64,000 nucleotides of DNA, from NCBI GenBank assembly GCA_036320915.1, contig JAXBDG010000003.1:2232001-2296000 (forward strand), read 5' to 3'. The notes below the pieces were generated by a model. The model searched no databases and had not been told where the DNA came from. It worked only from the letters and a program-made list of their open reading frames with translations. Position 1 is the stretch's first letter. The number at the start of each line of letters is the position of its first letter. Both the position numbers and the translations under genes were made by a program. Positions 1-64,000 of this stretch are shown piece by piece. The DNA is from Linnemannia elongata (taxonomy: Eukaryota; Mortierellomycota; Mortierellomycetes; Mortierellales; Mortierellaceae).

Positions 1-257
1 CATTACTAATCTAAACCTTTCGCGTTTGATCAACACGACTTATCAACCAATGGAAACTTGTCTCTCATGCGTCAATTTCGCGTCGATTTTACCTTCATTC
101 CCACCTACCCTCCTTTCTTTCCTTTGCTTCCGACATGATTGGTCCCCCCTTCCTTACAACCAGAAAAAAAAATAAGAGAGTTATGATGGTTACCGGCCTC
201 GCACAACCTCTCCGTCATTATTTTATTTATTTGTCTAGGAGAAAAAAAAACATAACA

Positions 258-2451
258 TTACGAGTCAAGTCTGGCTTGGAGGCGGTTCAATTCAGCCTGC
301 AAAAAATTGATCTGCTGCTGCAGCTCAAAATTTCCACCCACACCACTGCTTTTGCTTATAGGTACACCTGCCCCCTGAGGCCCTCGTGGACTCCTGAACC
401 CCTCCCCAAGAGGTATCTCGGAATTGAATGAGGGGTCGTACTGTGGGTTGGGAGATTGTGAGGCTAACTTTTCCTGACGATCGGCGATCTGGTGCTGGAG
501 TTGCTGGATATGATCCTGTGGGCTGAGAGACGACAAGAGGGGAGGTAGTGGTGGGATGAAAGGGACCAATTGTGGGTTGGCTGCTCCTGTATTTGATCTG
601 CTGTCGAATCCAAACTTGTACTCTTGCATAGCGTCGTACTGTGGGAGAGCGTAGCTGGCTGCCTTCTGTTCTTCAAGCTTAGGCTGAGAGTATATGTCGA
701 ATGGCGGTGATGGGGATGGTGGGTTATCGCGAGAGGTCTCCATAGATGGTAGAATCTGATCTTTTTGGTGGTATTCTCCAGATCCATGACCATTCTCGGG
801 GGTGTCCTTAGCTTGTCGGCGCCTACGCATGACGAAAAAGGCGACCAAGGCAATGACAGCAAGAGCACCAGCGACCCCTCCTCCGATCGCGGCGGCGTTG
901 CTCTTGATCTCACCACGTCCCACCTCTCCTTCATTCTCATCCTTGCCTGGTGGTCCTGGGTTCGGCACATTCGGGACAAAGTGAGTGCCGCGTGTGAAGG
1001 TGTCTGTCCAGGCTCCAGTGTGAATGTTGTAGATGAGCATTGTCCCTGGTGCATCCTGGGGTGTGCCTTCTGGGATGAACCTTATACCTATCACAAACAA
1101 AAACAAAAAAAGGTGAGGTTGACGTTAATGGCAAGGAAATGCGTTCAAAAAAAGGTTAGAAGTGTTTCCATGACAAAGAACAATATTCTTCAAGTCTTAC
1201 CACCCCAGACAATGAAATTATCGCCCGAGACCGCACATGCCATAGCCGATCTGCCCAGAGATGGATCGAGACCAGTAACCTTACTCCAGATCATATTTCG
1301 AACGTCGAGGATGTGGAGGCTGCCACTCGTCGGGTCGTTTGAACTATCTCCTCCAAAGAGAAGCAATTTTGTCCCGTTATACGCTACGAAAAAAAAAAAA
1401 AAAAAAAAAAAAAGGAAAAGAGCGGTGAGTGATGTGGGTGAAAAAAGTAGTTCTCCAACTTTGACTAGACCGGAAATGCTCTACAGATGAGCGCTGTTTC
1501 TCAAAAATAAACTTACCGGGAACCATGCAACTCCTGCGTCGTTAAGGGGGGATGTCGCCAGTTGCTGGCTGTTTAAGAGAGAGTTATGAGAGACGCATAA
1601 AGAAGTAGTGGTATGTTACTCTGTGTTTTGAGCGGCCTCAACTCATAGAAAGCGCCGTGACGCAGTAGAAAACGAGCAGAGATCAACACATATTGAGGTG
1701 ACACAGAGCGAAGGACATACCAATGCAGTCCACTTGTTGGAGGAAGTAGAATACTCGACAAAAGGGTTCGTCGCCCTGATAGGCGTGTTCCCATAGAAAA
1801 TAAGAGTGTTCCGCAACTCGCTCCAAACAGACGCATAGAACCGGTCGTTGACAAAGCCGTTCGGACTGGTAGCAGGTGTGAAGGACTGGGTCGCTGGGTT
1901 ATAGACTCCCATACTGACATTGTTGTACCCGCCCGGGTAGTAGACCAGTCCTGTTCGTGGATCCGTCTCGGCGTGTAGGTCACCTGAAGAGGTAAGTTGG
2001 CTTGGTTTGGGGACTTGTGTCCAGGTGTCGGTAGCAATGGTGTAATTAAGGACCATGCCTGGGTAGGCGACCCAGAAGGTGATGTTCTGCTTGTCTGGTG
2101 ATACTGAGATGGAGTGTTTATTGATCCTCGCTATCAGATTAAGGGATTCAGGGTACACTCGAGCACGCCATGGTGGGTTCATGGTGGTCCAAGTGGGTTG
2201 GGTGAGATCGAGGGTGTAGAATTGGTTGGTAGTTGGTCCTGCTGGTCCGTAGGAGACTCCTCTTGCATAAAGAACGTATCCTCGTTGACTGTCGTGTAGG
2301 CCATACTGCCAACTGTGATAGGAGGTAAGGAGGATTGTTGTGCCATTAAAGGTACCGATAGGACGAGGAGAAGAATGATAAAGGCGTGAAAGGTTCCCCA
2401 TGGCACAGCAAGGACATTCAGCTTGTGAGGCAGACGGGATGAGACAGGCAT
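258..2451 (-). pseudogene. Kelch-propeller single-pass membrane protein, disrupted copy (kelch-1)
   Basis: Exons inferred from GT-AG sites and paralogue alignment: 2451-1721, 1568-1517, 1383-1201 and 1087-258. The product would have an N-terminal hydrophobic signal segment, kelch blades (MAYTTVNED, NQFYTLDLTQ, KLLLFGG, ACAVSGDNFIVWGG), a membrane span at about 896-828 followed by RRRR, and a tail with NPQL (578-567), PQDH (521-510) and a C-terminal coiled coil ending at the stop. Two defects are visible. Exon 1 changes frame near 2262: it is 731 nt where a multiple of three is needed, and one extra base restores both the kelch reading and the phase-0 splice. Exon 2 has an in-frame TAA at 1544-1542. 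Splice sites and the 52-nt exon 2 are otherwise kept, so the damage is recent or partly sequencing error. Strongly supported as a kelch-TM homologue; moderately supported as a pseudogene. Confidence 0.75.
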
Positions 2452-3198
2452 AACCCGAACGACGAACAGGGGAGGGAGGGGAATGTGAGAGAGTAATACT
2501 GAGGATGGAAGGTGAGGATGGAAGGTGAGGACGGAGAGTATACGGGTGGGAAGAGGATATGGATGTGATATATAATTGCTGGCGAAGAGTGAAGGAAAAG
2601 GGGAGCAAAGGAAGGCACGAAGCGAGAGGGAGTGGGGAGCACCCTAGTGAGAAGGAGTGAGGAAAAGAAGAGAAAGGGAAAGTAAGGAAATGGAGAGATC
2701 CAGGAACAAAACCAAAATTATTGGGCGTGGGCTGTGTAGTCGAGCAGAATGAAGTTGAGAGCGGAGGGACAGAAGGAAAAGGGGATGAAGTGAGGAAAGG
2801 AAGGAAGGATGGGGGAGGGGAAACAGAAAGGCAAGTTAGTGTCGGTATGCACCAATGACCACAACAAAGGCAAACCTTAAAAAGAAGAGAGACAGGAAAA
2901 TGCACGCCAACACCCCCCCAACCGAATCAACAACAAAGCGGACATCTCAGTCGTTAATCATTCCTATGCAAGACCGAATTCCCCTTTTATGCCATATGAG
3001 AGGATATCCCATCGTTTATTAGTAAACCTTGGGCTATGCAATTTCTTGTGCGTCTTGAGGTGACCCACTACATGACCACTTGAGTGAAAATCTACGTACC
3101 ATCATTGAGAGGCAGGCAACAGGGCCCAATTGTTGGTTATAATGTACTAGGCACTATTGCTGTTTATTGCTGTTTTGGTGAAGGAGCTACAGTTCTTA
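2452..3198 (-). other. Intergenic: pyrimidine-rich leader of kelch-1 and 3' flank of kelch-2
   Basis: From 2452 to about 2905 the minus strand is dominated by C and T runs (TCTCC/CTTTCC type). Long open frames here are compositional and show no kelch or other domain similarity. I read it as the promoter/5' UTR of kelch-1. The remainder has no recognisable gene. Confidence 0.5.
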
Positions 3199-5106
3199 TT
3201 AGCGTGACAGCTGACGAACAAGTTCTCGAGGATCACCTGGGATCCCCGTCACTTCATAGTAAGAAGGGATGGCGGGTCGAGAACGAGAGGATGCGGAATA
3301 TGAAGGAGGTGAGCCTGACACGCTTGGTGGTTCGTTGTTGGGCATGTACTGCTCGTTATTATAGGACATTTCCGGCGGCTCCTCCTGCTGCTGTTGCCGA
3401 TTGTCGAACTTGCTCTGGTAGTACTCGTTGGATGCTGGTCCGAGTCGGTCTGCTCTATTCTCCGCAGGAGATGGTATCATCGACATACTGGGCGAAACCA
3501 TCTCAAAGTCCTTTGTACTGCGCTGCCGACGTCTCTGAACGAAAAGGAAGATGATTACAGCAAGGACCCCGACACCAACTGCAACTCCACCACCGATTGC
3601 TGCGCCGCTGGTGGTGGTGATGCCTCCACCTCCAACAACTTCACCACTGCCTATGCTTGAACCACCACCAACGATAGGGCCTACACCTCCACCTGTCGAT
3701 CCACCTCCTGAACCACTTCCAGATCCTCCTCCTGAGCCAGTTCCTGGCAGTCCTCCTGGTGCTCCATCCGTCTTGTTGCCATTGGTGCTACGGACAAACT
3801 TTTCCGTCCACTTCCCTGTTTTGATGTTGTAGATAAGTGGGGTTGTTGGAACCGCGACACTATCAGCCGACAGCATCTCTTTGTACCCTAATGGATAACG
3901 ATATGGATGACAGCTGCGGTTAGTATATTCTTAGTTGAAAAACAAGTGGGCCACGACCAAGAATGTTTACTTGGCGGAAAGGAAGGTTCTTACCTCCCCA
4001 GACGACAAAGTTATCTCCAGCCACCGCACACGCCATCTCCGATCTCGCGTCCGGTGCATCTTTGCCGGTGATCCATGTCATAGTCGAGATGTCGAGGATC
4101 GAGAGGGATGCGACAGAGGGTCCTGATCCGTCACCGCCAAAAAGGATCATCTTGGTGCCGTTATATGCTATGAGGTGGGGAAGTGAAGAATAATGACAAG
4201 TCAATTAAAATGAGTTGAGTTATAGACAGGTATCCAAATGCCACGTTGCTCTTACCAGGCACCATGCAGCTCCTGCGCCTGAAGGAAGGGGCTGCACCTA
4301 TTGTTATCTAATGATTAAGGTGGCATATTAAACGTTAGAGCAAAATGGCTATGGGAAGACATGATACATCAATGTCGTAATTTAATTGTGTAGCATACCA
4401 GTTGGGTCCACTGGCCAGTGGAAGGTGAGTACTCAGAAAAGGCGTTCACATTGCTGACATTACCAGCAAACAAGAGAAAACTCTTGCGAGCCTGGCACCA
4501 GACGAACGAATAAGAATCCAGGACAGGCACAAGAGCCATGGGTATGTTGATCAAGGTAGTCAATCCAGTCAAGTAGTTGTATCGGACCAAGTAATTGGTA
4601 CTGAGGGACCCTGCTCCTGGGATGTAGACCATTCCGGTTGATGGGTCCGTTGCCGCATGAAGGCCACTACCAGAGATGACCTGACCTGCTGTGAGTGGCA
4701 CTCTCGTCCATGAGGCATCGGCGATACTGTAATTGAGGGTAACAGTCGGGTAAACGCTCCAAAGCGTGAGAGTCTGACGGTCGGGCGAGATCGTCATGGA
4801 TTGACTGGAGATTGTGGTAGCAACATTTGTGGGAGGAGTTAAAGCCTTCCAGGGAGGACTAGTTGCGTTCCAGTCCTGAGTGAGGTCGAGCGTGTAAAAT
4901 TGAGAGGCGATTTTGGCGGTGCCTCCGGGTGGTGGGAGGATTATTCCGCCCTGAATATACAATGTACTCTCGTCGATGGTTGTGTACGCCATTCCATATG
5001 TCGAAGCAGGGGCTTGAGCTGATGCCATGGCTGCTAGGAGAGAGAGCGTTCCCAAGAGCCAAGAAAGGGGGCTCAATCGATGACTACGATGGAGTGTGGG
5101 TATCAT
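3199..5106 (-). CDS. Kelch-propeller single-pass membrane protein (kelch-2), about 540 aa
   Basis: Four exons: 5106-4399, 4307-4256 (52 nt), 4167-3994 and 3887-3199, with intron phases 0, 1, 1 and all GT-AG. Residues 1-30 form a signal peptide (hydrophobic core LLGTLSLLAAMASA). The ectodomain has kelch signatures MAYTTIDESTLYIQGG, SQFYTLDLTQ, GMVYIPGAG, FVWCQARKSFLLFAG, KMILFGG and FVVWGG, with conserved cysteines in SCMVP and MACAV. A Gly/Ser-rich stalk leads to a membrane span at about residues 407-428, followed by QRRRQR. The tail of about 110 residues is Gln/Pro/Ser-rich and ends in a DPRELVRQL segment resembling the tail end of kelch-4 (SPQELARQI). The frame is open throughout. The ligand is unknown; a surface sensor or adhesin role is inference from topology. 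Confidence 0.85.
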
Positions 5107-6280
5107 CGATTTTGGGAGGAGTTATTAAGTTGAAAGTGGTGTGCAGGAGAGAGAAAGGATAAAAAAAAGGAGAGAGGGTGAGAGAGTGGAGAGAGTATGG
5201 AGGAAGGGCTAAAGGGCGACGAACACACGGGAGGTAATAGGTAAAGGACAAGGTACGTGGGTAGAGTAGAGAAGGACAATTCAGCGAGAGAGGGGAAGGA
5301 GGGGGCAATGCAATGCGATTGAAGGAAGGGTGTGAGAGAAGGATAGTGGAGTTGGAGAATAGAAAGAACCAGAGGATAAAGAGTGGAGAGGGGACAGAGA
5401 GAAGAGTTGGTGAAGAAAAGTGAGAAAGAAGTGAGATGCAAAGAAGACGACAGAAAAGAACGTTGTGTTGTTTTGTTATTTTTGCAGCGAGAGAGAACAT
5501 AGACGGTGCAACCACATGTAAGTTAGGGGTCATGGCTTGTGTCCGCAGGCGCTATGTGTTATGTATTGTGTTTATGAGAGAGAGGAGGGAAAAGCTGGAG
5601 AGAAAAGCAAAGAAAAAAAAAGGCAGTGTCATCCGTGCGCATGCTTATTTCACCTTTGAAATGGTTTCACTCGACCAATTGAAAGGCATTCAATCGGGTG
5701 TTTGAGACGAAATTTAATTCATGAGAGCAACATGCCTTTGCCTTTGTAATCATCTCCCCCATTTCTTGCTTGTGGTTACATTGTCTTCTTATCTGGGAGG
5801 ACTCTTCTCCTCCCCTCCTGATACTACTTTATCTACCGACCTGGTAACCTTTAAGGGATGTCGCGTTTCGATTGGCATCTTGAGCATTCTTCGAGGGTGT
5901 CTTTGGATGTCAAGGCAAAAGGAACAAAATTATCAACCCCTTCTTCAATAGCGGGCTCTAATATATTTATTACGGAGATATAGATATAGGGGTGGCGGTT
6001 CCGTGAGAGAACCATAGCGAAAAGAGTAGACAAGGAAAATGCGGAGGAGGCTGGGTGACATCATTACGGATCGAACAGACAAGACAAACGACAGCGACTC
6101 AAAAAAAAAATAATAATGGGAGAACGATTCATAGAGACATTTCTTTCTTTTGTGGGCAGTGTCATCATTAGGGACATCGCCTAGGGCACTTTGTTGGTTG
6201 ACTACAAAGCAGGTTGTATGATTATTAGGTCTACCTGCTACGCAAGGTAGGTAAGGGGGGTATATGTAGGCACGATGGAA
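5107..6280 (-). other. Intergenic: pyrimidine-rich leader of kelch-2, otherwise empty
   Basis: 5107 to about 5560 is strongly C/T-rich on the minus strand (repeated CTCTCC/CCTTCC), the same arrangement as upstream of kelch-1 and kelch-3. From 5560 to 6280 I see no coding similarity, RNA gene or repeat. Confidence 0.5.
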
Positions 6281-8369
6281 CTATCTATTATTCATCATTG
6301 CCTGGCGTCTATTCCATTCCGCCTGTAGTAAATTAATCTGTTCAAGCAATTCTTCATTGTTTACTGCTGTAATCGGATCCGCTACACCATGAGGAGCTCG
6401 TGCAGTAGGTGAAGGCAGGGTCTGAACCTCGGTTGGTTTGAACTGTGGATGGTTGCTATGGCGTCGGGGGGTGTATACTCCATGGCTTTGTTGATGTTGT
6501 AACTGTTGAATGTGATCTTGAGGATCTCCTTGCCCGGATGATTTTGAGCGTGATGGGATACCACTTGGGGAACGGGTGGAAATTGCATACGGAGGAAGTG
6601 AGCTGAAGGAGCCTTGTAGTTGGATCCTGGATGAGTACTGCGGGTTGGTGCTATGCATTTTCCGATCCTGCTCCTGTTTTGGCTTGCCTTTGGTGCAGTC
6701 GCCGGGCCTGGTACTTGGGTTGTCCATGGACGAAATTACTGGCTTTTTTAACGCCACCCCAAACTTCCTCATTTCCTTGTGTTGCCGACGCCTCCGGATA
6801 ACTAAAATCGCAACGGCGACTATGACCACCATACCTCCAGATGCTCCTCCTCCAATTGCGGCGACATTGTTTGAAAAGCCTCCATCTCCTACAACTCCAC
6901 CGCCTCCTGCGCCTTTATCTCCACCTCCATTTTCCGCTCCACTTCCTGCCCCTCCATCTGTCATATTGCCATTTGGAATGCGTACAAACTTGTCCGTCCA
7001 TTGTTTGGTTTTGAGGTTGTAAACCAGAGGCACAGTAGACACCGAAACAATAGGGATCGCGTTCTGAACTTTGTAACCTAACGTACAACAAAAATGAAAA
7101 TACTAATTCCGTTCAATACTATTGTCGAAGAAAAAAAAAGAGGTGACAAAGACTATCATTGTTTCAAAATGTGAGAGAATATTCGTACCACCCCATGCGA
7201 CGAAATTGTCTCCTGCCGCGGAGCACGCCATTTCTGATCTCGCTTCTGGTGCTGGTGCATCGTTTCCGCTGGTCCATTTCATCGATGCGACATCCAGGAT
7301 AGAGATGCTCCCGACAGACGGTCCTATTCCGTCGTCGCCGCCGAATAGGATCATCTTGGTGCCGTTGTATGCTAAGTGTAAAGGCAACAACCACAAAAAA
7401 GCACATGTCAGCGCGCACAGTTAACAAGAGAGAGAGTAAGCACAGTAAGAGACAATAATCAAGATTTGGATTTGTGGTGGTCTCAATTTTTTGGCACTCT
7501 TATGCACCTGGGATCATGCAGCTTCTGTGTCTGAAGGAAGGGGTCGCTCCCGATGAAGGCTATAAACATGACAGCAAAACACGAACAAAATTAGAAGCGA
7601 CGCTCGAGAAGAGGTGGCGTTTATTCGCAGTACATCTAACCTTCCGAGCACGTACCATGGCCATCCATTTATTTGAGGCAGGATTGTACTCAAAAAAAGG
7701 AACAGCGGTGGTTGCGTTGCCCGAGAACAAAATAAAAGTCTTGCGGGGCTGGCACCAGGCAAAGGAATAGGAATCTTGGGCTGTGACAAGAGTTGGCGGT
7801 ACATCCATCAACGAACTCGTTTCTGACAGGAAACTAAACCTGACCATCTTATTAATGGAGGCACTTAAGATAGGAATGAAAACCGACCCAGTTGTCGGAT
7901 CTGTCGCCGCATGAAGACCACTACCACGAGCTTGTGGGCCTGTGGGGAACGGTACCTCTGTCCAGGCGTTATCGACGATACTGTAGTTGGCGATCGTACT
8001 CGTAAGATAAAGATTCCAGGTCGTGAGTGTTTGGCGATTTGGAGAGACTGTCATCGAATGCCGAGAGAGATTTCCTACATTGGTAGGATTTATGGGCGGT
8101 GTCAATGCCTTCCAGAGTGGATTGGATGTATCCCAGTTTTGTGTGAGGTCGAGGGAGTAGAATTGATTCGTCAGTTCGAATGGACCATTGGCTGGAAGGT
8201 TGATTCCGCCTTGGATATATAACGTTTTCTCATCGATAGTTGCGTAGGCCATTCCATATACTGAAGTAGGAACTTGTGCTGAGATCGTCTTTGTCAAGAG
8301 ACCGAGCGTTGCCAAGGCCCAAGTGAAAAGCCCAAACCGACGGGCTGGGCATAGAGGAGTGAGCATCAA
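6281..8369 (-). CDS. Kelch-propeller single-pass membrane protein (kelch-3), about 581 aa
   Basis: Exons 8369-7656, 7559-7508 (52 nt), 7371-7189 and 7077-6281; the second intron has a weaker GTGCAT donor. The protein starts with a signal peptide (LFTWALATLGLL). Kelch signatures include MAYATIDEKTLYIQGG, NQFYSLDLTQ, GSVFIP, FAWCQPRKTFILFSG, KMILFGG, SISILDVASMKWT and FVAWGG. Conserved cysteines occur in SCMIP and MACSA. A Gly-rich stalk precedes a membrane span at about residues 388-410, followed by RRRRQ. The tail has NPQY (about 461-464), PQDHIQQLQHQQ (about 502-513) and a C-terminal heptad-like segment (LLEQINLLQAEWNRR). The PQDHIQQLQHQ string is identical in kelch-1, so the two tails are closely related. 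Probably a plasma-membrane protein; function unknown. Confidence 0.85.
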
Positions 8370-10122
8370 TTGGTTGAAAAATTATGTGTCGAAATAGGTG
8401 GAAGGAGGGGGGAGGGGAAGGCGAAGGGAGAGAAGAACAAAGCGTAGGGTAGAGGAGAAGCGGTGAGTGCGCGCAGAGAGAAAGAGAGAGAAGTCGGTAG
8501 TGGAGGAAGGGTGGAGAGAGGAGCAATCGGGCCAATGAGAACTCGAGGGAAAAAGAGGAATGATAGAGAGAGGTGGAGGGAGAAATGGATTGAAGAAAAG
8601 AGGGAAGGAAAGAAGAGGACGCGAACATGAGCAAAAATGAAAGTAACGGATCCTTCATTTTTGTTGCCCTCTTTTTCTCTATGTGTGAGAGAGGGAAACA
8701 GACAGTGAGAAAGAGAAAGGCCAAGCAAGGAATGAAGGGGACAATGCTGTATCGTATACATCGTTTCATTTCGCTCAATTCAAAGGCACTGAATGCACTG
8801 TCTCAAAATAAAAAAAAACTTTAATTCAGGGTTTGGAGATGATTTTGTAGCCATGTCCGTGACCCAACCCTCATTTCTGTCTTCCTCTCTCGCCTGCTTG
8901 ACATCTATTCACTCCGAGTGGTTTTCTCATCAAACAGCACGACTGGTTCCATGGGTATTGTGCTTTGAAGTATGACCCAGATATTTCAGTGGTCGCAGAG
9001 TCGAACCTCATTGAAAGAAGAGAAGAAAATAAATGGACCCCTTCCCTCGTTCGCAAACGGGCTCAAAATATTTCCGTTGAGACTGGAGAGTTTGATTCCA
9101 AGGGGTAGGCCCAATGAAGCAATTGTTAACGAGCAGCATGATAAAACAATGTCGCGAGGGGGAGAGAGGTACCAGCAACTGGATGGCAGGAGCGCTAGAA
9201 AACCCCCTAAGAAAAGGCAGAAAGCTTCATTTTTTTTGGCCACATTAATGCTCGGTCTAGAAAAGATGAGGGGCTCAACCTGATGAGTGCTTAGAAGGGA
9301 GGCGAGCTGTTGTGTGTGAAGTGACTGGAGTAGAGGCGTGAGAGGAGATAGAGAAGGGGAAAAATGTTCATGCAAGTGAACAAGTCCACAAACCCTTCTT
9401 TGTTTTTATGATCCGGAAGATTCTCAATCAGAGTGAGCGGCAAGAAAAACAGTATGATAGATCTTGCAGATTCTGAGCTGCAATGGCATGCGGTTCCACT
9501 GTTACCCTCTTTTTTTTTCATCCCCCCACATTTTTGCGTGCATGTTTTGAGGGCCCTAAGAGAGTGAACAGGAGGGAGATTGGGGACAAATATACAGAAT
9601 TTTTTATATGATTTTGAGTCTGTCATTGATTCCTAGGACCGTGTGGCTGCTGTTCTTGCTACCCCTTTGTCTCTCACTGGGTAAGCGCCGAAGGAATCAA
9701 AAGCAGGCGCGTCTTGTCTTAATCGAACGCAAAATTGTTTATCGAACGCGTCCTCTCGATCGGTCGTGTAAAACAGTAGCGATAGTAACCTACGTCCTTC
9801 TTCAACTTTGCACCTGTGATTCTTAAACGAAAATAGTTCCCCTGTTCGTTGCGGAAAGCATTGATGTTGTATCCCCTTAACCACACGACCGACCATCCTT
9901 TTTCGCTTGTTGGCTGAAAGGCTATACGAAAATAATCCTTCTCTTCCTTATTTCTCTTTTGACTGACTTGGCCCTTTATATTGTCGATTTGTGTGGTTCA
10001 ACGAGTAAGAGCGGAATACAGGAAAAATGAAACGGAGACCTAGCGAGTTTTTGTCACCTCATAGCTTTTTGTCAACTTTGACGAAGAAAAGTTAAAAAGT
10101 TAAATTACTAAAAGTACACGGT
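8370..10122. other. Intergenic: leader of kelch-3 and unassigned sequence
   Basis: 8370 to about 8770 is C/T-rich on the minus strand and is read as the 5' region of kelch-3. The rest, about 8800-10120, has only short unrelated open frames; I see no gene, RNA or repeat. Confidence 0.45.
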
Positions 10123-11176
10123 CTATCGATCTAGCTTGGCTTGGAGTCGCTGCAGTTCTGTTTGCATAACACGAATCTGTCGTGCAAGTTCTTGTGGACT
10201 CTCTCCTATAGGTGCAGGCTCACTACGATCCTGTGGGCTCCTTACAATCTTAGGCGACGAAGAAGTAGATGAAGAGGAAGGTGCATCGACTACGTGCGTG
10301 TGAGGGTGTTGTTGTCGTGCCGGCAGAATAATACTTTGTTGAGATAAGGCTGGATGTTTAGTATTCTCCGAGCTGCCAGAATAAACGTCTATTGGCGGGG
10401 GACAGGGTGTCACAGAAGGTGACGTGGCATTCGAACTCTGAGCGGGCCAGGTTGCCTGCTGAGGAAAGGAGAAGGGGAGTGCGACTGCGGGGAAGACGAG
10501 GGCCCAAGCATTAGGACAGTAGTAGGTGCAGTGTAGGCCGTCTGGCCATATGCCACGCCTGTTGAGGCACCCTGAATATCCATCTTGTCGGCTGACCAGG
10601 GTATAAGATCAACTGGCTCGTTGTTGTGGGTGTTGCATTGAGGAACCTTTTGTTGAAGGCCCTCCATTGCCTTTAGCCTCCTCTCACTTTGCTCTTTCAT
10701 GCGCCATCTGAGGGCAGTCAGAAAGCAATAAAGAATGATAAGAGCAACGATTCTTTCTATGACACCCAAGATGACTCCGATATCATCCGAGGGCGAGCGT
10801 TTTGATAAAGCGGACGTGGCCACTTTTCTGTCCCGCACGAATTGGGTAGCTCACCGTTTCGACCGCAGATTAAAGATGAGCGGCGTTCCAGAAGTCTCTT
10901 CAGCAAAGTGTGCTGTCTTTGGTAACATTCCTGTAGATTGAAGATAATAAAAGAAAAAGAGAAACGCGAACATTGGAGGGGTGATCGAAACAAGCTTATG
11001 TGAACAGGTAATGATTTCATGTCCATCATGATTTTACCTCCCCAGACGACAAAGTGGTCTCCTGCAACAGAACAGGTCATATCTGCGCGGTTATCATTAG
11101 GACCAACTCCGCGCTCTTGTGTCCAGATTCGTGTTCGAATCCAATATGTGCAAGTCTTCAAGGGGATAAGAGTCAA
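10123..11176 (-). pseudogene. 5'-truncated kelch-TM relic (kelch-4)
   Basis: Only the 3' half of a kelch-TM gene remains. About 11176-11034 matches the end of the third exon (IWTQ, then ADMTCSVAGDHFVVWGG), with a frame change inside the preceding LHILD segment. After an intron, the last exon begins near 10927 (MLPKTAHF, then TPLIFNLRSKR) and hits TGA at 10853-10851 exactly where paralogues have the Trp of the GKWT motif. The same frame then gives a membrane span (ILGVIERIVALIILYCFLTAL) and part of a tail. A second frame change between about 10600 and 10410 is needed to reach the C-terminal end, which has SPQD, SPQEL and a coiled coil (MQTELQRLQAKLDR). Exons 1 and 2 are absent upstream. Confidence 0.8.
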
Positions 11177-11736
11177 GGTAAGAAAACGAAGCCCAAGAAA
11201 AATACTCTCTCTAATTCATTTACGTCTAGGGAATGTAGACATGCAGCACAGGCATAAAGACGTTAAAGAAAGATCAGGGCACACAGTGTGGTGGTGCCTG
11301 AAAAGGGGATCAAGATCAGAGAAAATACAAAGTCCATGATCAATCTGTACCCTTTGAAAATATGGAGTATTAGTTTATAGCCACTAATAGAAGTTGTACT
11401 AGCTTCGCAGATTGCAACAACACAGTCCTTCAGCTATCCAATTACTCTGTCGGGCGAATGGACACCTCCAATGCTTCCCATTTTTGTTTTTTTTCACCTC
11501 CCTCCGCGAGCGAGGCCGCGGGCACTAGCTAGTAAAAAATATGAAATCAGGCCCATATTTTTTCATACCAAATATCTCCGCGAGCGAAGCCGCGGGTTCT
11601 GTTCTAGGTTATTATAAAGTTGTTCTCAAATTGTAACGGATTAGGCTCTATTTTAATTGCTACATTTTTTTCTTATGCATATACATGTATACGTGATGTG
11701 GAGGTCAATATGAATGATAAAGTTAACTACTTCTCG
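11177..11736. other. Intergenic with GC-rich direct repeats and an AT hairpin
   Basis: No gene is seen between the truncated kelch relic and the LRR gene. The interval holds two 21-bp GC-rich direct repeats (11502-11522 and 11576-11596) around a perfect 10-bp inverted repeat. Confidence 0.5.
11502..11596. repeat. Paired 21-bp GC-rich direct repeats flanking an AT-rich hairpin
   Basis: CTCCGCGAGCGRGGCCGCGG-type sequence occurs at 11502-11522 and 11576-11596 with one A/G difference. Each copy has CCGCG/CGCGG inverted arms. Between them AAAAAATATG (11534-11543) pairs with CATATTTTTT (11554-11563) across a 10-nt loop. It could be a small mobile-element remnant or a regulatory structure; the sequence does not decide. 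Confidence 0.5.
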
Positions 11737-13596
11737 TTACTTCCCGCGTTTACACGTTCGAAATGGGGGAAGGGATATAACAACAGTTGAGTTGGTCTTG
11801 AGTGCCTCAGACAGCGCCTGAGCTCCATTGGATCCGATCGAATTGCGTTCCAAATGCAAAGTGGTCAGGGTCGAGTTGGTCTTGAGTACCTCAGACAGCG
11901 CAACAGCTCCATTGGATCCGATCCAGTTGTGTTCCAGGTGCAAGGAGTTCAGAGTCAAGTTGGTCTTGAGTGCCTCAGACAGAGCCTCAGCTCCATTGTC
12001 TCCGATCGAGTTGTAGCCCAAGTCCAAAGTGATCAGGGTCAAGTTGGTCTGGAGTGCCTCAGACAGAGCCTCAGCTCCATTGGATCCGATCGAGTTGTAG
12101 CTCAAGTTCAAAGTGATCAGAGTTGAATTGATCTTGAGTGCCTCAAACAGAGCCTCGGCTCCATTGTCTCCAATCGAGTTGCTTTTCAGGTGCAAAGCGG
12201 TCAGAGTTGAGTTAGTCTTGAGTGCCTCAAACAGCGCCTCAGCTCCATTGTCTCCGATCGAGTTGTAGCCCAAGTTCAAAGTGGTCAGCGTCGAGTTGGT
12301 CTTGAGTGCCTCAGACAGCGCAACAGCTCCATTATCTCCGACCGAGTTGTAGCTCAAGTTCAAAGTGATCAAAGTTGAGTTGATCTTGAGTGCCTCAGAC
12401 AGAGCATCAGCTCCATTGGATTCGATCGAGTTGCGTTGCAGGTGCAAAGCGGTCAGAGTTGAGTTGGTCTTGAGTGCCTCAGACAGCGCAACAGCTCCAT
12501 TGTCTCCGATCGAGTTGTAGCCCAAGTCCAAAGTGATCAGGGTCAAGTTGGTCTGGAGTGCCTCAGACATAGCCTCAGCTCCATTGGATCCGATTGAGTT
12601 GCTTTCCAGGTGCAAAGCGGTCAGAATTGAGTTGGTCTTGAGTGCCTCAGACAGCGCCTCAGCTCCATTGTCTCCGATCGAGTTGTAGCCCAAGTTCAAA
12701 GTGGTCAGGGTCGAGTTGATCTTGATTGCCTCGGCCAGTACCTGACGTTCAACGGATCCGATCCAGGTACCCTGCAAGTTCAAAGTAGTCAGGGTCGAGT
12801 TGGCCTTGAGTACCTTTAACAGCGCCTGAGCTCTGTAGGGTCCGATAAAGTTGTCTTCCAGGTGCAAAGTGGTCAGAGTCGAGTTTGTCTTGAGTGCCTC
12901 AGACAGCGCCTGAATTCCGTTGTCTCCGATCGGGTTGCGTCCCAAGTACAGAGTGGTCAGAGTCGAGTTCGTCTTGAGTGCCTCAGACAGCGCTTGAGTT
13001 CCGTTGTTTCCGATCGAAGTGTTGCTCAAGCTCAAAGTAGTAAGAGTCGAGTTGGTCTTGAGTGCCTCAGACAGCGCAACAGATCCACTAACTCCGATCG
13101 AGTTGGTGTCCAAGCGCAAAGTGGTCAGAGTTGAGTTGGTCTTGAGTGCCTCAGACAGCGCCTCAGTTGCGTTGGATCCGATGAAGTTGTTGCTCAAGTC
13201 CAAAGTGGTCAGAGTCAAGTTGATCTTGAGTGCTTCAGACAAGGCCTCAGTTGCGTTGGATCCGATGAAGTTGTTACTCAAGTCCAAAGTGGTCAGAGCC
13301 GAGTTGGCCATAATGCCAGAAATTATTTTGTCTCGTTCAGATTTCGATGATAGTTTTTCATAGGCAGAGCTGTGAATCTTTAGGCGTTTTATAAGGCGCT
13401 TGTTTCTCTCGATAGATTCCATGCTGGGGCCATGTTTCGAAAACACAACAGAGTTGTAGAGCGGCGGAATAAATGAGTCGTTCCAATCCTGACTCACACG
13501 CACACAGGACGCAAGATCCTTGGGGCTAAGGCTGTTGGCAATTACCGAGCGAATTTCTGGTAAATCAAGGACATGTATCCGGAGCATCTTAGTCAT
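11737..13596 (-). CDS. F-box-like protein with 18 ribonuclease-inhibitor-type LRRs
   Basis: An ATG at 13596 gives 619 aa and a start close to the F-box-like segment (VLDLPEIRSVIANSLSPKDLASCVRVSQDWN). An in-frame ATG at 13791 would add 65 residues, but they are encoded by pyrimidine-rich leader-like DNA. A GT-AG pair at 13826/13675 could be a 5' UTR intron that removes that ATG. Eighteen consecutive 28-residue repeats follow (LTTLxLxxNxIGxNGAxALSEALKTNST), filling 13296-11785, then a 15-residue basic tail. The repeat type matches the RI/NLRC3 LRR class, which forms a horseshoe. There is no NACHT or NB-ARC domain. By family logic it could be an SCF-ubiquitin-ligase substrate adaptor, but the F-box is short and divergent and the target is unknown. 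Confidence 0.82.
   Translation of the reverse strand: MTKMLRIHVLDLPEIRSVIANSLSPKDLASCVRVSQDWNDSFIPPLYNSVVFSKHGPSMESIERNKRLIKRLKIHSSAYEKLSSKSERDKIISGIMANSALTTLDLSNNFIGSNATEALSEALKINLTLTTLDLSNNFIGSNATEALSEALKTNSTLTTLRLDTNSIGVSGSVALSEALKTNSTLTTLSLSNTSIGNNGTQALSEALKTNSTLTTLYLGRNPIGDNGIQALSEALKTNSTLTTLHLEDNFIGPYRAQALLKVLKANSTLTTLNLQGTWIGSVERQVLAEAIKINSTLTTLNLGYNSIGDNGAEALSEALKTNSILTALHLESNSIGSNGAEAMSEALQTNLTLITLDLGYNSIGDNGAVALSEALKTNSTLTALHLQRNSIESNGADALSEALKINSTLITLNLSYNSVGDNGAVALSEALKTNSTLTTLNLGYNSIGDNGAEALFEALKTNSTLTALHLKSNSIGDNGAEALFEALKINSTLITLNLSYNSIGSNGAEALSEALQTNLTLITLDLGYNSIGDNGAEALSEALKTNLTLNSLHLEHNWIGSNGAVALSEVLKTNSTLTTLHLERNSIGSNGAQALSEALKTNSTVVISLPPFRTCKRGK
11785..13296 (-). repeat. 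Coding 84-bp tandem repeats, 18 units
   Basis: Each 84-bp unit encodes one 28-residue LRR. Units are very similar at the DNA level (recurring cores such as agtgcctcagacagcgcctc and ttgtctccgatcgagttg), indicating recent unequal crossing-over or gene conversion. The central units mix two flavours (GYNSIGDNGA and HLxxNSIGSNGA), suggesting multi-repeat blocks were copied. Confidence 0.9.
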
Positions 13597-13880
13597 AAAG
13601 ATGGAGAGCGTGACAAGTGTGGCGGGGATGATGAAAAGGGTGGTGATGATGGGGTTACAAGAAGCTGCGATAGCGTGGGAGGAATGAGGAAAACAAAGAG
13701 ATAAGGAAGAAGGAATGAAATAAAGAAGATGAGCAAGTTGGTAGTGATGAATAAAGATATGAAAGGTGATAGGATCTAATTTGAGTAGCAACAGAGCACA
13801 AGGGAGGAAGAGAGAGTCAAACGTACAAGGAAAAGGATAAAAAGCTAGAGAATGATCCTATGTGCTTAAGAAGAGAGGGG

Positions 13881-13888
13881 TATTTATA
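13881..13888 (-). promoter_or_regulatory. TATA box of the F-box/LRR gene
   Basis: TATAAATA on the minus strand, upstream of the pyrimidine-rich leader of the LRR gene. It would place transcription start near 13850, so the 13596 ATG would have a leader of about 250 nt, or about 100 nt if the proposed UTR intron is real. Confidence 0.5.
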
Positions 13889-14029
13889 CTAGCATACATA
13901 AGGGTCGGAGGCGCGGTGGTTAAGGCGTAGTAAAGGGAGCGAAGTAGAAGAACATTCTATAATGCTGTAATACTGATCCTATTGTGTCAATTGCTCTCAA
14001 GTGAGCAAGTATGACACAGGTCTTGCAAT

Positions 14030-14814
14030 TTGTACGATTTGGCCTCTTCGGTGAAGGTCCCTTCCTTTCCAGACCGGGATACCGCACCTCAGCGATAGGC
14101 GCCATCCTGACGTAACATCCCAAGCTGACAACAACCTCGATGCCGACTCTGTCATCCCGCTTTACTGGCCAGGTAGTCGGCGCTATTATTCAAGAGTACT
14201 GCCCCGGTATCCGATGGGCTCTGGTCTGGGACGCTCGGTTCTACAATGGAAAGTGTGTCCTCAATGTGCTCGAATCTATCCCATACCCACAACTTGAGAT
14301 GCTGATCGAGGATTCCAAGTACACCGAGTTGGAACCCAACCGTATGGATGCCATTCTCCAGAACCACATCCCCACCTGGCATTTGGTCAAGTTTTCGGTT
14401 TCTGATAGATCTCGGGACCCCCATCCAGTTCATGCTGACGAGATGCCCCCTGTTCGAGGAACTCGACTTGCGATCCAAAGTGCCTGAAGACGCATTTGAA
14501 ATGCTGAACGATATTGCTGTTACGGAGTGGTCCGTCGCAAGCTGCGGTTCTTGAGGCCGGCCATCGAACAAGCTGTCGAGAGCCATCGCTCTGAAGACAT
14601 GGTAACAGTGATGCAGGAGCAAGAAACTCATTTCCGAGGCTTGGCTCGACAGATCGGAACTCTTCGTCGTCTCAAGCCTTTCATCCTGGCGAGCGTGACC
14701 GTCGACGCATACAGAAACACCACTCTCGATGAGTTTGGATTCCCCGGTTTGTTCATCTTACAAGATCCTGTCACCGGACGCAAGGGCCACCTCTCATATC
14801 TGTCCAGCCTTTAA
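14030..14814 (+). pseudogene. F-box/LRR protein relic (C-terminal LRR part)
   Basis: Pieces in different frames join into text typical of large fungal F-box/LRR proteins: CPLFEELDLRSKVPEDAFEM and DIAVTEWSV up to about 14535, then RKLRFLRPAIEQAVESH and HFRGLARQIGTLRRLK in another frame to 14814. The 5' portion (about 14140-14400) is open and plausible but weakly matching. At least one frame change near 14530, and no F-box-encoding start, mark it as a relic. Attribution to this family rests on pattern recognition only. Confidence 0.5.
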
Positions 14815-15121
14815 GAACTGATGGGTGTGCGCGGGAATTTGAGACGACGGATATTGAAGAAATGCGGGGGCTCTCAGACAGGCAGAGGTCGAGTTCATTT
14901 CCGAGCACTGGATAGCGATGAAAAACAACCACGCCTGTGAGGTAGTTCCGCGGGCGCTGAGAGAGATGACGGCCAAAATGACGCTCCTTGTGCTCTTGAA
15001 GTGACTGAATGAGCAGCGGTCGTTGATGAACTTGAAGTTTGCGGCGGGTTATAAGCGGTATGTTGTAGAGGACGTAGCTGAGAATGTCTATGAAGGGAAG
15101 TGGAGAGTCTTGCGTGAGCAA
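14815..15121 (-). pseudogene. Possible degraded F-box-type N-terminal fragment
   Basis: A minus-strand open stretch includes LPFIDILSYVLYNIPLITRRKL, which resembles the start of an F-box (LPEIL-type) protein, preceded upstream by C/T-rich sequence. It has no LRR continuation and converges on the plus-strand relic. Weak call. Confidence 0.25.
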
Positions 15122-16046
15122 GGCGAAGATGACAAAAAAGTAACGCGGAAAAAAACTTGCATATCAAGTTAAGTGAATATGACAAGGGGGAGGGGGTCCA
15201 CCTCCAGCTGCTGTTATGCCATGTGCCTGTTTTTTCCTTCAACTCTTACTCTCATCGAATCAAGCGTTCATAACATTTTTTTGCTCCTCTTTTCCCACCC
15301 CCAGCCCAAGCACCACAAATGGGGTGCACTCGCTCAAATGCAATACGTATTGCTCTCAATTATACTTTTTTTTTCTTTCTTTTTTACCCTCCATAACTCT
15401 CCTCAGCCCAGCTTGGACCTGCTGCCCGATCGCATCACTTCTCTACACAACCCCATAAGCAAACCATGCGGCCAATAAAAATTCATCTTTCTCCTCCATC
15501 CCTCCCACTTGTGCCCGAATCTCTCATCCGATTTGTTCCCATTGACTATGCAATGAGCATAACGGTTATTTTTCTATTTCTTTTCATTTCCTTCTTTGTT
15601 TTTTTTAAAAAAATAAGCAAACAACAATGCAAGCACACGCGGACAATTAAACTATTTAGGTTTCTCGCATTCACAAAGGTGGGGCTTATCGCCCAATGCT
15701 TCACTGTGTCTAGAAGAGCTATGATACTTTGAAGTGTGTCGAGATACTTTATTTTTCTGGTTGTAAGATCGATACACATGTTCATCTTCTTTCTCCTCAT
15801 TTCTTTTCTTTCACTCTCCTTGTTTCTCAACCTGTTGTACAATTGCCTCCAGCAGCGACCTTCTTCACTCAACGTAACACACAAACACACACACCGGCAT
15901 ACCCCTCACCCTCTCCTCGGTATCATCTCAGATAATTCTCCTACTCCAGATCACTCAGTTGCCGTCTTTACATCTCCTTCTAAAAAGTCGAAGTCTGCCT
16001 CGCACACTTCCTCATTCCCCCGCTCAACAACAACAACAATAAAATA
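15122..16046 (+). other. Intergenic and pyrimidine-rich leader of mucin-like gene 1
   Basis: Long C/T-rich stretches (about 15230-15450 and 15780-16040) lead up to the ATG at 16047. No other gene recognised. Confidence 0.45.
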
Positions 16047-17279
16047 ATGAACTGGCAACCCCCCACAATAACAAACGCTTTACGACGCAGCATATCAGGC
16101 GAGCTAGCACGCCGCCGTATCATCTCCAACACACCACCGCTTGATTTAGATCCTACCACCACCACAAACCCAACAGTCAACCCAACAGCTACAGACTCCC
16201 CAAGCTCCTCAGGTGGCGGTGATACTACTACTTCCTCCAAGGATATCGGACCCAAACCCACACCCAACACTGGCACGTCGACCACGACTACGACTGGCTC
16301 TGGAGGCAGGCTGACAAACTCTTCAGGCGCAACACCGTTACTGCCAGCCACCAGCCCCTTCACATCTGGTGGCGTTTGGTCAAGTACCTCGGTACAAGCC
16401 ACAGCACCCTCAGGCTCGGTAGGATCCACGCTTCCTGGTTCGCCCGGCTCTAGAACAGATCCTTCAGGTTGGGACTTTGCAGCACCTGTGACGGTGATCA
16501 TTGGGTCGATCGTTGGGAGCTTTATGATCGTCGTAGTCATACTCATGTTTGGGTTTGTACTCTATAAACGGAGACAGCATCAAAAGGGTGATGAAGAGAA
16601 GCCAACTAGTGAGAATGGAGAGGAAGCGTATGAGGTGAAGGGCAGCCCACCCAGCAGTCCTCGACTTGAGCCCCATGGAGTTCAACAATCCAAGAACCCG
16701 CAGTTGGTACCGATCGGAATGGAGCACCTCATGAGCCAGACCATCACACTCACAGGGGACGGCGAGGAGGACCAAAAATGGTATATGACCACGGGTGATA
16801 GCAGCGGACAGAGAAGCCCTCAAGACCACGAACGAAGAGACCAACTGGACCGTGTTGTAAAACTGCACAGAGAGCAACTTCAACAGCTCCATGACTTGCT
16901 ACGGCTACACCAGTCGGACAACCCACGTCCCTTCTCAGCGCCACATACCTTGACAGATGATGGCGAGGGGAAAGAAGAAGGTCGCCCCCTCTGGCAGATC
17001 AGGCCTTCTTCTCTGTACAATCGACGTGGGCACCCTCAAGGTGATGGCGATACTGTAACACCGCCTCCTGAGTCAAGATCAACGTCGCGTACAGGAACAA
17101 GATCCGAGTCATCATTGTCGATGACGGTGACCGCCACTGACTCAGAGGTCGAGTACGATTACGAGGGCAAAATCCAGGTCCTGGATGGAGAGGTCCCGAC
17201 AGATCTGATGCGCTTGTTCGCAGAGATCAATGCGCGTTATGACCTTCAGATCCAGCGCATCCACAAAGAACTAAAGTAA
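16047..17279 (+). CDS. Mucin-like single-pass membrane protein with PQDH tail (mucin-like 1), 410 aa
   Basis: Single exon, no obvious N-terminal signal peptide. Residues 35-140 are Ser/Thr/Pro/Gly-rich and probably heavily O-glycosylated. A membrane span lies at about 146-173 (VIIGSIVGSFMIVVVILMFGFVLY), followed by KRRQ. The tail carries NPQLVP (217-222), RSPQDH (256-261) leading into a predicted coiled coil (RRDQLDRVVKLHREQLQQL), SAPH (297-300) and a C-terminal LMRLFAEINARYDLQIQRI segment. The same motif series recurs in the genes at 26823 and 29490, and NPQL/PQDH recur in kelch-TM tails of this window. Topology (N-out) is inferred from the basic stop-transfer residues. Function unknown; a surface sensor or wall-stress-mucin analogue is plausible. 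Confidence 0.8.
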   Translation: MNWQPPTITNALRRSISGELARRRIISNTPPLDLDPTTTTNPTVNPTATDSPSSSGGGDTTTSSKDIGPKPTPNTGTSTTTTTGSGGRLTNSSGATPLLPATSPFTSGGVWSSTSVQATAPSGSVGSTLPGSPGSRTDPSGWDFAAPVTVIIGSIVGSFMIVVVILMFGFVLYKRRQHQKGDEEKPTSENGEEAYEVKGSPPSSPRLEPHGVQQSKNPQLVPIGMEHLMSQTITLTGDGEEDQKWYMTTGDSSGQRSPQDHERRDQLDRVVKLHREQLQQLHDLLRLHQSDNPRPFSAPHTLTDDGEGKEEGRPLWQIRPSSLYNRRGHPQGDGDTVTPPPESRSTSRTGTRSESSLSMTVTATDSEVEYDYEGKIQVLDGEVPTDLMRLFAEINARYDLQIQRIHKELK

Positions 17280-19769
17280 TGGACGAGAAGCGAGCAGATG
17301 AGAGAGCGCGACGGAATTGGTCAACACATTTTTACTCAAAATATCAAACAAACAAACAGCATACCCCCAATCCGATTAGAATCTTTTTCCACTCTGTATA
17401 TATCCATAGACATAGACATCACAACCAATGCAATGAAGTAAGACCGATGCACCACTCAGTTCTTTTTTTCTAACTCGAGGCAGTAATTCCGTTCACTCCA
17501 AGGACGCCAACAAACCTATCTGTTATTACAGAAACTGGTTGAACCTTCCTCTCAATTTTAGACGATGTCGTACCTCCTGCTGTTGAAAAAAAAATCGTAC
17601 TCCTCCTACCACGTTTTACCCCAGGTTACCAGGTGTCATGATTAGCCTCAGGTTACCAGATTCACGCAGGATTTGCATGTTTCTTGTTTTGTTGAACGCG
17701 CCTCGGATTTGTTCTGAATTGGAGTGGCTTAGCTTCTAGTGGCCATTTGGCTATTTTACGCGCCTGCCTGGAAAGTCATCTTCGTTTCACGATACGAGCA
17801 GGTCTTGAGAGTAACCATTATCGCGATATTAAGAAAGGAGACACACATATATATACATCCTTTTCTCGTCTGCCGCTACCCGAATTATGCTCGTCGATCC
17901 TGATGCCACATCCTTAAATACAGGTGTTACAGGGGGGAACTCCTCTTCCCCTTCTCCCTCTTCCTCGACTGGTAACCCTGCCACGCCCGGCACTGACGCC
18001 AACAACTCGGCCAACCTTGGTCAACTCCACCATATTTTGATCGCCACGTGACTTCCGCCATCAATAGGGCTCTAGTCACCATCCTGACAATGCTCAGTTC
18101 TAGGTGTTCCTTTCTGATTGCACTCCAATCCTTCCGTCTCCTTGGCCAAGGCCGGTACTTTGTAACGAACTACTTGCCTAGAGCCATTCTGGCAAAGTCT
18201 TAGCCCTTTTCCCCTCATTTCCCTTTTTTCCTCATAGGCCAATTGCCATTCGTATTACCATTTGCCTTTCTCCATTATGATTCCTCATTCAACTGTCCAG
18301 ACCGTCCCATCTTCTTGTTCATCCAATCCATAGTATAAATGAGGCCCCCTGCTCTCTTGTTACTCAGTCTGTAACAACTTATTGCTTCTCCTGTACCTTG
18401 CACAATCGTCCCTGCTTACATTTCTTCCCTCTCTCATTCTTTCATACAATAAAAACATAACATACACTACATTCATTCTCCCAAGCCTTGCCTGCTCATA
18501 GCAGTATCAGCCATGGTTTGGGTAGATAACCTCTACCTTAGTTCTTTGCGGGAAAGACTGATTAAAACTATTAGCAGTTGTACTAGGACGAAAACGCCTC
18601 TCTTATGGACAGTGATAAGTCATACAATCGGGCAGTCGTAACTGAAGTGATTTTCTACCAATCGGCATTTGATTTTGATGAGGGGGAGGGATTTAATTAC
18701 GAATGTATGCAGACATTCAAAAAAAGAAAAAAAAGTTAACGGCAAGCATGGACACTTATTTTTGCATAATGCAGCTTCTTGCATATTGCTATGCGGTGCA
18801 AATGCATAAAGCAACCTTCTCCCTCTTGGCCTACATGAGAATATCTAATCAGCAAACTTGAAGGAAGCTTAGCTCAGAGGCGTGAGAATCCTCACTTGAC
18901 GGGGGTTTTTGAAAGGCATCATCGCCTTTACTCAGGGCTAGAACAAAACGTCACCACTGTACCATTGCTGTTTGCATGATGTGTTCAAAACATCAACTGT
19001 ATCTCGATACATATTTTACTACCTGTTTCCATCAATTGAGGATGCTATTGGAATGTAATGGCATATGTTAGTTTGGGAGTGTGAGAAGGGACCAGGAAAA
19101 ATCTAAAGGATTAGGTCACGGTCAAGTCCTAGGCTGCTACTAGCTTGGCGCAATGTCGCTGGTATCCATGTTCTACAGTCTATGCTCTCTAGTGATCTGG
19201 AGCATTTCATGACATTTGGCAGTTAGACAACGCAGAGCGGTTCCCTTGTTGATGAGTGATAGGAACCGCATGCTCGAGGTTTACTCTTGTACATTCCAAA
19301 ACAAATCTTCTAGTCGCACTGGTCATGAATAGCTGCTCGTTTTTAGATGGACCCTCGCAAACACAAGCAAAAAATTATGGTGCCTAATATTGTACTATTC
19401 GAACATCTAAGCCGTAAGGTACCCCGGACAACGGGAGGTCCATTCTGTACTTCAGTGCTGCCAGAGCGAGTAGAGCAATGCAGGCTGGAAACGAATAGTC
19501 GAGGAGTTAGGGGGGTGAGAAAAAAGGTATCGTAGTACCCAGACCATGCTATGCTGCTATGCAGCAATAAGACAGCGACACATGCATATTGAAAAAAAGC
19601 CTTAGGCATCATTAGCCAAGCAATTTTAACACGATGTAGATGTAACGTCTCTTGGCATAGATATGACTAACATGTGCTGTACTTTTGATACCTGGTCACT
19701 ATAACATCTTGTTCAACACTATCACTCTCGTACCTCACCTTCTCTCTACCTCTCGTATTTACAAGCGCA
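17280..19769. other. Gene-poor interval
   Basis: No supported gene. A Ser/Pro/Asn-rich open stretch at about 17884-18051 (plus) looks like a fragment of a secreted low-complexity protein. A TATAAAT at 18334-18340 with a C/T-rich leader precedes an ATG at 18513 that opens only about 40 codons, so it may be an orphan promoter. Confidence 0.35.
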
Positions 19770-19776
19770 TATAAAA
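19770..19776 (+). promoter_or_regulatory. TATA box of the 193-aa gene
   Basis: TATAAAA about 30 nt upstream of a likely start site near 19800, with a short leader and a 5' UTR intron before the ATG. Confidence 0.65.
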
Positions 19777-19935
19777 GGAGTGAATGTTAGAGCACATATC
19801 CCCATTTTCCTCCAAGCATTCGCCAAACATAATTCAGTAAGAACCATGACTTTTTATTGCTTATGGGTCACGGTTCGATGCGATTGACATATTCCACTAA
19901 CATATTCTTTTTACCTTATTTTTCTGCATTAGAAA

Positions 19936-20517
19936 ATGTCGGATGATATTACAGCTGGTATCTACCTTGGCACACCGCCTGAGGATCCTAACGCTGACAT
20001 CCGCAAGATCTTTACAGAGCGAAAGAACCAGCAGGACGGTCTTGGCACAATTTTGTCGTTCTGTCAGAGAGAGGCTGGATTCACTGTCGGAAGCACGGAC
20101 ACCGAGGGTTTTAGGCAACAACTCCGAACGTTCGATCCCATTTTATGGACCCAAGACTCTTCCGTTATGATGCCGATGCAAGACAACAAGGATGCCGTGA
20201 TTAGAGCCATTCAGGCCTTTGCAGAGCGAGTGCCAGACAAGTCCCAGTTTCAGAAGTTTGCTTCGCAAATCAGAGACAACATCAACGCGAGCTTCGTTCA
20301 GTTTTGCATCCAGCAAGACGGCGACTACTTGGCTTTGTTCCTCACCAAGGCTACTGTCATGAGCAACTTCCAGAACATGATTGGTGTTTGCGCTTACGAT
20401 ATCTATGTTGTCAACCGCGGCCTGATGGCCAGCCGCGCGGATGAGTTGGTCACTAGACTCAAACTCAAGGATGGCCTTGGCGAGTGGGTAAAGAAAGTTA
20501 GTAGCCCTGGATATTGA
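19936..20517 (+). CDS. Unrecognised soluble protein, 193 aa
   Basis: Single coding exon. A 5' UTR intron is likely from 19837 (GTAAGA) to 19932 (CATTAG), ending three bases before the ATG. There is no signal peptide, membrane span or low complexity. The fold looks mixed alpha/beta: helical segments around residues 20-45 and 85-115 (IRAIQAFAERV, KFASQIRDNI), then hydrophobic strand-like segments (ASFVQFCIQ, DYLALFLTKA, IGVCAYDIYVV). I do not recognise the family. The size and late strand pattern loosely recall Cyt/volvatoxin-type cytolysins, but this is a hunch without motif support. The TATA box, UTR intron and even codon use suggest a functional gene. It converges with the gene at 21592. Confidence 0.8.
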   Translation: MSDDITAGIYLGTPPEDPNADIRKIFTERKNQQDGLGTILSFCQREAGFTVGSTDTEGFRQQLRTFDPILWTQDSSVMMPMQDNKDAVIRAIQAFAERVPDKSQFQKFASQIRDNINASFVQFCIQQDGDYLALFLTKATVMSNFQNMIGVCAYDIYVVNRGLMASRADELVTRLKLKDGLGEWVKKVSSPGY

Positions 20518-21591
20518 ACTTAGGTCATGCGCTGTACCTAGAGTCATTATAAACTCGCGATGAACAAGAGGGCTAGGAAGAATGAATATGATTTTTGTTT
20601 TGATTTTATTGTGTGGAAGGAAAGGGAAAGGGAAGAAGAGTATGCAGAGGAACGAGTGTGCAGGGTGGTTTGTTGCAAACCAATGAACGGGGAACAGAGG
20701 GCCCATTTTATACTAAAGGCAGGATGAACAAGAAGTTGGGGACGAGTCTGGACTGCTGAATGGGAAACCGACATGGAGAATTGCAAATTGCAAAAGGAAT
20801 GGCACAGGCAAATGGTCAATGAGATAAAAGGAAATAAGGAAAATATAGAGCAAAGACTGTTGCTGGAATGGTTCAGGCAAGTAGTTCGTTACGATTATTG
20901 GCCTGAACCGTCAGAAATAGGAGCGCAACCAGAGGGGAATACCTAGAACGAAGCCTCGTTAGGGTGGCGACAAGAGTCTATTTGGTGGCGGAGGTCACGT
21001 GGCTATCAACACCCAAGGCGCGTTCAATGAAACAGGAAACAAGCAAACCTCCTTCCTGTATTCGACACAATATTGTGTCGGGGGGGGGGTTTACACTGGT
21101 TTTCTCGACGACGGAATGCAACAATACGTCGAATGAGTTCGTTTGTTGTTTGAGGCATTATGATCATCGTCGTCAATTCTGTAATCATCCTTTTCCTTCC
21201 TCATCCCATTCCATTCTCTTGACCCCATCCTACTTCGCCCAATTCTCCAAGGAGTGTCTCTTCTACCAACAAGTTTGACGACGACGACGACGAAAGACCT
21301 TTCACTCTCACTCGCACAATAGCTGATACGAATAACAACGACAACAACAAAACCAAGGAGGGAGAAGAACAAAGAACAAAGAGCAACCATATCCTCCCCC
21401 TACCATTCGTTGAAGGACGGCAAAACTGCTTTCTCTATCGATACAATGCGGAAGGGATAACTAGCAACCTGTGGCGTTCACGACAGCTGGCAACCTGGGG
21501 CAAAAACGTGAGATGAAGAATTGTATATATATAAAGGAGAAATATAGATGCACAGGTGATGGAACTGTGGTCATAGCGAAGGGTTTATTGA
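20518..21591. other. Convergent intergenic region
   Basis: Lies between the 3' ends of two convergent genes. It contains simple-sequence bits such as a run of nine or more G at about 21080 and GACGAC repeats near 21278-21293. No gene recognised. Confidence 0.45.
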
Positions 21592-23052
21592 TCATGCCTT
21601 GCGCACGCGCACAACACCCGTGATAGTTCCTTGAAAAAGGGTGGCTCCCTGATCGATGAGTCCAGCCATCTGCAGTGTGTCAAAAATAAACCCAGTGCCG
21701 ACGAACTGCTTGGAATCAATGCTTCCCGTCTCGGAATCGATGGTTGTGTAGTAATAGTTGTCCAAGATGCCTGTGCTAGTGGAGTCCGGGAAAAGAGGAG
21801 TTTGGCGCACAAAGGTGTAGATCTTCTTGTCAGCGAGCGACAGCTTGGGGACAGCCGAGGAACGGATCTTGTTGTTGACCCACTTCACGATACAGCCTTT
21901 CGAGTCGTCTTCGAGGACATCCACACGCTCAATGCCTCCAACAAAGTTAGCAGAGCTAGGCTGACTGGGTGGGGCACCGGCAGGGAGTGCCGGGTACGGA
22001 TAGCCATATGTGCTGGCAACAAAGATGGAGCGACCGGATCCAATGGGCGAGTTCTCAGATCCAGAGTTGTTGGACTCGAAGAGAGGGACCTTGCAGACCT
22101 GACTACCATCCTGGGTGCGGTAAACAAGCAAGTTGACCAATGGTGAAGCATTGTCCACAATTGTGACATACTCGTATCCGGACTTGGGACCAAAGAATGT
22201 TGGCGTGGATCCTGTACCCCAGCTCAATTGGCCAGGCTTGCGAGCTGGGCCACGGTCATACGCTTGGCGCCACAAGACTTTGATCACGTTTGTTGCATCG
22301 TCGCGGGCGAGGAGGTAGGTTGCAAACGTTGTCGAAATCGAAGTTCCTGCTGGACTGGTCGAAATGCTGTTGGCCACCTCTTCAATGCTCCCACCGGTTG
22401 TATTAAGCGGGAGAACGATGACATTCTTGGTGACAGGGTCGGCATACCCCGCCAAACCATTCGCAGTCGCAAACCAGACGTATCCTTGCCAATCTGGGGC
22501 GAGTCCCACAACGGAATCGCTGGCAGGGATCGGGGTCAATGGGAGAGAATCCGTGACGGCGAGTGCCCACTTGCCGTTGGTGGACGACTTGCCGACGCGG
22601 AGCAGTTGATTGTCGCCGTTGGTCAGGACAAGCTTGTCCTGATTGTCGACGTAGGCATACACACCCCCGAGAATATTTCCCTTGGCGATCGCGAGCTCTG
22701 CCAGCGAGTTGGCTTCCTGAGCGTCGAAGAGATGGATGGTCGGGGTTCGACCAAACATAGTCGTGCACAAGCCAAAAATATAACCATCGGAGGTGCCCAG
22801 TAGGGTGGGGCAGGCGGATTGCAGCGCACGTCTGTTAGAGTCGATGGTGGCGTTTCCTGGGCCGGCAAAAGGGGTGGTGTCGGACGAAGCTGGATCACCG
22901 TGCATTGTTGCGAGTCCATTTTGGCCAGTATAAGGGTTCTGGGGTGAGATGATAGGACCAAAGGTAGTGGCTGTCGAGAATAGGGGTGTTGATAGCAGTG
23001 AAATCGCCGTTGCTGCTGTAACCAGCTTGACTAAAAATCTAAAGGCTGGCAT
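21592..23052 (-). CDS. Secreted beta-propeller-like protein, about 486 aa
   Basis: Single exon. The ATG at 23052 is chosen because it gives a clean signal peptide (FLVKLVTAATAISLLSTPLF) and a leader of about 70 nt from a TATA box at 23151-23156. An upstream in-frame ATG at 23118 would lie almost at the transcription start. The mature part shows repeated beta-strand blocks with propeller-like spacing (GTSDGYIFGLC, NILGGVYAYVDNQDKLVLTN, DSVVGLAPDWQGYVWFATANG, KIYTFV, DNYYYTTIDSETGSI) and a few cysteines. It resembles PQQ/YVTN-type extracellular propellers in general form, but I see no catalytic signature. Probably secreted; substrate unknown. No defects. Confidence 0.8.
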   Translation of the reverse strand: MPAFRFLVKLVTAATAISLLSTPLFSTATTFGPIISPQNPYTGQNGLATMHGDPASSDTTPFAGPGNATIDSNRRALQSACPTLLGTSDGYIFGLCTTMFGRTPTIHLFDAQEANSLAELAIAKGNILGGVYAYVDNQDKLVLTNGDNQLLRVGKSSTNGKWALAVTDSLPLTPIPASDSVVGLAPDWQGYVWFATANGLAGYADPVTKNVIVLPLNTTGGSIEEVANSISTSPAGTSISTTFATYLLARDDATNVIKVLWRQAYDRGPARKPGQLSWGTGSTPTFFGPKSGYEYVTIVDNASPLVNLLVYRTQDGSQVCKVPLFESNNSGSENSPIGSGRSIFVASTYGYPYPALPAGAPPSQPSSANFVGGIERVDVLEDDSKGCIVKWVNNKIRSSAVPKLSLADKKIYTFVRQTPLFPDSTSTGILDNYYYTTIDSETGSIDSKQFVGTGFIFDTLQMAGLIDQGATLFQGTITGVVRVRKA

Positions 23053-23150
23053 CCTGAAAGTGTTCCGGGCGGAGACGTGAAGGGGAGTAGGAAGGGAAAA
23101 AGAAAAGGGAAGAGACAAGCGAGCAGAGATAGTGGGATGTATGCGTGAAA

Positions 23151-23156
23151 TTTATA
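23151..23156 (-). promoter_or_regulatory. TATA box of the secreted propeller gene
   Basis: TATAAA on the minus strand about 100 nt upstream of the preferred ATG at 23052. Confidence 0.6.
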
Positions 23157-26100
23157 CCAGCAGATGCGCACTGGCGTTTTATAAATGTGACAAACTACCT
23201 GCATGGGTGAGAGCCAGGGTCGCAACATACAAAATTAGAGATATGACAACATTCCTTACCAAGCACAACTGAAAACGTTCTACTTTGAAACTTAGTTGCG
23301 ACGTGAAAGAAGGTGATATGACAACATTCTTCGTTGAATGGACGAATGCTTAATGCTAGATCCAGATGCCACATCAAGAAACAATGGCGTGCGAAGATTG
23401 TAGGCCGGTGCAAAAGAAATGGCTCTCATTTTTTTTTCGTGCTGCTTAGTAAACATAAACACGACCGGAGAATATCTGTGTCATCGAATTGACGCATTGT
23501 TGCTGTTATAAATTATGAAGCGTCCGAATTGTTCAAATTCGGATGATCGCTTTGTAATTCCTAAAACAAAACGTACACATATAGTTGGCCGGAAGGCACC
23601 TAAGCTCAACTTCAATTGAGCGTGCATCGTTATATCCACCTATATGAAAGAAACACCGAAATCCTTCGACCAACCTGGGTAAATCCTCAGTGGGTTTAAC
23701 TAGCGTTCCTGTAAGGCTCTCTTCAACAAACCTGTCAAATGGCAGTCAAAGATAAATTTACAAACACTTTACCCATCCTCGACCCCAGGCCTTGTTTTAG
23801 GATCAAGTTGATAATCATTTCGTAGACTGCATCATTCTACCCCACACTAACCCTAGCCCCATTTTCACCCATGCAGGAAACAAATTCCGTACCACCATGC
23901 TGACTGCCTCCTTTTGTCCTCTCACAAATATCCAAACATGAGCAATTTTGTGCATCTCCTTTCACGGATCACGACATGCTGCTCTTAACACTCCCCCCTA
24001 CCTCTGTTCCCAGGACGGATCGAGAGATATGGCTAAATGAACACCCAGCTTCTCGATAGCAGCGAATTTATTACGAATCTCACCGAGCACCTAGTGATCT
24101 TCTCCTCGCCTTACCTCCCACCGAAACAAAAATCCAAAATTGCGACAGATTGAAGACCAATATCAAACGATTCTCTATCATAGATTGATCAATAAGAAAC
24201 AGGATTGACAATCCGCCGTAAGCAACTTCAACGACAACAGCGCTAAATCAAAGTAACCCAGCTCCTTGTCGCAACTAATACGAAAAACGACGCCATCATT
24301 CTGGATCTGAAGGTTTTGGAGTTGCCTATTCAAGAAACACACATCGGAAGAACAGGATTCTTATTTCCTCCGTTCAGGAACCACGTGGCGTGAAAAAGGC
24401 AACGTCAACGCTTCCTACTTTCGAGCTATGTCCTAGCACTCAAAAAATGCGACTTGTCCTACACCTGCAACGCCCTGCTACCAACCTCAACCGAAGAACG
24501 ATTAGAGGGTGCAATAGACGTTTACTCACGTCTGTACTCCTGCGACCCCTTCGACCAGGATGCAGCAAAGCAACTGCTTGATGCTATTTATCTACACATA
24601 ACTTTATCTGAAAAAGTAAACGATCGTATCTACTGTTGTTCAAATGACTTATAATATGGGTTCTTCCTCGATAATCTTCCAGCGCGCCGCCTACCTCCGT
24701 TCGACCCATCACAACTTGCATCCACCGCATCCCGCTCTTCGGTCTATCTCGGCTTTTCTGAGTGTCCTCCGGCTTCCATCCCAATATTAAACTATTAAAC
24801 TGCGATCACAAGCTACAGCTCCAGCAGTGACCCTTTGGGTCACTTGTTTCGCCTTAAAGACATAAAGAGAGAGTGAAAGAGTGGTAGGATTACAAATGTG
24901 GATACTATTGCAACGATCTATGGTATGTATCTTCTTGGTGGGTACCATCGCTTGGATAGAGGCATGCTTTTCCCAGGGTCATTTGATTCGCCTGCAGAGT
25001 CATTTGTGCCTCAGTAGTCCTCAGTTGAGCCCATATTGTCTCTCTAGCCTCAATTTGCCTAAAGTAATGCCCTCAGGTTTCCTACGCCTCAGAGCCAAAG
25101 TTGTAAGTTTTTCCTCGGTTTACCCTTGAATCACTGCCATAACTGTACACTAAATCACGAGTGTGCTGCCTTGGGAAGATAGGCTGGAGTGCTCATGTAT
25201 CCTTCCATCCTAAGTGGCCTCGAATGCCATATGCTCTAGAACCCATGTGCAGTTCACGATGTTGTTTAAAGTCATCGGTCCCATAAAACGCTCGCGATCC
25301 AAAGTAATTCTGGCGATCCTGTATCGATTCCTCAGTCTCATATGATGCCCTTGAACCCTAAGTACCCTTCGATCCCATATGAAGCTTCGATCTCCTATGG
25401 TTCCCACGGTGCCACATCAACCCTCGAATCCACATGAAGCTGACAAATGGGTATGTTGGGCTCGTTTTATTTTCTGCATTCATGCCGGAAGAAACCGTGA
25501 ATGATGGCGGTGCGAGGGTTAGTCATGCAGCGCCAGTGGTGGTAAATGAGACTATGATACCTCCAGATTCTTGTCGTTGGAGCCTAAATAGGGTGGATAG
25601 AGGGTCTGCGCTCGACAAGAAAAGTACAAAGTAAGCATTACTTTTGATTAATAAGAATCGCCCAACAGCCAGCCAGTATTGGAATGCACGGACGTAAGGC
25701 GTCTGCTGTCTGAGATTATAAAAATAAAGGGGAAAAATGCCTCGTTCAATTTTTATTCATGAGCAGTCTTCGACGTCGATGATGGAAGCAGACAGAGGAT
25801 AAAAGCAAGAGAACGAGGGTGGGATCGACATTCCACTCTGTCATGGTTGTCAAAACACGTTTGGCATGTAAGTTTGAAAATCTCACTCATAAGAGTGAGT
25901 GAGAGAGAAAGAGGCATAACGGCAGGTAGGAAAAGGGAAAAATGGAACGTTCGCGATGGGTGTGGATAAGATGACAAATAGAGGAGGCTTGTGTGAAAAA
26001 ATAAGAAAAAAGGGGATGAATGAGCATAGAGGGAGCATTTTTCATTTCTCGGTAGGATACGAAAATAAACATTCCCCTCCCTCCCTCTTTTTCGTTCCTG

Positions 26101-26386
26101 AGCTTGGTTATGTTAGAAATGCTTAAGAGAAAAAAAAGGGACCATGATCGAGAAAGAAGGGTAAGGGCAAAGAGGCGAAACAACCATGATCGAGTGAAGG
26201 ATTGGCCTTTGCAGGTGGCTTGGATACATCGTGCAGTACTCTCTCTGAAAATACCCTGTCTTCAGGGCATAGGGAGAATGCCATCGCTCTTCTTACAGTT
26301 CATCCTTTGAAGGCACCAGCCCAGTAATAACGTCCATCCATCCATCCACCCCAGCCCAATGGATGGCTCTCCCTAAAGGAGGACAT
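23157..26386. other. Gene-poor interval with eroded coding traces and degenerate repeats
   Basis: About 24030-24650 (plus) holds pieces that read like decayed coding sequence (FITNLTEHLVIFSS, then STEERLEGAIDVYSRLYS and FDQDAAKQLLDAI), broken by stops. The family is not recognised. About 24960-25110 shows recurring CCTCAG/GCCTCA, and about 25210-25440 shows recurring CCATATG/TCGAATCC-like words with loose spacing. No intact gene. Confidence 0.35.
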
Positions 26387-26394
26387 ATAAAAAT
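26387..26394 (+). promoter_or_regulatory. TATA box of mucin-like gene 2
   Basis: TATAAAAA followed by a roughly 400-nt pyrimidine-rich leader (CTCCTCTTCCC-type) before the preferred ATG at 26823. Confidence 0.5.
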
Positions 26395-26822
26395 ATATCT
26401 ATCTCCTCTTCCCTTCTCCCTTCTTTCTTGTCCATCCTTCCTTTTCATATCTGATCCGACAAAGTTCAATGCCTGGTCCTTCATCTGTCTGCTAGTCTGT
26501 TAAACTTCTCCCTCACTTCTCTTGGGACAATTCACGATCGCCTGTTCTTTTTTGTGATCTTCTCTTGATTGTACCACAATCCATACAATCCATGGAGGTC
26601 CATTCCCTGCACTTTCTCACAGCACCCAACCCACTCTCCTCCTCTCCTCTTTCCTTCTTTATCTTTTCTACTTCTTCCTTTCCTCACCCCCAAACCATAA
26701 CGTCTTACGCCCATCCTTCTTTTTTCTTCACTCCCACTCCTTCTCCACTCCCTCACTACTCAATCAACCTTTGGACAACAACACAACTCTTATTGCCTTC
26801 AAGAGCAGCTGCAAGCAAAACA

Positions 26823-28208
26823 ATGCAACGACTCCATCCTAGACAGCTTTCTCCATCATCATCATCATTATCATCATCATCATCATCATCATCGTCAATT
26901 TCAATATCCTCCTTCAGCACTCTATCCCCCACTCCCTCTCAAACAACTAGTATATCCACTACACCAACACCATCACCCATCATTACAACCCAACCACCAC
27001 AATCCTCCGATACAAAGACGCTCTCAGCAACAGAAGTCGCCATCCCTGTCCTCGGCGCAGTCGCAGGAACAATTTTAATCTTTCTCTGTCTCGCCTTATT
27101 CATCACCTACCAAGTCAAGGCAGTCGTCCGTTTCAGAGAAGCTCAGGAACTCGCCAAAGCTCAAGCCAACAATAACAACAATAACGACGACGACAACGAC
27201 GACTCTAGCAAAAATAGCGATCCAACAGAGTACCTCGAAGAAAAAGGAGGACCTCCAGGGCGATCGGGAGCAGTTCAGTTCACCGACAACAGTCAGACAC
27301 TACTCTATCGATCCATCCTTCCCTCACCAATAACGCCTTTCCCTCCACCAGGGTACACAAGGAGCCCTCAGAGCATCGTCATTGGGATCGACCAGATCGA
27401 AAAGAGGGCCTCTGCTGGTGAAGGTGTTGTTGGTGGTGTTCCAGCCGGTTGGAGGACAGAATCATGGCAGCAACCCAAGAGTCGTAGTCCACAGGACCAC
27501 CTGAAGCAAGAACAGTTGGAGCGGGTGATGAAACTGCACCGACAGCAGATGGAGGAGCTGCAGGCGCTGTTGCAGAGACATATGTTGGATAATACCCAAC
27601 TTCTCTCTCCTCATGCCGTTGTCGTTGTCGATGATACGGAAAATGTTGGAGTATATGATGATAGTAGTAGACGGAAGCGAGGGATGTGGAGAGTAGGACA
27701 GGGTTGGAAGGGGCGATGGTCGTCGTTCAGATCGAGGCGACATAGTAGTCGCAGAGGGTCTTCATCACCTTTGGTGCGTACTCAGGGTCAAAGCCCACAA
27801 GGAATTGACAGCCCAATGGTCCAACCCGACGACGTTGTACGAGGCCCTGAAGCCATCCCCTACCCTCCTCCCCCACCACTTCTCAACACTTCCCACCAAG
27901 TGCTGGGTCGACCCAGTCATATGACCGATGGATTGTCGAGTCGGGGGAGCGACTGGTCGTTCGAAGCATCGCCGTCGTCGCCGTCGTCGGAGAAGAGCAT
28001 GATGATCTCTGAAGAGTTGCGGCCGGAGGAGCGGTCGATGCTTGTGAACTGTTTCGAGAAAATCAATGCGCACTATGAGCAACAATTCCGGATCGCCGAG
28101 AGCGAGATTTTGCGTGGTTCCTCTTCTGGGAGTAACGACGGGCACGACGAAGATGACGGAGCAGATGAAGACGTAGATCGTATCGAATCAGCGGAGTCGG
28201 AGAAATGA
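26823..28208 (+). CDS. Mucin-like single-pass membrane protein with PQDH tail (mucin-like 2), about 461 aa
   Basis: I prefer the ATG at 26823, because the 86 in-frame residues upstream (ATG at 26565) come from C/T-rich leader-like DNA. Residues 10-70 are Ser/Thr-rich, partly from a TCA microsatellite. The membrane span is at about 73-96 (AIPVLGAVAGTILIFLCLALF). The tail has an acidic Asn/Asp stretch, RSPQDH (221-226, DNA 27489-27500 for PQDH), a coiled coil (KQEQLERVMKLHRQQMEEL), LLSPH, a basic Arg/Ser patch, a Pro-rich stretch and a C-terminal LVNCFEKINAHYEQQF segment. These elements match mucin-like 1 and 3 in order. No kelch blades are present. Function unknown; the shared tail suggests a common cytoplasmic partner. 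Confidence 0.78.
   Translation: MQRLHPRQLSPSSSSLSSSSSSSSSISISSFSTLSPTPSQTTSISTTPTPSPIITTQPPQSSDTKTLSATEVAIPVLGAVAGTILIFLCLALFITYQVKAVVRFREAQELAKAQANNNNNNDDDNDDSSKNSDPTEYLEEKGGPPGRSGAVQFTDNSQTLLYRSILPSPITPFPPPGYTRSPQSIVIGIDQIEKRASAGEGVVGGVPAGWRTESWQQPKSRSPQDHLKQEQLERVMKLHRQQMEELQALLQRHMLDNTQLLSPHAVVVVDDTENVGVYDDSSRRKRGMWRVGQGWKGRWSSFRSRRHSSRRGSSSPLVRTQGQSPQGIDSPMVQPDDVVRGPEAIPYPPPPPLLNTSHQVLGRPSHMTDGLSSRGSDWSFEASPSSPSSEKSMMISEELRPEERSMLVNCFEKINAHYEQQFRIAESEILRGSSSGSNDGHDEDDGADEDVDRIESAESEK
26850..26899 (+). repeat. TCA/TCG trinucleotide microsatellite (poly-Ser coding)
   Basis: A run of TCA triplets with a few TTA/TCG variants, inside the Ser-rich ectodomain of mucin-like 2. Length variation would change only the number of serines. 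Confidence 0.85.
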
Positions 28209-29489
28209 ATCCTAAACAAATAAAATACCAAAAACAAATGAAAACAAAGATGAAGGCGGTGTCTGTCCGTTGTTAACGTTTATTCAAGAAATGAAAGAAG
28301 TGTATATGCAGGAGTTGTTCTTTTTTGTTGACGAAGGGGAAGGCAGTGGGTTGATAACATTTTCCATGTGTATTCGTATGTGTCAGTCGTGGTTTTTTTT
28401 GTTTGTAAGGTTTGATTTGTTTGTGTTTGTGTCCCAGGAAGTGAGTGACCTTCATCGTCACATATTTGTGTGGGAGATTATTTTTCTCATATCATTTTTT
28501 GCATCGATCCCAGAGGTGTAGTACAAAAAAAAAAAGACAACAGCCCATTCTACCCCAACGCCATCTTTTCATTTTTCGCCTCAAGACAGAGTCATTACAA
28601 GACACAACATCCCTGAAACCTCACTTTTCTTTGCCTTTTCCAAGGACGACAGTAATGCAGAATGACATGAAGCGCCTGGTCAAAGCAATATTTTCCTCCG
28701 TAATGGTTCATAGGATAGTTGATAATGTTAAAGAAGTAGGAACTGAAGAATGGGATCTCTTCATGGAGAGTTGAATGTCTATTAGTTACAATCCCCATAT
28801 CATCCAGTCTCTGAAGTGGGCTCAGAGACATGTTTTTTATGTGCACAAAACATGTCCTACACCCTTCAGCAAAAAGAGTACCACAGAGGCTGGAATAAAT
28901 AGAATAAAAGGGACAGTCCGTCCAGCAGCCAACGGGAAAACATAATGGAGAAAAAAAATGAAAAAAGAAATCGCAATTTCAACTTTCAACTTGCGCCCAC
29001 CTGCATCCCCCCCCCTCCTTTAATCCACCATCGGGGATCCTTGGTCCCTTCAGTTGGGCCACCCACCCGCCTATTCACTCTAAAACATACAATTTTTGGC
29101 CGTTTCTCTTGCCTCTCGTCCCTTGTCTCTTGTCTCTTGTCTTGCCTTATCTTTCACACCTTTACATCCCCCTTCACTTCACTTCTTTACTTTCTTCACT
29201 TCATTTCCTCCCCTTCTTACACCCCTCTCGTCTTCTGTAACCGCCTGCATTCCTCACACGCACACACACAGTAACACCCTTCTTCTCACCTTCCCCCCCT
29301 TTCATACGACTCCCTGGGTACAACTTAATGCGGCTCACTTACAACACATCCACAAGATCGACGTAGATTCACCCTTCCCTCTCACCTCTCTCTGGTTGAG
29401 CTCACTCACTCCTTGTACATATTCCACCCGTCCCTTTTCTCTCACTGGTCCCACCACAACCTCGACAACAAAAGCGCGCCTTAACAGAT
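28209..29489. other. Intergenic: 3' flank of mucin-like 2, C/T-rich leader of mucin-like 3
   Basis: About 29100-29480 is C/T-rich on the plus strand and precedes the ATG at 29490. The rest has no recognisable gene. Confidence 0.45.
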
Positions 29490-31121
29490 ATGAGTCTATC
29501 AGACATCTTTGGCCTTGTGCCCCGTCAATGGCAACAGCACCCATCGCTAATCTCACCAAGAGCAACACCAGCAGCAAATCCTATCAGAGCGGCAGTCGTA
29601 ATATTACCACCGACAATGACAACAACAGATTTGTCAATAACACGAACACACAACTTCGTTATTAGAGCTGTAACCCCCACCACCACTCCAAGGATCGGCA
29701 GCAAAACACCTACCCCCGCCTCTAGCAGCACCCCCTTCCCTGGCTGGGACGCAACAACAACAACGTCGTTCTTAGAATCGCCTACCACACCCCCATCCAC
29801 AACTGTTCCCGATCAAAGCCTAACCACCACGTCAGCTCCACCCACAACACCACCTTATACAACAAAAGGCTTTACCGGAACAACCGATTGGCCAGGGACG
29901 TACACGCCAACAAGGGATATGACAATACCACCAACATTACCACCAAGGCCTACCGATCCTCCCAAAGACAAAAGTAATACTGGATCGCTTTCGAATGGGG
30001 CCATTATCGGCATGGTGGCTGCTGCGTTCGCCTTGCTTACCGTCCTAAGCATTTGGTTCATTCGTCGACAAAGTAAAAAGGGTCGTGGTTTGTTTGGGTA
30101 CAGTGAGTCCAAGAAGTGGGCGGACTACGAGAAGGGTCTTCACCAGGCACATCACCAGCCTGGGTACAGTGGCTCGTCTTCGCCAACACATAGTTACTAC
30201 GGGGGGAACGGGTACGGTCACAGCGACGCCTACTACTACCAGTACGACAACAATCTCCACAACAGCAACAGCATCAACCGAGGACCACAGAATATCCACC
30301 CAGAAATGGAGGACAACACGCGCTCAGGCAAGGTCCGGACCCAGACTCTTCCGAACGATACTGCAGTCTACTGGCCCCCACCACCAGGACTGTCACCACA
30401 AGGACTACCATCGCCATCACCGCCACCATCACCACCCTTCGCGTCCTTGGCAGCATCGCCCTCAGCAACAGCAGACGCAGCAGCAGCGGCAGCATCGGCA
30501 CTACTTAAACGCAGCCCAACACGCAACCCACAGGACCACCGCCGCCAAGAGCAATTAGAACACTTGCTCATGCTCCAACGTCAACAGATTCGAGAACTTC
30601 AGGAACTACAACACCAGCACCAACGCGAGAACCCATTGTCGTCCATGTCGGCCCCTCACGCGCCCACACAACAGGACCGTCGAATCTGGCAGCAGAGCGA
30701 TCAAGAGCAGCGACAGCAGTGGTTACAGCAGCAGCAGCCCTATCTGCCTAGAGGAGGAAGGGGTAATAGTGGAGGCATTGTTGTGAGTGGGCCTGTTGGT
30801 GCTGTCAGGGACCCGCAAGACTGGGGTATCTATGACGATGACGGCGGCAGAGGAGGAGGAGGTAGTGGTGGCCGAGGACATAGCCAAAGGGTGATGCAAG
30901 GAAGGAGGGGAAACAGTGGCGATAGCAAAGAGGGAGAAGAAGGAGGAGAAGGAGGAGAAGGAGAGGCTGGTGAAGATGGACAGCAGAGTTTGCGACAGTA
31001 CATTGCACAGATGAAGGCAGACTATGAGGAACAGTTCCGGAAGCACCAGGAGGAGCTGGATAGACTGAGAGCAGAGCAGGAAACACAATTGCAGATGCTG
31101 CGTGATCAAATAAAAGAGTAG
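29490..31121 (+). CDS. Mucin-like single-pass membrane protein with PQDH tail (mucin-like 3), 543 aa
   Basis: Single exon. Residues 60-165 are Thr/Pro-rich. The membrane span is at about 169-191 (AIIGMVAAAFALLTVLSIWF), followed by IRRQSKKGR. The tail contains a Tyr/Gly/Asn-rich part, a Pro/Ala stretch, RNPQDH (345-350, DNA 30528-30539 for PQDH), a coiled coil (RRQEQLEHLLMLQRQQIREL), SAPH (387-390), Gln-rich and Gly-rich blocks, and a C-terminal coiled coil including YIAQMKADYEEQFRKH. Motif order and spacing match the genes at 16047 and 26823, so the three are paralogues despite very different stalks. They lie in the same orientation within 15 kb. Function unknown. Confidence 0.8.
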   Translation: MSLSDIFGLVPRQWQQHPSLISPRATPAANPIRAAVVILPPTMTTTDLSITRTHNFVIRAVTPTTTPRIGSKTPTPASSSTPFPGWDATTTTSFLESPTTPPSTTVPDQSLTTTSAPPTTPPYTTKGFTGTTDWPGTYTPTRDMTIPPTLPPRPTDPPKDKSNTGSLSNGAIIGMVAAAFALLTVLSIWFIRRQSKKGRGLFGYSESKKWADYEKGLHQAHHQPGYSGSSSPTHSYYGGNGYGHSDAYYYQYDNNLHNSNSINRGPQNIHPEMEDNTRSGKVRTQTLPNDTAVYWPPPPGLSPQGLPSPSPPPSPPFASLAASPSATADAAAAAASALLKRSPTRNPQDHRRQEQLEHLLMLQRQQIRELQELQHQHQRENPLSSMSAPHAPTQQDRRIWQQSDQEQRQQWLQQQQPYLPRGGRGNSGGIVVSGPVGAVRDPQDWGIYDDDGGRGGGGSGGRGHSQRVMQGRRGNSGDSKEGEEGGEGGEGEAGEDGQQSLRQYIAQMKADYEEQFRKHQEELDRLRAEQETQLQMLRDQIKE

Positions 31122-33528
31122 ATGCAATTGTTTTTTTTGCTTGCTTTAATGTATTGAACGACTTTGTGATGGTGGCGGGTATGGGTACGAGTAAGAGAGA
31201 GAAGGGGATGGTGAAGGAGCGAGTGGGTGGAGTCTTGGGTGTGAGTGAACTCGCGCATGGCGTGACGGTGTTTATGTCGTTGTAACGAAGGAAGGAAGGA
31301 AAGCAAGAGCATTTGTTCAATCTTCACATCTTTCTTTTGTTCCACATTCACGTTCATGGAGATCAGGACTATTACCAAGGACAAAGGATACAAGGCAGGA
31401 AAATAACGAGAGCATAAGATGACTATGATTTCTTCATCACAGACTGATCAGCAACCATTGTCAAGGAGCAAATTGGATGTAATCTGTCAGTGCCTTTGAT
31501 CACCACTCCCTCAACAGAGGGAATCTTTTACCACAGCAACAGTCAGTCATCAAAGACTCACAGATATACACAACGACACGGAGAATAGCAGGATCCGGCA
31601 GATCAGAAGTGTACGACGGAATCAAAGGCTGCCTGCCTTGAAGGTGATCAAGATAACTGATATCATCATCAGTTGTCTCAGGATGTTTGCCACGGAAACC
31701 ATCAGTTCCTTAATAAAATCAGGAACCAGGAACAGAAACATTTAGTACTGATAATGATCAATTCTGGGTCCACAAAGTAACTTCTAATCACCTGCAGGTA
31801 CCAACAACAGAAAACAGTATTGACAATAAAAGGGCGTTATCCTCAGAAAACGACCGCGGCTATGTGTCGAATAGCAAGTGCAGGAAGAATCGCAAGATGA
31901 AAGAATAAGAAAAGAGGAGAGGGATTCCTGCAGCTGCAATATCGCGCCAGACAAACATGTTGAACAAGGGGAACATCGATTTTGATGTAGAACAGTCAGA
32001 GAATGCGAAAAAAATGTGCAAGAGAACGCTATGTCGGGAGAGAGGGCTTAACAACGTATGCTCACACTTCTGATGAAGGGAGAGGATAACCAAAGCTGAT
32101 CTCTCAACCCGTCCTCCATTGTGTTGCTTGGATATTTGAAAGGACGAGATACCTCTACTTTCTAACGCGCCCTCTTATACGTTTATGGGACTTGAATTGC
32201 TTGTTGCGAATAAGGGCACTTGATGCTGCGGGATCGATACTTCGAAAGGTCTTTGAACGACAAACGCAAGGGACTTTTTGTCAATTGTCATATGCCTCGG
32301 AGGAGGCGGATGCATGACCAATGATCCTAAGTCGGGCTAACTTGGAGCTGTGGGAGTGAGAGGCTCAGTTGTGCCAGGACCATCGTCCAGTGAGATCAAG
32401 GCGAGGGCTGTGTGTGAGGAGGCTGCTGCTTCTGTCTGATCAATCGAGCGCGTCTACACGGATAGATATCTTTGGCGCTGAGTACAAAGAATAAAAGGCG
32501 AAGCGATAAAGTGTTGAAAGTGAACGAGAGAGCATGAACAACAAGCCTGCCAGGCATCGCCTACTCGTTGTTCCCGCCCTTCTAATCAAAATAAAGTGCG
32601 CGTGACTGTCGTATTGTGATCGTATCACTCCTATGTGATGTCAAAGTGCAGCTCACACACACACGGGTACCCTTTTCGGGTGCAGGGGAAGCAGTGTGTA
32701 AGAAAAAGATTCACGTCGTTATTTTTGATTCCTCCGCGCCCTCCTCCTCCCCCGGTGCTGTCGGTCTCCACTCTCCCTCTCCCCTCAGGCCATGCTTTGC
32801 TTTACTCGTTCGTGCATGGAACTCAATGCATGGAACAGTCTCTGTTCACTTAATTAAAGATCCGTGTCTGCTGCCCTTTTGGCGCCACCATATGTCAGCT
32901 GGTCGCACTGGCCTCACGATAAATAGATTTTGACCAGCTGGTGATGGAGGGGAAGTCCCAGAAGGGGTGATCGATCACTGATCTTGTATTTTTATCATGG
33001 ACATGTCTTAGCAGACTACAACCATCTGATGGATTAGGCAAAACGTCTTCGTTCACCAAGAGTTGACATCCATTGCCAACAGCAAGGGGAGGTGAGAGGA
33101 CGAAGAAGAACGAGGTGGGCTGATTGAAACAGAAAGCTACGCACGAGGCGAATAGCCAGATTTCGGATAGGTGGCAGGCGGGCATTGAATTAGTTTTTTC
33201 TATGGACCATGTACAAAACGAGATAGTGCTCACCGAGACATGTTAATAGGGGGAATGAAAGGCCAACTAAATGCATGCAGAAACAAAATAGTGAACGAGG
33301 AAGAGGACGAAGATGGACGAGCAAAGGGCGATGGAGCAAAGGGTACATTAAAAAAAAAGGGAAGAACGGCGTCTTTAGTTTTTCTTCTTCCTTTCCGACC
33401 TTTCACTTCCTTTCCTCATTCACTCATTCTACCTCATTCCATTGACCTGGTCACCATCTCATTCCTTTACTCAGCCTACTCATTAATTCACAACCACTCT
33501 CCAGGACACACACATACACATACAGCAT
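31122..33528. other. Gene-poor interval
   Basis: No supported gene. The last stretch before 33529 is C/T-rich and is likely the leader of the monooxygenase gene. Confidence 0.4.
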
Positions 33529-35578
33529 ATGCCAATAGCCAACTACAAACCAACAGTCTTGATCGTGGGCGCAGGACTAGGAGGACTCATGCTGGGCGCC
33601 CTGCTCGAAAAAATTGATATTCCTTACATCATTTTTGAACGCACCTCCCTCATCAGACCCCTCGGTATGTCGACACTCCCTTCCTCCCCCTTTCTTCTTG
33701 GAGCCTTGCGCTTTGACAAGCAGGACTCTAATCGTCTGTGCATACCCTCTAACATGAAATAGGATCAGCAATATCGATTGGATCCCCGATTCTCGCGCTA
33801 TTCCAGCAGCTTGGTATCTATGACGAGCTGATCAACTCTTCTCTCCAGTACAATCACATTGCGGCACACAAGGAGAACATGGAGCCGTATCCACTACAGG
33901 ACTTTACCCCTCTCCAGGAGTTGTAAGTATCTCTAGGCTGAGCCTAGTTGTCAGGCTGAACAAGTCTCAGGTGGATTTTGAGTGCCCCTATGCTGTTACC
34001 GCGACAAGCTGCTTATTACTTTGCTGTTTTTTCTTTTCTTTTCGATAGGACAGGATATCCACAGTACATTATTGCACGACCAGTCCTCTACGATCTTCTA
34101 CTCCGACAGATCCCTGCACACAAGATCCTACTCAAAAAGCGTATCCTGACCATCTCAGAGGACGATGATAGAGTAACCATCTATGCCTTTGACAATACGG
34201 CCTATCAGGGCGACATTCTCGTCGGAGCAGACGGGGCTTACAGTGTCGTCCGGCAAAAGTTGTACGAGAAATTGAAGAAGAGGGGGCTGTTACCAAAGTC
34301 GGATGATGAGGAACTACCCTTTAATTGTACGTGTCTAGTGGGGCAGACGGATTATATGGACCCGGATGAATTTCCGATCCTCAAAAACCCCTGTAGCCAG
34401 GTTCTTGCTGTTCGTGGAACCGACCTTCCCTACAGGTGAGTCTACATGAGCTTCGACCTTATTTTTTTTTGTTTGACATGTAGTGAACCCGTTCAAACGC
34501 ACATTGTCTGACCCTAAAGGCGCCATTCTTATAAATGTATGAAAGCTGGCTGGTATTCACAACAGCACAGTCAACATGCTGTTGGATGGTCATCCGCCAC
34601 CTCTCGAAATTCACCAACAAAACTGCCCTCGAAGAAAAGTTCTCCCGCATCAACATGAACAAGGAGAAGAACTCAGAATGGGGGTCCCACGCTGCCAAAC
34701 ATATGTGTGACGAGACAAGGGAACTCAGAACGCCTATCAAGAGCGACGAGGACGGGTACTTGAGTCTGGGGGATTTGTATGACAGGACGCCGCAGGATCG
34801 AGTATCGAAGGTCATGCTGGAGGAGAAGGTTTTTGAGACCTGGTATTATGGTCGGACCGTGCTCCTAGGTGATGGTATTGACAATGACTTTTTTTTTTTT
34901 TTTTTAACGTGTTGTTGTTTTTTCATCTGATTGGGGCATGCGGATGTTAAGTGAGCCACATGTGTCACACGAGGGGTCTTTACTCAGCATTTTTTATGTC
35001 TTTTCTTACAATAGCGTGTCATAAAGTCAATCCCCTCGGAGGTCAAGGTATGTGCACAAATCACAGGGGAAAAAACCCTCTTCTCTTACCAAATCCATCG
35101 AAAAACGATCACCCAAAATCAAACATTTCAAAGGGACTGAGACCTTTTCATTCGTTTCCTATTCAACCTTTTAATTTTAGGTGCAACGGCAGCAATCCAC
35201 GACGCACTGGCGCTCACAAACCTCCTCTACGCCCTTCCCAGCAAAACCACCGCCGACATCAAACACCTCTTCTCCTGCTACCAAGACGAGCGCCGCCCTA
35301 AAGCCCATGCAACCTTCAAGAACTCTCGTCTCCTCTCCCACGTCCTTCGTAAAGACAATGTCGGCAAGATGGCCCGGATGGTTTCTACAAACATGCCGAC
35401 ATGGATGTGGAGGATCTTTTTGGCAAAAGCGTTTGGAAACCGGCCGCAGGCGGGATTTTTGGAAAGGGTAGAAGTCAAGGGGACGGCGCATGTGTTTAGT
35501 TCGCCTAGTATGGATAAGGCGAGGGCAGTTTATGAGGAGTGGAAGGAACGGATGAGGGTTATTCATCATTCTGTGTAG
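33529..35578 (+). CDS. FAD-dependent monooxygenase 1, about 480 aa
   Basis: Six exons: 33529-33664, 33763-33922, 34049-34435, 34546-34874, 35015-35047 and 35181-35578; the joined frame is open. The N terminus has the dinucleotide-binding motif VLIVGAGLGGLMLGALLE (GxGxxG). The middle has the DG-type motif GDILVGADGAYSVVR, and the GD motif LLGDACHKVNPLGGQ is split over a 33-nt exon. These three motifs define the aromatic-hydroxylase-like FAD monooxygenase family (PF01494 type), which uses NAD(P)H and O2 to hydroxylate or epoxidise a small molecule. There is no signal peptide or membrane anchor. It is paralogous to the gene at 41644-39306, with exon 2 (160 nt) and the GDACH exon (33 nt) conserved in length. 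The substrate cannot be inferred. Confidence 0.88.
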
Positions 35579-36148
35579 ATTGAGTTTTTTTTTTTTTTTT
35601 GTTAGAGCCTTTTTATTTTTTTTTATTTATGGTGTTGTAGTGCAGAGACGGTTCCGGTCTGTCGGTCGGTTGGTTTCCCTATTTATTTACCCAGTTTACG
35701 TGAAAAATGCCCTAGATATATTAATACTACCTAATGAAATAACGATAATGCATACAAATGACCTTCGTCGCTTCTCTTGGTTAGCATGCTCGATCTGCGA
35801 TCATATGCTTTACTCATGTCATGCCATGTTGGATAAGAGCAAAAATAAGAGAGAGAGAGCGCGTGCGGTACGTACGCGGAGGAAAATCATTCCTCGTGTG
35901 TGTTGATTGGTTGGAGATTCAGAAGCAGAAAAGTCTCAGCCTCCCCCTGATGCCATGGGTGTAGTATTGTTAAGCATGAATGACAAAGGGTCGTATCCAT
36001 GAAGACCAGTAAGTGGTTTACATGAATACCATGAAGACTTGTAGCGTGGTATTTAATAAGATTGCGAAGACCAGATCGGTAACCAAGAACTCCTCCCTAA
36101 GTCATGCGAAAGATTGGTGACGCATTTTTTCTTTTTATTTATCTAGTG
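35579..36148. other. Intergenic: 3' flanks of converging genes
   Basis: Begins with a T-run just after the monooxygenase stop. No gene recognised. Confidence 0.5.
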
Positions 36149-38054
36149 TTAGTAAAATGCATCTGGGGTAGCTTGGGGGTGGCGCTGGATATTATCGTTC
36201 GGGAACTCATGGTAGCCGTCAACGATCTGTTTTGGACTCCGGGCAGGAATTGTTTGAACTGTTGGGGGATCGCGGACATTTAAGGAGCTGACGTATCCGT
36301 CCTGGTAATGGCCATATGGTCCTCTTCCTGATTCTGGTTCCTTTTTGAAGTAGTCTTGTTGGGTATTGCTGTTGTACATATTTGGCGCCTGCGGAGAGCC
36401 TGCACCTGCAACATCACTAGCACCACCATTTGTGGCAACACTAGCATATGCAGCCTTCTTACGCCGTTGCCGCATCCAGAACGCGAACCCCGCAAGCCCA
36501 AGCATAACCACAGCTCCAGCACATCCTCCTGCAATGGCAGCCACATTACTCCCTTTTGAGTCTGGTGAGGTTGGGCTGGAAGTAGACGTTGACGGAGATG
36601 TTGGTGATGTAGATGTTGTAGATGATGGCGGTGGATAAGCCTGCTTCTGAAACTGACCTATCCATTTCCGCTTCTCGACGTCAAAAATAACGGGTGTTGC
36701 CAGGACCTGCTTATTCGTCGCCATCTGCGATCCTGATAGATTGACAAATATAAGCACATAAAGATAATGGGGGGAAAAAAAAAGGCGTCAGTAGTCTGCC
36801 AACCCATAAGGACAAAAAACAAGGCGCCAAATATTTATCAAGGAAGGGGGTATATACCTCCCCATGAGATAAAGTTGGTTCCGGTCAAGGTGCAGGCGCT
36901 GTCGGCCGAGGCATAGAGTGGATTAATAGGGTCTCCTTGGGTCCAGGTCATTGTTGGCACATCTAGGACGAAGATCAATCCTCGGAGCTGCTGGAGTCCT
37001 TGATTCCATTCATGACCACCGTACAGCACAATCTTCCTTCCTCCATAACCTAAGCAGAGGCGCAGATAAGAAAAGAAGAGGGGGGTTGTGAATTAGTTAA
37101 CTGCCCAACTTTGCCTTGCTGTTAGTCGATTGCTGTATGAACAGTTGAAGGAGTGAGTGTAGAGGTGTACCTTGCACCATGCAGTGGCGAGAAATGCGAG
37201 GCAGACCGGCACCATTTGTTGCCTAACGTAAAACATATAAAAAACACCGATTGAAATTAACTTCCAACTCGCTCCAACCACTATAACGAAGAGACCCATG
37301 GAAGCAAAATAACCAAAACGCGGTAAGCCTTACAAGGGAAGCCCAGGTCTTGTTGCCAGGAAAGTATTCCAAAAACGCGTCGATGTTCTGGGAAACGGTC
37401 GGATTGTTATTTACATCCAGGAGCTCTCCGCCCAGTAACAGAAAACTCTTCTGGAGGTCACTCCATACACCCATAGAGACCGATGTTTACAGGAAGCAAG
37501 TCCAATGGCATATCGACCGTGGTCATTGTAAACGTCTCGGGGTCCAACACCACCATCTTGCTCCCTTGGTTCGCACCCTCGGGGATGTAGATGAGTCCTG
37601 TATCACCATCGGTCGCAGCACGACGATAGTTGTACCGCATAGTCGCAGACGTGGTAGCATCGCCCATAGCCTTGCTCTGCCAGAAACTTGTAGCAAAGTC
37701 GATCCAAAAGACTCCAGGCTCTGCCCAGATCACCAGTCGTTTTTGGTCTTTGGTAACAGTCATTCCGTTAGAGATACTAGCACGCGACGTCGGGGTGAGT
37801 ATGATGGTTGGTGCGGTGCGATTTTTCCAGGGTGGGCTGGAGACGGACCAGTTGTCCTGCGTGAGGTCGAGGGAGTAAAACTCGTTTGTGAAGTTGAGGT
37901 TGAATCCCCCTTGGATGTAGAGGGTCTTGTCTGGGATACTGGCGTATGCCATTTCTGCGTTTCCTAGAGGCTGGAAAGGTTGCAGTGCTTGGCCGGTTAC
38001 AGTCTGCAGGAGAACTGCTGTCGCCAAGGAGAGCACCCATCTGGAAGAAACCAT
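36149..38054 (-). pseudogene. Kelch-propeller membrane protein with one frameshift (kelch-5)
   Basis: Exons 38054-37334, 37222-37171 (52 nt), 37049-36858 and 36732-36149. Signal peptide LSLATAVLLQTVTG. Kelch signatures include MAYASIPDKTLYIQGG, NEFYSLDLTQDNW, GLIYIPEG, VWSDLQKSFLLLGG, KIVLYGG, FVLDVPTMTWTQG and FISWGG, with conserved Cys in HCMVQ and SACTL. Exon 1 breaks frame at about 37468-37472. Paralogues have a Phe codon there (YGFVW); here two bases are missing, and adding two makes exon 1 a multiple of three and preserves the phase-0 splice. Everything else is intact: Ser/Thr stalk, membrane span (AAIAGGCAGAVVMLGLAGFAF) and a tail of about 100 residues. The tail lacks PQDH. Either a recent pseudogene or a base-calling error in a T run. 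Confidence 0.7.
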
Positions 38055-39305
38055 CGATGGTAATGTATGCGTGTGTTGTGTGTGTGTATTGGGTGGAAGT
38101 AAGAGGGGAGAAGGTGTGTTGAAGTTGAAAGAGGGAAAGGAATAAGAGGAGAGCAAATGGTTTTGTGAATGAAGGAGAGGAGAGGAGAGGTGGTGAAAGA
38201 ATGACAAGAGGAGGGGAAGAGGGAGGAAAGTACGAGGGGACACACAACAAAAAACAAGAACAGGGGGTGAACCTTTTTTTTGTTTTCTGTTCTTCGGACG
38301 GGCGGTAGTTGAACAGAGCCGGCACTCTCACTACAGTCAGCTTTGTTGTTGTTGTTTGTTATGCCGAACGAGTGGACGCCGCTTCTTGCTTGGTTTGCTG
38401 CTGGGTCTAGAATAATCCTTGTTACTCTGTCTTTGAGCTCTGTGTTGTTGACGGTCAAAGTGGGGAAAGATCTGCCACACAGTAAAGTAAATCTACACTT
38501 GCACAGCCTAATACTTGACTGCGAGTACTTCCAGGGCGAAGAAGGGGGGAGGGAGAAGGGTGGGACGATGCTTTTTCTGTACAGTGTAGCCCCAGTGAGC
38601 GTTTTTTTTTTTTTTTTTGCGGTGTTTACTTGTTATCGGTGTTGATGGGGGGGGGGGGTTTTTTTTGACTCTGTCGCCGAGAAAGAACATAAAAGATGCA
38701 AGTGTGTGCTTATGAGAGTAGGAGGTGATGATGGGAAGAAGAATGGATGAGGGAATGAGAAGATGAGTAGATGAGGAGCAGTGAGGATGAGTATAAGGAA
38801 AGGAGGGAAAAAAAAAAGTAAAGAGCGTACGGTCTATGCTGATTTAACAGACCTCGCCTTGGTTGTTCGAACCGAGCGAATGCTTTTTACTCTACCTCTT
38901 TTGACCACCTATGCTCACCAGGCAAGGTGAAGAAAAAGGAGAAGTGAGCAAGAACTCCCTTTCTCGCCCCTTGCACGGTCTCTATTTTTCTTTTTCTCTT
39001 TTTCCTGAGAACGGAATGCCACTCCTTTTCCTGATAGGTCCAAAAGAAGGAGAAAAGTCTAAATTATATTTCAGTAGCTATTGTTTGAATCAAGAGGGGT
39101 TAGATTTCATCCTTGGAACCAACTCTCTCCCTCTCAAACTGTCATCATACATAGCTCGGATAAAGAAATGGTGATGCTCATTGTTGATTACAAAATGCGT
39201 TTGCTCTATAAATTGGACCGTGCAGGATGATGCATGTGTATGCAGGATCAATATCGAAAATGGTGGGATCGGGTAGAAAGAAAAGGATCGAAACTACGTT
39301 ATCAA
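38055..39305. other. Intergenic: leader of kelch-5 and 3' flank of monooxygenase 2
   Basis: 38055 to about 38290 is C/T-rich on the minus strand. Homopolymer runs occur at about 38600-38620 (T) and 38648-38657 (G). No gene recognised. Confidence 0.45.
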
Positions 39306-41644
39306 CTAGGCAACCAACGCCCGTGTTGTCTCCTGTTTCTGCTGCTCCTCCTGCTGTCTTCCCTTCTCCTCCTCCTGTTGCTTCTCATTCCTTTGTTGAA
39401 TTTTCCGACGTCTGTCGAACAACGCCCTAGCCTTCTCAGTACTCGGAGAAATAACGGGCGCAACCGTCCCTTTGCGTTCAATCGGATCCAAGAACCCAAT
39501 CAATGGACGATAGCGAAGCATCTTCTCCAACACGCTCTTCCACAACCACAACGGCGCATGCGTACTGACATACAATGCTACCGCCCCAGTGGGACCTTTC
39601 TCTAGGACACGTGATCCTTGTTGACTGTTCTTGAAGGATTCGATCGCGGCGGGGTATCGTTCTGCTTGATACTCGCCCAGTGCTCGGGTGATGTCTTTGG
39701 AGGAATTTGAGGGGATGGCATACATGAGGTTTGCGAGTGCGATTGCGTCGTGCATTGCCGTCACCGCTCCTATAAAATGATGAATCCAAAGGTTGGGAGG
39801 TGTTTGTTAATGATCTTGCCACTAGAGTGTATTTACCCACCATGCAGCGAGGTGTCATTCTCCCAGACTGATGAGTATGGGCATTACCTTGACCACTGGA
39901 TGGATGCAACTTGTGACAAGCTACGTCGACATATATAGCAAAGAAACAAGTTCCTTAGTTAGTTCACTGGAAAACTGTCAAACACCAACATGCAAGAGAC
40001 AATCAAAACCACAGCAAAAGCAGAGAAAACCTACCATCACCCAATAGTGCAATACGACCAGATTGCCACGTCTTGAAGACCTTCTCCTCAAGCATAACCT
40101 TTGAAATAAGGTCTTTGGGGGTGCGATCATACAGGGTGCCAAGGGTCAGCTTTCCATCGCCAATGGGGATAGGAAAACTTCGGGTCTCGTCGCACATTGC
40201 CAGGGCGGCATGGCATCCCCATTCAACGCTCTCGTTGCTTTTCAAACGTGATCCCATCTCCGTCCTGTTTGTTTGACGGCTCAAATGCCTAGCGATAGAG
40301 ATATGAACCAGACAATGGTCAAAGTTCTATCATTGACTTCTTATGTTCACATGGGTCATCCTCTTACAGGCAATGCTAGCTGAATGAGAAAAAACTTCTA
40401 TCCTTTTTCCTTACCTGATGACCATCCATGCGAGCGTGTTCTGAGCTGTAGAAAATACAATCCACTATTATGAAAGTACGACAGGATGAGGTAAAAAGAA
40501 AGTGGCCTTTTTAGTACGTTTTGTCGCCTCAAGTGCTGCCTCTTTTCTATTTTTATTTTTTTTATTTTTGGTTTTCATTGCCTCAGTGCTTATCAATTCT
40601 TTTTTTCAACTTACAGTGTAGGGCTTGTCTTTGCCAAGAACGATCTGAAACTGGCAGACTGGTTCCTTCATGACCGGGAATTCTTCAGGATCCAGGGATT
40701 TAGTCTGACCCACCAAGCATGTGCAGCTGAAAGGTAGATCCTCTTGATCTGATTTGGGCAATCCGCCTTTGGCCTTAAGGGTCGCATACAAATGTTGCCG
40801 GACGCTACTATGGGCACCATCAGCACCGACCAGGATATCTCCTTCATGGGTGGCGTTGTCGGATGTCTCGATTATGACTTTATCGCCTTGATCCGAAATG
40901 ATGTTGACTCGCTTGCCGAAATGGAGTTTCTCGGGCGGGACCTGGCGGAGGATGAGGTCGTACAATAACGGGCGGGTTACGATATAGTATCCATATCCCG
41001 TACTGTTGTTAAGGAAGTGAGGGAGGATAGCAAGAGCAATAATGGGAACAGAAGACAAGAGGACTGTGAGTGTTGTTTGGAGAGACACTGTCACTATCTT
41101 GCAAAAAAATAGATATTTCAAAAGGAAGAGCAAAAGATACTTACAATTCTTCGACGAGACTGTAGTCCGTGGGCTTGTAGGGTTTTAGGGATTCATTGTG
41201 CATAACAATGTGGGTCATGTACTTGCTGATCGATAAAAATTCCTCGTAAATGCCCAGCTGCTGTAGGATTGGCAGGACCAATGGTCCGACCGAAAGGGCT
41301 GAACCTAATTAAAGGAACAAGAGAAGCATAGAAAATAGGGGCCGTAGAGAAGAAAGAGAGAATTAGACAATTTCAAACGCTATATTAGTTCCAGTTGACA
41401 GAGGTGTGTGGTGCTAGCGTGTCAAGGAGTGGACACGGTAAAGGAAGGTAGCGTGTGAGGGAGGGAACAAAAGATGAAGGGTCGACATACCGAGTGGCTT
41501 GACTACAGATGCTCGCTCAAAGATCTTGAAAGGCACACCGGCTTTCTCGAGAAGGGCTCCGAGTAAGAGGCCACCAAGACCGGCTCCGACAATCAGGACC
41601 ATTGGCTTGGACTTGTTCTCGTTCGGCTTTGTTGCTGTTGGCAT
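39306..41644 (-). CDS. FAD-dependent monooxygenase 2, about 500 aa
   Basis: Seven exons: 41644-41491, 41304-41145, 41002-40615, 40464-40415, 40288-40035, 39920-39888 and 39769-39306; the joined frame is open. FAD motifs are VLIVGAGLGGLLLGALLE, GDILVGADGAHSSVR and LLGDACHKLHPSSGQ. It aligns along its length with monooxygenase 1 but has one extra intron after TAQNTLAWMVIR and a longer, Gln/Glu-rich C terminus. Two short methionine-free leader codons upstream were not used; the ATG at 41644 (MPTATK) is the first good start. Expected cytosolic NAD(P)H-dependent hydroxylase of unknown substrate. It faces its paralogue with kelch-5 between, so the pair probably arose by inverted duplication. Confidence 0.88.
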
Positions 41645-41778
41645 TATCTTGGGTGGAGAAAGCAAGGTTGGGGGGATGAATGCAGAGGAATGAGAATTAG
41701 GAAATCAGGGATGAGGATGTGAGAGTGAAATGAGCAGAATGTGGGTGAATAAGATGGGAAATAATAAGAGTCTTCGCG

Positions 41779-41785
41779 TTTTATA
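41779..41785 (-). promoter_or_regulatory. TATA box of monooxygenase 2
   Basis: TATAAAA on the minus strand, about 135 nt upstream of the ATG, followed by a C/T-rich leader. Confidence 0.6.
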
Positions 41786-44390
41786 GCTGGGGTGAATGGG
41801 TGTGTTTGCCACCTTGGATGTGTGTGCAACGTCAGGAGGAAAGGGAAAACAGTCATGATGTGTCGAATGGGTGTGAATTGAGCGCCTGTTTTCTTGTGTA
41901 CTGTTTACATCCAGTAATTTTAAAAGATGTTCATGCTCGATGTGAACACAGACTGTCAGCACACCCTCTACAAACTTCGCGCCGTGCTCCTCTGGGTTTG
42001 TTCTTCTCCTCTACCTTTCTCCACTTCTGTCTCTCACCGCATCCACAGTCCCGACGCCACACTCTTGGTCCTTTCTCGCCCTTGGACCCTACCCGCCTCT
42101 CGAAATGACCCGCCTCCTCTTTTGTTTCGTCGTTTCTGGGAATTAGAAAGTCTATAAGGAGTTCGCCGTTTTCCTTTCTTTACTTATTGTTCCTGTTGTA
42201 AATCCTCATCTCCCTCTCTTCTGGTAATAAGACCCCGATCCTCAATCTAAAAGATCTGTTTCTGTCGCCTCTTCAACTCTTCTCTTCTCCCTTCGCCCCC
42301 TTTCATCCTGATAACATTTAAAGCTTTCACCAGGCGGAAAAACAGACTACTGCAGGGAAGCAAGGAGTAGAATGTAGAAAACAGGTATGGAAGGACTGTT
42401 ATCAGAATAAGGTTTCCGCCTCTTTGGAAGACCAATGCGCACTCATAGAAAACCATAAACACGAGTACAAGAGTCATGGTTCTAGAAGAAGAAAGAGAAA
42501 GAGGCGTTATGCTCTTCTTCCTTTCCTTGCTTTGGATCCCTACTGCAACAGAAGTGAGAGAAATTTGTGGCGACTTCAAGGGTCATCGTCCCTCGACAAG
42601 TGCGCTGATGAGGTGACATTGAATCATGACTCTCCTCCTCGACTTCTTACACAAGAATGAAACTTGAAGTAATGTTGAGTCTATCGACTGAATGGAAGAG
42701 CGAATGAGCAAGAAACAGAAAAAGGAGAGTAGATGTTGAAACAAGATGGGAGAACGAAGTATTGAATCACACAGCTGATCTCGGGAGGAGTGAGCACGAA
42801 GGTATTTTCTTTTGACAACGCCAAGGGGCACGTCAAGCAGATATTGTAGTTTGCTTGCACACGCATTTGCTACTGTGTATTAGGTCCATTATAACCCATT
42901 CTTCTCTAGCGTATTTAATTGCCTTTCCCAGTGTTGTGACAGCAGTGAAAAATGATGGGTTTGCCGTGAGGCTTTCTTCCAAGGCGACCATTATATTTTT
43001 TATTAATAATTACTGCTGATCCTTTAAATGGAATTGAGCAGTGATGGTGCCTAGATGGAGATGGACCTTCTAAAGTAAGACAGACAAAGTCATCAGTGAT
43101 GGTGCCTAGATTGTAATCAGCATCGACCCTTCTGTGTAATCATTTGTCTTTAGGGTGAAAGAGAGAAGTACTACACTTTGTTTTGAGTGTTCTGACTACT
43201 CTGACCTGCCTTATTTTAATAACATAACACCATTATTCCACTTTCATTCCCCTTAGTCCTATCCCCCGTTCCCTCTCAGACCTCTTTCTCTCTCTTTTCT
43301 TTCTCCTCCTACCTTCCCTTCCTTATTGATCAAAGAAGAGAAAATAATGACTCTCCCTTGAACAAGGGAGTAAAGAAGATCTATGAAAAACTAGAAGTGA
43401 CGGAGGAGGGCTCTCTTTTACTTGACTTCTCATCCATGGGATGAAAAGAGGACTTTGAATTAGAAGGCATCTATTTTTTACCACCGATCAGGTTCAAAGA
43501 AATGACGGGGAGAAGAGGGGGAGACTTCGCCCAGTGCTCAGGACTGAAGACAAGCTGTGATGAAGTAACTCTTTTCATTAATGAAAAGTTCAGTTGAGAG
43601 GAGACAAGGTATCATGAATGGCGACCTTGATGACGAGGGACAATGAATGCATGTGTACAAAAGGGCGATACTATGCATTGAAGTGTAAGGTGGGCCTGTT
43701 TCATGCGAAACATATATAGAGGGTTAGGCGCGGAGTGAGAAATGAGAGTTCTTTTTATGGCACTTCAGCTCCAAACAAACAAAAGGCAGGAGCAGCCAGT
43801 CAGCTTAGTTCGCTTCTTGGAAGCAGGGGAAGAAAGGGTAACTACTGTAGGCGTAAAGGTATGTACTTTGTGAGAATAAAATTAAGGCGTGCCAATGACA
43901 TAGTTCTCCAGTGGACCCTTTGAGAGCTATGTTACATTTGCCCTACAGCCTGGGTACCCTTGTAGGGTAAAGAGGTTGTATTTTTAGGTCACCAGAATCC
44001 CCGCGGATTGTCCATCAGTTCTTTACGTTTCCCTCTGCCGGTATAACTCCCAGGCATACATAGAGGCAATTGCCTTTTTGTCCCCTGGTACCTGGTCCCT
44101 CTTTTCTTCCTTACTCCTCTTTCACCTCTTCTCTCTTTCTGATCATCGTCGTCCAGTCCACTTACTTCCTCGATCAATACTCGATCTACTCGATCTTCAC
44201 CACATTCGCATTCCTTCTCCCTTTCTCACACTCTACCCCACATTAATCCCGTCTCTCCCCCTCTCTTCGAGATCAGTTTCAATGCCCTCATTCGTATGAC
44301 AAGAAACCGCTGCTCGATCTCGACCTCATTTTCCTCACTCTTACACAGAACTACCCACTCAACCAGTAACGACCAACAACAGCACCTCTA
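41786..44390. other. Gene-poor interval and leader of kelch-6
   Basis: No supported gene. About 44080-44390 is C/T-rich on the plus strand and precedes kelch-6. Confidence 0.45.
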
Positions 44391-46853
44391 ATGCAACGAC
44401 GGACATTTCTCCTTCAGCTAGCATGCATCCTTTTCGCATGGCTCTCTTCTTTCCTTTCCATAACACGAGCTCAGAATTATATCCCAACCCCTGTCTACAA
44501 TATGGCATTCACGTCCCGAATCAACAAGGCTCTAATTATCCACGGGGGAAAAGCTCAGATGAATCCCGATGCGACCAACAACCAACTCTTCGCCCTCGAC
44601 CTCACCGTCCCTCTCTGGGAGACTTCCTCCCCGCCCTGGCGATACCTCACCGCACCCACTACAAATCAATCTCCCCGACTCTTGGATAGGAACACGATGG
44701 TCATGTCCCCCGACGAGTCCCAGGTCATGTTATTTGATAGTAACACCCCATATCTTGCGATGTACAACGTTACATCGGACAGCTGGCTCACTAGACAGAA
44801 CTTGCCGCCCTCGTTTGCATATGGGTCGAACTATACCACGGCGATGGACCCGGCTTCGGGTATTGTTTTTCTTGGCCGCGGTGGAGGCAATGGGACGATG
44901 ATGATGGTCTACAACGCAACATCCCATGACAGTTGGACTCAGCCCATGCCCTCGAGTACACAGCTGCCTGTTTATGTCCAGGGCTACAGCTTTGTCTACT
45001 GCGCGTCAAGAAAGAGCATTCTCCTCTTTGGTGGGAAGACTCCCTCGTACCTAGGGGATGTCTACAACCCTTATGTCTTTGAGTTCCAAATGGGTGCCTA
45101 CAGCTGGGTTCGTCTCGTAAGTTTGCTCTTGTCTATGTTTACTTGTTAGCAGGGAACTTCATGGTTTCGTTACTTTTACAACACACTAATACACATCGTT
45201 CTTGCTATAATAGAACACTGAGGGTCCCTCGCCAACACAAATATATTCCCATTGCATGGTCCCTGCATATGAAGGGTTCAAAATGGTGGTGTTTGGCGGA
45301 TCATTCAGGGACGACACCCAACTGGACGATATCTACATCCTCGACGTGCCCACCATGACCTGGACGAAAGGATCTGACCCACCCGTACCTCTCGATCGCT
45401 CCAACATGGCATGTACCGTCGGCGGAGATAATTTTATTGCCTGGGGAGGTAACACCCAAGTTCATTGCCCTAAGACATGACACGCTTCGTAGTATCTTTC
45501 CCTTGCAGCTGTTGCTGAATATACAACTAACAGCGATTACGATCCATTTCTTCTCTAGGGTACAACGCGCAAAAGGCAATTGACGGGACACCTATTATTT
45601 ACAACCTCCGGACAAATCAGTGGACGACAACCTACTCTTTGGCCCCTGCTGATTCGAAGTACAACTGGGGGGCTATCATTGGAGGCGTTGTCGCGGCCGT
45701 TGCTGTTGCTGCAGGAGTCGGTTTCGTCTATTACCGGCGGAGGAAGCAACTCAAGAGTCGGGCGAGGCGGGCTGATGTCCAACTGACGGCCAATACTAAG
45801 CAGCAACAACATCGTCAACAGGAGCAAGGATGCCATGACAGCCAGCAGCAGCAACGGCAACAACAACATCCGGACCAACAGGGCCCTGACTCGTACCACC
45901 CACGGTCACATAATGTCGGCACTGCTCCTTCCGTCGAGCAAGGATCAACCTACAAGGGCAGTCTACAACATCTCATCATCGACAACGGCCACATGTCGGC
46001 CTCCACGACCTCGTTCACGCCCCTCTTTGCCCGCGATAACTCGGCCCGCTACAGTTCCAACTCTGGAAGCTCTTCTATCCAGCAGCCCCCTATCGAGCTG
46101 TACGAGAAGGGGTATTATGTCCCTGAGAGCTCACGCCGGAACCCACAGCTCTTTGACGCCGCTGTGATCCCGTATGATGACTCTGGGATGGTCCCTGTCG
46201 AAGTTTTATCTGGTGAGGCGCCGTGGATGACGCCACAGTCTTTGAGGAGAAACCCGCAGTTGGTGTCGGAGCAGCTGCAGGTCCAGGAGCAGCAGCATCA
46301 TTCCCTTCAGCGTTCGGGGTCTGTGGCCTCTGGAGGGACTCTTGTCGATGATGATGATATTGAGCGAGAAGTAGATGCTGGACGGGAGGTGCCTGTGTAT
46401 CATGAAGCTTGTTCCGATGCCCGGATAGAAAGTGGATGTGGGGGCAATGGAGGAGGGGTATCCCAGGCAGAGGCGACATCAATAACGGCAGTGACGACAC
46501 CAGCGGATATAAAGAATACATACCACAGTCCCCTCCAGAGTGCCATCCACCCGACCTCCACCTCAAGCAACATCATATCTGCCACCCTCGTCGCCAGCAG
46601 CAGCCAAATCCTTGATACAGCCACCTTAATGAGCACCAACGCCAACGAATCCACCGATAATACTGACAGTAACAGCAGTGACATTACCAAAGATGAGCAG
46701 GCACTACAGCAGGAGATGGCAATGATTGAAGCTAAAGAGGCAGAGTACCAACAAAACTTAGAACGGCTCCGCCTCGAGAGTGAGCGACTTGAACTGGAAC
46801 GGTTGGCGTACCTTGATCGACTCGCGCGACTCCAGAATCATCAGAACATTTAG
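44391..46853 (+). CDS. Kelch-propeller membrane protein with long cytoplasmic tail (kelch-6), about 751 aa
   Basis: Three exons: 44391-45116, 45214-45448 and 45559-46853. The intron that separates the 52-nt exon from the third exon in all other full-length copies is absent (CMVPAYEGFKMVVFGG is continuous). Signal peptide LLQLACILFAWLSSFLSITRA. Kelch signatures include NQLFALDLT, GIVFLGRG, FVYCASRKSILLFGG, IYILDVPTMTWTKG and FIAWGG. The membrane span is at about residues 357-379 (AIIGGVVAAVAVAAGVGFVYY), followed by RRRK. The tail of about 372 residues is Gln-rich and has two RRNPQL motifs (515-518 and 552-555 for NPQL), an acidic patch and a C-terminal heptad-rich coiled coil (EMAMIEAKEAEYQQNLERLR and beyond). 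Intact. Probably the best candidate for a signalling member. Confidence 0.87.
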
Positions 46854-47427
46854 TCAGAGCATCCTCTTTTTTTTTTTTTTTTTTTAATGATAAAATATAA
46901 TAGTGTACAGTACAATAATCTCAATTTTTTTTTACAAAAATGATATCGCTCACATCCGGTTTCCTGTTGGATCCCTTGGGTTTTGTCGCCGAGCACGGAT
47001 TTCTGGAAGAGGAGGACCAGCATTCTTCTTCCAATCGGACTGTTCCTGTTCCTAGAGTTGGACAATTGAGGGGATTCAGCTCATATGAGTCGGGGTCAGT
47101 GCTGTTGATAACGGTTTTTTGCGATCTTGACGACGAGGACGGCAGGTGCTTGAATCCGTATAATGGACTGGACGTCTTCTTCCTCATGAAGCTGATGTTG
47201 TACGGGCGTCGAAGACTTTGTTGTTGCGTAGATCGAGAATAAGATAACGAAGGGACACAATTTGCTGTTGTGTTAGGGTCCTCCTTAAAGCGATCATCGA
47301 ATGATGATGAAGCACAATTAGAGCGAGAATAAAATATGAACAAAAGTGCCTTTGCTTGTTCAACTGAACCTGAGCGGACTAACATCGCGCCACTCTTGGA
47401 GATCTGCGCGTGCGCTTTTGTCTTATC
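46854..47427 (-). other. 3' flank of kelch-6 with a possible minus-strand coding fragment
   Basis: A T-run follows the kelch-6 stop (about 46868-46886). On the minus strand an open stretch from about 47370 to 46921 (with segments such as SLRRPYNISFMRKKTSSP and YELNPLNCPTLGTG) is not obviously compositional and might be a fragment of an unknown gene. It has no clear start and overlaps the deacetylase relic. Confidence 0.3.
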
Positions 47428-47890
47428 GGCGTCCTCCCAAAGTACATTAAAATCCATGAGTCCAACCTCAAGGACCTTCGCTTGCTAAACCTCGTCAAGT
47501 CTATGAATTACACTCTCGTCAGTTTCAACATGGACGAGTACGACTACAAGTACAACACTGCCGCGACATCCTCCCTGATCGCAGAGGTTTTAACGTCATG
47601 CTCTCCAGCAGAAGGACGCCTACAGTCGCATGGCCTCCTACGTAGTTGCTGGATACGACGTCGCCACCTCCGGAGCCGCCTCGTGCCTTCCCAACGTCAT
47701 CAATACCATCCAGGTCCACGGCTACGACATGGTCCGTCTCGATGGCTGTACCAGCGACAAGATCCCCTACAAGAAGGACCCCATCCTCAACAACGCTTAC
47801 GTCGGTAACTCAAAGTCGTTTGGCGCTGTCGAGTACATGCACGGTCAAAAAGTTTGTCAACTATACCCCTGGCGGAAATCAGTAGAACAA
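47428..47890 (+). pseudogene. Chitin/polysaccharide deacetylase (CE4-like) relic
   Basis: Two overlapping frames read like the C-terminal half of a fungal chitin deacetylase: LPKYIKIHESNLKDLRLLNL and YTLVSFNMDEYDYKYNTAA up to about 47590, then after a frame change VINTIQVHGYDMVRLDGCTS and IPYKKDPILNN. A further frame change is needed to reach a GGNQ end at about 47885. The catalytic N-terminal half (TFDDGP region) is missing. Such enzymes deacetylate cell-wall chitin; this copy cannot encode one. Confidence 0.6.
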
Positions 47891-48520
47891 GGGTGCATCA
47901 TTCCCTGCTGGAAACAGTGACTAAACTACTTAGGATACTGTGATGGATATATGCTCTTCTCTCCATGAAAACGCTTCTTTTTTGTTGGACGCTGCTTGTT
48001 GCGGTCAAGGAGCGAATAAAATCATCTTTCTTTCTCGTTACACTTCGTCCAAACCACCTCAATGCGACTGCCAAGCTTGCTGGCTTTAAACTCACAGCTG
48101 TTGCATGTGCCATGGCCTGTGTTCTTGCTCCCGCAATCACAAACTCCCTTTTAGGACCTTTATAGTTGAAAAGAACTTCTTTTGTCTGGAGAGGTTCTAC
48201 TTAAGGGGTGACGATCACGTGCGGAATATCTAGTCTTGATGGGACAGCGATCTAGACCCAATTAAAAAGTAATTCTCCTTTCAGTAAAAAATGGTCAGCT
48301 CCCTTTCCCCTTATGCCTTTCGATGGATTGGTCCTTGCACAAACCGAGAACGATCCGCTGGGTTCAGGGCCTCACTTTTTTTATCCCGAATGGGACAGGT
48401 GTCAACGGTCCACATAGCCCTCTTTTTTCTCTTGCCTCTTGTTTCTCCCACTCGCATCTTCTCCCTTTTTCCTGTCAGTTCAATAAACAGCACACTTGCT
48501 CACATCTCAGAGCAGCATCC
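47891..48520 (+). other. Intergenic and leader of kelch-7
   Basis: No gene seen. About 48400-48520 is C/T-rich and precedes the ATG at 48521. Confidence 0.45.
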
Positions 48521-50558
48521 ATGACTCTTCTACACGCGATCTCTCGCCTCGCAGCAGCAGGAATATCTGTCCTCTGGCTCACATGGACTTCATCTGCCCA
48601 GTCCAGCCCGATGATGGTATACAACATGGCCTACGCAACCATTGACGAATCCACCCTCTATATCCACGGCGGCTTTAACGGGACCAACTCCAACTACACT
48701 ACTCGATTCAACCAATTCTTTTCGCTCGACTTGACACAGGACTGGAGCACGTCAGACCCTCCCTGGACACAGATCCTTGCTGTCGGCAGCACTCCAGATC
48801 GACTCACAACCGCCGGACACACGATGTCGATCTCTCAGAGCCAGGACAGTCAAGGCTTCCTACGCGACACTGTGACTGTCTGGGACATGGTCAACCCTCT
48901 CACTTTCGCGGCCTGCTATTACTTTGAGACAAAGTCGTGGCAGGAGCTGCCGGCCTTTCCACCACCGGAACCGGGTCCACTACGATTCTACCAAGCAGCA
49001 ACCCACCCAGAGACTGGTCGTGTGTACATCCCTGGATGTGCCGGGACTAGCATGTTGGGCTATGACAGGTCAACATCTACGACTTCTGTGCTCCCTATGC
49101 CATACCTTGGGAATATAACCAGCTGGAACGGGTACGGCTTTGTGTGGAATGCAGTGCGGGGGTCGTTCTTTTTGTTTGGTGGGGTGGGTGCTCCGTCTGA
49201 GATGTCCTATTTGTACGAGTACAAGATGTCCACCACCCCTCCAACGTGGGAATTCTTGGTATGTTATGATTTCTTTCCCGCCCCTCTTTCTTTTTTTTTT
49301 TTTTTTTTTTTTTTCGCTTGGTTGGCTTTACTTTGGAGGAGTGCTTCTTGAACGATTGCTAACCAAGTTGACCTTTTTACGCTCCATTTGCTTTGCGAGA
49401 ATAGCAATCATATGGATCTATACCACCTCATCTGTCAGAGATGTGCATGGTTTCGGGTAAGGAGAACAATAAAGATACGCCATTGTTTTGAGGTTTTTTG
49501 TTGACTCACGAAATTGCATGGACTAAATTTCCTCGTCCTCTATTGCCTTTCTCCTTTCTTGTTACCTCTTTAGCATACAGCGGAAATAAGATGTTGGTGT
49601 TTGGTGGAGGGGTCAATGGATCAGAAGTAGGAACCCTCTACATCCTCGATGTACCGACCATGACCTGGACTCGCGGACCCAGCTCGCAGCCGCGGAAGGG
49701 CATGGCATGTGCGGTAGCCGGCAACAACTTTGTTGTCTGGGGTGGTACGTGCACAAAACAAAAAATCTCCCCAGGAATTTCTTGATTCTTTCATGAGCCA
49801 TCAAATGCTCACACGTTTTGTGCTTCATATTTTTTCTTCTCTCTCATGGCTTGTTCATAACCTTAGGAATATCGTGGAACAACTCGGGTGAATTCGTATC
49901 CCTACCATCAACACCGACCGTATACAACATTAACACTGGACAATGGACACCACAGTTTGTAGCCACCCGTCGTCCGCCCCCTCCAGGATACGAACCAGTA
50001 TCACAAGACGGGAATGACAGGAAAGTCGGAGAGACTGGGAAGATCATTGCTACTGTGGCAGGAGTTTCTTTAGCTGTTACGATCTTGATCGCTGTTACAC
50101 GAAGAGTCTGGAAGCATGCTTTTCGTCGAGGTTTGCAGGACCAGCAGGGGCAAGGGAAAGGTCAGAGTCATGAGCAAGGGCAAGGGCACGGGAAAGAAAA
50201 TGACTTGGAGGATAATATTGTTCCTTTAGCACCCTCGGAGCAGAAGCTAGAGGAGGTCACAGAGGTTAGATATTTCGGGAACGTGGCTCCTCAACAACAC
50301 GCGTCGGGCTCTCTTCGCTTGTCCGCCACTCTTTCTCCTCCTCCTCCTCATATCTCTCCCGCCTATCCATCGCCTTCACTGCCATCACATCTACCACCTC
50401 ACGCAATAGTAGCGCCTCATATTTCAGACATTCTTGGAGATCTGGTCGCTGCTCACCAGAAGGAGCCCCAACCTCGACATAATCCGCAGCTGTTCACCAC
50501 CAATACTGACAGTAGTTATAATACACCAGAGCAGGCACCCCTCGATCCACAGGGATAG
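48521..50558 (+). CDS. Kelch-propeller single-pass membrane protein (kelch-7), about 550 aa
   Basis: Exons 48521-49258, 49405-49456 (52 nt), 49574-49744 (171 nt) and 49867-50558. The in-frame ATG at 48323 was not used because it adds leader-like sequence ahead of a good signal peptide (LAAAGISVLWLTWTSSA). Kelch signatures include MAYATIDESTLYIHGG, NQFFSLDLTQDW, GRVYIPG, GFVWNAVRGSFFLFGG, KMLVFGG, LYILDVPTMTWTRG and FVVWGG. Conserved Cys occur in MCMVS and MACAV. The membrane span is at about residues 378-398. The tail has a Gln/Gly/His-rich stretch, Pro-rich region and RHNPQLF (NPQL 526-529). Intact. Intron 1 contains a 24-nt pure T tract. The next locus downstream is a decayed copy of this gene. 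Confidence 0.87.
49291..49314 (+). repeat. Poly(T) tract in intron 1 of kelch-7
   Basis: A pure run of about 24 T on the coding strand. Similar tracts occur in introns of kelch-1 (1389-1413 as A on the plus strand), kelch-8 (52425-52445) and kelch-9 (55245-55275). Confidence 0.9.
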
Positions 50559-51191
50559 GACAACTGGACAACCTACAATGCCTTTCTCTTCCCCTACTTT
50601 TCCCTATTTTTCCTTAGCCTTACGCCTCTAACTTTAATACATCCTCCTTTCATTTTCTTGTATGTCTGAAAGAATACATGCGATAGAATGTATGTTTGGT
50701 TTCTCATGTTTATTTTCACTTGTGAGGTCTGCACGTCGAAAAGGGTTCAATCCTGTTTCTCTGTCCTTGAATGGATTATGGTTCAGCCTGACCTTTCCTA
50801 CGCAAAAAAAAGGGGAGGCGAGAGCCGCCCTGACATCATCCGGTGTGTGCTGGGAGTTCCAAGTAAGGGAGAAAGAAGAAAAAAAAATGGGCTGTTGATC
50901 ATTTTTGTCATCGGTAGAAACAAGTGCACGTTCATGCCTTGGGATGGATTGGTCTTTGCGCTACCTTGAAAGTTTCGTTGGTGTTGACACTGCTTTTATA
51001 TCAGATGAGTGGACTCAGTTTTTTATGTTCGTTTAAGCATAACCACTATTGACGCTGCGTCGCTTGTCTTGTTTTCTCTTCCCGGGGAAGGTTTTTTTTG
51101 CTGCTTCGCTTGTTTTCTCTCTCTTATCTAGTCCTGTTTCTTTCCACTCATCCCAAACACGCACGCACAAACAGATGTAAATAATATATCT
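50559..51191 (+). other. Intergenic between kelch-7 and kelch-8
   Basis: No gene seen; C/T-rich stretches occur just upstream of the kelch-8 start. Confidence 0.45.
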
Positions 51192-52905
51192 ATGACTCTT
51201 CTACATGCATTCACTCGGCTTGCAATAGCAGTACCGGTCGCCCTTTGGCTCAAATGGGTCGTATCCGTCCAGCCTAGCCTAAAAATGGTGTACAACTTGG
51301 CCTACACAATTCTCCAAGAGTCCGTTCTCTAGATCCATGGCGGTTTCCTCGCGTCAGACCCCAACTAATTTACTCAATTGGATCAATTCTATAGCCTCGC
51401 CTTGTCACATAATTGGAGTACTTCAAGCCCTCTCTGGACCGAGGTTCCCTCTGGAGGTCCCGTTTCGAACCGTATCCCCTCCGCTGGCGGGGGGCATACA
51501 ATGTCGATCTGGCTTGGCATAGCGGGAAATAACAATTTTAACATCTGGGATATGGTCAACCCTCGCACATGCGGCAACCTATAGCTTTAACACCCCGTCA
51601 TGAGAGGACCTTCCGGCCTTCCCACCGCCATTACCAGGTCCGCTCAGATTCTACCAGGCAACATCAAAAATCTATAGAAGCGAACGTGTGCATATCCCTG
51701 GACGTGCTAGTACGAACATGTTGATGTGCGATCGGTCCGTGATTGAGACAGAAATGTTACCGATGCCCAAGTCTAGCAATCTTACTAGCTGGGGTTGGTA
51801 TAACTTTGCGTGGGTAGACGGCCTGGACTCATTCTTCTTGGCCGGTGGGGTGGGCACTCCATCTTCGGCGTCGTATTTGTTTGCTCTGGATGTTTACACC
51901 CATGCTGAAGCATGGAGGATCCTGGTATGTTGTATTTTGTTTTTTTACTCTTCCGCCCTGATTAGCTGTTGCGGTTGGTGGACATGAGATGGCTGACCAA
52001 AGACGTTTGTTTGTGGTTTTTTTCCACTTTTTCATGGGGACAGCAGCCGTATGGAAATGTACCTCCACATCATTCCGAGAGCTGCATGGTCGTAGGTAAC
52101 GAAATCAAATAATTGACCATCTCTAATTGCAAATGCAACTCTGACCACAATTTCGATCTACTCACACAGACACCATCCTTCTCTCTCTCTTTTTTGCTCA
52201 GACAGCAGAGGGTTTAATCTTGTATTGTTTGGTGGCGTTCACAATGGCACAACAGTGGGAAGTCTCTATATCCTCAATGTTTCCATCATGACTTGAACCC
52301 AAGGTCCTAGCGCGCAACCTCGAATGGGCATGACTTGCACCCTTTTTGTTACCAACTTTGTCGTCTGGGGTGGTATGTGTGGCACCCAAATATCTTTATT
52401 TCCAATCTCCATGCATGTGCTCCCTTTTTTTTTTTTTTTTTTTTTGTAATAACAATTGTATCATCGTGTTGATTAGGAATATCACTGGATAACTCGGACG
52501 CAATGGTCCCACTGCCGTCGACTACAATCATGTATGACATCAATGGCCCAATGGAAAACATAGTTTGTGGCCAATCATCACCCAGACATACATATAGGCG
52601 AGAATGAAAGCGACGCGTTTATGATTATTATCTATTGGACGATAGCAGCTGCGGTTGCCCTCATCGTGACTCCATCTGTGGTGGCTTTTTGTATACTGCC
52701 TGCTCGCCGTAGTTGTCATGCGCGAATGCAAGCGAAGCAAAGTACAGAGGAGGAGGTGGAGGACGAGAAGGGGAAGGATGTTACACCTGTGGCACCGTCA
52801 GCTTACAAGATTGAGGCCAGCCTCATGAAGGATGGATATTTCAGGATGCAGAGTTTCAGCTTCTCAATGGCAATATCACATACATCGCCTGCACTAACAA
52901 TATAA
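51192..52905 (+). pseudogene. Decayed tandem duplicate of kelch-7 (kelch-8)
   Basis: Starts with the same MTLLHA as kelch-7 and aligns along its length. Exon boundaries survive: 51192-51924, 52044-52095 (52 nt), 52202-52372 (171 nt) and 52477-52905. In-frame stops include TAG at 51330, TAA at 51366 and TGA at 52294, which replaces the Trp of the TMTWT motif. Exon 1 also has frame changes around 51590-51680. The last exon shifts frame before the membrane span (MIIIYWTIAAAVALIVTPSVVAF) and has a shortened tail. Intact splice sites with a ruined frame point to a recent duplication and loss. Intron 3 keeps a poly(T) tract. Confidence 0.93.
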
Positions 52906-54313
52906 CCTCTCCTTCTCCCTCTCCCTCCTACATTAGAACAGAAAATCGGAGGGAACCACTTCAGGGCAGACTACAGATGTGTAAGCAACCCGACTCAGAC
53001 GCGACTGGAAACGTGGCTTCTTTATTTTTTCTCAGTGTAATATTTTCCTACCATCTACTTCCCAATTTGCAAATAACAACTAATTTGACTAATGCCTAAA
53101 ACGTTTTACCTTACCCTTTTTAGCTTTATGCCTGATTAGAGCGCACTTAGAGCAAAAAGGAACAGTACTTGTGCTTTAGTGATGCTGCGCGCTAACTGTC
53201 TACCAGTACCATGGAGCAAAAAAAGGGCTTATGTCTATTGTCGCGTCTTTCTAACCATTCCCCTTCATTTTGCTTTCGCGAACAAAACAATCGCTAAAAG
53301 CGAAACGCGTGAGATACCTGTCATTTAGGAACAGGGGTCAAATGAGCTTAAGAGAATGATGAGGCGACTGCAATTACTCTTTCCCTGGAGTGATGAGGAT
53401 TAAGGATGAGGTTCGTCGCTTTACCTTATTAGTAGATTACTAATTTTTGTGTCACGCACACACCACACACCACACACCAAATGCCATAACTATCCCCACC
53501 TGCCCACGCGCGTTTGTGGGTGTGGTCCTTGTTTTGTTTACATGCCTTGGTTGATTGCAATTGACAGCCAGTAATAGATTTCTTACAGGGGCTGAAATTT
53601 TTTTAACCCCATCACGGTATCACGGTATCACGGTGCCACCAATATTGCTTCTTCAATCGGCGACGCGTCAAGGGTGAGTGAGAATATGTTTGTAGTAAAC
53701 AATGAAGCGGCATATCATCATGGTTGATGCTTGGACAGTCTTGACCGTCAAGAGGGAGAAACCTTGTGAGGCCCTCCCCCCCCTTCGAGTCCCACTTCTG
53801 TAACACCTCTTTCCAAACGTCCTCTTTTCCCCCTCTCCTCTCACTTTCAATCTCTCATTTTTCCCATGGTGACACAAGCAAAATTTTCCTGCTTTCATGC
53901 TTGCTTTCGACAATGGAGGGCAATTGCTTTGCTCCTACCTTTGACCTGGCAGTAATTGCGAAGAAAAGGGTCCGCAGAGGGATCTCAGGCCAATTGACTT
54001 TGATATTTCTCTATGTCTGTTCCATGTTGAGCTCATCCTTTCACCTTCTATTGCTGTTCGGCTATGAGAGGAATGATGGGTCTATGGCGATATGAAAAAA
54101 AGTTTGCGTGATCCTCTCCATGATAAGGTTTGAAACGGAAAATTTATTTTTTTGCCGTTGCAGCCCCTGTAATAAATCAGGGATCGCTGCTGGACTTGCA
54201 TTGTGTTTGTTTGCATGCCTTGTTTATGTAATTGACAGACGTGCATGGTATTCTTATTTCTTTGCTTTTCCCATCCCTAACCGTTTCATCGGGATCACAG
54301 CAAAAATGAAATT
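52906..54313. other. Intergenic with repeats upstream of kelch-9
   Basis: Includes a CACACAC microsatellite (about 53457-53478), three ATCACGGT-like units (53614-53633), and a 12-bp inverted repeat TTACAGGGGCTG at 53584-53595 matched by CAGCCCCTGTAA at 54162-54173. A direct near-repeat (GCATGCCTTG ... AATTGACAG) occurs at about 53535-53570 and 54200-54237. No gene recognised. Confidence 0.45.
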
Positions 54314-54320
54314 TATAAAA
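54314..54320 (+). promoter_or_regulatory. TATA box of kelch-9
   Basis: TATAAAA about 200 nt upstream of the ATG at 54522, with a C/T-rich leader between. Confidence 0.55.
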
Positions 54321-54521
54321 GGATCATATCCAGCCATGACGAGGACATCAATTCTTTGTTTTTGCTACTCGTCCTTCCTTGCATCGCGTTTCTTGCTCAT
54401 CATATTCTCTCCGATCAGTTATCCGGCCAAAAACTTCCTAGGCAAATCATTCTTCACTGCCCGCACCTCCATTCCTCACACTACACTGGCATATACCCAC
54501 CTTAATACGCATATAAATTCA

Positions 54522-55242
54522 ATGAAGCTCAGCACCCAACTCTGTACAATTGTGTGCTGTTGTCTGCTCTGGAGCGTGGCGTCAGCCGCAGCACCAAACA
54601 TGGCTTCCTTCGCCGCCTACATCACAGTCGACGAGAAAACCTTATACATCCAAGGCGGATCAAATGTCTCAACCAAGGCCATCGTATACAACCAGTTCTA
54701 CTCCCTGGATCTCACACAGAGCTGGAACACCTCCAATCCTCCTTGGTCCGAGGTCCTTACCGACTCCGGTTCTCCCATCCCACCGCGACTGACGACTGTC
54801 TTTCATTCCATCTCGCTTTCGCGAAACCACAGGACGCTGACATTCTGGGACGTCTACTATTCACCTCCATACTCTGTCAACTATCATCTGGACACCAACA
54901 AGTGGGAGGAACTACCCGCCCTACCACTTCAACGACCCCTCGTCAGCAAAGCCTCTAAAGCAGTGACGGACCCCACCTCAGATCAGGTTTACATCCCTGG
55001 TGGGGCGGGTGGCAGTATGCTTACCTTCGATCCATCTTCGGACACCTCGAATGAGCTTGCGATGCCTCCTGGTGGAAGAGCCACAAGCTGGAACGCTGCG
55101 TCGTTTGCTTGGAATAATGTCCGCCAGACGTTTTTTCTGTTTGGGGGATTTGATACTCCTGAATCGTACTTTTACGAGTACAAACCCTCAAGCGCGACTC
55201 CTTGGATGGCTGTGGTAAGTGCAAATAAAAGGGGTCACGTTT

Positions 55243-55276
<34 letters not shown>

Positions 55277-57323
55277 TTGTACCATGCAAAACGCCTTAAC
55301 GATTTCATCTCCCTCTCGTTTTCTTGTTTCTCAGAGCTCTTTTGGTTCCACGCCACCTGCTCTCGCTGGCGGATGCATGGTGTCTGGTAAGGAAAAAAAA
55401 GAGTACACAAACATTCACGATTGTATTTGTCCTCTAGCGTCCAAAATTTCATATTGGCTAACTTTTTTTTCCATCTCATGCTGACAACTTGCTTTATTTA
55501 GCCTACGGCGGAGCCAAGATGGTCGCCTTTGGTGGCAGGTCTGGAGGCTCCATCTATGGCAGCATCTATATCCTGGATGTTGAATCCATGACATGGAGTG
55601 AAGGTCAAAGTACTCAGCCTCGAACCGGAATGGTCTGCTCAGTCTCGGGCGACTACTTCATCGCCTGGGGAGGTAAGGCATTTCACTTTTTACTACTCGA
55701 TCGACATCTCTGTTCGAAAAACAGTACCCGCTTAGTTTTTTTTATTTTTTTTTTTTATTTTCGTTCGCTCGTTGCTAACATTTTTTCGTTTGATAAATTT
55801 TTTGCATAGGAGTATCGACCGACAAGTCTGACATATCTGTGTTGTTGCCTGAGGTCCCTATCGTTTACAACCTCAAACTGGGAGAATGGACCACAATGTT
55901 TGTCGCGAAGACCCGCACGCCAGTACCAACGCCATTGACACCAACATCAACATCAACAACAACAACTACAATAACACCAACACCAACAGCAACAGAGACG
56001 CTGGTTACAGGAGAACCTGGAACTACGCCCACGGACACACCCATTATTACTCCAACAGATGCGCCTACAGATGCACCTATCACGACGCCTACGGATGCGC
56101 CTAGTCCTACTCCCACCGATGCGCCTAGTCCTACTCTCACCGATGCGCCTAGTCCTACTCCCACCGATGCGCCTAGTCCTACTCTCACCGATGCGCCTAG
56201 TCCTACTCCCACCGATGCTCCTAAGCCTACTCCCACGGATGTGCCTAACCATACTCCAACCGACAATCCAAACCCTACTCCCACGGAGACTCCAAACCCT
56301 ACTCCCACGGAGACTCCAAACCCTACTCCCACGGAGACTCCAAACCCTACTCCCACGGAGACTCCAAACCCAACTCCCACTGATACGCCTAACCCTACTC
56401 CCACGGATGCGCCTAACCCTACTCCCACGGATGCGCCTAACCCTACTCCGACAGATGCACCTAGTCCTACTCCCACAGACGCGCCTAGTCCTACTCCCAC
56501 GGATGTGCGTAATCCTACTCCCACGGACACACCCAATCCTACTCCTACGGATGTGCCTAAACCTACTCCCACAGACACTCCAAACCCTACTCCCACGGAT
56601 GTGCCTAACCCTACTCCCACAGAAACTCCAAATCCTACTTCCACGGACGGTCCAAACCCCACTCCCACGGATACGCCTAACCCTACTTCCACGGATGCGC
56701 CTAATCCTACACGCACAGATGTGCCTAACCCTACTCCAACAGACGCACCCGTTCCTACCGTGACAAGTACTTCTGGAGATGGCAGTACAGCGACTGGTGC
56801 ACCTAGCGGTACGGCAACAGAATCATTCGGCTCCACGATGACAAGTGCACCTGGAGTTAGCAGTACAGCAACTGAAACACCTGGCACTACGACTACTGGT
56901 ACACCTGGGAATGGTGAAACGACAACAGGAAGACCTGGAGGTGGCAGTTCAGAGACAAGAACATCCGGGGGTGGTGCGCATCCAACAGGAGGCGACAATT
57001 CCGAGACAGGAGGCCACAATAAGCCAACAGGCAGCTCGAGTTCAGGGGTTCACGGTACACCCACAGGAGGTGGAGCTCGAGGAACAGGAGTTGCCGATTC
57101 GGTGACAGGAGCAGAACCTACTCTCAAAGACAACTCTGCTACGCTTGGAGGCGCTATCGGTGCTGCAGTCCTCGTCTTCTTGACCCTCATCATCGCGGCG
57201 GTCGTCTGGAGCCGCAGCCGTCGTGATAAGAAGAAGAAGGAAGAGACGCAAGAGATTCCTGTTCAGTTACCGCGACCCTTGCAGAAGATCAAACACAAGC
57301 TTTTGGAGAGGATTCCCTTTTGA
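54522..57323 (+). CDS. Kelch-propeller membrane protein with long mucin-like stalk (kelch-9), about 809 aa
   Basis: Exons 54522-55214, 55335-55386 (52 nt), 55502-55672 (171 nt) and 55810-57323. Signal peptide TIVCCCLLWSVASAA. Kelch signatures include YITVDEKTLYIQGG, NQFYSLDLTQSWN, DQVYIPGG, FAWNNVRQTFFLFGG, KMVAFGG, IYILDVESMTWSEG and FIAWGG, with Cys in GCMVS and MVCSV. The propeller is followed by a Thr/Pro stalk built from 28 eight-residue units (TPTDAPNP type), then a Ser/Thr/Gly region, a membrane span at about residues 752-772 (AIGAAVLVFLTLIIAAVVW) and a short basic tail of about 37 residues without PQDH or NPQL. Intact. The extended, probably O-glycosylated stalk would lift the propeller away from the membrane. 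Introns 1 and 3 have T-rich tracts. Confidence 0.87.
55245..55275 (+). repeat. Poly(T) tract in intron 1 of kelch-9
   Basis: About 31 consecutive T on the coding strand within the intron; length is likely variable. Confidence 0.9.
56085..56756 (+). repeat. 24-bp coding minisatellite, 28 units
   Basis: Units of ACTCCCACGGATGCGCCTAA-type sequence encode TPTDAPNP with variants (TPTETPNP four times in a row, TLTDAPSP, TSTDAPNP). The repeat opens a long antisense frame, which is a by-product. Confidence 0.93.
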
Positions 57324-59249
57324 AGGAGCCAGTCATCCACCGCTGCAAGAACTCAACGGCCAATAATTACCCGACCTAACTCCCTCAGCATATACACTAA
57401 ACACCATAATTTCAAAATACCAATTAGCATGTATACAATCAAAGGCAGATAGCTTCCATTCATTTCTAGACTCATAGTTGCTTTTATCCTCATAAACTTT
57501 TCTTCACTGTAATGATGTAGTAAAAGTCCCACTCATAATGCCTACGCTTGTAGATTCTTTCTCTGCAAACTTCACGGGACTAGGCCATGGCTTTTACCCA
57601 ACTGCGAACGCATTCACTTATTTTACTTTTTTACTTCACAAGTATGTCAGCTCGTCATCTATACAATTTGTTCAAAGAAATCAAACGTGACCGCAAGTGC
57701 AAGGCAACAAAACGCGGAAAGTTGACGCGAAAAAAGAATCGCCAAAAGTCACGTGAATCCTTGCCGGCTGGAGAGAAGACTCTTTTGTTACCCCTGGGTG
57801 AAGGGAGGAGAGCTTGTTGATAAGAGTAAATAGACACCATACCTTCCCTAACATCTTCTTTCGAACAGCAATACCTAACTCATTTTATCTTCAGGCTCAC
57901 GTAAACACAAGAATGATTCACGGGTGATGAGGATTCATGTTGATGGAAGTTGGAGAATCAACCGTGAAAAGAAGTCACATGCGACACGTTTTAATCTGCA
58001 CCCATGTTCGAGATTGAAAGTACCACCACCTTCTCTACCCTATTCACGAATGCACTGAGAGAAAAGTAAGAATGCATCAATTGCTCGGGTGTTGGAACAA
58101 GGAGTGAGTGCATTTTCTATCCGTCATCCTCGCTCGCCTTTGCGCTTGTTTGCATTCCTAGTATGGTTCTACCAACCTGCCGATACAATTTCAGGGGCAA
58201 AGCAATCTGAGACCATAATTTGAGCCCGGCTGTTTTTTCCCTCAAGGTAGCCTACTAAATTACCGACACCATTCTTGATTGCGAATTGTTGGCGTAGCTA
58301 TGTACAAATGGAGCGTGGATCCTTAAGCATCATGGATCATCAAGACTGATCATGACCCTCACTAATTGTTTTTTCCGGCACCTTTCTTCTCCAGCACCTT
58401 TCTTCCTCCTGCCACATCATCCACACTTCTTGCCTTGCATTCTTCTGCTTATCTCATGGTGACACAAGGAAATTGTTGATTGTTTGTTTATCTAGTTGTA
58501 CTTTAAAATGGATGCCAATTACCATCGACCACTCTTCACTTGGAATCGGAGACTAGGAAAGGATTCTACAAGGCATAAAAAGGCCTACTACTGATGTCTA
58601 CTTTTTTTCCTGTGTTAAACCTACCCTCTCGCTCTTCACCGTTGTCAACGCAAAGGAGGGCGACACTGGGTCTGCGGAGAAACTGAAAATATTTGTGGAA
58701 GAGCGGGCTTTTTTTCTCTCCTTCCCAGAGAAGGTTCGAGACACAATCCACAGCATGTAGCGTTTGGTTGATTGTTGGATGATGAGGGTCTACAAGAAAA
58801 GTCAATGCGCCTTTTTTTTGTTTAGGTGCCTTATCTCCTTGCATGTAGTGCATTGTTTTTTCGCTTTTCGATTCCTGATCTTTACCATGGATATCGATAT
58901 CATGCGACAAACAAAACAGAAAATAAAGGGTTTCAGCAATACAAGGCGAGGGTGAAATTCCTTTTCGATGCTATCGTTTTTCCTCTTTTTCTTTCTTTCT
59001 TTCTTTTCGATTCGTTCTTCTAATCCTACCTCCCTCCAACCCATCTGGCGCCATCTCTCCTCCCACCCCCTTATTCCCTCCCTTTATTCTTCCGCTCTCT
59101 TTCTCTCTCCCCCTATTCTTCCCTCTCTAACCCTTTCTCTCGCCTTCTAGTCAAAGCCAACTTCGATTCACCGCCCTCACTACCTGCACCACCCACTCGC
59201 CCTTTTCTAACTCAGGAATATACCCCATTTCAACACACATCTACATCCA
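57324..59249. other. Intergenic and C/T-rich leader of kelch-10
   Basis: About 58975-59240 is strongly C/T-rich and precedes the kelch-10 ATG. A short segment near 58455 (ATGGTGACACAAG) also occurs near 53866, upstream of kelch-9, suggesting duplicated flanks. No gene recognised. Confidence 0.45.
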
Positions 59250-60942
59250 ATGAGCTTTGGTGCTTGGCTTGATTTACTTCTATATTACTGCCTCCTCTGG
59301 AGCGTGGCTTCAGCCAGAGCGCCAACTATGGTTTACTTCAACGCCTACGCAACAGTCAACGAGAACACATTCTATATCCAGGGCGGAACCGATGTCACCA
59401 ACTCCTCCATCACATACAACCAATTCTTTTCTCTGGATCTGACGCGGAGTTGGAATACCTCGAACCCTCCTTGGTCCGAAGTCATCACCGCTGCTGGTGG
59501 TCGAATGCCAGCTCGACTTAAGGCCTCCTTTCATTCAATGTCACTCTCGAAAGACAAGAAAACTTTAACTTTTTGGGATCTGTACAATACTCCTCCCTAT
59601 GGCTCAAATTTTCACCTCGACACCAACAAATGGGAGGATCTCTCCGCTCTACCCGCCCAAATACCTGACAGACTCAAAGTGCTAAGAGCAGCGACGGATG
59701 CCACGACAGATCGTGTGTATATCCCTGGAGGTGCCCCTGGTAACGAAATGCTCGCCTATGAACCTTTTTCGAAAGCCTTCTCTGTGATTGCAGTGCCGCC
59801 TGGTGGAACTCCTCTGAGCTGGAGTACGTATACTTTTGCTTGGAATGAAGTACGGCGGTCGTTCTTGTATTTTGGAGGGTATGAAATGCCTGGTCCTTCA
59901 TACTTTTACGAGTATGCACCTGCTGCCGCAATTCCATGGACAGCATTGGTATGAAAAATAATAAAGGGTTGCTTCCTCCTTATTCACGCGGTTGTGAGCT
60001 TTCAGAACATTTTTTACTCCCTCGATCACTCACTCTCCTTATTGTTTTCCCCCCAGACGTCATCCGGATCCGTGCCACCTCAACTATCCAACAGCTGCAT
60101 GGTCTCTGGTAAGAAAAAATACATTCACGCCCCACACTCCTGCAGTTGCTTTTTGTACCTGGCATACTAAATCAGTGGTGAAAATAGCGATTAACTAGTT
60201 CGCCTTCTTGCTTATTAATACGTCCGTGGTAGCCTACGACGGAGCGAAGATGATTGTCTTCGGTGGCACAGTTATAGGCAAAATATACGGCTCTCTGTAT
60301 ATCCTCGATGTCCCAACAATGACTTGGAGTCTTGGACCAAGTTCCCAACCTCGAATGGCGATGTCCTGTTCGGTCTCCGGAGACAATTTTATTGTCTGGG
60401 GTGGTACGACTACGACAGCACATATTTTTTTGTCCAAGTCTCCCCCAAAAATATTCACTACACTCGTTTATTTTTAAACGTTTCTAACGTTTCTAACGTT
60501 TTTGTGTGTGTGCTCGCATTTTCCGTTGTTTACCTTCGTAGGAGTATCATGGAATGAGTCCGCGAAAACGGTTCTGTTGCCAGCGACTCCTGTCGTTTAT
60601 AATATGTATTCGGCGCAATGGACGACAAATTTCATCTCGAAACAAGACACAGCACCAAGACTAGTACCAACAACACCGCCATCAAGTACAGGATCAGGAG
60701 AATCAGGAGGTGGTGGAACGGAGACGGGAGTGGTCATTGGTGGTACAGTGACAGGACCTTCAGGAGTTGAAAATCCTGTGACAGCAGCGCCCAAGAGCAA
60801 CAATGCCGCGATCATTGGAGGCTCTGCTAGTGCTGGGATTGTCATTGTTTCGATTGCCGTTATGGTGGGGGTGGTGGTCATCAGGAGGCGGCGTAATTCT
60901 CGTCGGAGGGTGTCTTTACCGATGGAGTTTTGGAATATCTAA
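59250..60942 (+). CDS. Kelch-propeller membrane protein with minimal tail (kelch-10), about 440 aa
   Basis: Exons 59250-59948, 60057-60108 (52 nt), 60233-60403 (171 nt) and 60542-60942. Signal peptide LDLLLYYCLLWSVASA, close to that of kelch-9 (shared LLWSVASA). Kelch signatures include YATVNENTFYIQGG, NQFFSLDLTRSWN, DRVYIPGG, FAWNEVRRSFLYFGG, KMIVFGG, LYILDVPTMTWSLG and FIVWGG. Conserved Cys occur in SCMVS and MSCSV. A short Gly/Ser stalk precedes a membrane span at about residues 397-421, and only about 19 residues follow (RRRRNSRRR...). Intact. Sister copy of kelch-9, without its repeat stalk. With almost no tail it cannot carry the motifs seen in other members, so it could act as a co-receptor or decoy (inference). 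Confidence 0.87.
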
Positions 60943-62420
60943 AGCCAGGAAAGACAACTCCAACAGCAAAGTAATGAAACGCTCATAATAAAGGTTCAAC
61001 ATTGAAAAGAGCGCAAAAATTCTGGTCATGGCGCGAAACAAGTGACGCTCAAGGGCTTGAGTTGATATCTGGGATATCTTAGTCAGGGGGGTTGTATATC
61101 TTAACGCGAAAACCAACCTGCGTATACATTTAAAATCATTGTGTGATTCCTTCATTCCAATTGCCCAACAGACTCTGTCAATCCTCAAGATCATAACAAG
61201 TATATCAACGCCTGGTAGAAACCAAAAACTCCGGCACCCAATACACTCTATACAAAAAAGGTAGAGTCCGTGTTCGACCTTAATTTTCCTTAATGCTGTT
61301 ACCTTCCTCTTTGTTTCTGATGGAAGGAGACAGGATGCTTTTCCAATTTTGTTGTTTGATTAGTCGTTGCCTCTTGGCCGCTGCTGTGTAGATTCTTACT
61401 CTGTGGTAACTTTGAGCGTTCATGGTCATGTTAACGGAGGTTGGATGCTTGGGTATTATTCTTAATGAAGAGTAGGAATGGTCCTGAGAGGAGTAAGGTT
61501 GAAGGGATTGACGACAGTTTTTGAACTGTCCTGAACAGAGAGACCCTTTTCTCCTCGTGCACAAACCATGCGGTGTGTGTGTATGTGTGTGTCCTTTTTG
61601 CGTACATACTTTGCCTTGTTAGTGCAAGTTTAAATTCAAATAGGTTATTTCCACGGGATGTCACACCAAATACCAGAGAGAGAGGGAATTCAGAACCTTT
61701 AAATTTTAGTCTCAATAACCGACAGATCTTCATCAAGAAGAAATGCGGATGCTACTGCAGGCAGGAACTCGTCACCTTGATAGTAGGTCCTTGGACAATA
61801 GTGTCTGTGGTCCTCTTATTCTCCTGTCTTTTATGGTTCCCTCATTTGCTCCATCCTTCTTCCTTCTTCCTTTCTTTTCCCGTTTCTCTTCCTCTGCGAC
61901 TCCATTTCCTATGGTTGCACAATTTTTTTTTTTTGCCTTTGTGTGTTTTCTTGCATTTGCCATTGACGTGGGTGTCCAACTTCCCTCCCCTCTCTCTTCA
62001 ACTAGGCAACAGAGGCGAAGGAAAGGTTCTCAGCGTTTTATCAAACTGTTTACACCCGCTAATTTACAAGCACAGGTCCATGCTCAACCCGTCCTTCGCA
62101 GTGTGCAACATTGTGGACTGTGAGGGCAACATCTGGCGCGTGGAAGACAAGAAAAAAATATGTTCTTACTTCCTGTGCAACATGATTTTTCTTTTTCCGA
62201 AAGAAGTTTTGAAACACAACGAAGGGGTTTAATTGATTGCCTTGTTTTGCTTGCATGCCTTAATGAGTGTCTCAACTGCAGCTAATCGACGACTGGGAGT
62301 TGCTTTTTTTTCGTACCTTTTCTCACCCCCAATCATTTTTATTTAGATGCATGTTCTAATGTTCTAACACTCTTAAAGGAATCTTTGAGTTTGCCCAATT
62401 CACGTGACTTATGGGACTTA
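60943..62420. other. Gene-poor interval
   Basis: Only compositional open frames; no gene, RNA gene or repeat family recognised. Confidence 0.45.
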
Positions 62421-62429
62421 TGAACTTTG

Positions 62430-62940
62430 AAACGGTTTTACGTTTCTCTTTTTTGTTTTCCCTCTTTTCGGACAATTCTCCCTCTTTTCGGACAATTCTA
62501 TCTCTTTTTTTTTTTGTTTTCGGACAATTCTCTCTCTCTTTTTTTTTTCTACCCTCTCCTTTTTTTACTTATTTTTCGTTGCATTTCTTGAAATCCCTCC
62601 CTCCTTTGTGTTTTCGTTTCCTCACCCTCTCTTTCCGCTCTTTCATCTCTTTCTCTTCCTCCCTCTCTTCCTCCCTCTCTTCCTCCCTCTCTTCCTCCCT
62701 CTCTTCCTCCCTCTCATCCCTCCCTCTTATCCCTCCCTCTCCTCCCTCTCTCTACCTCCCTCTCATCACTCTCTCTCTTTCCTCTCACTCATCATTCTCT
62801 CTCTACACTTCATACAATGTTGTATCATGTTCCTACTACTGCTTCTATCGTCACTCCTTATTGTGGATGGTAGGGAGCCTATTGGTACTGCTGGATGTCG
62901 TTGCGGCAACGTCTCAAGCGGTTTTATAAACCGTTTATTT
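62430..62940 (+). other. C/T-rich leader and orphan signal-peptide-like start
   Basis: A pyrimidine-rich block like those upstream of the kelch genes contains a 12-bp tandem repeat (TTCCTCCCTCTC, about 62655-62720). It is followed by a hydrophobic segment (LLWMVGSLLVLLDVVAATSQA) that stops at about 62929. The segment resembles a kelch-family signal peptide, but no propeller follows. Possibly the 5' end of a lost copy. Confidence 0.35.
62655..62720 (+). repeat. 12-bp pyrimidine minisatellite
   Basis: About five units of TTCCTCCCTCTC, continuing into imperfect TCCCTCCCTC copies. Confidence 0.85.
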
Positions 62941-64000
62941 AGAGACCGCGTTATCAGAGGCGACAGATTGTGTAAAGATCCTAGCTCTCTTGAGTAAGTT
63001 GACCTTGAGAATGGCCAGCAGGCTCTTGACTATGAGAAGTCGACGATGCTTGGTGCTGGAAGCAGCTGTCGTTAGCATGGCGATTGATTCGTTTCTCAAG
63101 CATTGTGATTGAAGGTTCCCTCTTTCCTTTTTTTAATCGTATCATTACATATTGAATAGACTTTTTTAAACACTCGCACGCATAAACCTTCTTTACGTTT
63201 TTTTTTTTATTATTCCTTTCTTATTCCTTTCTTATTCCTTTCTCATTCCTGTCTTTTCTTTGCTTGGTTTGGCTGTTAATGTGCCATGCAATGGGTGTGC
63301 GGCTCACCGTTGTTTTGTATCTTATTTTGGGTGGGCTTAGTCGTTTTCACTTCTGTGATGACATCTATGCAAGGCGATGTTGTGACTGCCCCTTTTTTCT
63401 GATTGTCCAATTCTATTGTTGCCTCTGATCATCCGCGGCCCTTACTGTTGTTCAAGTTTCCCGATGCCTTTTCATTTTTTGTTTCTGACCACCATGTTCC
63501 TGTATTTAGAGTGCGTTCACTGGACCTATTTTTTTTCTCCAAGTGCCCCATTGTCTGTTGATGGTCGATCATTGCGGATTTAGCCTTTTGTTCGCGTCTC
63601 CTTCTGCCAATTGAAGATTAACATTTTTTTTTTTTTTTTTTTTTATTGCACCAATGCATTGTCCATTGTAAATACTGCTTTATTCTCAGTGGGTGCATTG
63701 GCAATCCAGTTTATTATTAACCATGTCAGTTAACTTTATATTGAAAATGTTAGTGTATATGAACTTGATAGTCAATGTGAAGAAAGAGACCGTTCTCTAT
63801 TATGCACGGCTATATGCTTAATACACAGGAGCAGCCATACAGCTAGGGACATCAGTACATAGGGGCTGATGTCTCATATAATGCACTTCATTGAAAAAAA
63901 GGGTAACTAAAATACTCCCGTGCCATAAAAATAAATGCCTTGAGGCCTACACCATATTTTTTTCCTTTTTTTTCTCTTATTATGTTCCTTATTCCCATTT
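62941..64000. other. AT-rich interval at the window end
   Basis: Contains T-runs (for example about 63624-63644) and TTCTTATTCC repeats near 63218-63250. No gene recognised. Confidence 0.45.

Follow-up and report, generated by a model that had tools for sequence, protein, structure and literature searches.

Kelch-propeller and mucin-like surface receptors of Linnemannia elongata may use a common Pro-Gln motif in their cytoplasmic tails

The cytoplasmic tails of two kinds of predicted surface receptor of Linnemannia elongata, one with a kelch propeller and the other with a Ser/Thr-rich stalk, carry variants of a short motif centred on Pro-Gln (PQ) and, in one case, the same terminal helix. This points to a putative cellular partner to which the different sensors would all report. 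The explanation as a whole, in which R-x-P-Q tails and a terminal helix link unlike ectodomains to a common adaptor or adaptors and thus to one pathway, is given a probability of about 0.55. The DNA analysed (the window, 64,000 nucleotides) lies within a kelch-receptor cluster of ~0.3 Mb. Judging topology by hydropathy, the window holds part of a cluster of predicted single-pass surface receptors. No published report of such a tail-motif system was found among open-licence PubMed Central papers.

Most receptors of the cluster have a kelch propeller as ectodomain, and three (mucin-like 1–3) have a Ser/Thr-rich stalk only. The propeller was confirmed with P0004, the public form of kelch-3 (75.2 bits against PF24681, cut-off 50). 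The kelch ectodomain matches PF24681 and PF24981, the cut-off of the former being passed by the spliced protein only, and among solved chains it comes closest to those of BSU1, KLHDC3 and plant specifier proteins (E 2e-5 to 5e-4). Unlike kelch/attractin-like propeller proteins (PF24681, PF24981), the receptors considered here are fungal, predicted to be membrane-anchored and equipped with a PQ-motif tail. The named relatives of kelch-3 (n = 53 in total) all belong to Linnemannia, Mortierella, Entomortierella, Podila or Gryganskiella. A membrane helix (21-residue segment, mean hydropathy at least 1.98) with basic residues and a cytoplasmic tail is predicted in 32 of 32 tail exons examined from the L. 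elongata genome. EH-domain exons were also found by domain search in or adjoining the kelch cluster.

Kelch-1 and kelch-3, both on the minus strand, illustrate the composition of the tails. The last exon region of kelch-1 (261..1124; open frame, hydropathy) contains the membrane helix (890-828) and the tail. In the tail, six-frame translation and alignment place NPQL (567..578), PQDH (521-510) with the adjoining helix-1 (PQDHIQQLQHQIADRQEKLA, 462..521), SPNPQYDP (432..455, with NPQY at 449-438), which corresponds to the NNPQYNP of further kelch tails, and RGPQGAG (366..386), a conserved element preceding the C-terminal helix. The R and P of RGPQGAG are invariant across 13 aligned kelch proteins or tails and nine tail ends. 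PQDH itself is more variable: among eight other kelch tail ends it is present in kelch-3 and two relatives, replaced by AQDH, NQDH or ALNH in three, and neither form is present in two. The C-terminal helix of kelch-1 (FELQQQINFLQAELNRLQARLDS, 261..329) was assigned by a heptad test and by relatives with similar ends. The kelch-3 gene (6281..8366; 580 aa; exons 8366-7656, 7559-7508, 7371-7189 and 7077-6281) was spliced by hand, and this model is 99% identical to the public L. elongata protein P0004 over 96% of its length. Its tail includes TNPQY (6635..6649, NPQY at 6646-6635) and the PQDH element PQDHIQQLQHQQ (6488..6523, PQDH at 6523-6512), both located by six-frame translation, and a C-terminal helix (ELLEQINLLQAEWNRRQAMMNNR, 6284..6352) resembling those of relatives P0011 and P0015.

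The preliminary description had reported an identical PQDHIQQLQHQ in kelch-1 and kelch-3, and translation bears this out. At the DNA level the two copies differ at 11 bases, all of them silent, so that 10 of 11 codons are changed with no residue change; the 30-base flanks on either side are alike at only 6/30 positions. Since only silent changes have accumulated while the adjoining flanks are no longer alike, the 11-residue element is under selection.

Ten kelch genes were counted by eye in the window, with NPQ in four (kelch-1, -3, -6 and -7) and PQDH in two. Kelch-2 has a membrane and tail exon (3202..3930, minus strand) with NNEQYMP and DPRELVRQLSR instead of a PQ motif, and the corresponding exon of kelch-5 (36152..36787, minus strand) has SPQ and HPQ without NPQ. 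On the plus strand, the membrane and tail exon of kelch-6 (45531..46850) carries NPQLF at 46140, NPQLV at 46251 and a C-terminal helix at 46701-46835, and that of kelch-7 (49797..50555) carries NPQLF at 50481. Kelch-9 (54096..57320, plus strand) consists of a propeller, a Pro/Thr-rich stalk and a 38-residue tail, and kelch-10 (59211..60942, plus strand) ends in a 19-residue tail; both tails are without NPQ. All these stretches were read as open frames, with hydropathy for the membrane segment in kelch-2, -5, -9 and -10. The degenerate PQDH reported for kelch-4 is real and reads RSPQDR; together with a C-terminal helix it occupies 10126..10242 (minus strand; open frame, heptad test). Upstream of it a propeller is readable only as a piece, and a propeller search of the genome found no match near this gene.

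Mucin-like 1 (16047..17276, 410 aa), mucin-like 2 (26592..28205, counted provisionally from the earliest ATG in its frame) and mucin-like 3 (29490..31118, from the ATG also used in public models P0057/P0058) are all encoded on the plus strand as open frames. By reading and hydropathy each has a Ser/Thr-rich ectodomain, one membrane helix (at about 16488-16565 in mucin-like 1) and a tail. Mucin-like 1 is 97% identical to public L. elongata BGZ90_011927. A signal-peptide check by hydropathy found the membrane helix to be the most hydrophobic stretch in the first 165 residues of mucin-like 1, and only weak hydrophobic stretches, upstream of the first ATG, in mucin-like 2 and 3. No WSC domain was matched in the three proteins at E up to 1 (Pfam search), nor did the tail of mucin-like 1 match any solved chain at E up to 1. 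Alignment places the helix-1 segments RSPQDH of mucin-like 1 (16812..16913, PQDH 16818-16829), RSPQDH of mucin-like 2 (27483..27584, PQDH 27489-27500) and RNPQDH of mucin-like 3 (30522..30623, PQDH 30528-30539). Mucin-like 1 also has KNPQLVPIG (16692..16718, NPQL at 16695), whose counterpart is RSPQSIVIG in mucin-like 2 (27360..27386) and whose NPQL corresponds to SSQM, SPQV and SPQM in relatives P0002, P0003 and P0059.

PQDH is invariant in eight aligned mucin-like rows, representing about five distinct proteins, and is kept in P0003 (53% identity over 58% of the query) and P0059 (60% in the PQDH segment). Between mucin-like 1 and 2 the PQDH segment has 19/36 identical residues, the top share of ten segments. 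In no other comparison of mucin-like 1 does it rank first: against P0002 and P0003 the neighbouring SAPHT segment (27/29 and 22/28) exceeds it (31/36 and 26/36).

PQDH was thus found where the preliminary description had placed it, in kelch-1, kelch-3 and mucin-like 1–3, and so were NPQL or NPQY in kelch-1, -3, -6 (twice), -7 and mucin-like 1. The NPQF also claimed there is absent from every frame of the window; kelch-3 has HPQF. As PQ has matching surroundings in PQDH and NPQL, the idea of two separate modules was dropped and a single motif class adopted; NPQL, NPQY and PQDH appear to be forms of the same degenerate motif, R-[N/S/D/G/A]-P-Q-[Y/D/G/L].

The frequency of the motif was assessed in 32 tails of the L. 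elongata genome, reduced to 30 by removing two near-duplicates; the degenerate kelch-4 and kelch-8 were left out, and 24 loci additional to the window were hand-picked from kelch matches and are therefore a non-random sample. NPQ occurs 25 times in the 30 tails (shuffle mean 3.3, maximum 12 in 1000 shuffles), is present in only 16 of them, and never occurs in the parts of the same exons upstream of the membrane. PQDH occurs four times (shuffle mean 0.12, maximum 2), and PQD alone, with 10 occurrences, stays below the 11 reached by shuffles. At the PQ sites of these tails R is found two places before PQ at 4.0 times, and N directly before it at 4.9 times, its tail frequency. The 25 NPQ sites use nine codon spellings, so copying of a DNA repeat does not account for them. 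Public relatives contribute 31 non-redundant tails, in which NPQ occurs 37 times against 3.3 expected, and not once before the membrane helix. These tails come from 45 of 56 proteins (three mucin-like proteins and eight with broken models or without a usable membrane helix were left out), and the set overlaps with the L. elongata set in some genes. Mucin-like PQ sites score similarly to kelch sites (p 2e-7 against background, a value that is too good because the ten sites derive from three related genes), and R[NSDGA]PQ is present at 6/10 of them as against 6/222 in the background.

The motif could in principle be a composition artefact of Pro/Gln-rich tails. The tails of kelch relatives are indeed rich in S, P and Q, simple proteins of the L019 type hold NPQ through repeats, and RNPQY as a DNA pattern shows no genome-wide enrichment (13 places, compared with 16 for the reversed pattern and 33 for a control order, many of the latter being copies of one repeat). 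Yet the five other orders of the letters N, P and Q occur only 1-4 times each in the same 30 tails (6-25 times more rarely), none of 1000 shuffles reaches the NPQ count, and a sample of 520 open frames (20 stretches of 10 kb, all on contig 1, with 5,000 of 200,000 bases as N) shows no enrichment of NPQ, which occurs 12 times against 5-15 for the permutations. Composition is therefore contradicted as the source of NPQ, though it may account for single sites, and as a general explanation it is very improbable.

The genome-wide DNA patterns add several observations. The PQDH pattern is found at 414 places as against 120 for its reverse, a count that says little because seven of eight loci read had frames of at most 103 residues. 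Twelve of the 13 RNPQY loci do read RNPQY; L018 reads SNPQY, since the pattern also admits serine. Two of the 12 encode Sel1-repeat proteins, one an EH-domain protein whose NPQ lies partly in simple repeats and was not counted as support, and most others are short frames. L019 is a simple Pro/Gln-rich protein with NPQ in its repeats.

Outside the four letters PQDH themselves, no alignment is possible between the kelch and the mucin-like stretches. A kelch/mucin-like profile scored 22.5, with 18.8 for the highest of 200 column shuffles, and fell to the background level of 14.2 when PQDH was masked; homology of the two stretches is for this reason not supported. A PQDH element common to both kinds of protein therefore stands for these letters only. 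The heptad-like segment proposed to follow it is not supported in mucin-like proteins (p 0.18, 0.46 and 0.33, hydropathy against shuffles) and holds poorly in kelch-1 (p 0.06) and kelch-3 (p 0.15); relatives P0008 and P0014 gave p 0.10 and 0.01.

The best bridge between kelch and mucin-like proteins, missed by the preliminary description, is the predicted C-terminal helix of mucin-like 3 (30984..31118). A profile built from 12 kelch tails gives it 35.8 bits, the next non-mucin match reaching 3.9 bits, and among the top candidates scored in genome searches the helix was found only in mucin-like 3 and a kelch gene at C23:2165433. The 12 rows were chosen by eye because a text pattern gave only two identical tails. 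The match survives the loss of a single row, whichever it is, or of the closest three, and a profile of the five most distant rows (seven dropped) misses mucin-like 3. At full length mucin-like 1 and 2 are not detected by the kelch helix profile; as segments alone, their C-terminal parts (DLMRLFAEINARYDLQIQRIHKELK at 17202..17276 in mucin-like 1; 28032..28118 in mucin-like 2) each score 8.2 bits, reached by 3/1000 and 2/1000 shuffles, respectively. A helix-like segment ends many tails. The heptad test on it gave 0/2000 shuffles for kelch-1, p 0.0015 for kelch-4, p 0.026 for kelch-6 and p ≤ 0.0065 for relative P0008, with no significant result for kelch-3 (p 0.24) or the three mucin-like C-termini (p 0.18-0.41).

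Shared descent without shared function could also produce this picture, the mucin-like genes being kelch genes of the cluster that lost the propeller and, by chance and youth, kept the old tail. Genome searching located the mucin-like PQDH segment at no fewer than three places, all among the kelch genes of this cluster; kelch-4, with its propeller piece and readable tail, resembles an intermediate gene; and in Mortierella sp. NVP41 gene names put a mucin-like 1 relative nine gene numbers away from a kelch gene, the contigs of the two having the same length. Chance retention is at odds with the silent-only divergence of the kelch-1/kelch-3 element between diverged flanks and with the retention of PQDH in P0003 and P0059, and this explanation is regarded as possible at rather long odds. 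The word 'converging', used earlier for these receptors, is nevertheless not supported, as shared descent of tails within one gene cluster fits the data equally well. What stands of the common-partner proposal is that tail elements are shared, are not a genome-wide habit and in at least one case are kept by selection, as docking sites for a common partner would be.

Integrin-type NPxY tails are read by PTB/FERM domains. PID and IRS domains are the usual NPxY readers, EH-domain proteins are an endocytosis family, and NPF is the usual EH ligand. NPQY could accordingly serve as an NPxY signal for endocytic sorting, the tails being used for uptake and not for signalling. Y follows PQ at 17 of 97 sites in the L. 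elongata tails (5.1 times its tail frequency), so the N-P-x-Y spelling is met in a minority of receptor sites, and the EH-domain exons lie in or beside the kelch cluster. Most PQ sites, however, are without tyrosine: unlike in integrin-type NPxY, tyrosine is optional and Q is fixed. The motif also differs from NPF, and PID and IRS domains (PF00640, PF02174) had no match in the genome although a search of this type did detect EH; the two models gave no signal anywhere, being run without a eukaryotic positive control for either. FXNPXY is named as an endocytic motif in the abstract of PMC2882754. Endocytic sorting as the main role of the tails is unlikely.

Under the preferred explanation, a common adaptor, the tails would be disordered, as their composition suggests, and a single cytoplasmic adaptor, or a small set of adaptors, would bind the PQ motif. 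Several weak sites per tail could provide avidity upon receptor clustering, and the terminal helix could bring tails together; adaptor binding, avidity and helix pairing would therefore feed unlike ectodomains into one pathway. Motif-less tails (kelch-9, kelch-10) could belong to non-signalling partners, decoys or anchors.

Yeast WSC-type and MID-type cell-wall sensors (Wsc1-3, Mid2, Mtl1) offer a parallel, since the proposed target of their C-terminal tails is the exchange factor Rom2 (PMC6685044): in both cases single-pass sensors of two kinds, differing in their heads, would have one proposed tail partner. The R-x-P-Q motif and C-terminal helix are not mentioned for yeast sensors in the passages of PMC6685044 covered here, nor is kelch in those of PMC8778642. 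The layout of mucin-like proteins is similar to that of yeast Ser/Thr-rich sensors; unlike in WSC sensors, a kelch propeller takes the place of the WSC head in the kelch receptors. In immunoreceptors, ITAM/ITIM motifs are common to different ectodomains, which gives an analogy only: unlike heads over the same short repeated tail code, with the difference that the PQ motif has no tyrosine requirement.

A more speculative proposal, for which the odds are low, is a lineage-specific, cluster-encoded system of the Mortierella group discriminating partners, rivals and self. It would combine variable propellers and headless stalks with R-x-P-Q repeats, a pairing helix and an undescribed adaptor domain; the soluble Sel1-repeat proteins L011 and L012, which carry the same sites, might be components or competitors. 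The sensing of neighbours, bacteria and their own wall by early-diverging fungi seems little studied beyond the yeast sensors. A big receptor cluster with a common, short and testable peptide code offers a direct way in, as the peptide can serve as bait to retrieve the missing pathway.

In the window, PQDH occurs in the cytoplasmic tails of kelch-1 and kelch-3 (single-pass surface receptors with an external kelch propeller) and of mucin-like 1, 2 and 3 (Ser/Thr stalk, membrane helix, cytoplasmic tail), and NPQ in the tails of kelch-1, -3, -6 and -7 and mucin-like 1. Six-frame reading places PQDH and NPQL/NPQY where the preliminary description had put them; NPQF, which it also claimed, was not found in the window. 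NPQ occurs 25 times in 30 non-redundant kelch tails of the same genome (6151 residues), with at least one copy in 16 of them, whereas 1000 per-tail shuffles give 3.3 on average and never more than 12. The other five orders of these letters occur 1–4 times each, and NPQ is absent from those portions of the same exons that lie upstream of the membrane helix. Public relatives (31 non-redundant tails, a set overlapping the first) contain 37 NPQ in 19 tails, against an average of 3.3 and at most 9 in 500 shuffles, with permutations at 0–4 and no NPQ before the membrane. In a 200-kb sample of contig 1, comprising 520 open frames, neither NPQ (12, permutations 5–15) nor R.PQ (20, controls 16–17) is in excess. 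Since NPQ is enriched in the tails and not in these frames, and since its 25 own-genome copies are written in nine codon spellings, the motif is real and, on the scale of the one contig sampled, is no general habit of the genome.

The surroundings of the 97 PQ in the 30 tails are also biased: R stands at position −2 in 27, which is 4.0 times its tail frequency; directly before PQ, N is found in 25 (4.9 times) and D in 14 (2.9 times), and Y follows directly in 17 (5.1 times). Due to these preferences NPQL, NPQY, SPQDH and RGPQG are best read as variants of one motif, R-[N/S/D/G/A]-P-Q-[Y/D/G/L]. R[NSDGA] precedes PQ at 6 of 10 sites in the three mucin-like tails, compared with 23 of 97 in the kelch tails and 6 of 222 in the background. 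A position table built from the kelch sites ranks the mucin-like PQ sites above background (p 2e-7, a value which is too good because the ten sites come from three related genes).

Kelch-1 and kelch-3 share PQDHIQQLQHQ, in which 11 of 33 bases and 10 of 11 codons differ, all silently. Ungapped, 6 of 30 bases agree on each adjoining side; farther downstream, around NPQY/HPQF, the agreement is 16 of 30. The shared stretch is an old copy that has been kept. PQDH is unchanged in all 8 aligned mucin-like rows, representing about five distinct proteins. Between mucin-like 1 and 2 its segment is the most conserved of ten (19/36 identical; the others 14/71, 5/24, 9/34, 5/35, 2/16, 10/28, 6/24, 7/41 and 9/27). 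When mucin-like 1 is compared with its nearer public relatives P0002 and P0003, the adjacent SAPHT segment is more conserved than the PQDH segment. The NPQL of mucin-like 1 is replaced by SSQM, SPQV and SPQM in three relatives.

Homology of the kelch and mucin-like PQDH stretches beyond these four letters was considered and is not supported. The mucin segment profile scores 22.5 against the kelch tail-end profile (best of 200 column shuffles, 18.8), and with PQDH masked the score falls to 14.2, which equals background, so the bridge at this segment consists of four letters only. In kelch tails the PQDH-type helix may alternatively start with AQDH, NQDH or ALNH.

The C-terminal helix provides a second bridge. 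Twelve kelch tail ends, picked by eye with the window genes left out, were combined into a profile. It detects mucin-like 3 with 35.8 bits and the two public counterparts of this protein with 34, and the runner-up in a set made up of the 520 sampled frames, the remaining mucin-like proteins and every reversal reaches 3.9 bits. The mucin-like 3 segment scores 44.8, a value attained by none of 1000 shuffles (best 11.4). Dropping any single row leaves the helix at 34.5–38.6 bits, and dropping the three closest rows leaves it at 32.2; a profile of the five most distant kelch rows does not find it. The segments of mucin-like 1 and 2 score 8.2 bits each (equalled by 3 and 2 of 1000 shuffles, respectively), and at full length these two proteins give no match to the 12-row profile. 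Genome searches score the best candidates only, and place counts are lower bounds. With E up to 10, the mucin-like 3 helix finds two places, its own locus and, at C23:2165433, a kelch gene (E 3e-4, with 48% over 42 residues); the kelch helix of P0039 (Entomortierella chlamydospora) finds the same two and none besides. The mucin PQDH segment matches at least three places, all in the window, and the kelch tail end at least ten, seven of them in the cluster on contig C23 (two weakest E 0.04 and 0.4). A kelch-like tail end lies at G000:C16:350140-350376 (-), within a 446-aa open frame (E 1e-10); the search with the kelch-3 ectodomain gave no match nearby. This gene could have an ectodomain of a third type, lack a head altogether, or be a kelch gene that has diverged.

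The order of elements is alike in both tail types: an NPQ site, the (P)QDH helix, NNPQYNP, R[G/S]PQGAG and the C-terminal helix in tails of the kelch-1 type; [N/S]PQxVxIG (mucin-like 1 and 2), the R[N/S]PQDH segment, S(A)PH, in some PQG, and a C-terminal segment in the mucin-like ones. Correspondence is shown only for the PQDH letters, the PQ context and, in mucin-like 3, the C-terminal helix.

Coiled-coil pairing had also been proposed as a possibility, with a heptad-like segment following PQDH. A simple, crude heptad test, which other helix registers would escape, supports heptads at the C-termini of kelch-1 (0/2000), kelch-4 (p 0.0015) and the public relative P0008 (p 0.0065), and weakly kelch-6 (0.026). 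The kelch-3 C-terminus and all mucin-like segments gain no support from it, and after PQDH only the stretch of the public relative P0014 passes (p 0.0125).

The window, which occupies C23:2232001-2296000, contains ten kelch genes by eye, part of them apparently broken; of the kelch-4 propeller a single piece can be read, and kelch-8 is fragmentary. PF24681, the Pfam kelch-type propeller model, matches 153 places in the genome counted exon by exon, and the kelch-3 ectodomain 129 (places, not genes, in both cases). By hand count 55 of the 129 lie on C23, all at 2.15–2.45 Mb. Kelch-1 changes reading frame near 2260-2286 (-), in the first propeller exon (switch at about 2261-2263), which may reflect a broken gene or an assembly error. 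Kelch-3 is 99% identical to the public L. elongata protein P0004, whose model ends in ASTNKVP, without the C-terminal helix present in the open frame (6281-6400, -) and retained in relatives. Kelch-9 (55797-57320, +) has a stalk with many PTPTD/E-type repeats and nearly no tail. Between kelch genes sits an open frame of 706 aa (11740-13857, -) that contains leucine-rich repeats and matches an F-box under the cut-off, and two facing genes, FAD-dependent monooxygenase-like by eye (VLIVGAGLGGL...LGALLEK; 33500-35575, +, and 39309-41704, -), flank kelch-5. Mucin-like 1 is 97% identical to BGZ90_011927 of L. elongata. By hydropathy, a hydrophobic signal peptide is not evident in its first part (16047-16180, +); the membrane helix and its basic flank suggest that the N-terminus is outside. 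In Mortierella sp. NVP41, BGX33_001793 (P0003, a mucin-like 1 relative) and BGX33_001802 (P0023, a kelch receptor) are nine gene numbers apart on contigs of equal length (154557), and from this pair the kelch/mucin-like neighbourhood may be old.

In searches of the genome EH domains were found and PTB-type domains gave no match, which here falls short of absence. EH-domain exons lie in or beside the kelch cluster at C23:2427313-2428940, at 2460354-2461267 and at L019 (C23 ~2157780), the last a weak match missing from the genome EH match list. The public annotation of P0041 of L. zychae combines kelch and EH domains; it is perhaps two genes run together. Two Sel1-repeat proteins, L011 589-1716 (-) and L012 577-2160 (-), were picked up through their RNPQY content. 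They carry RNPQYGLVE.AL.NYNH followed by RGPQE/RAPQD or RNPQC/RAPQE, i.e., four further sites of the motif class among eight other PQ. As a lead only, these two proteins may act in the pathway of the receptors.

The preliminary description thus stands for most of what it observed and for part of its conclusion, a receptor set converging on a common cytoplasmic partner. What the tails share is a genuine motif class that is restricted to them and under selection at one place or more, and one mucin-like protein shares the C-terminal helix in addition. The element may be a code reached by convergence, or the tail may have been inherited and its function kept. Each PQ site is most likely a place where a cytoplasmic protein docks weakly; combined with the end helix, multiple sites would make binding dependent on receptor clustering by ligand or wall. 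The tails of the yeast WSC and MID sensors, which have unlike heads, are proposed to act on and report to Rom2 (PMC6685044). The same logic is proposed here: differing heads, with tails that would report to one place.
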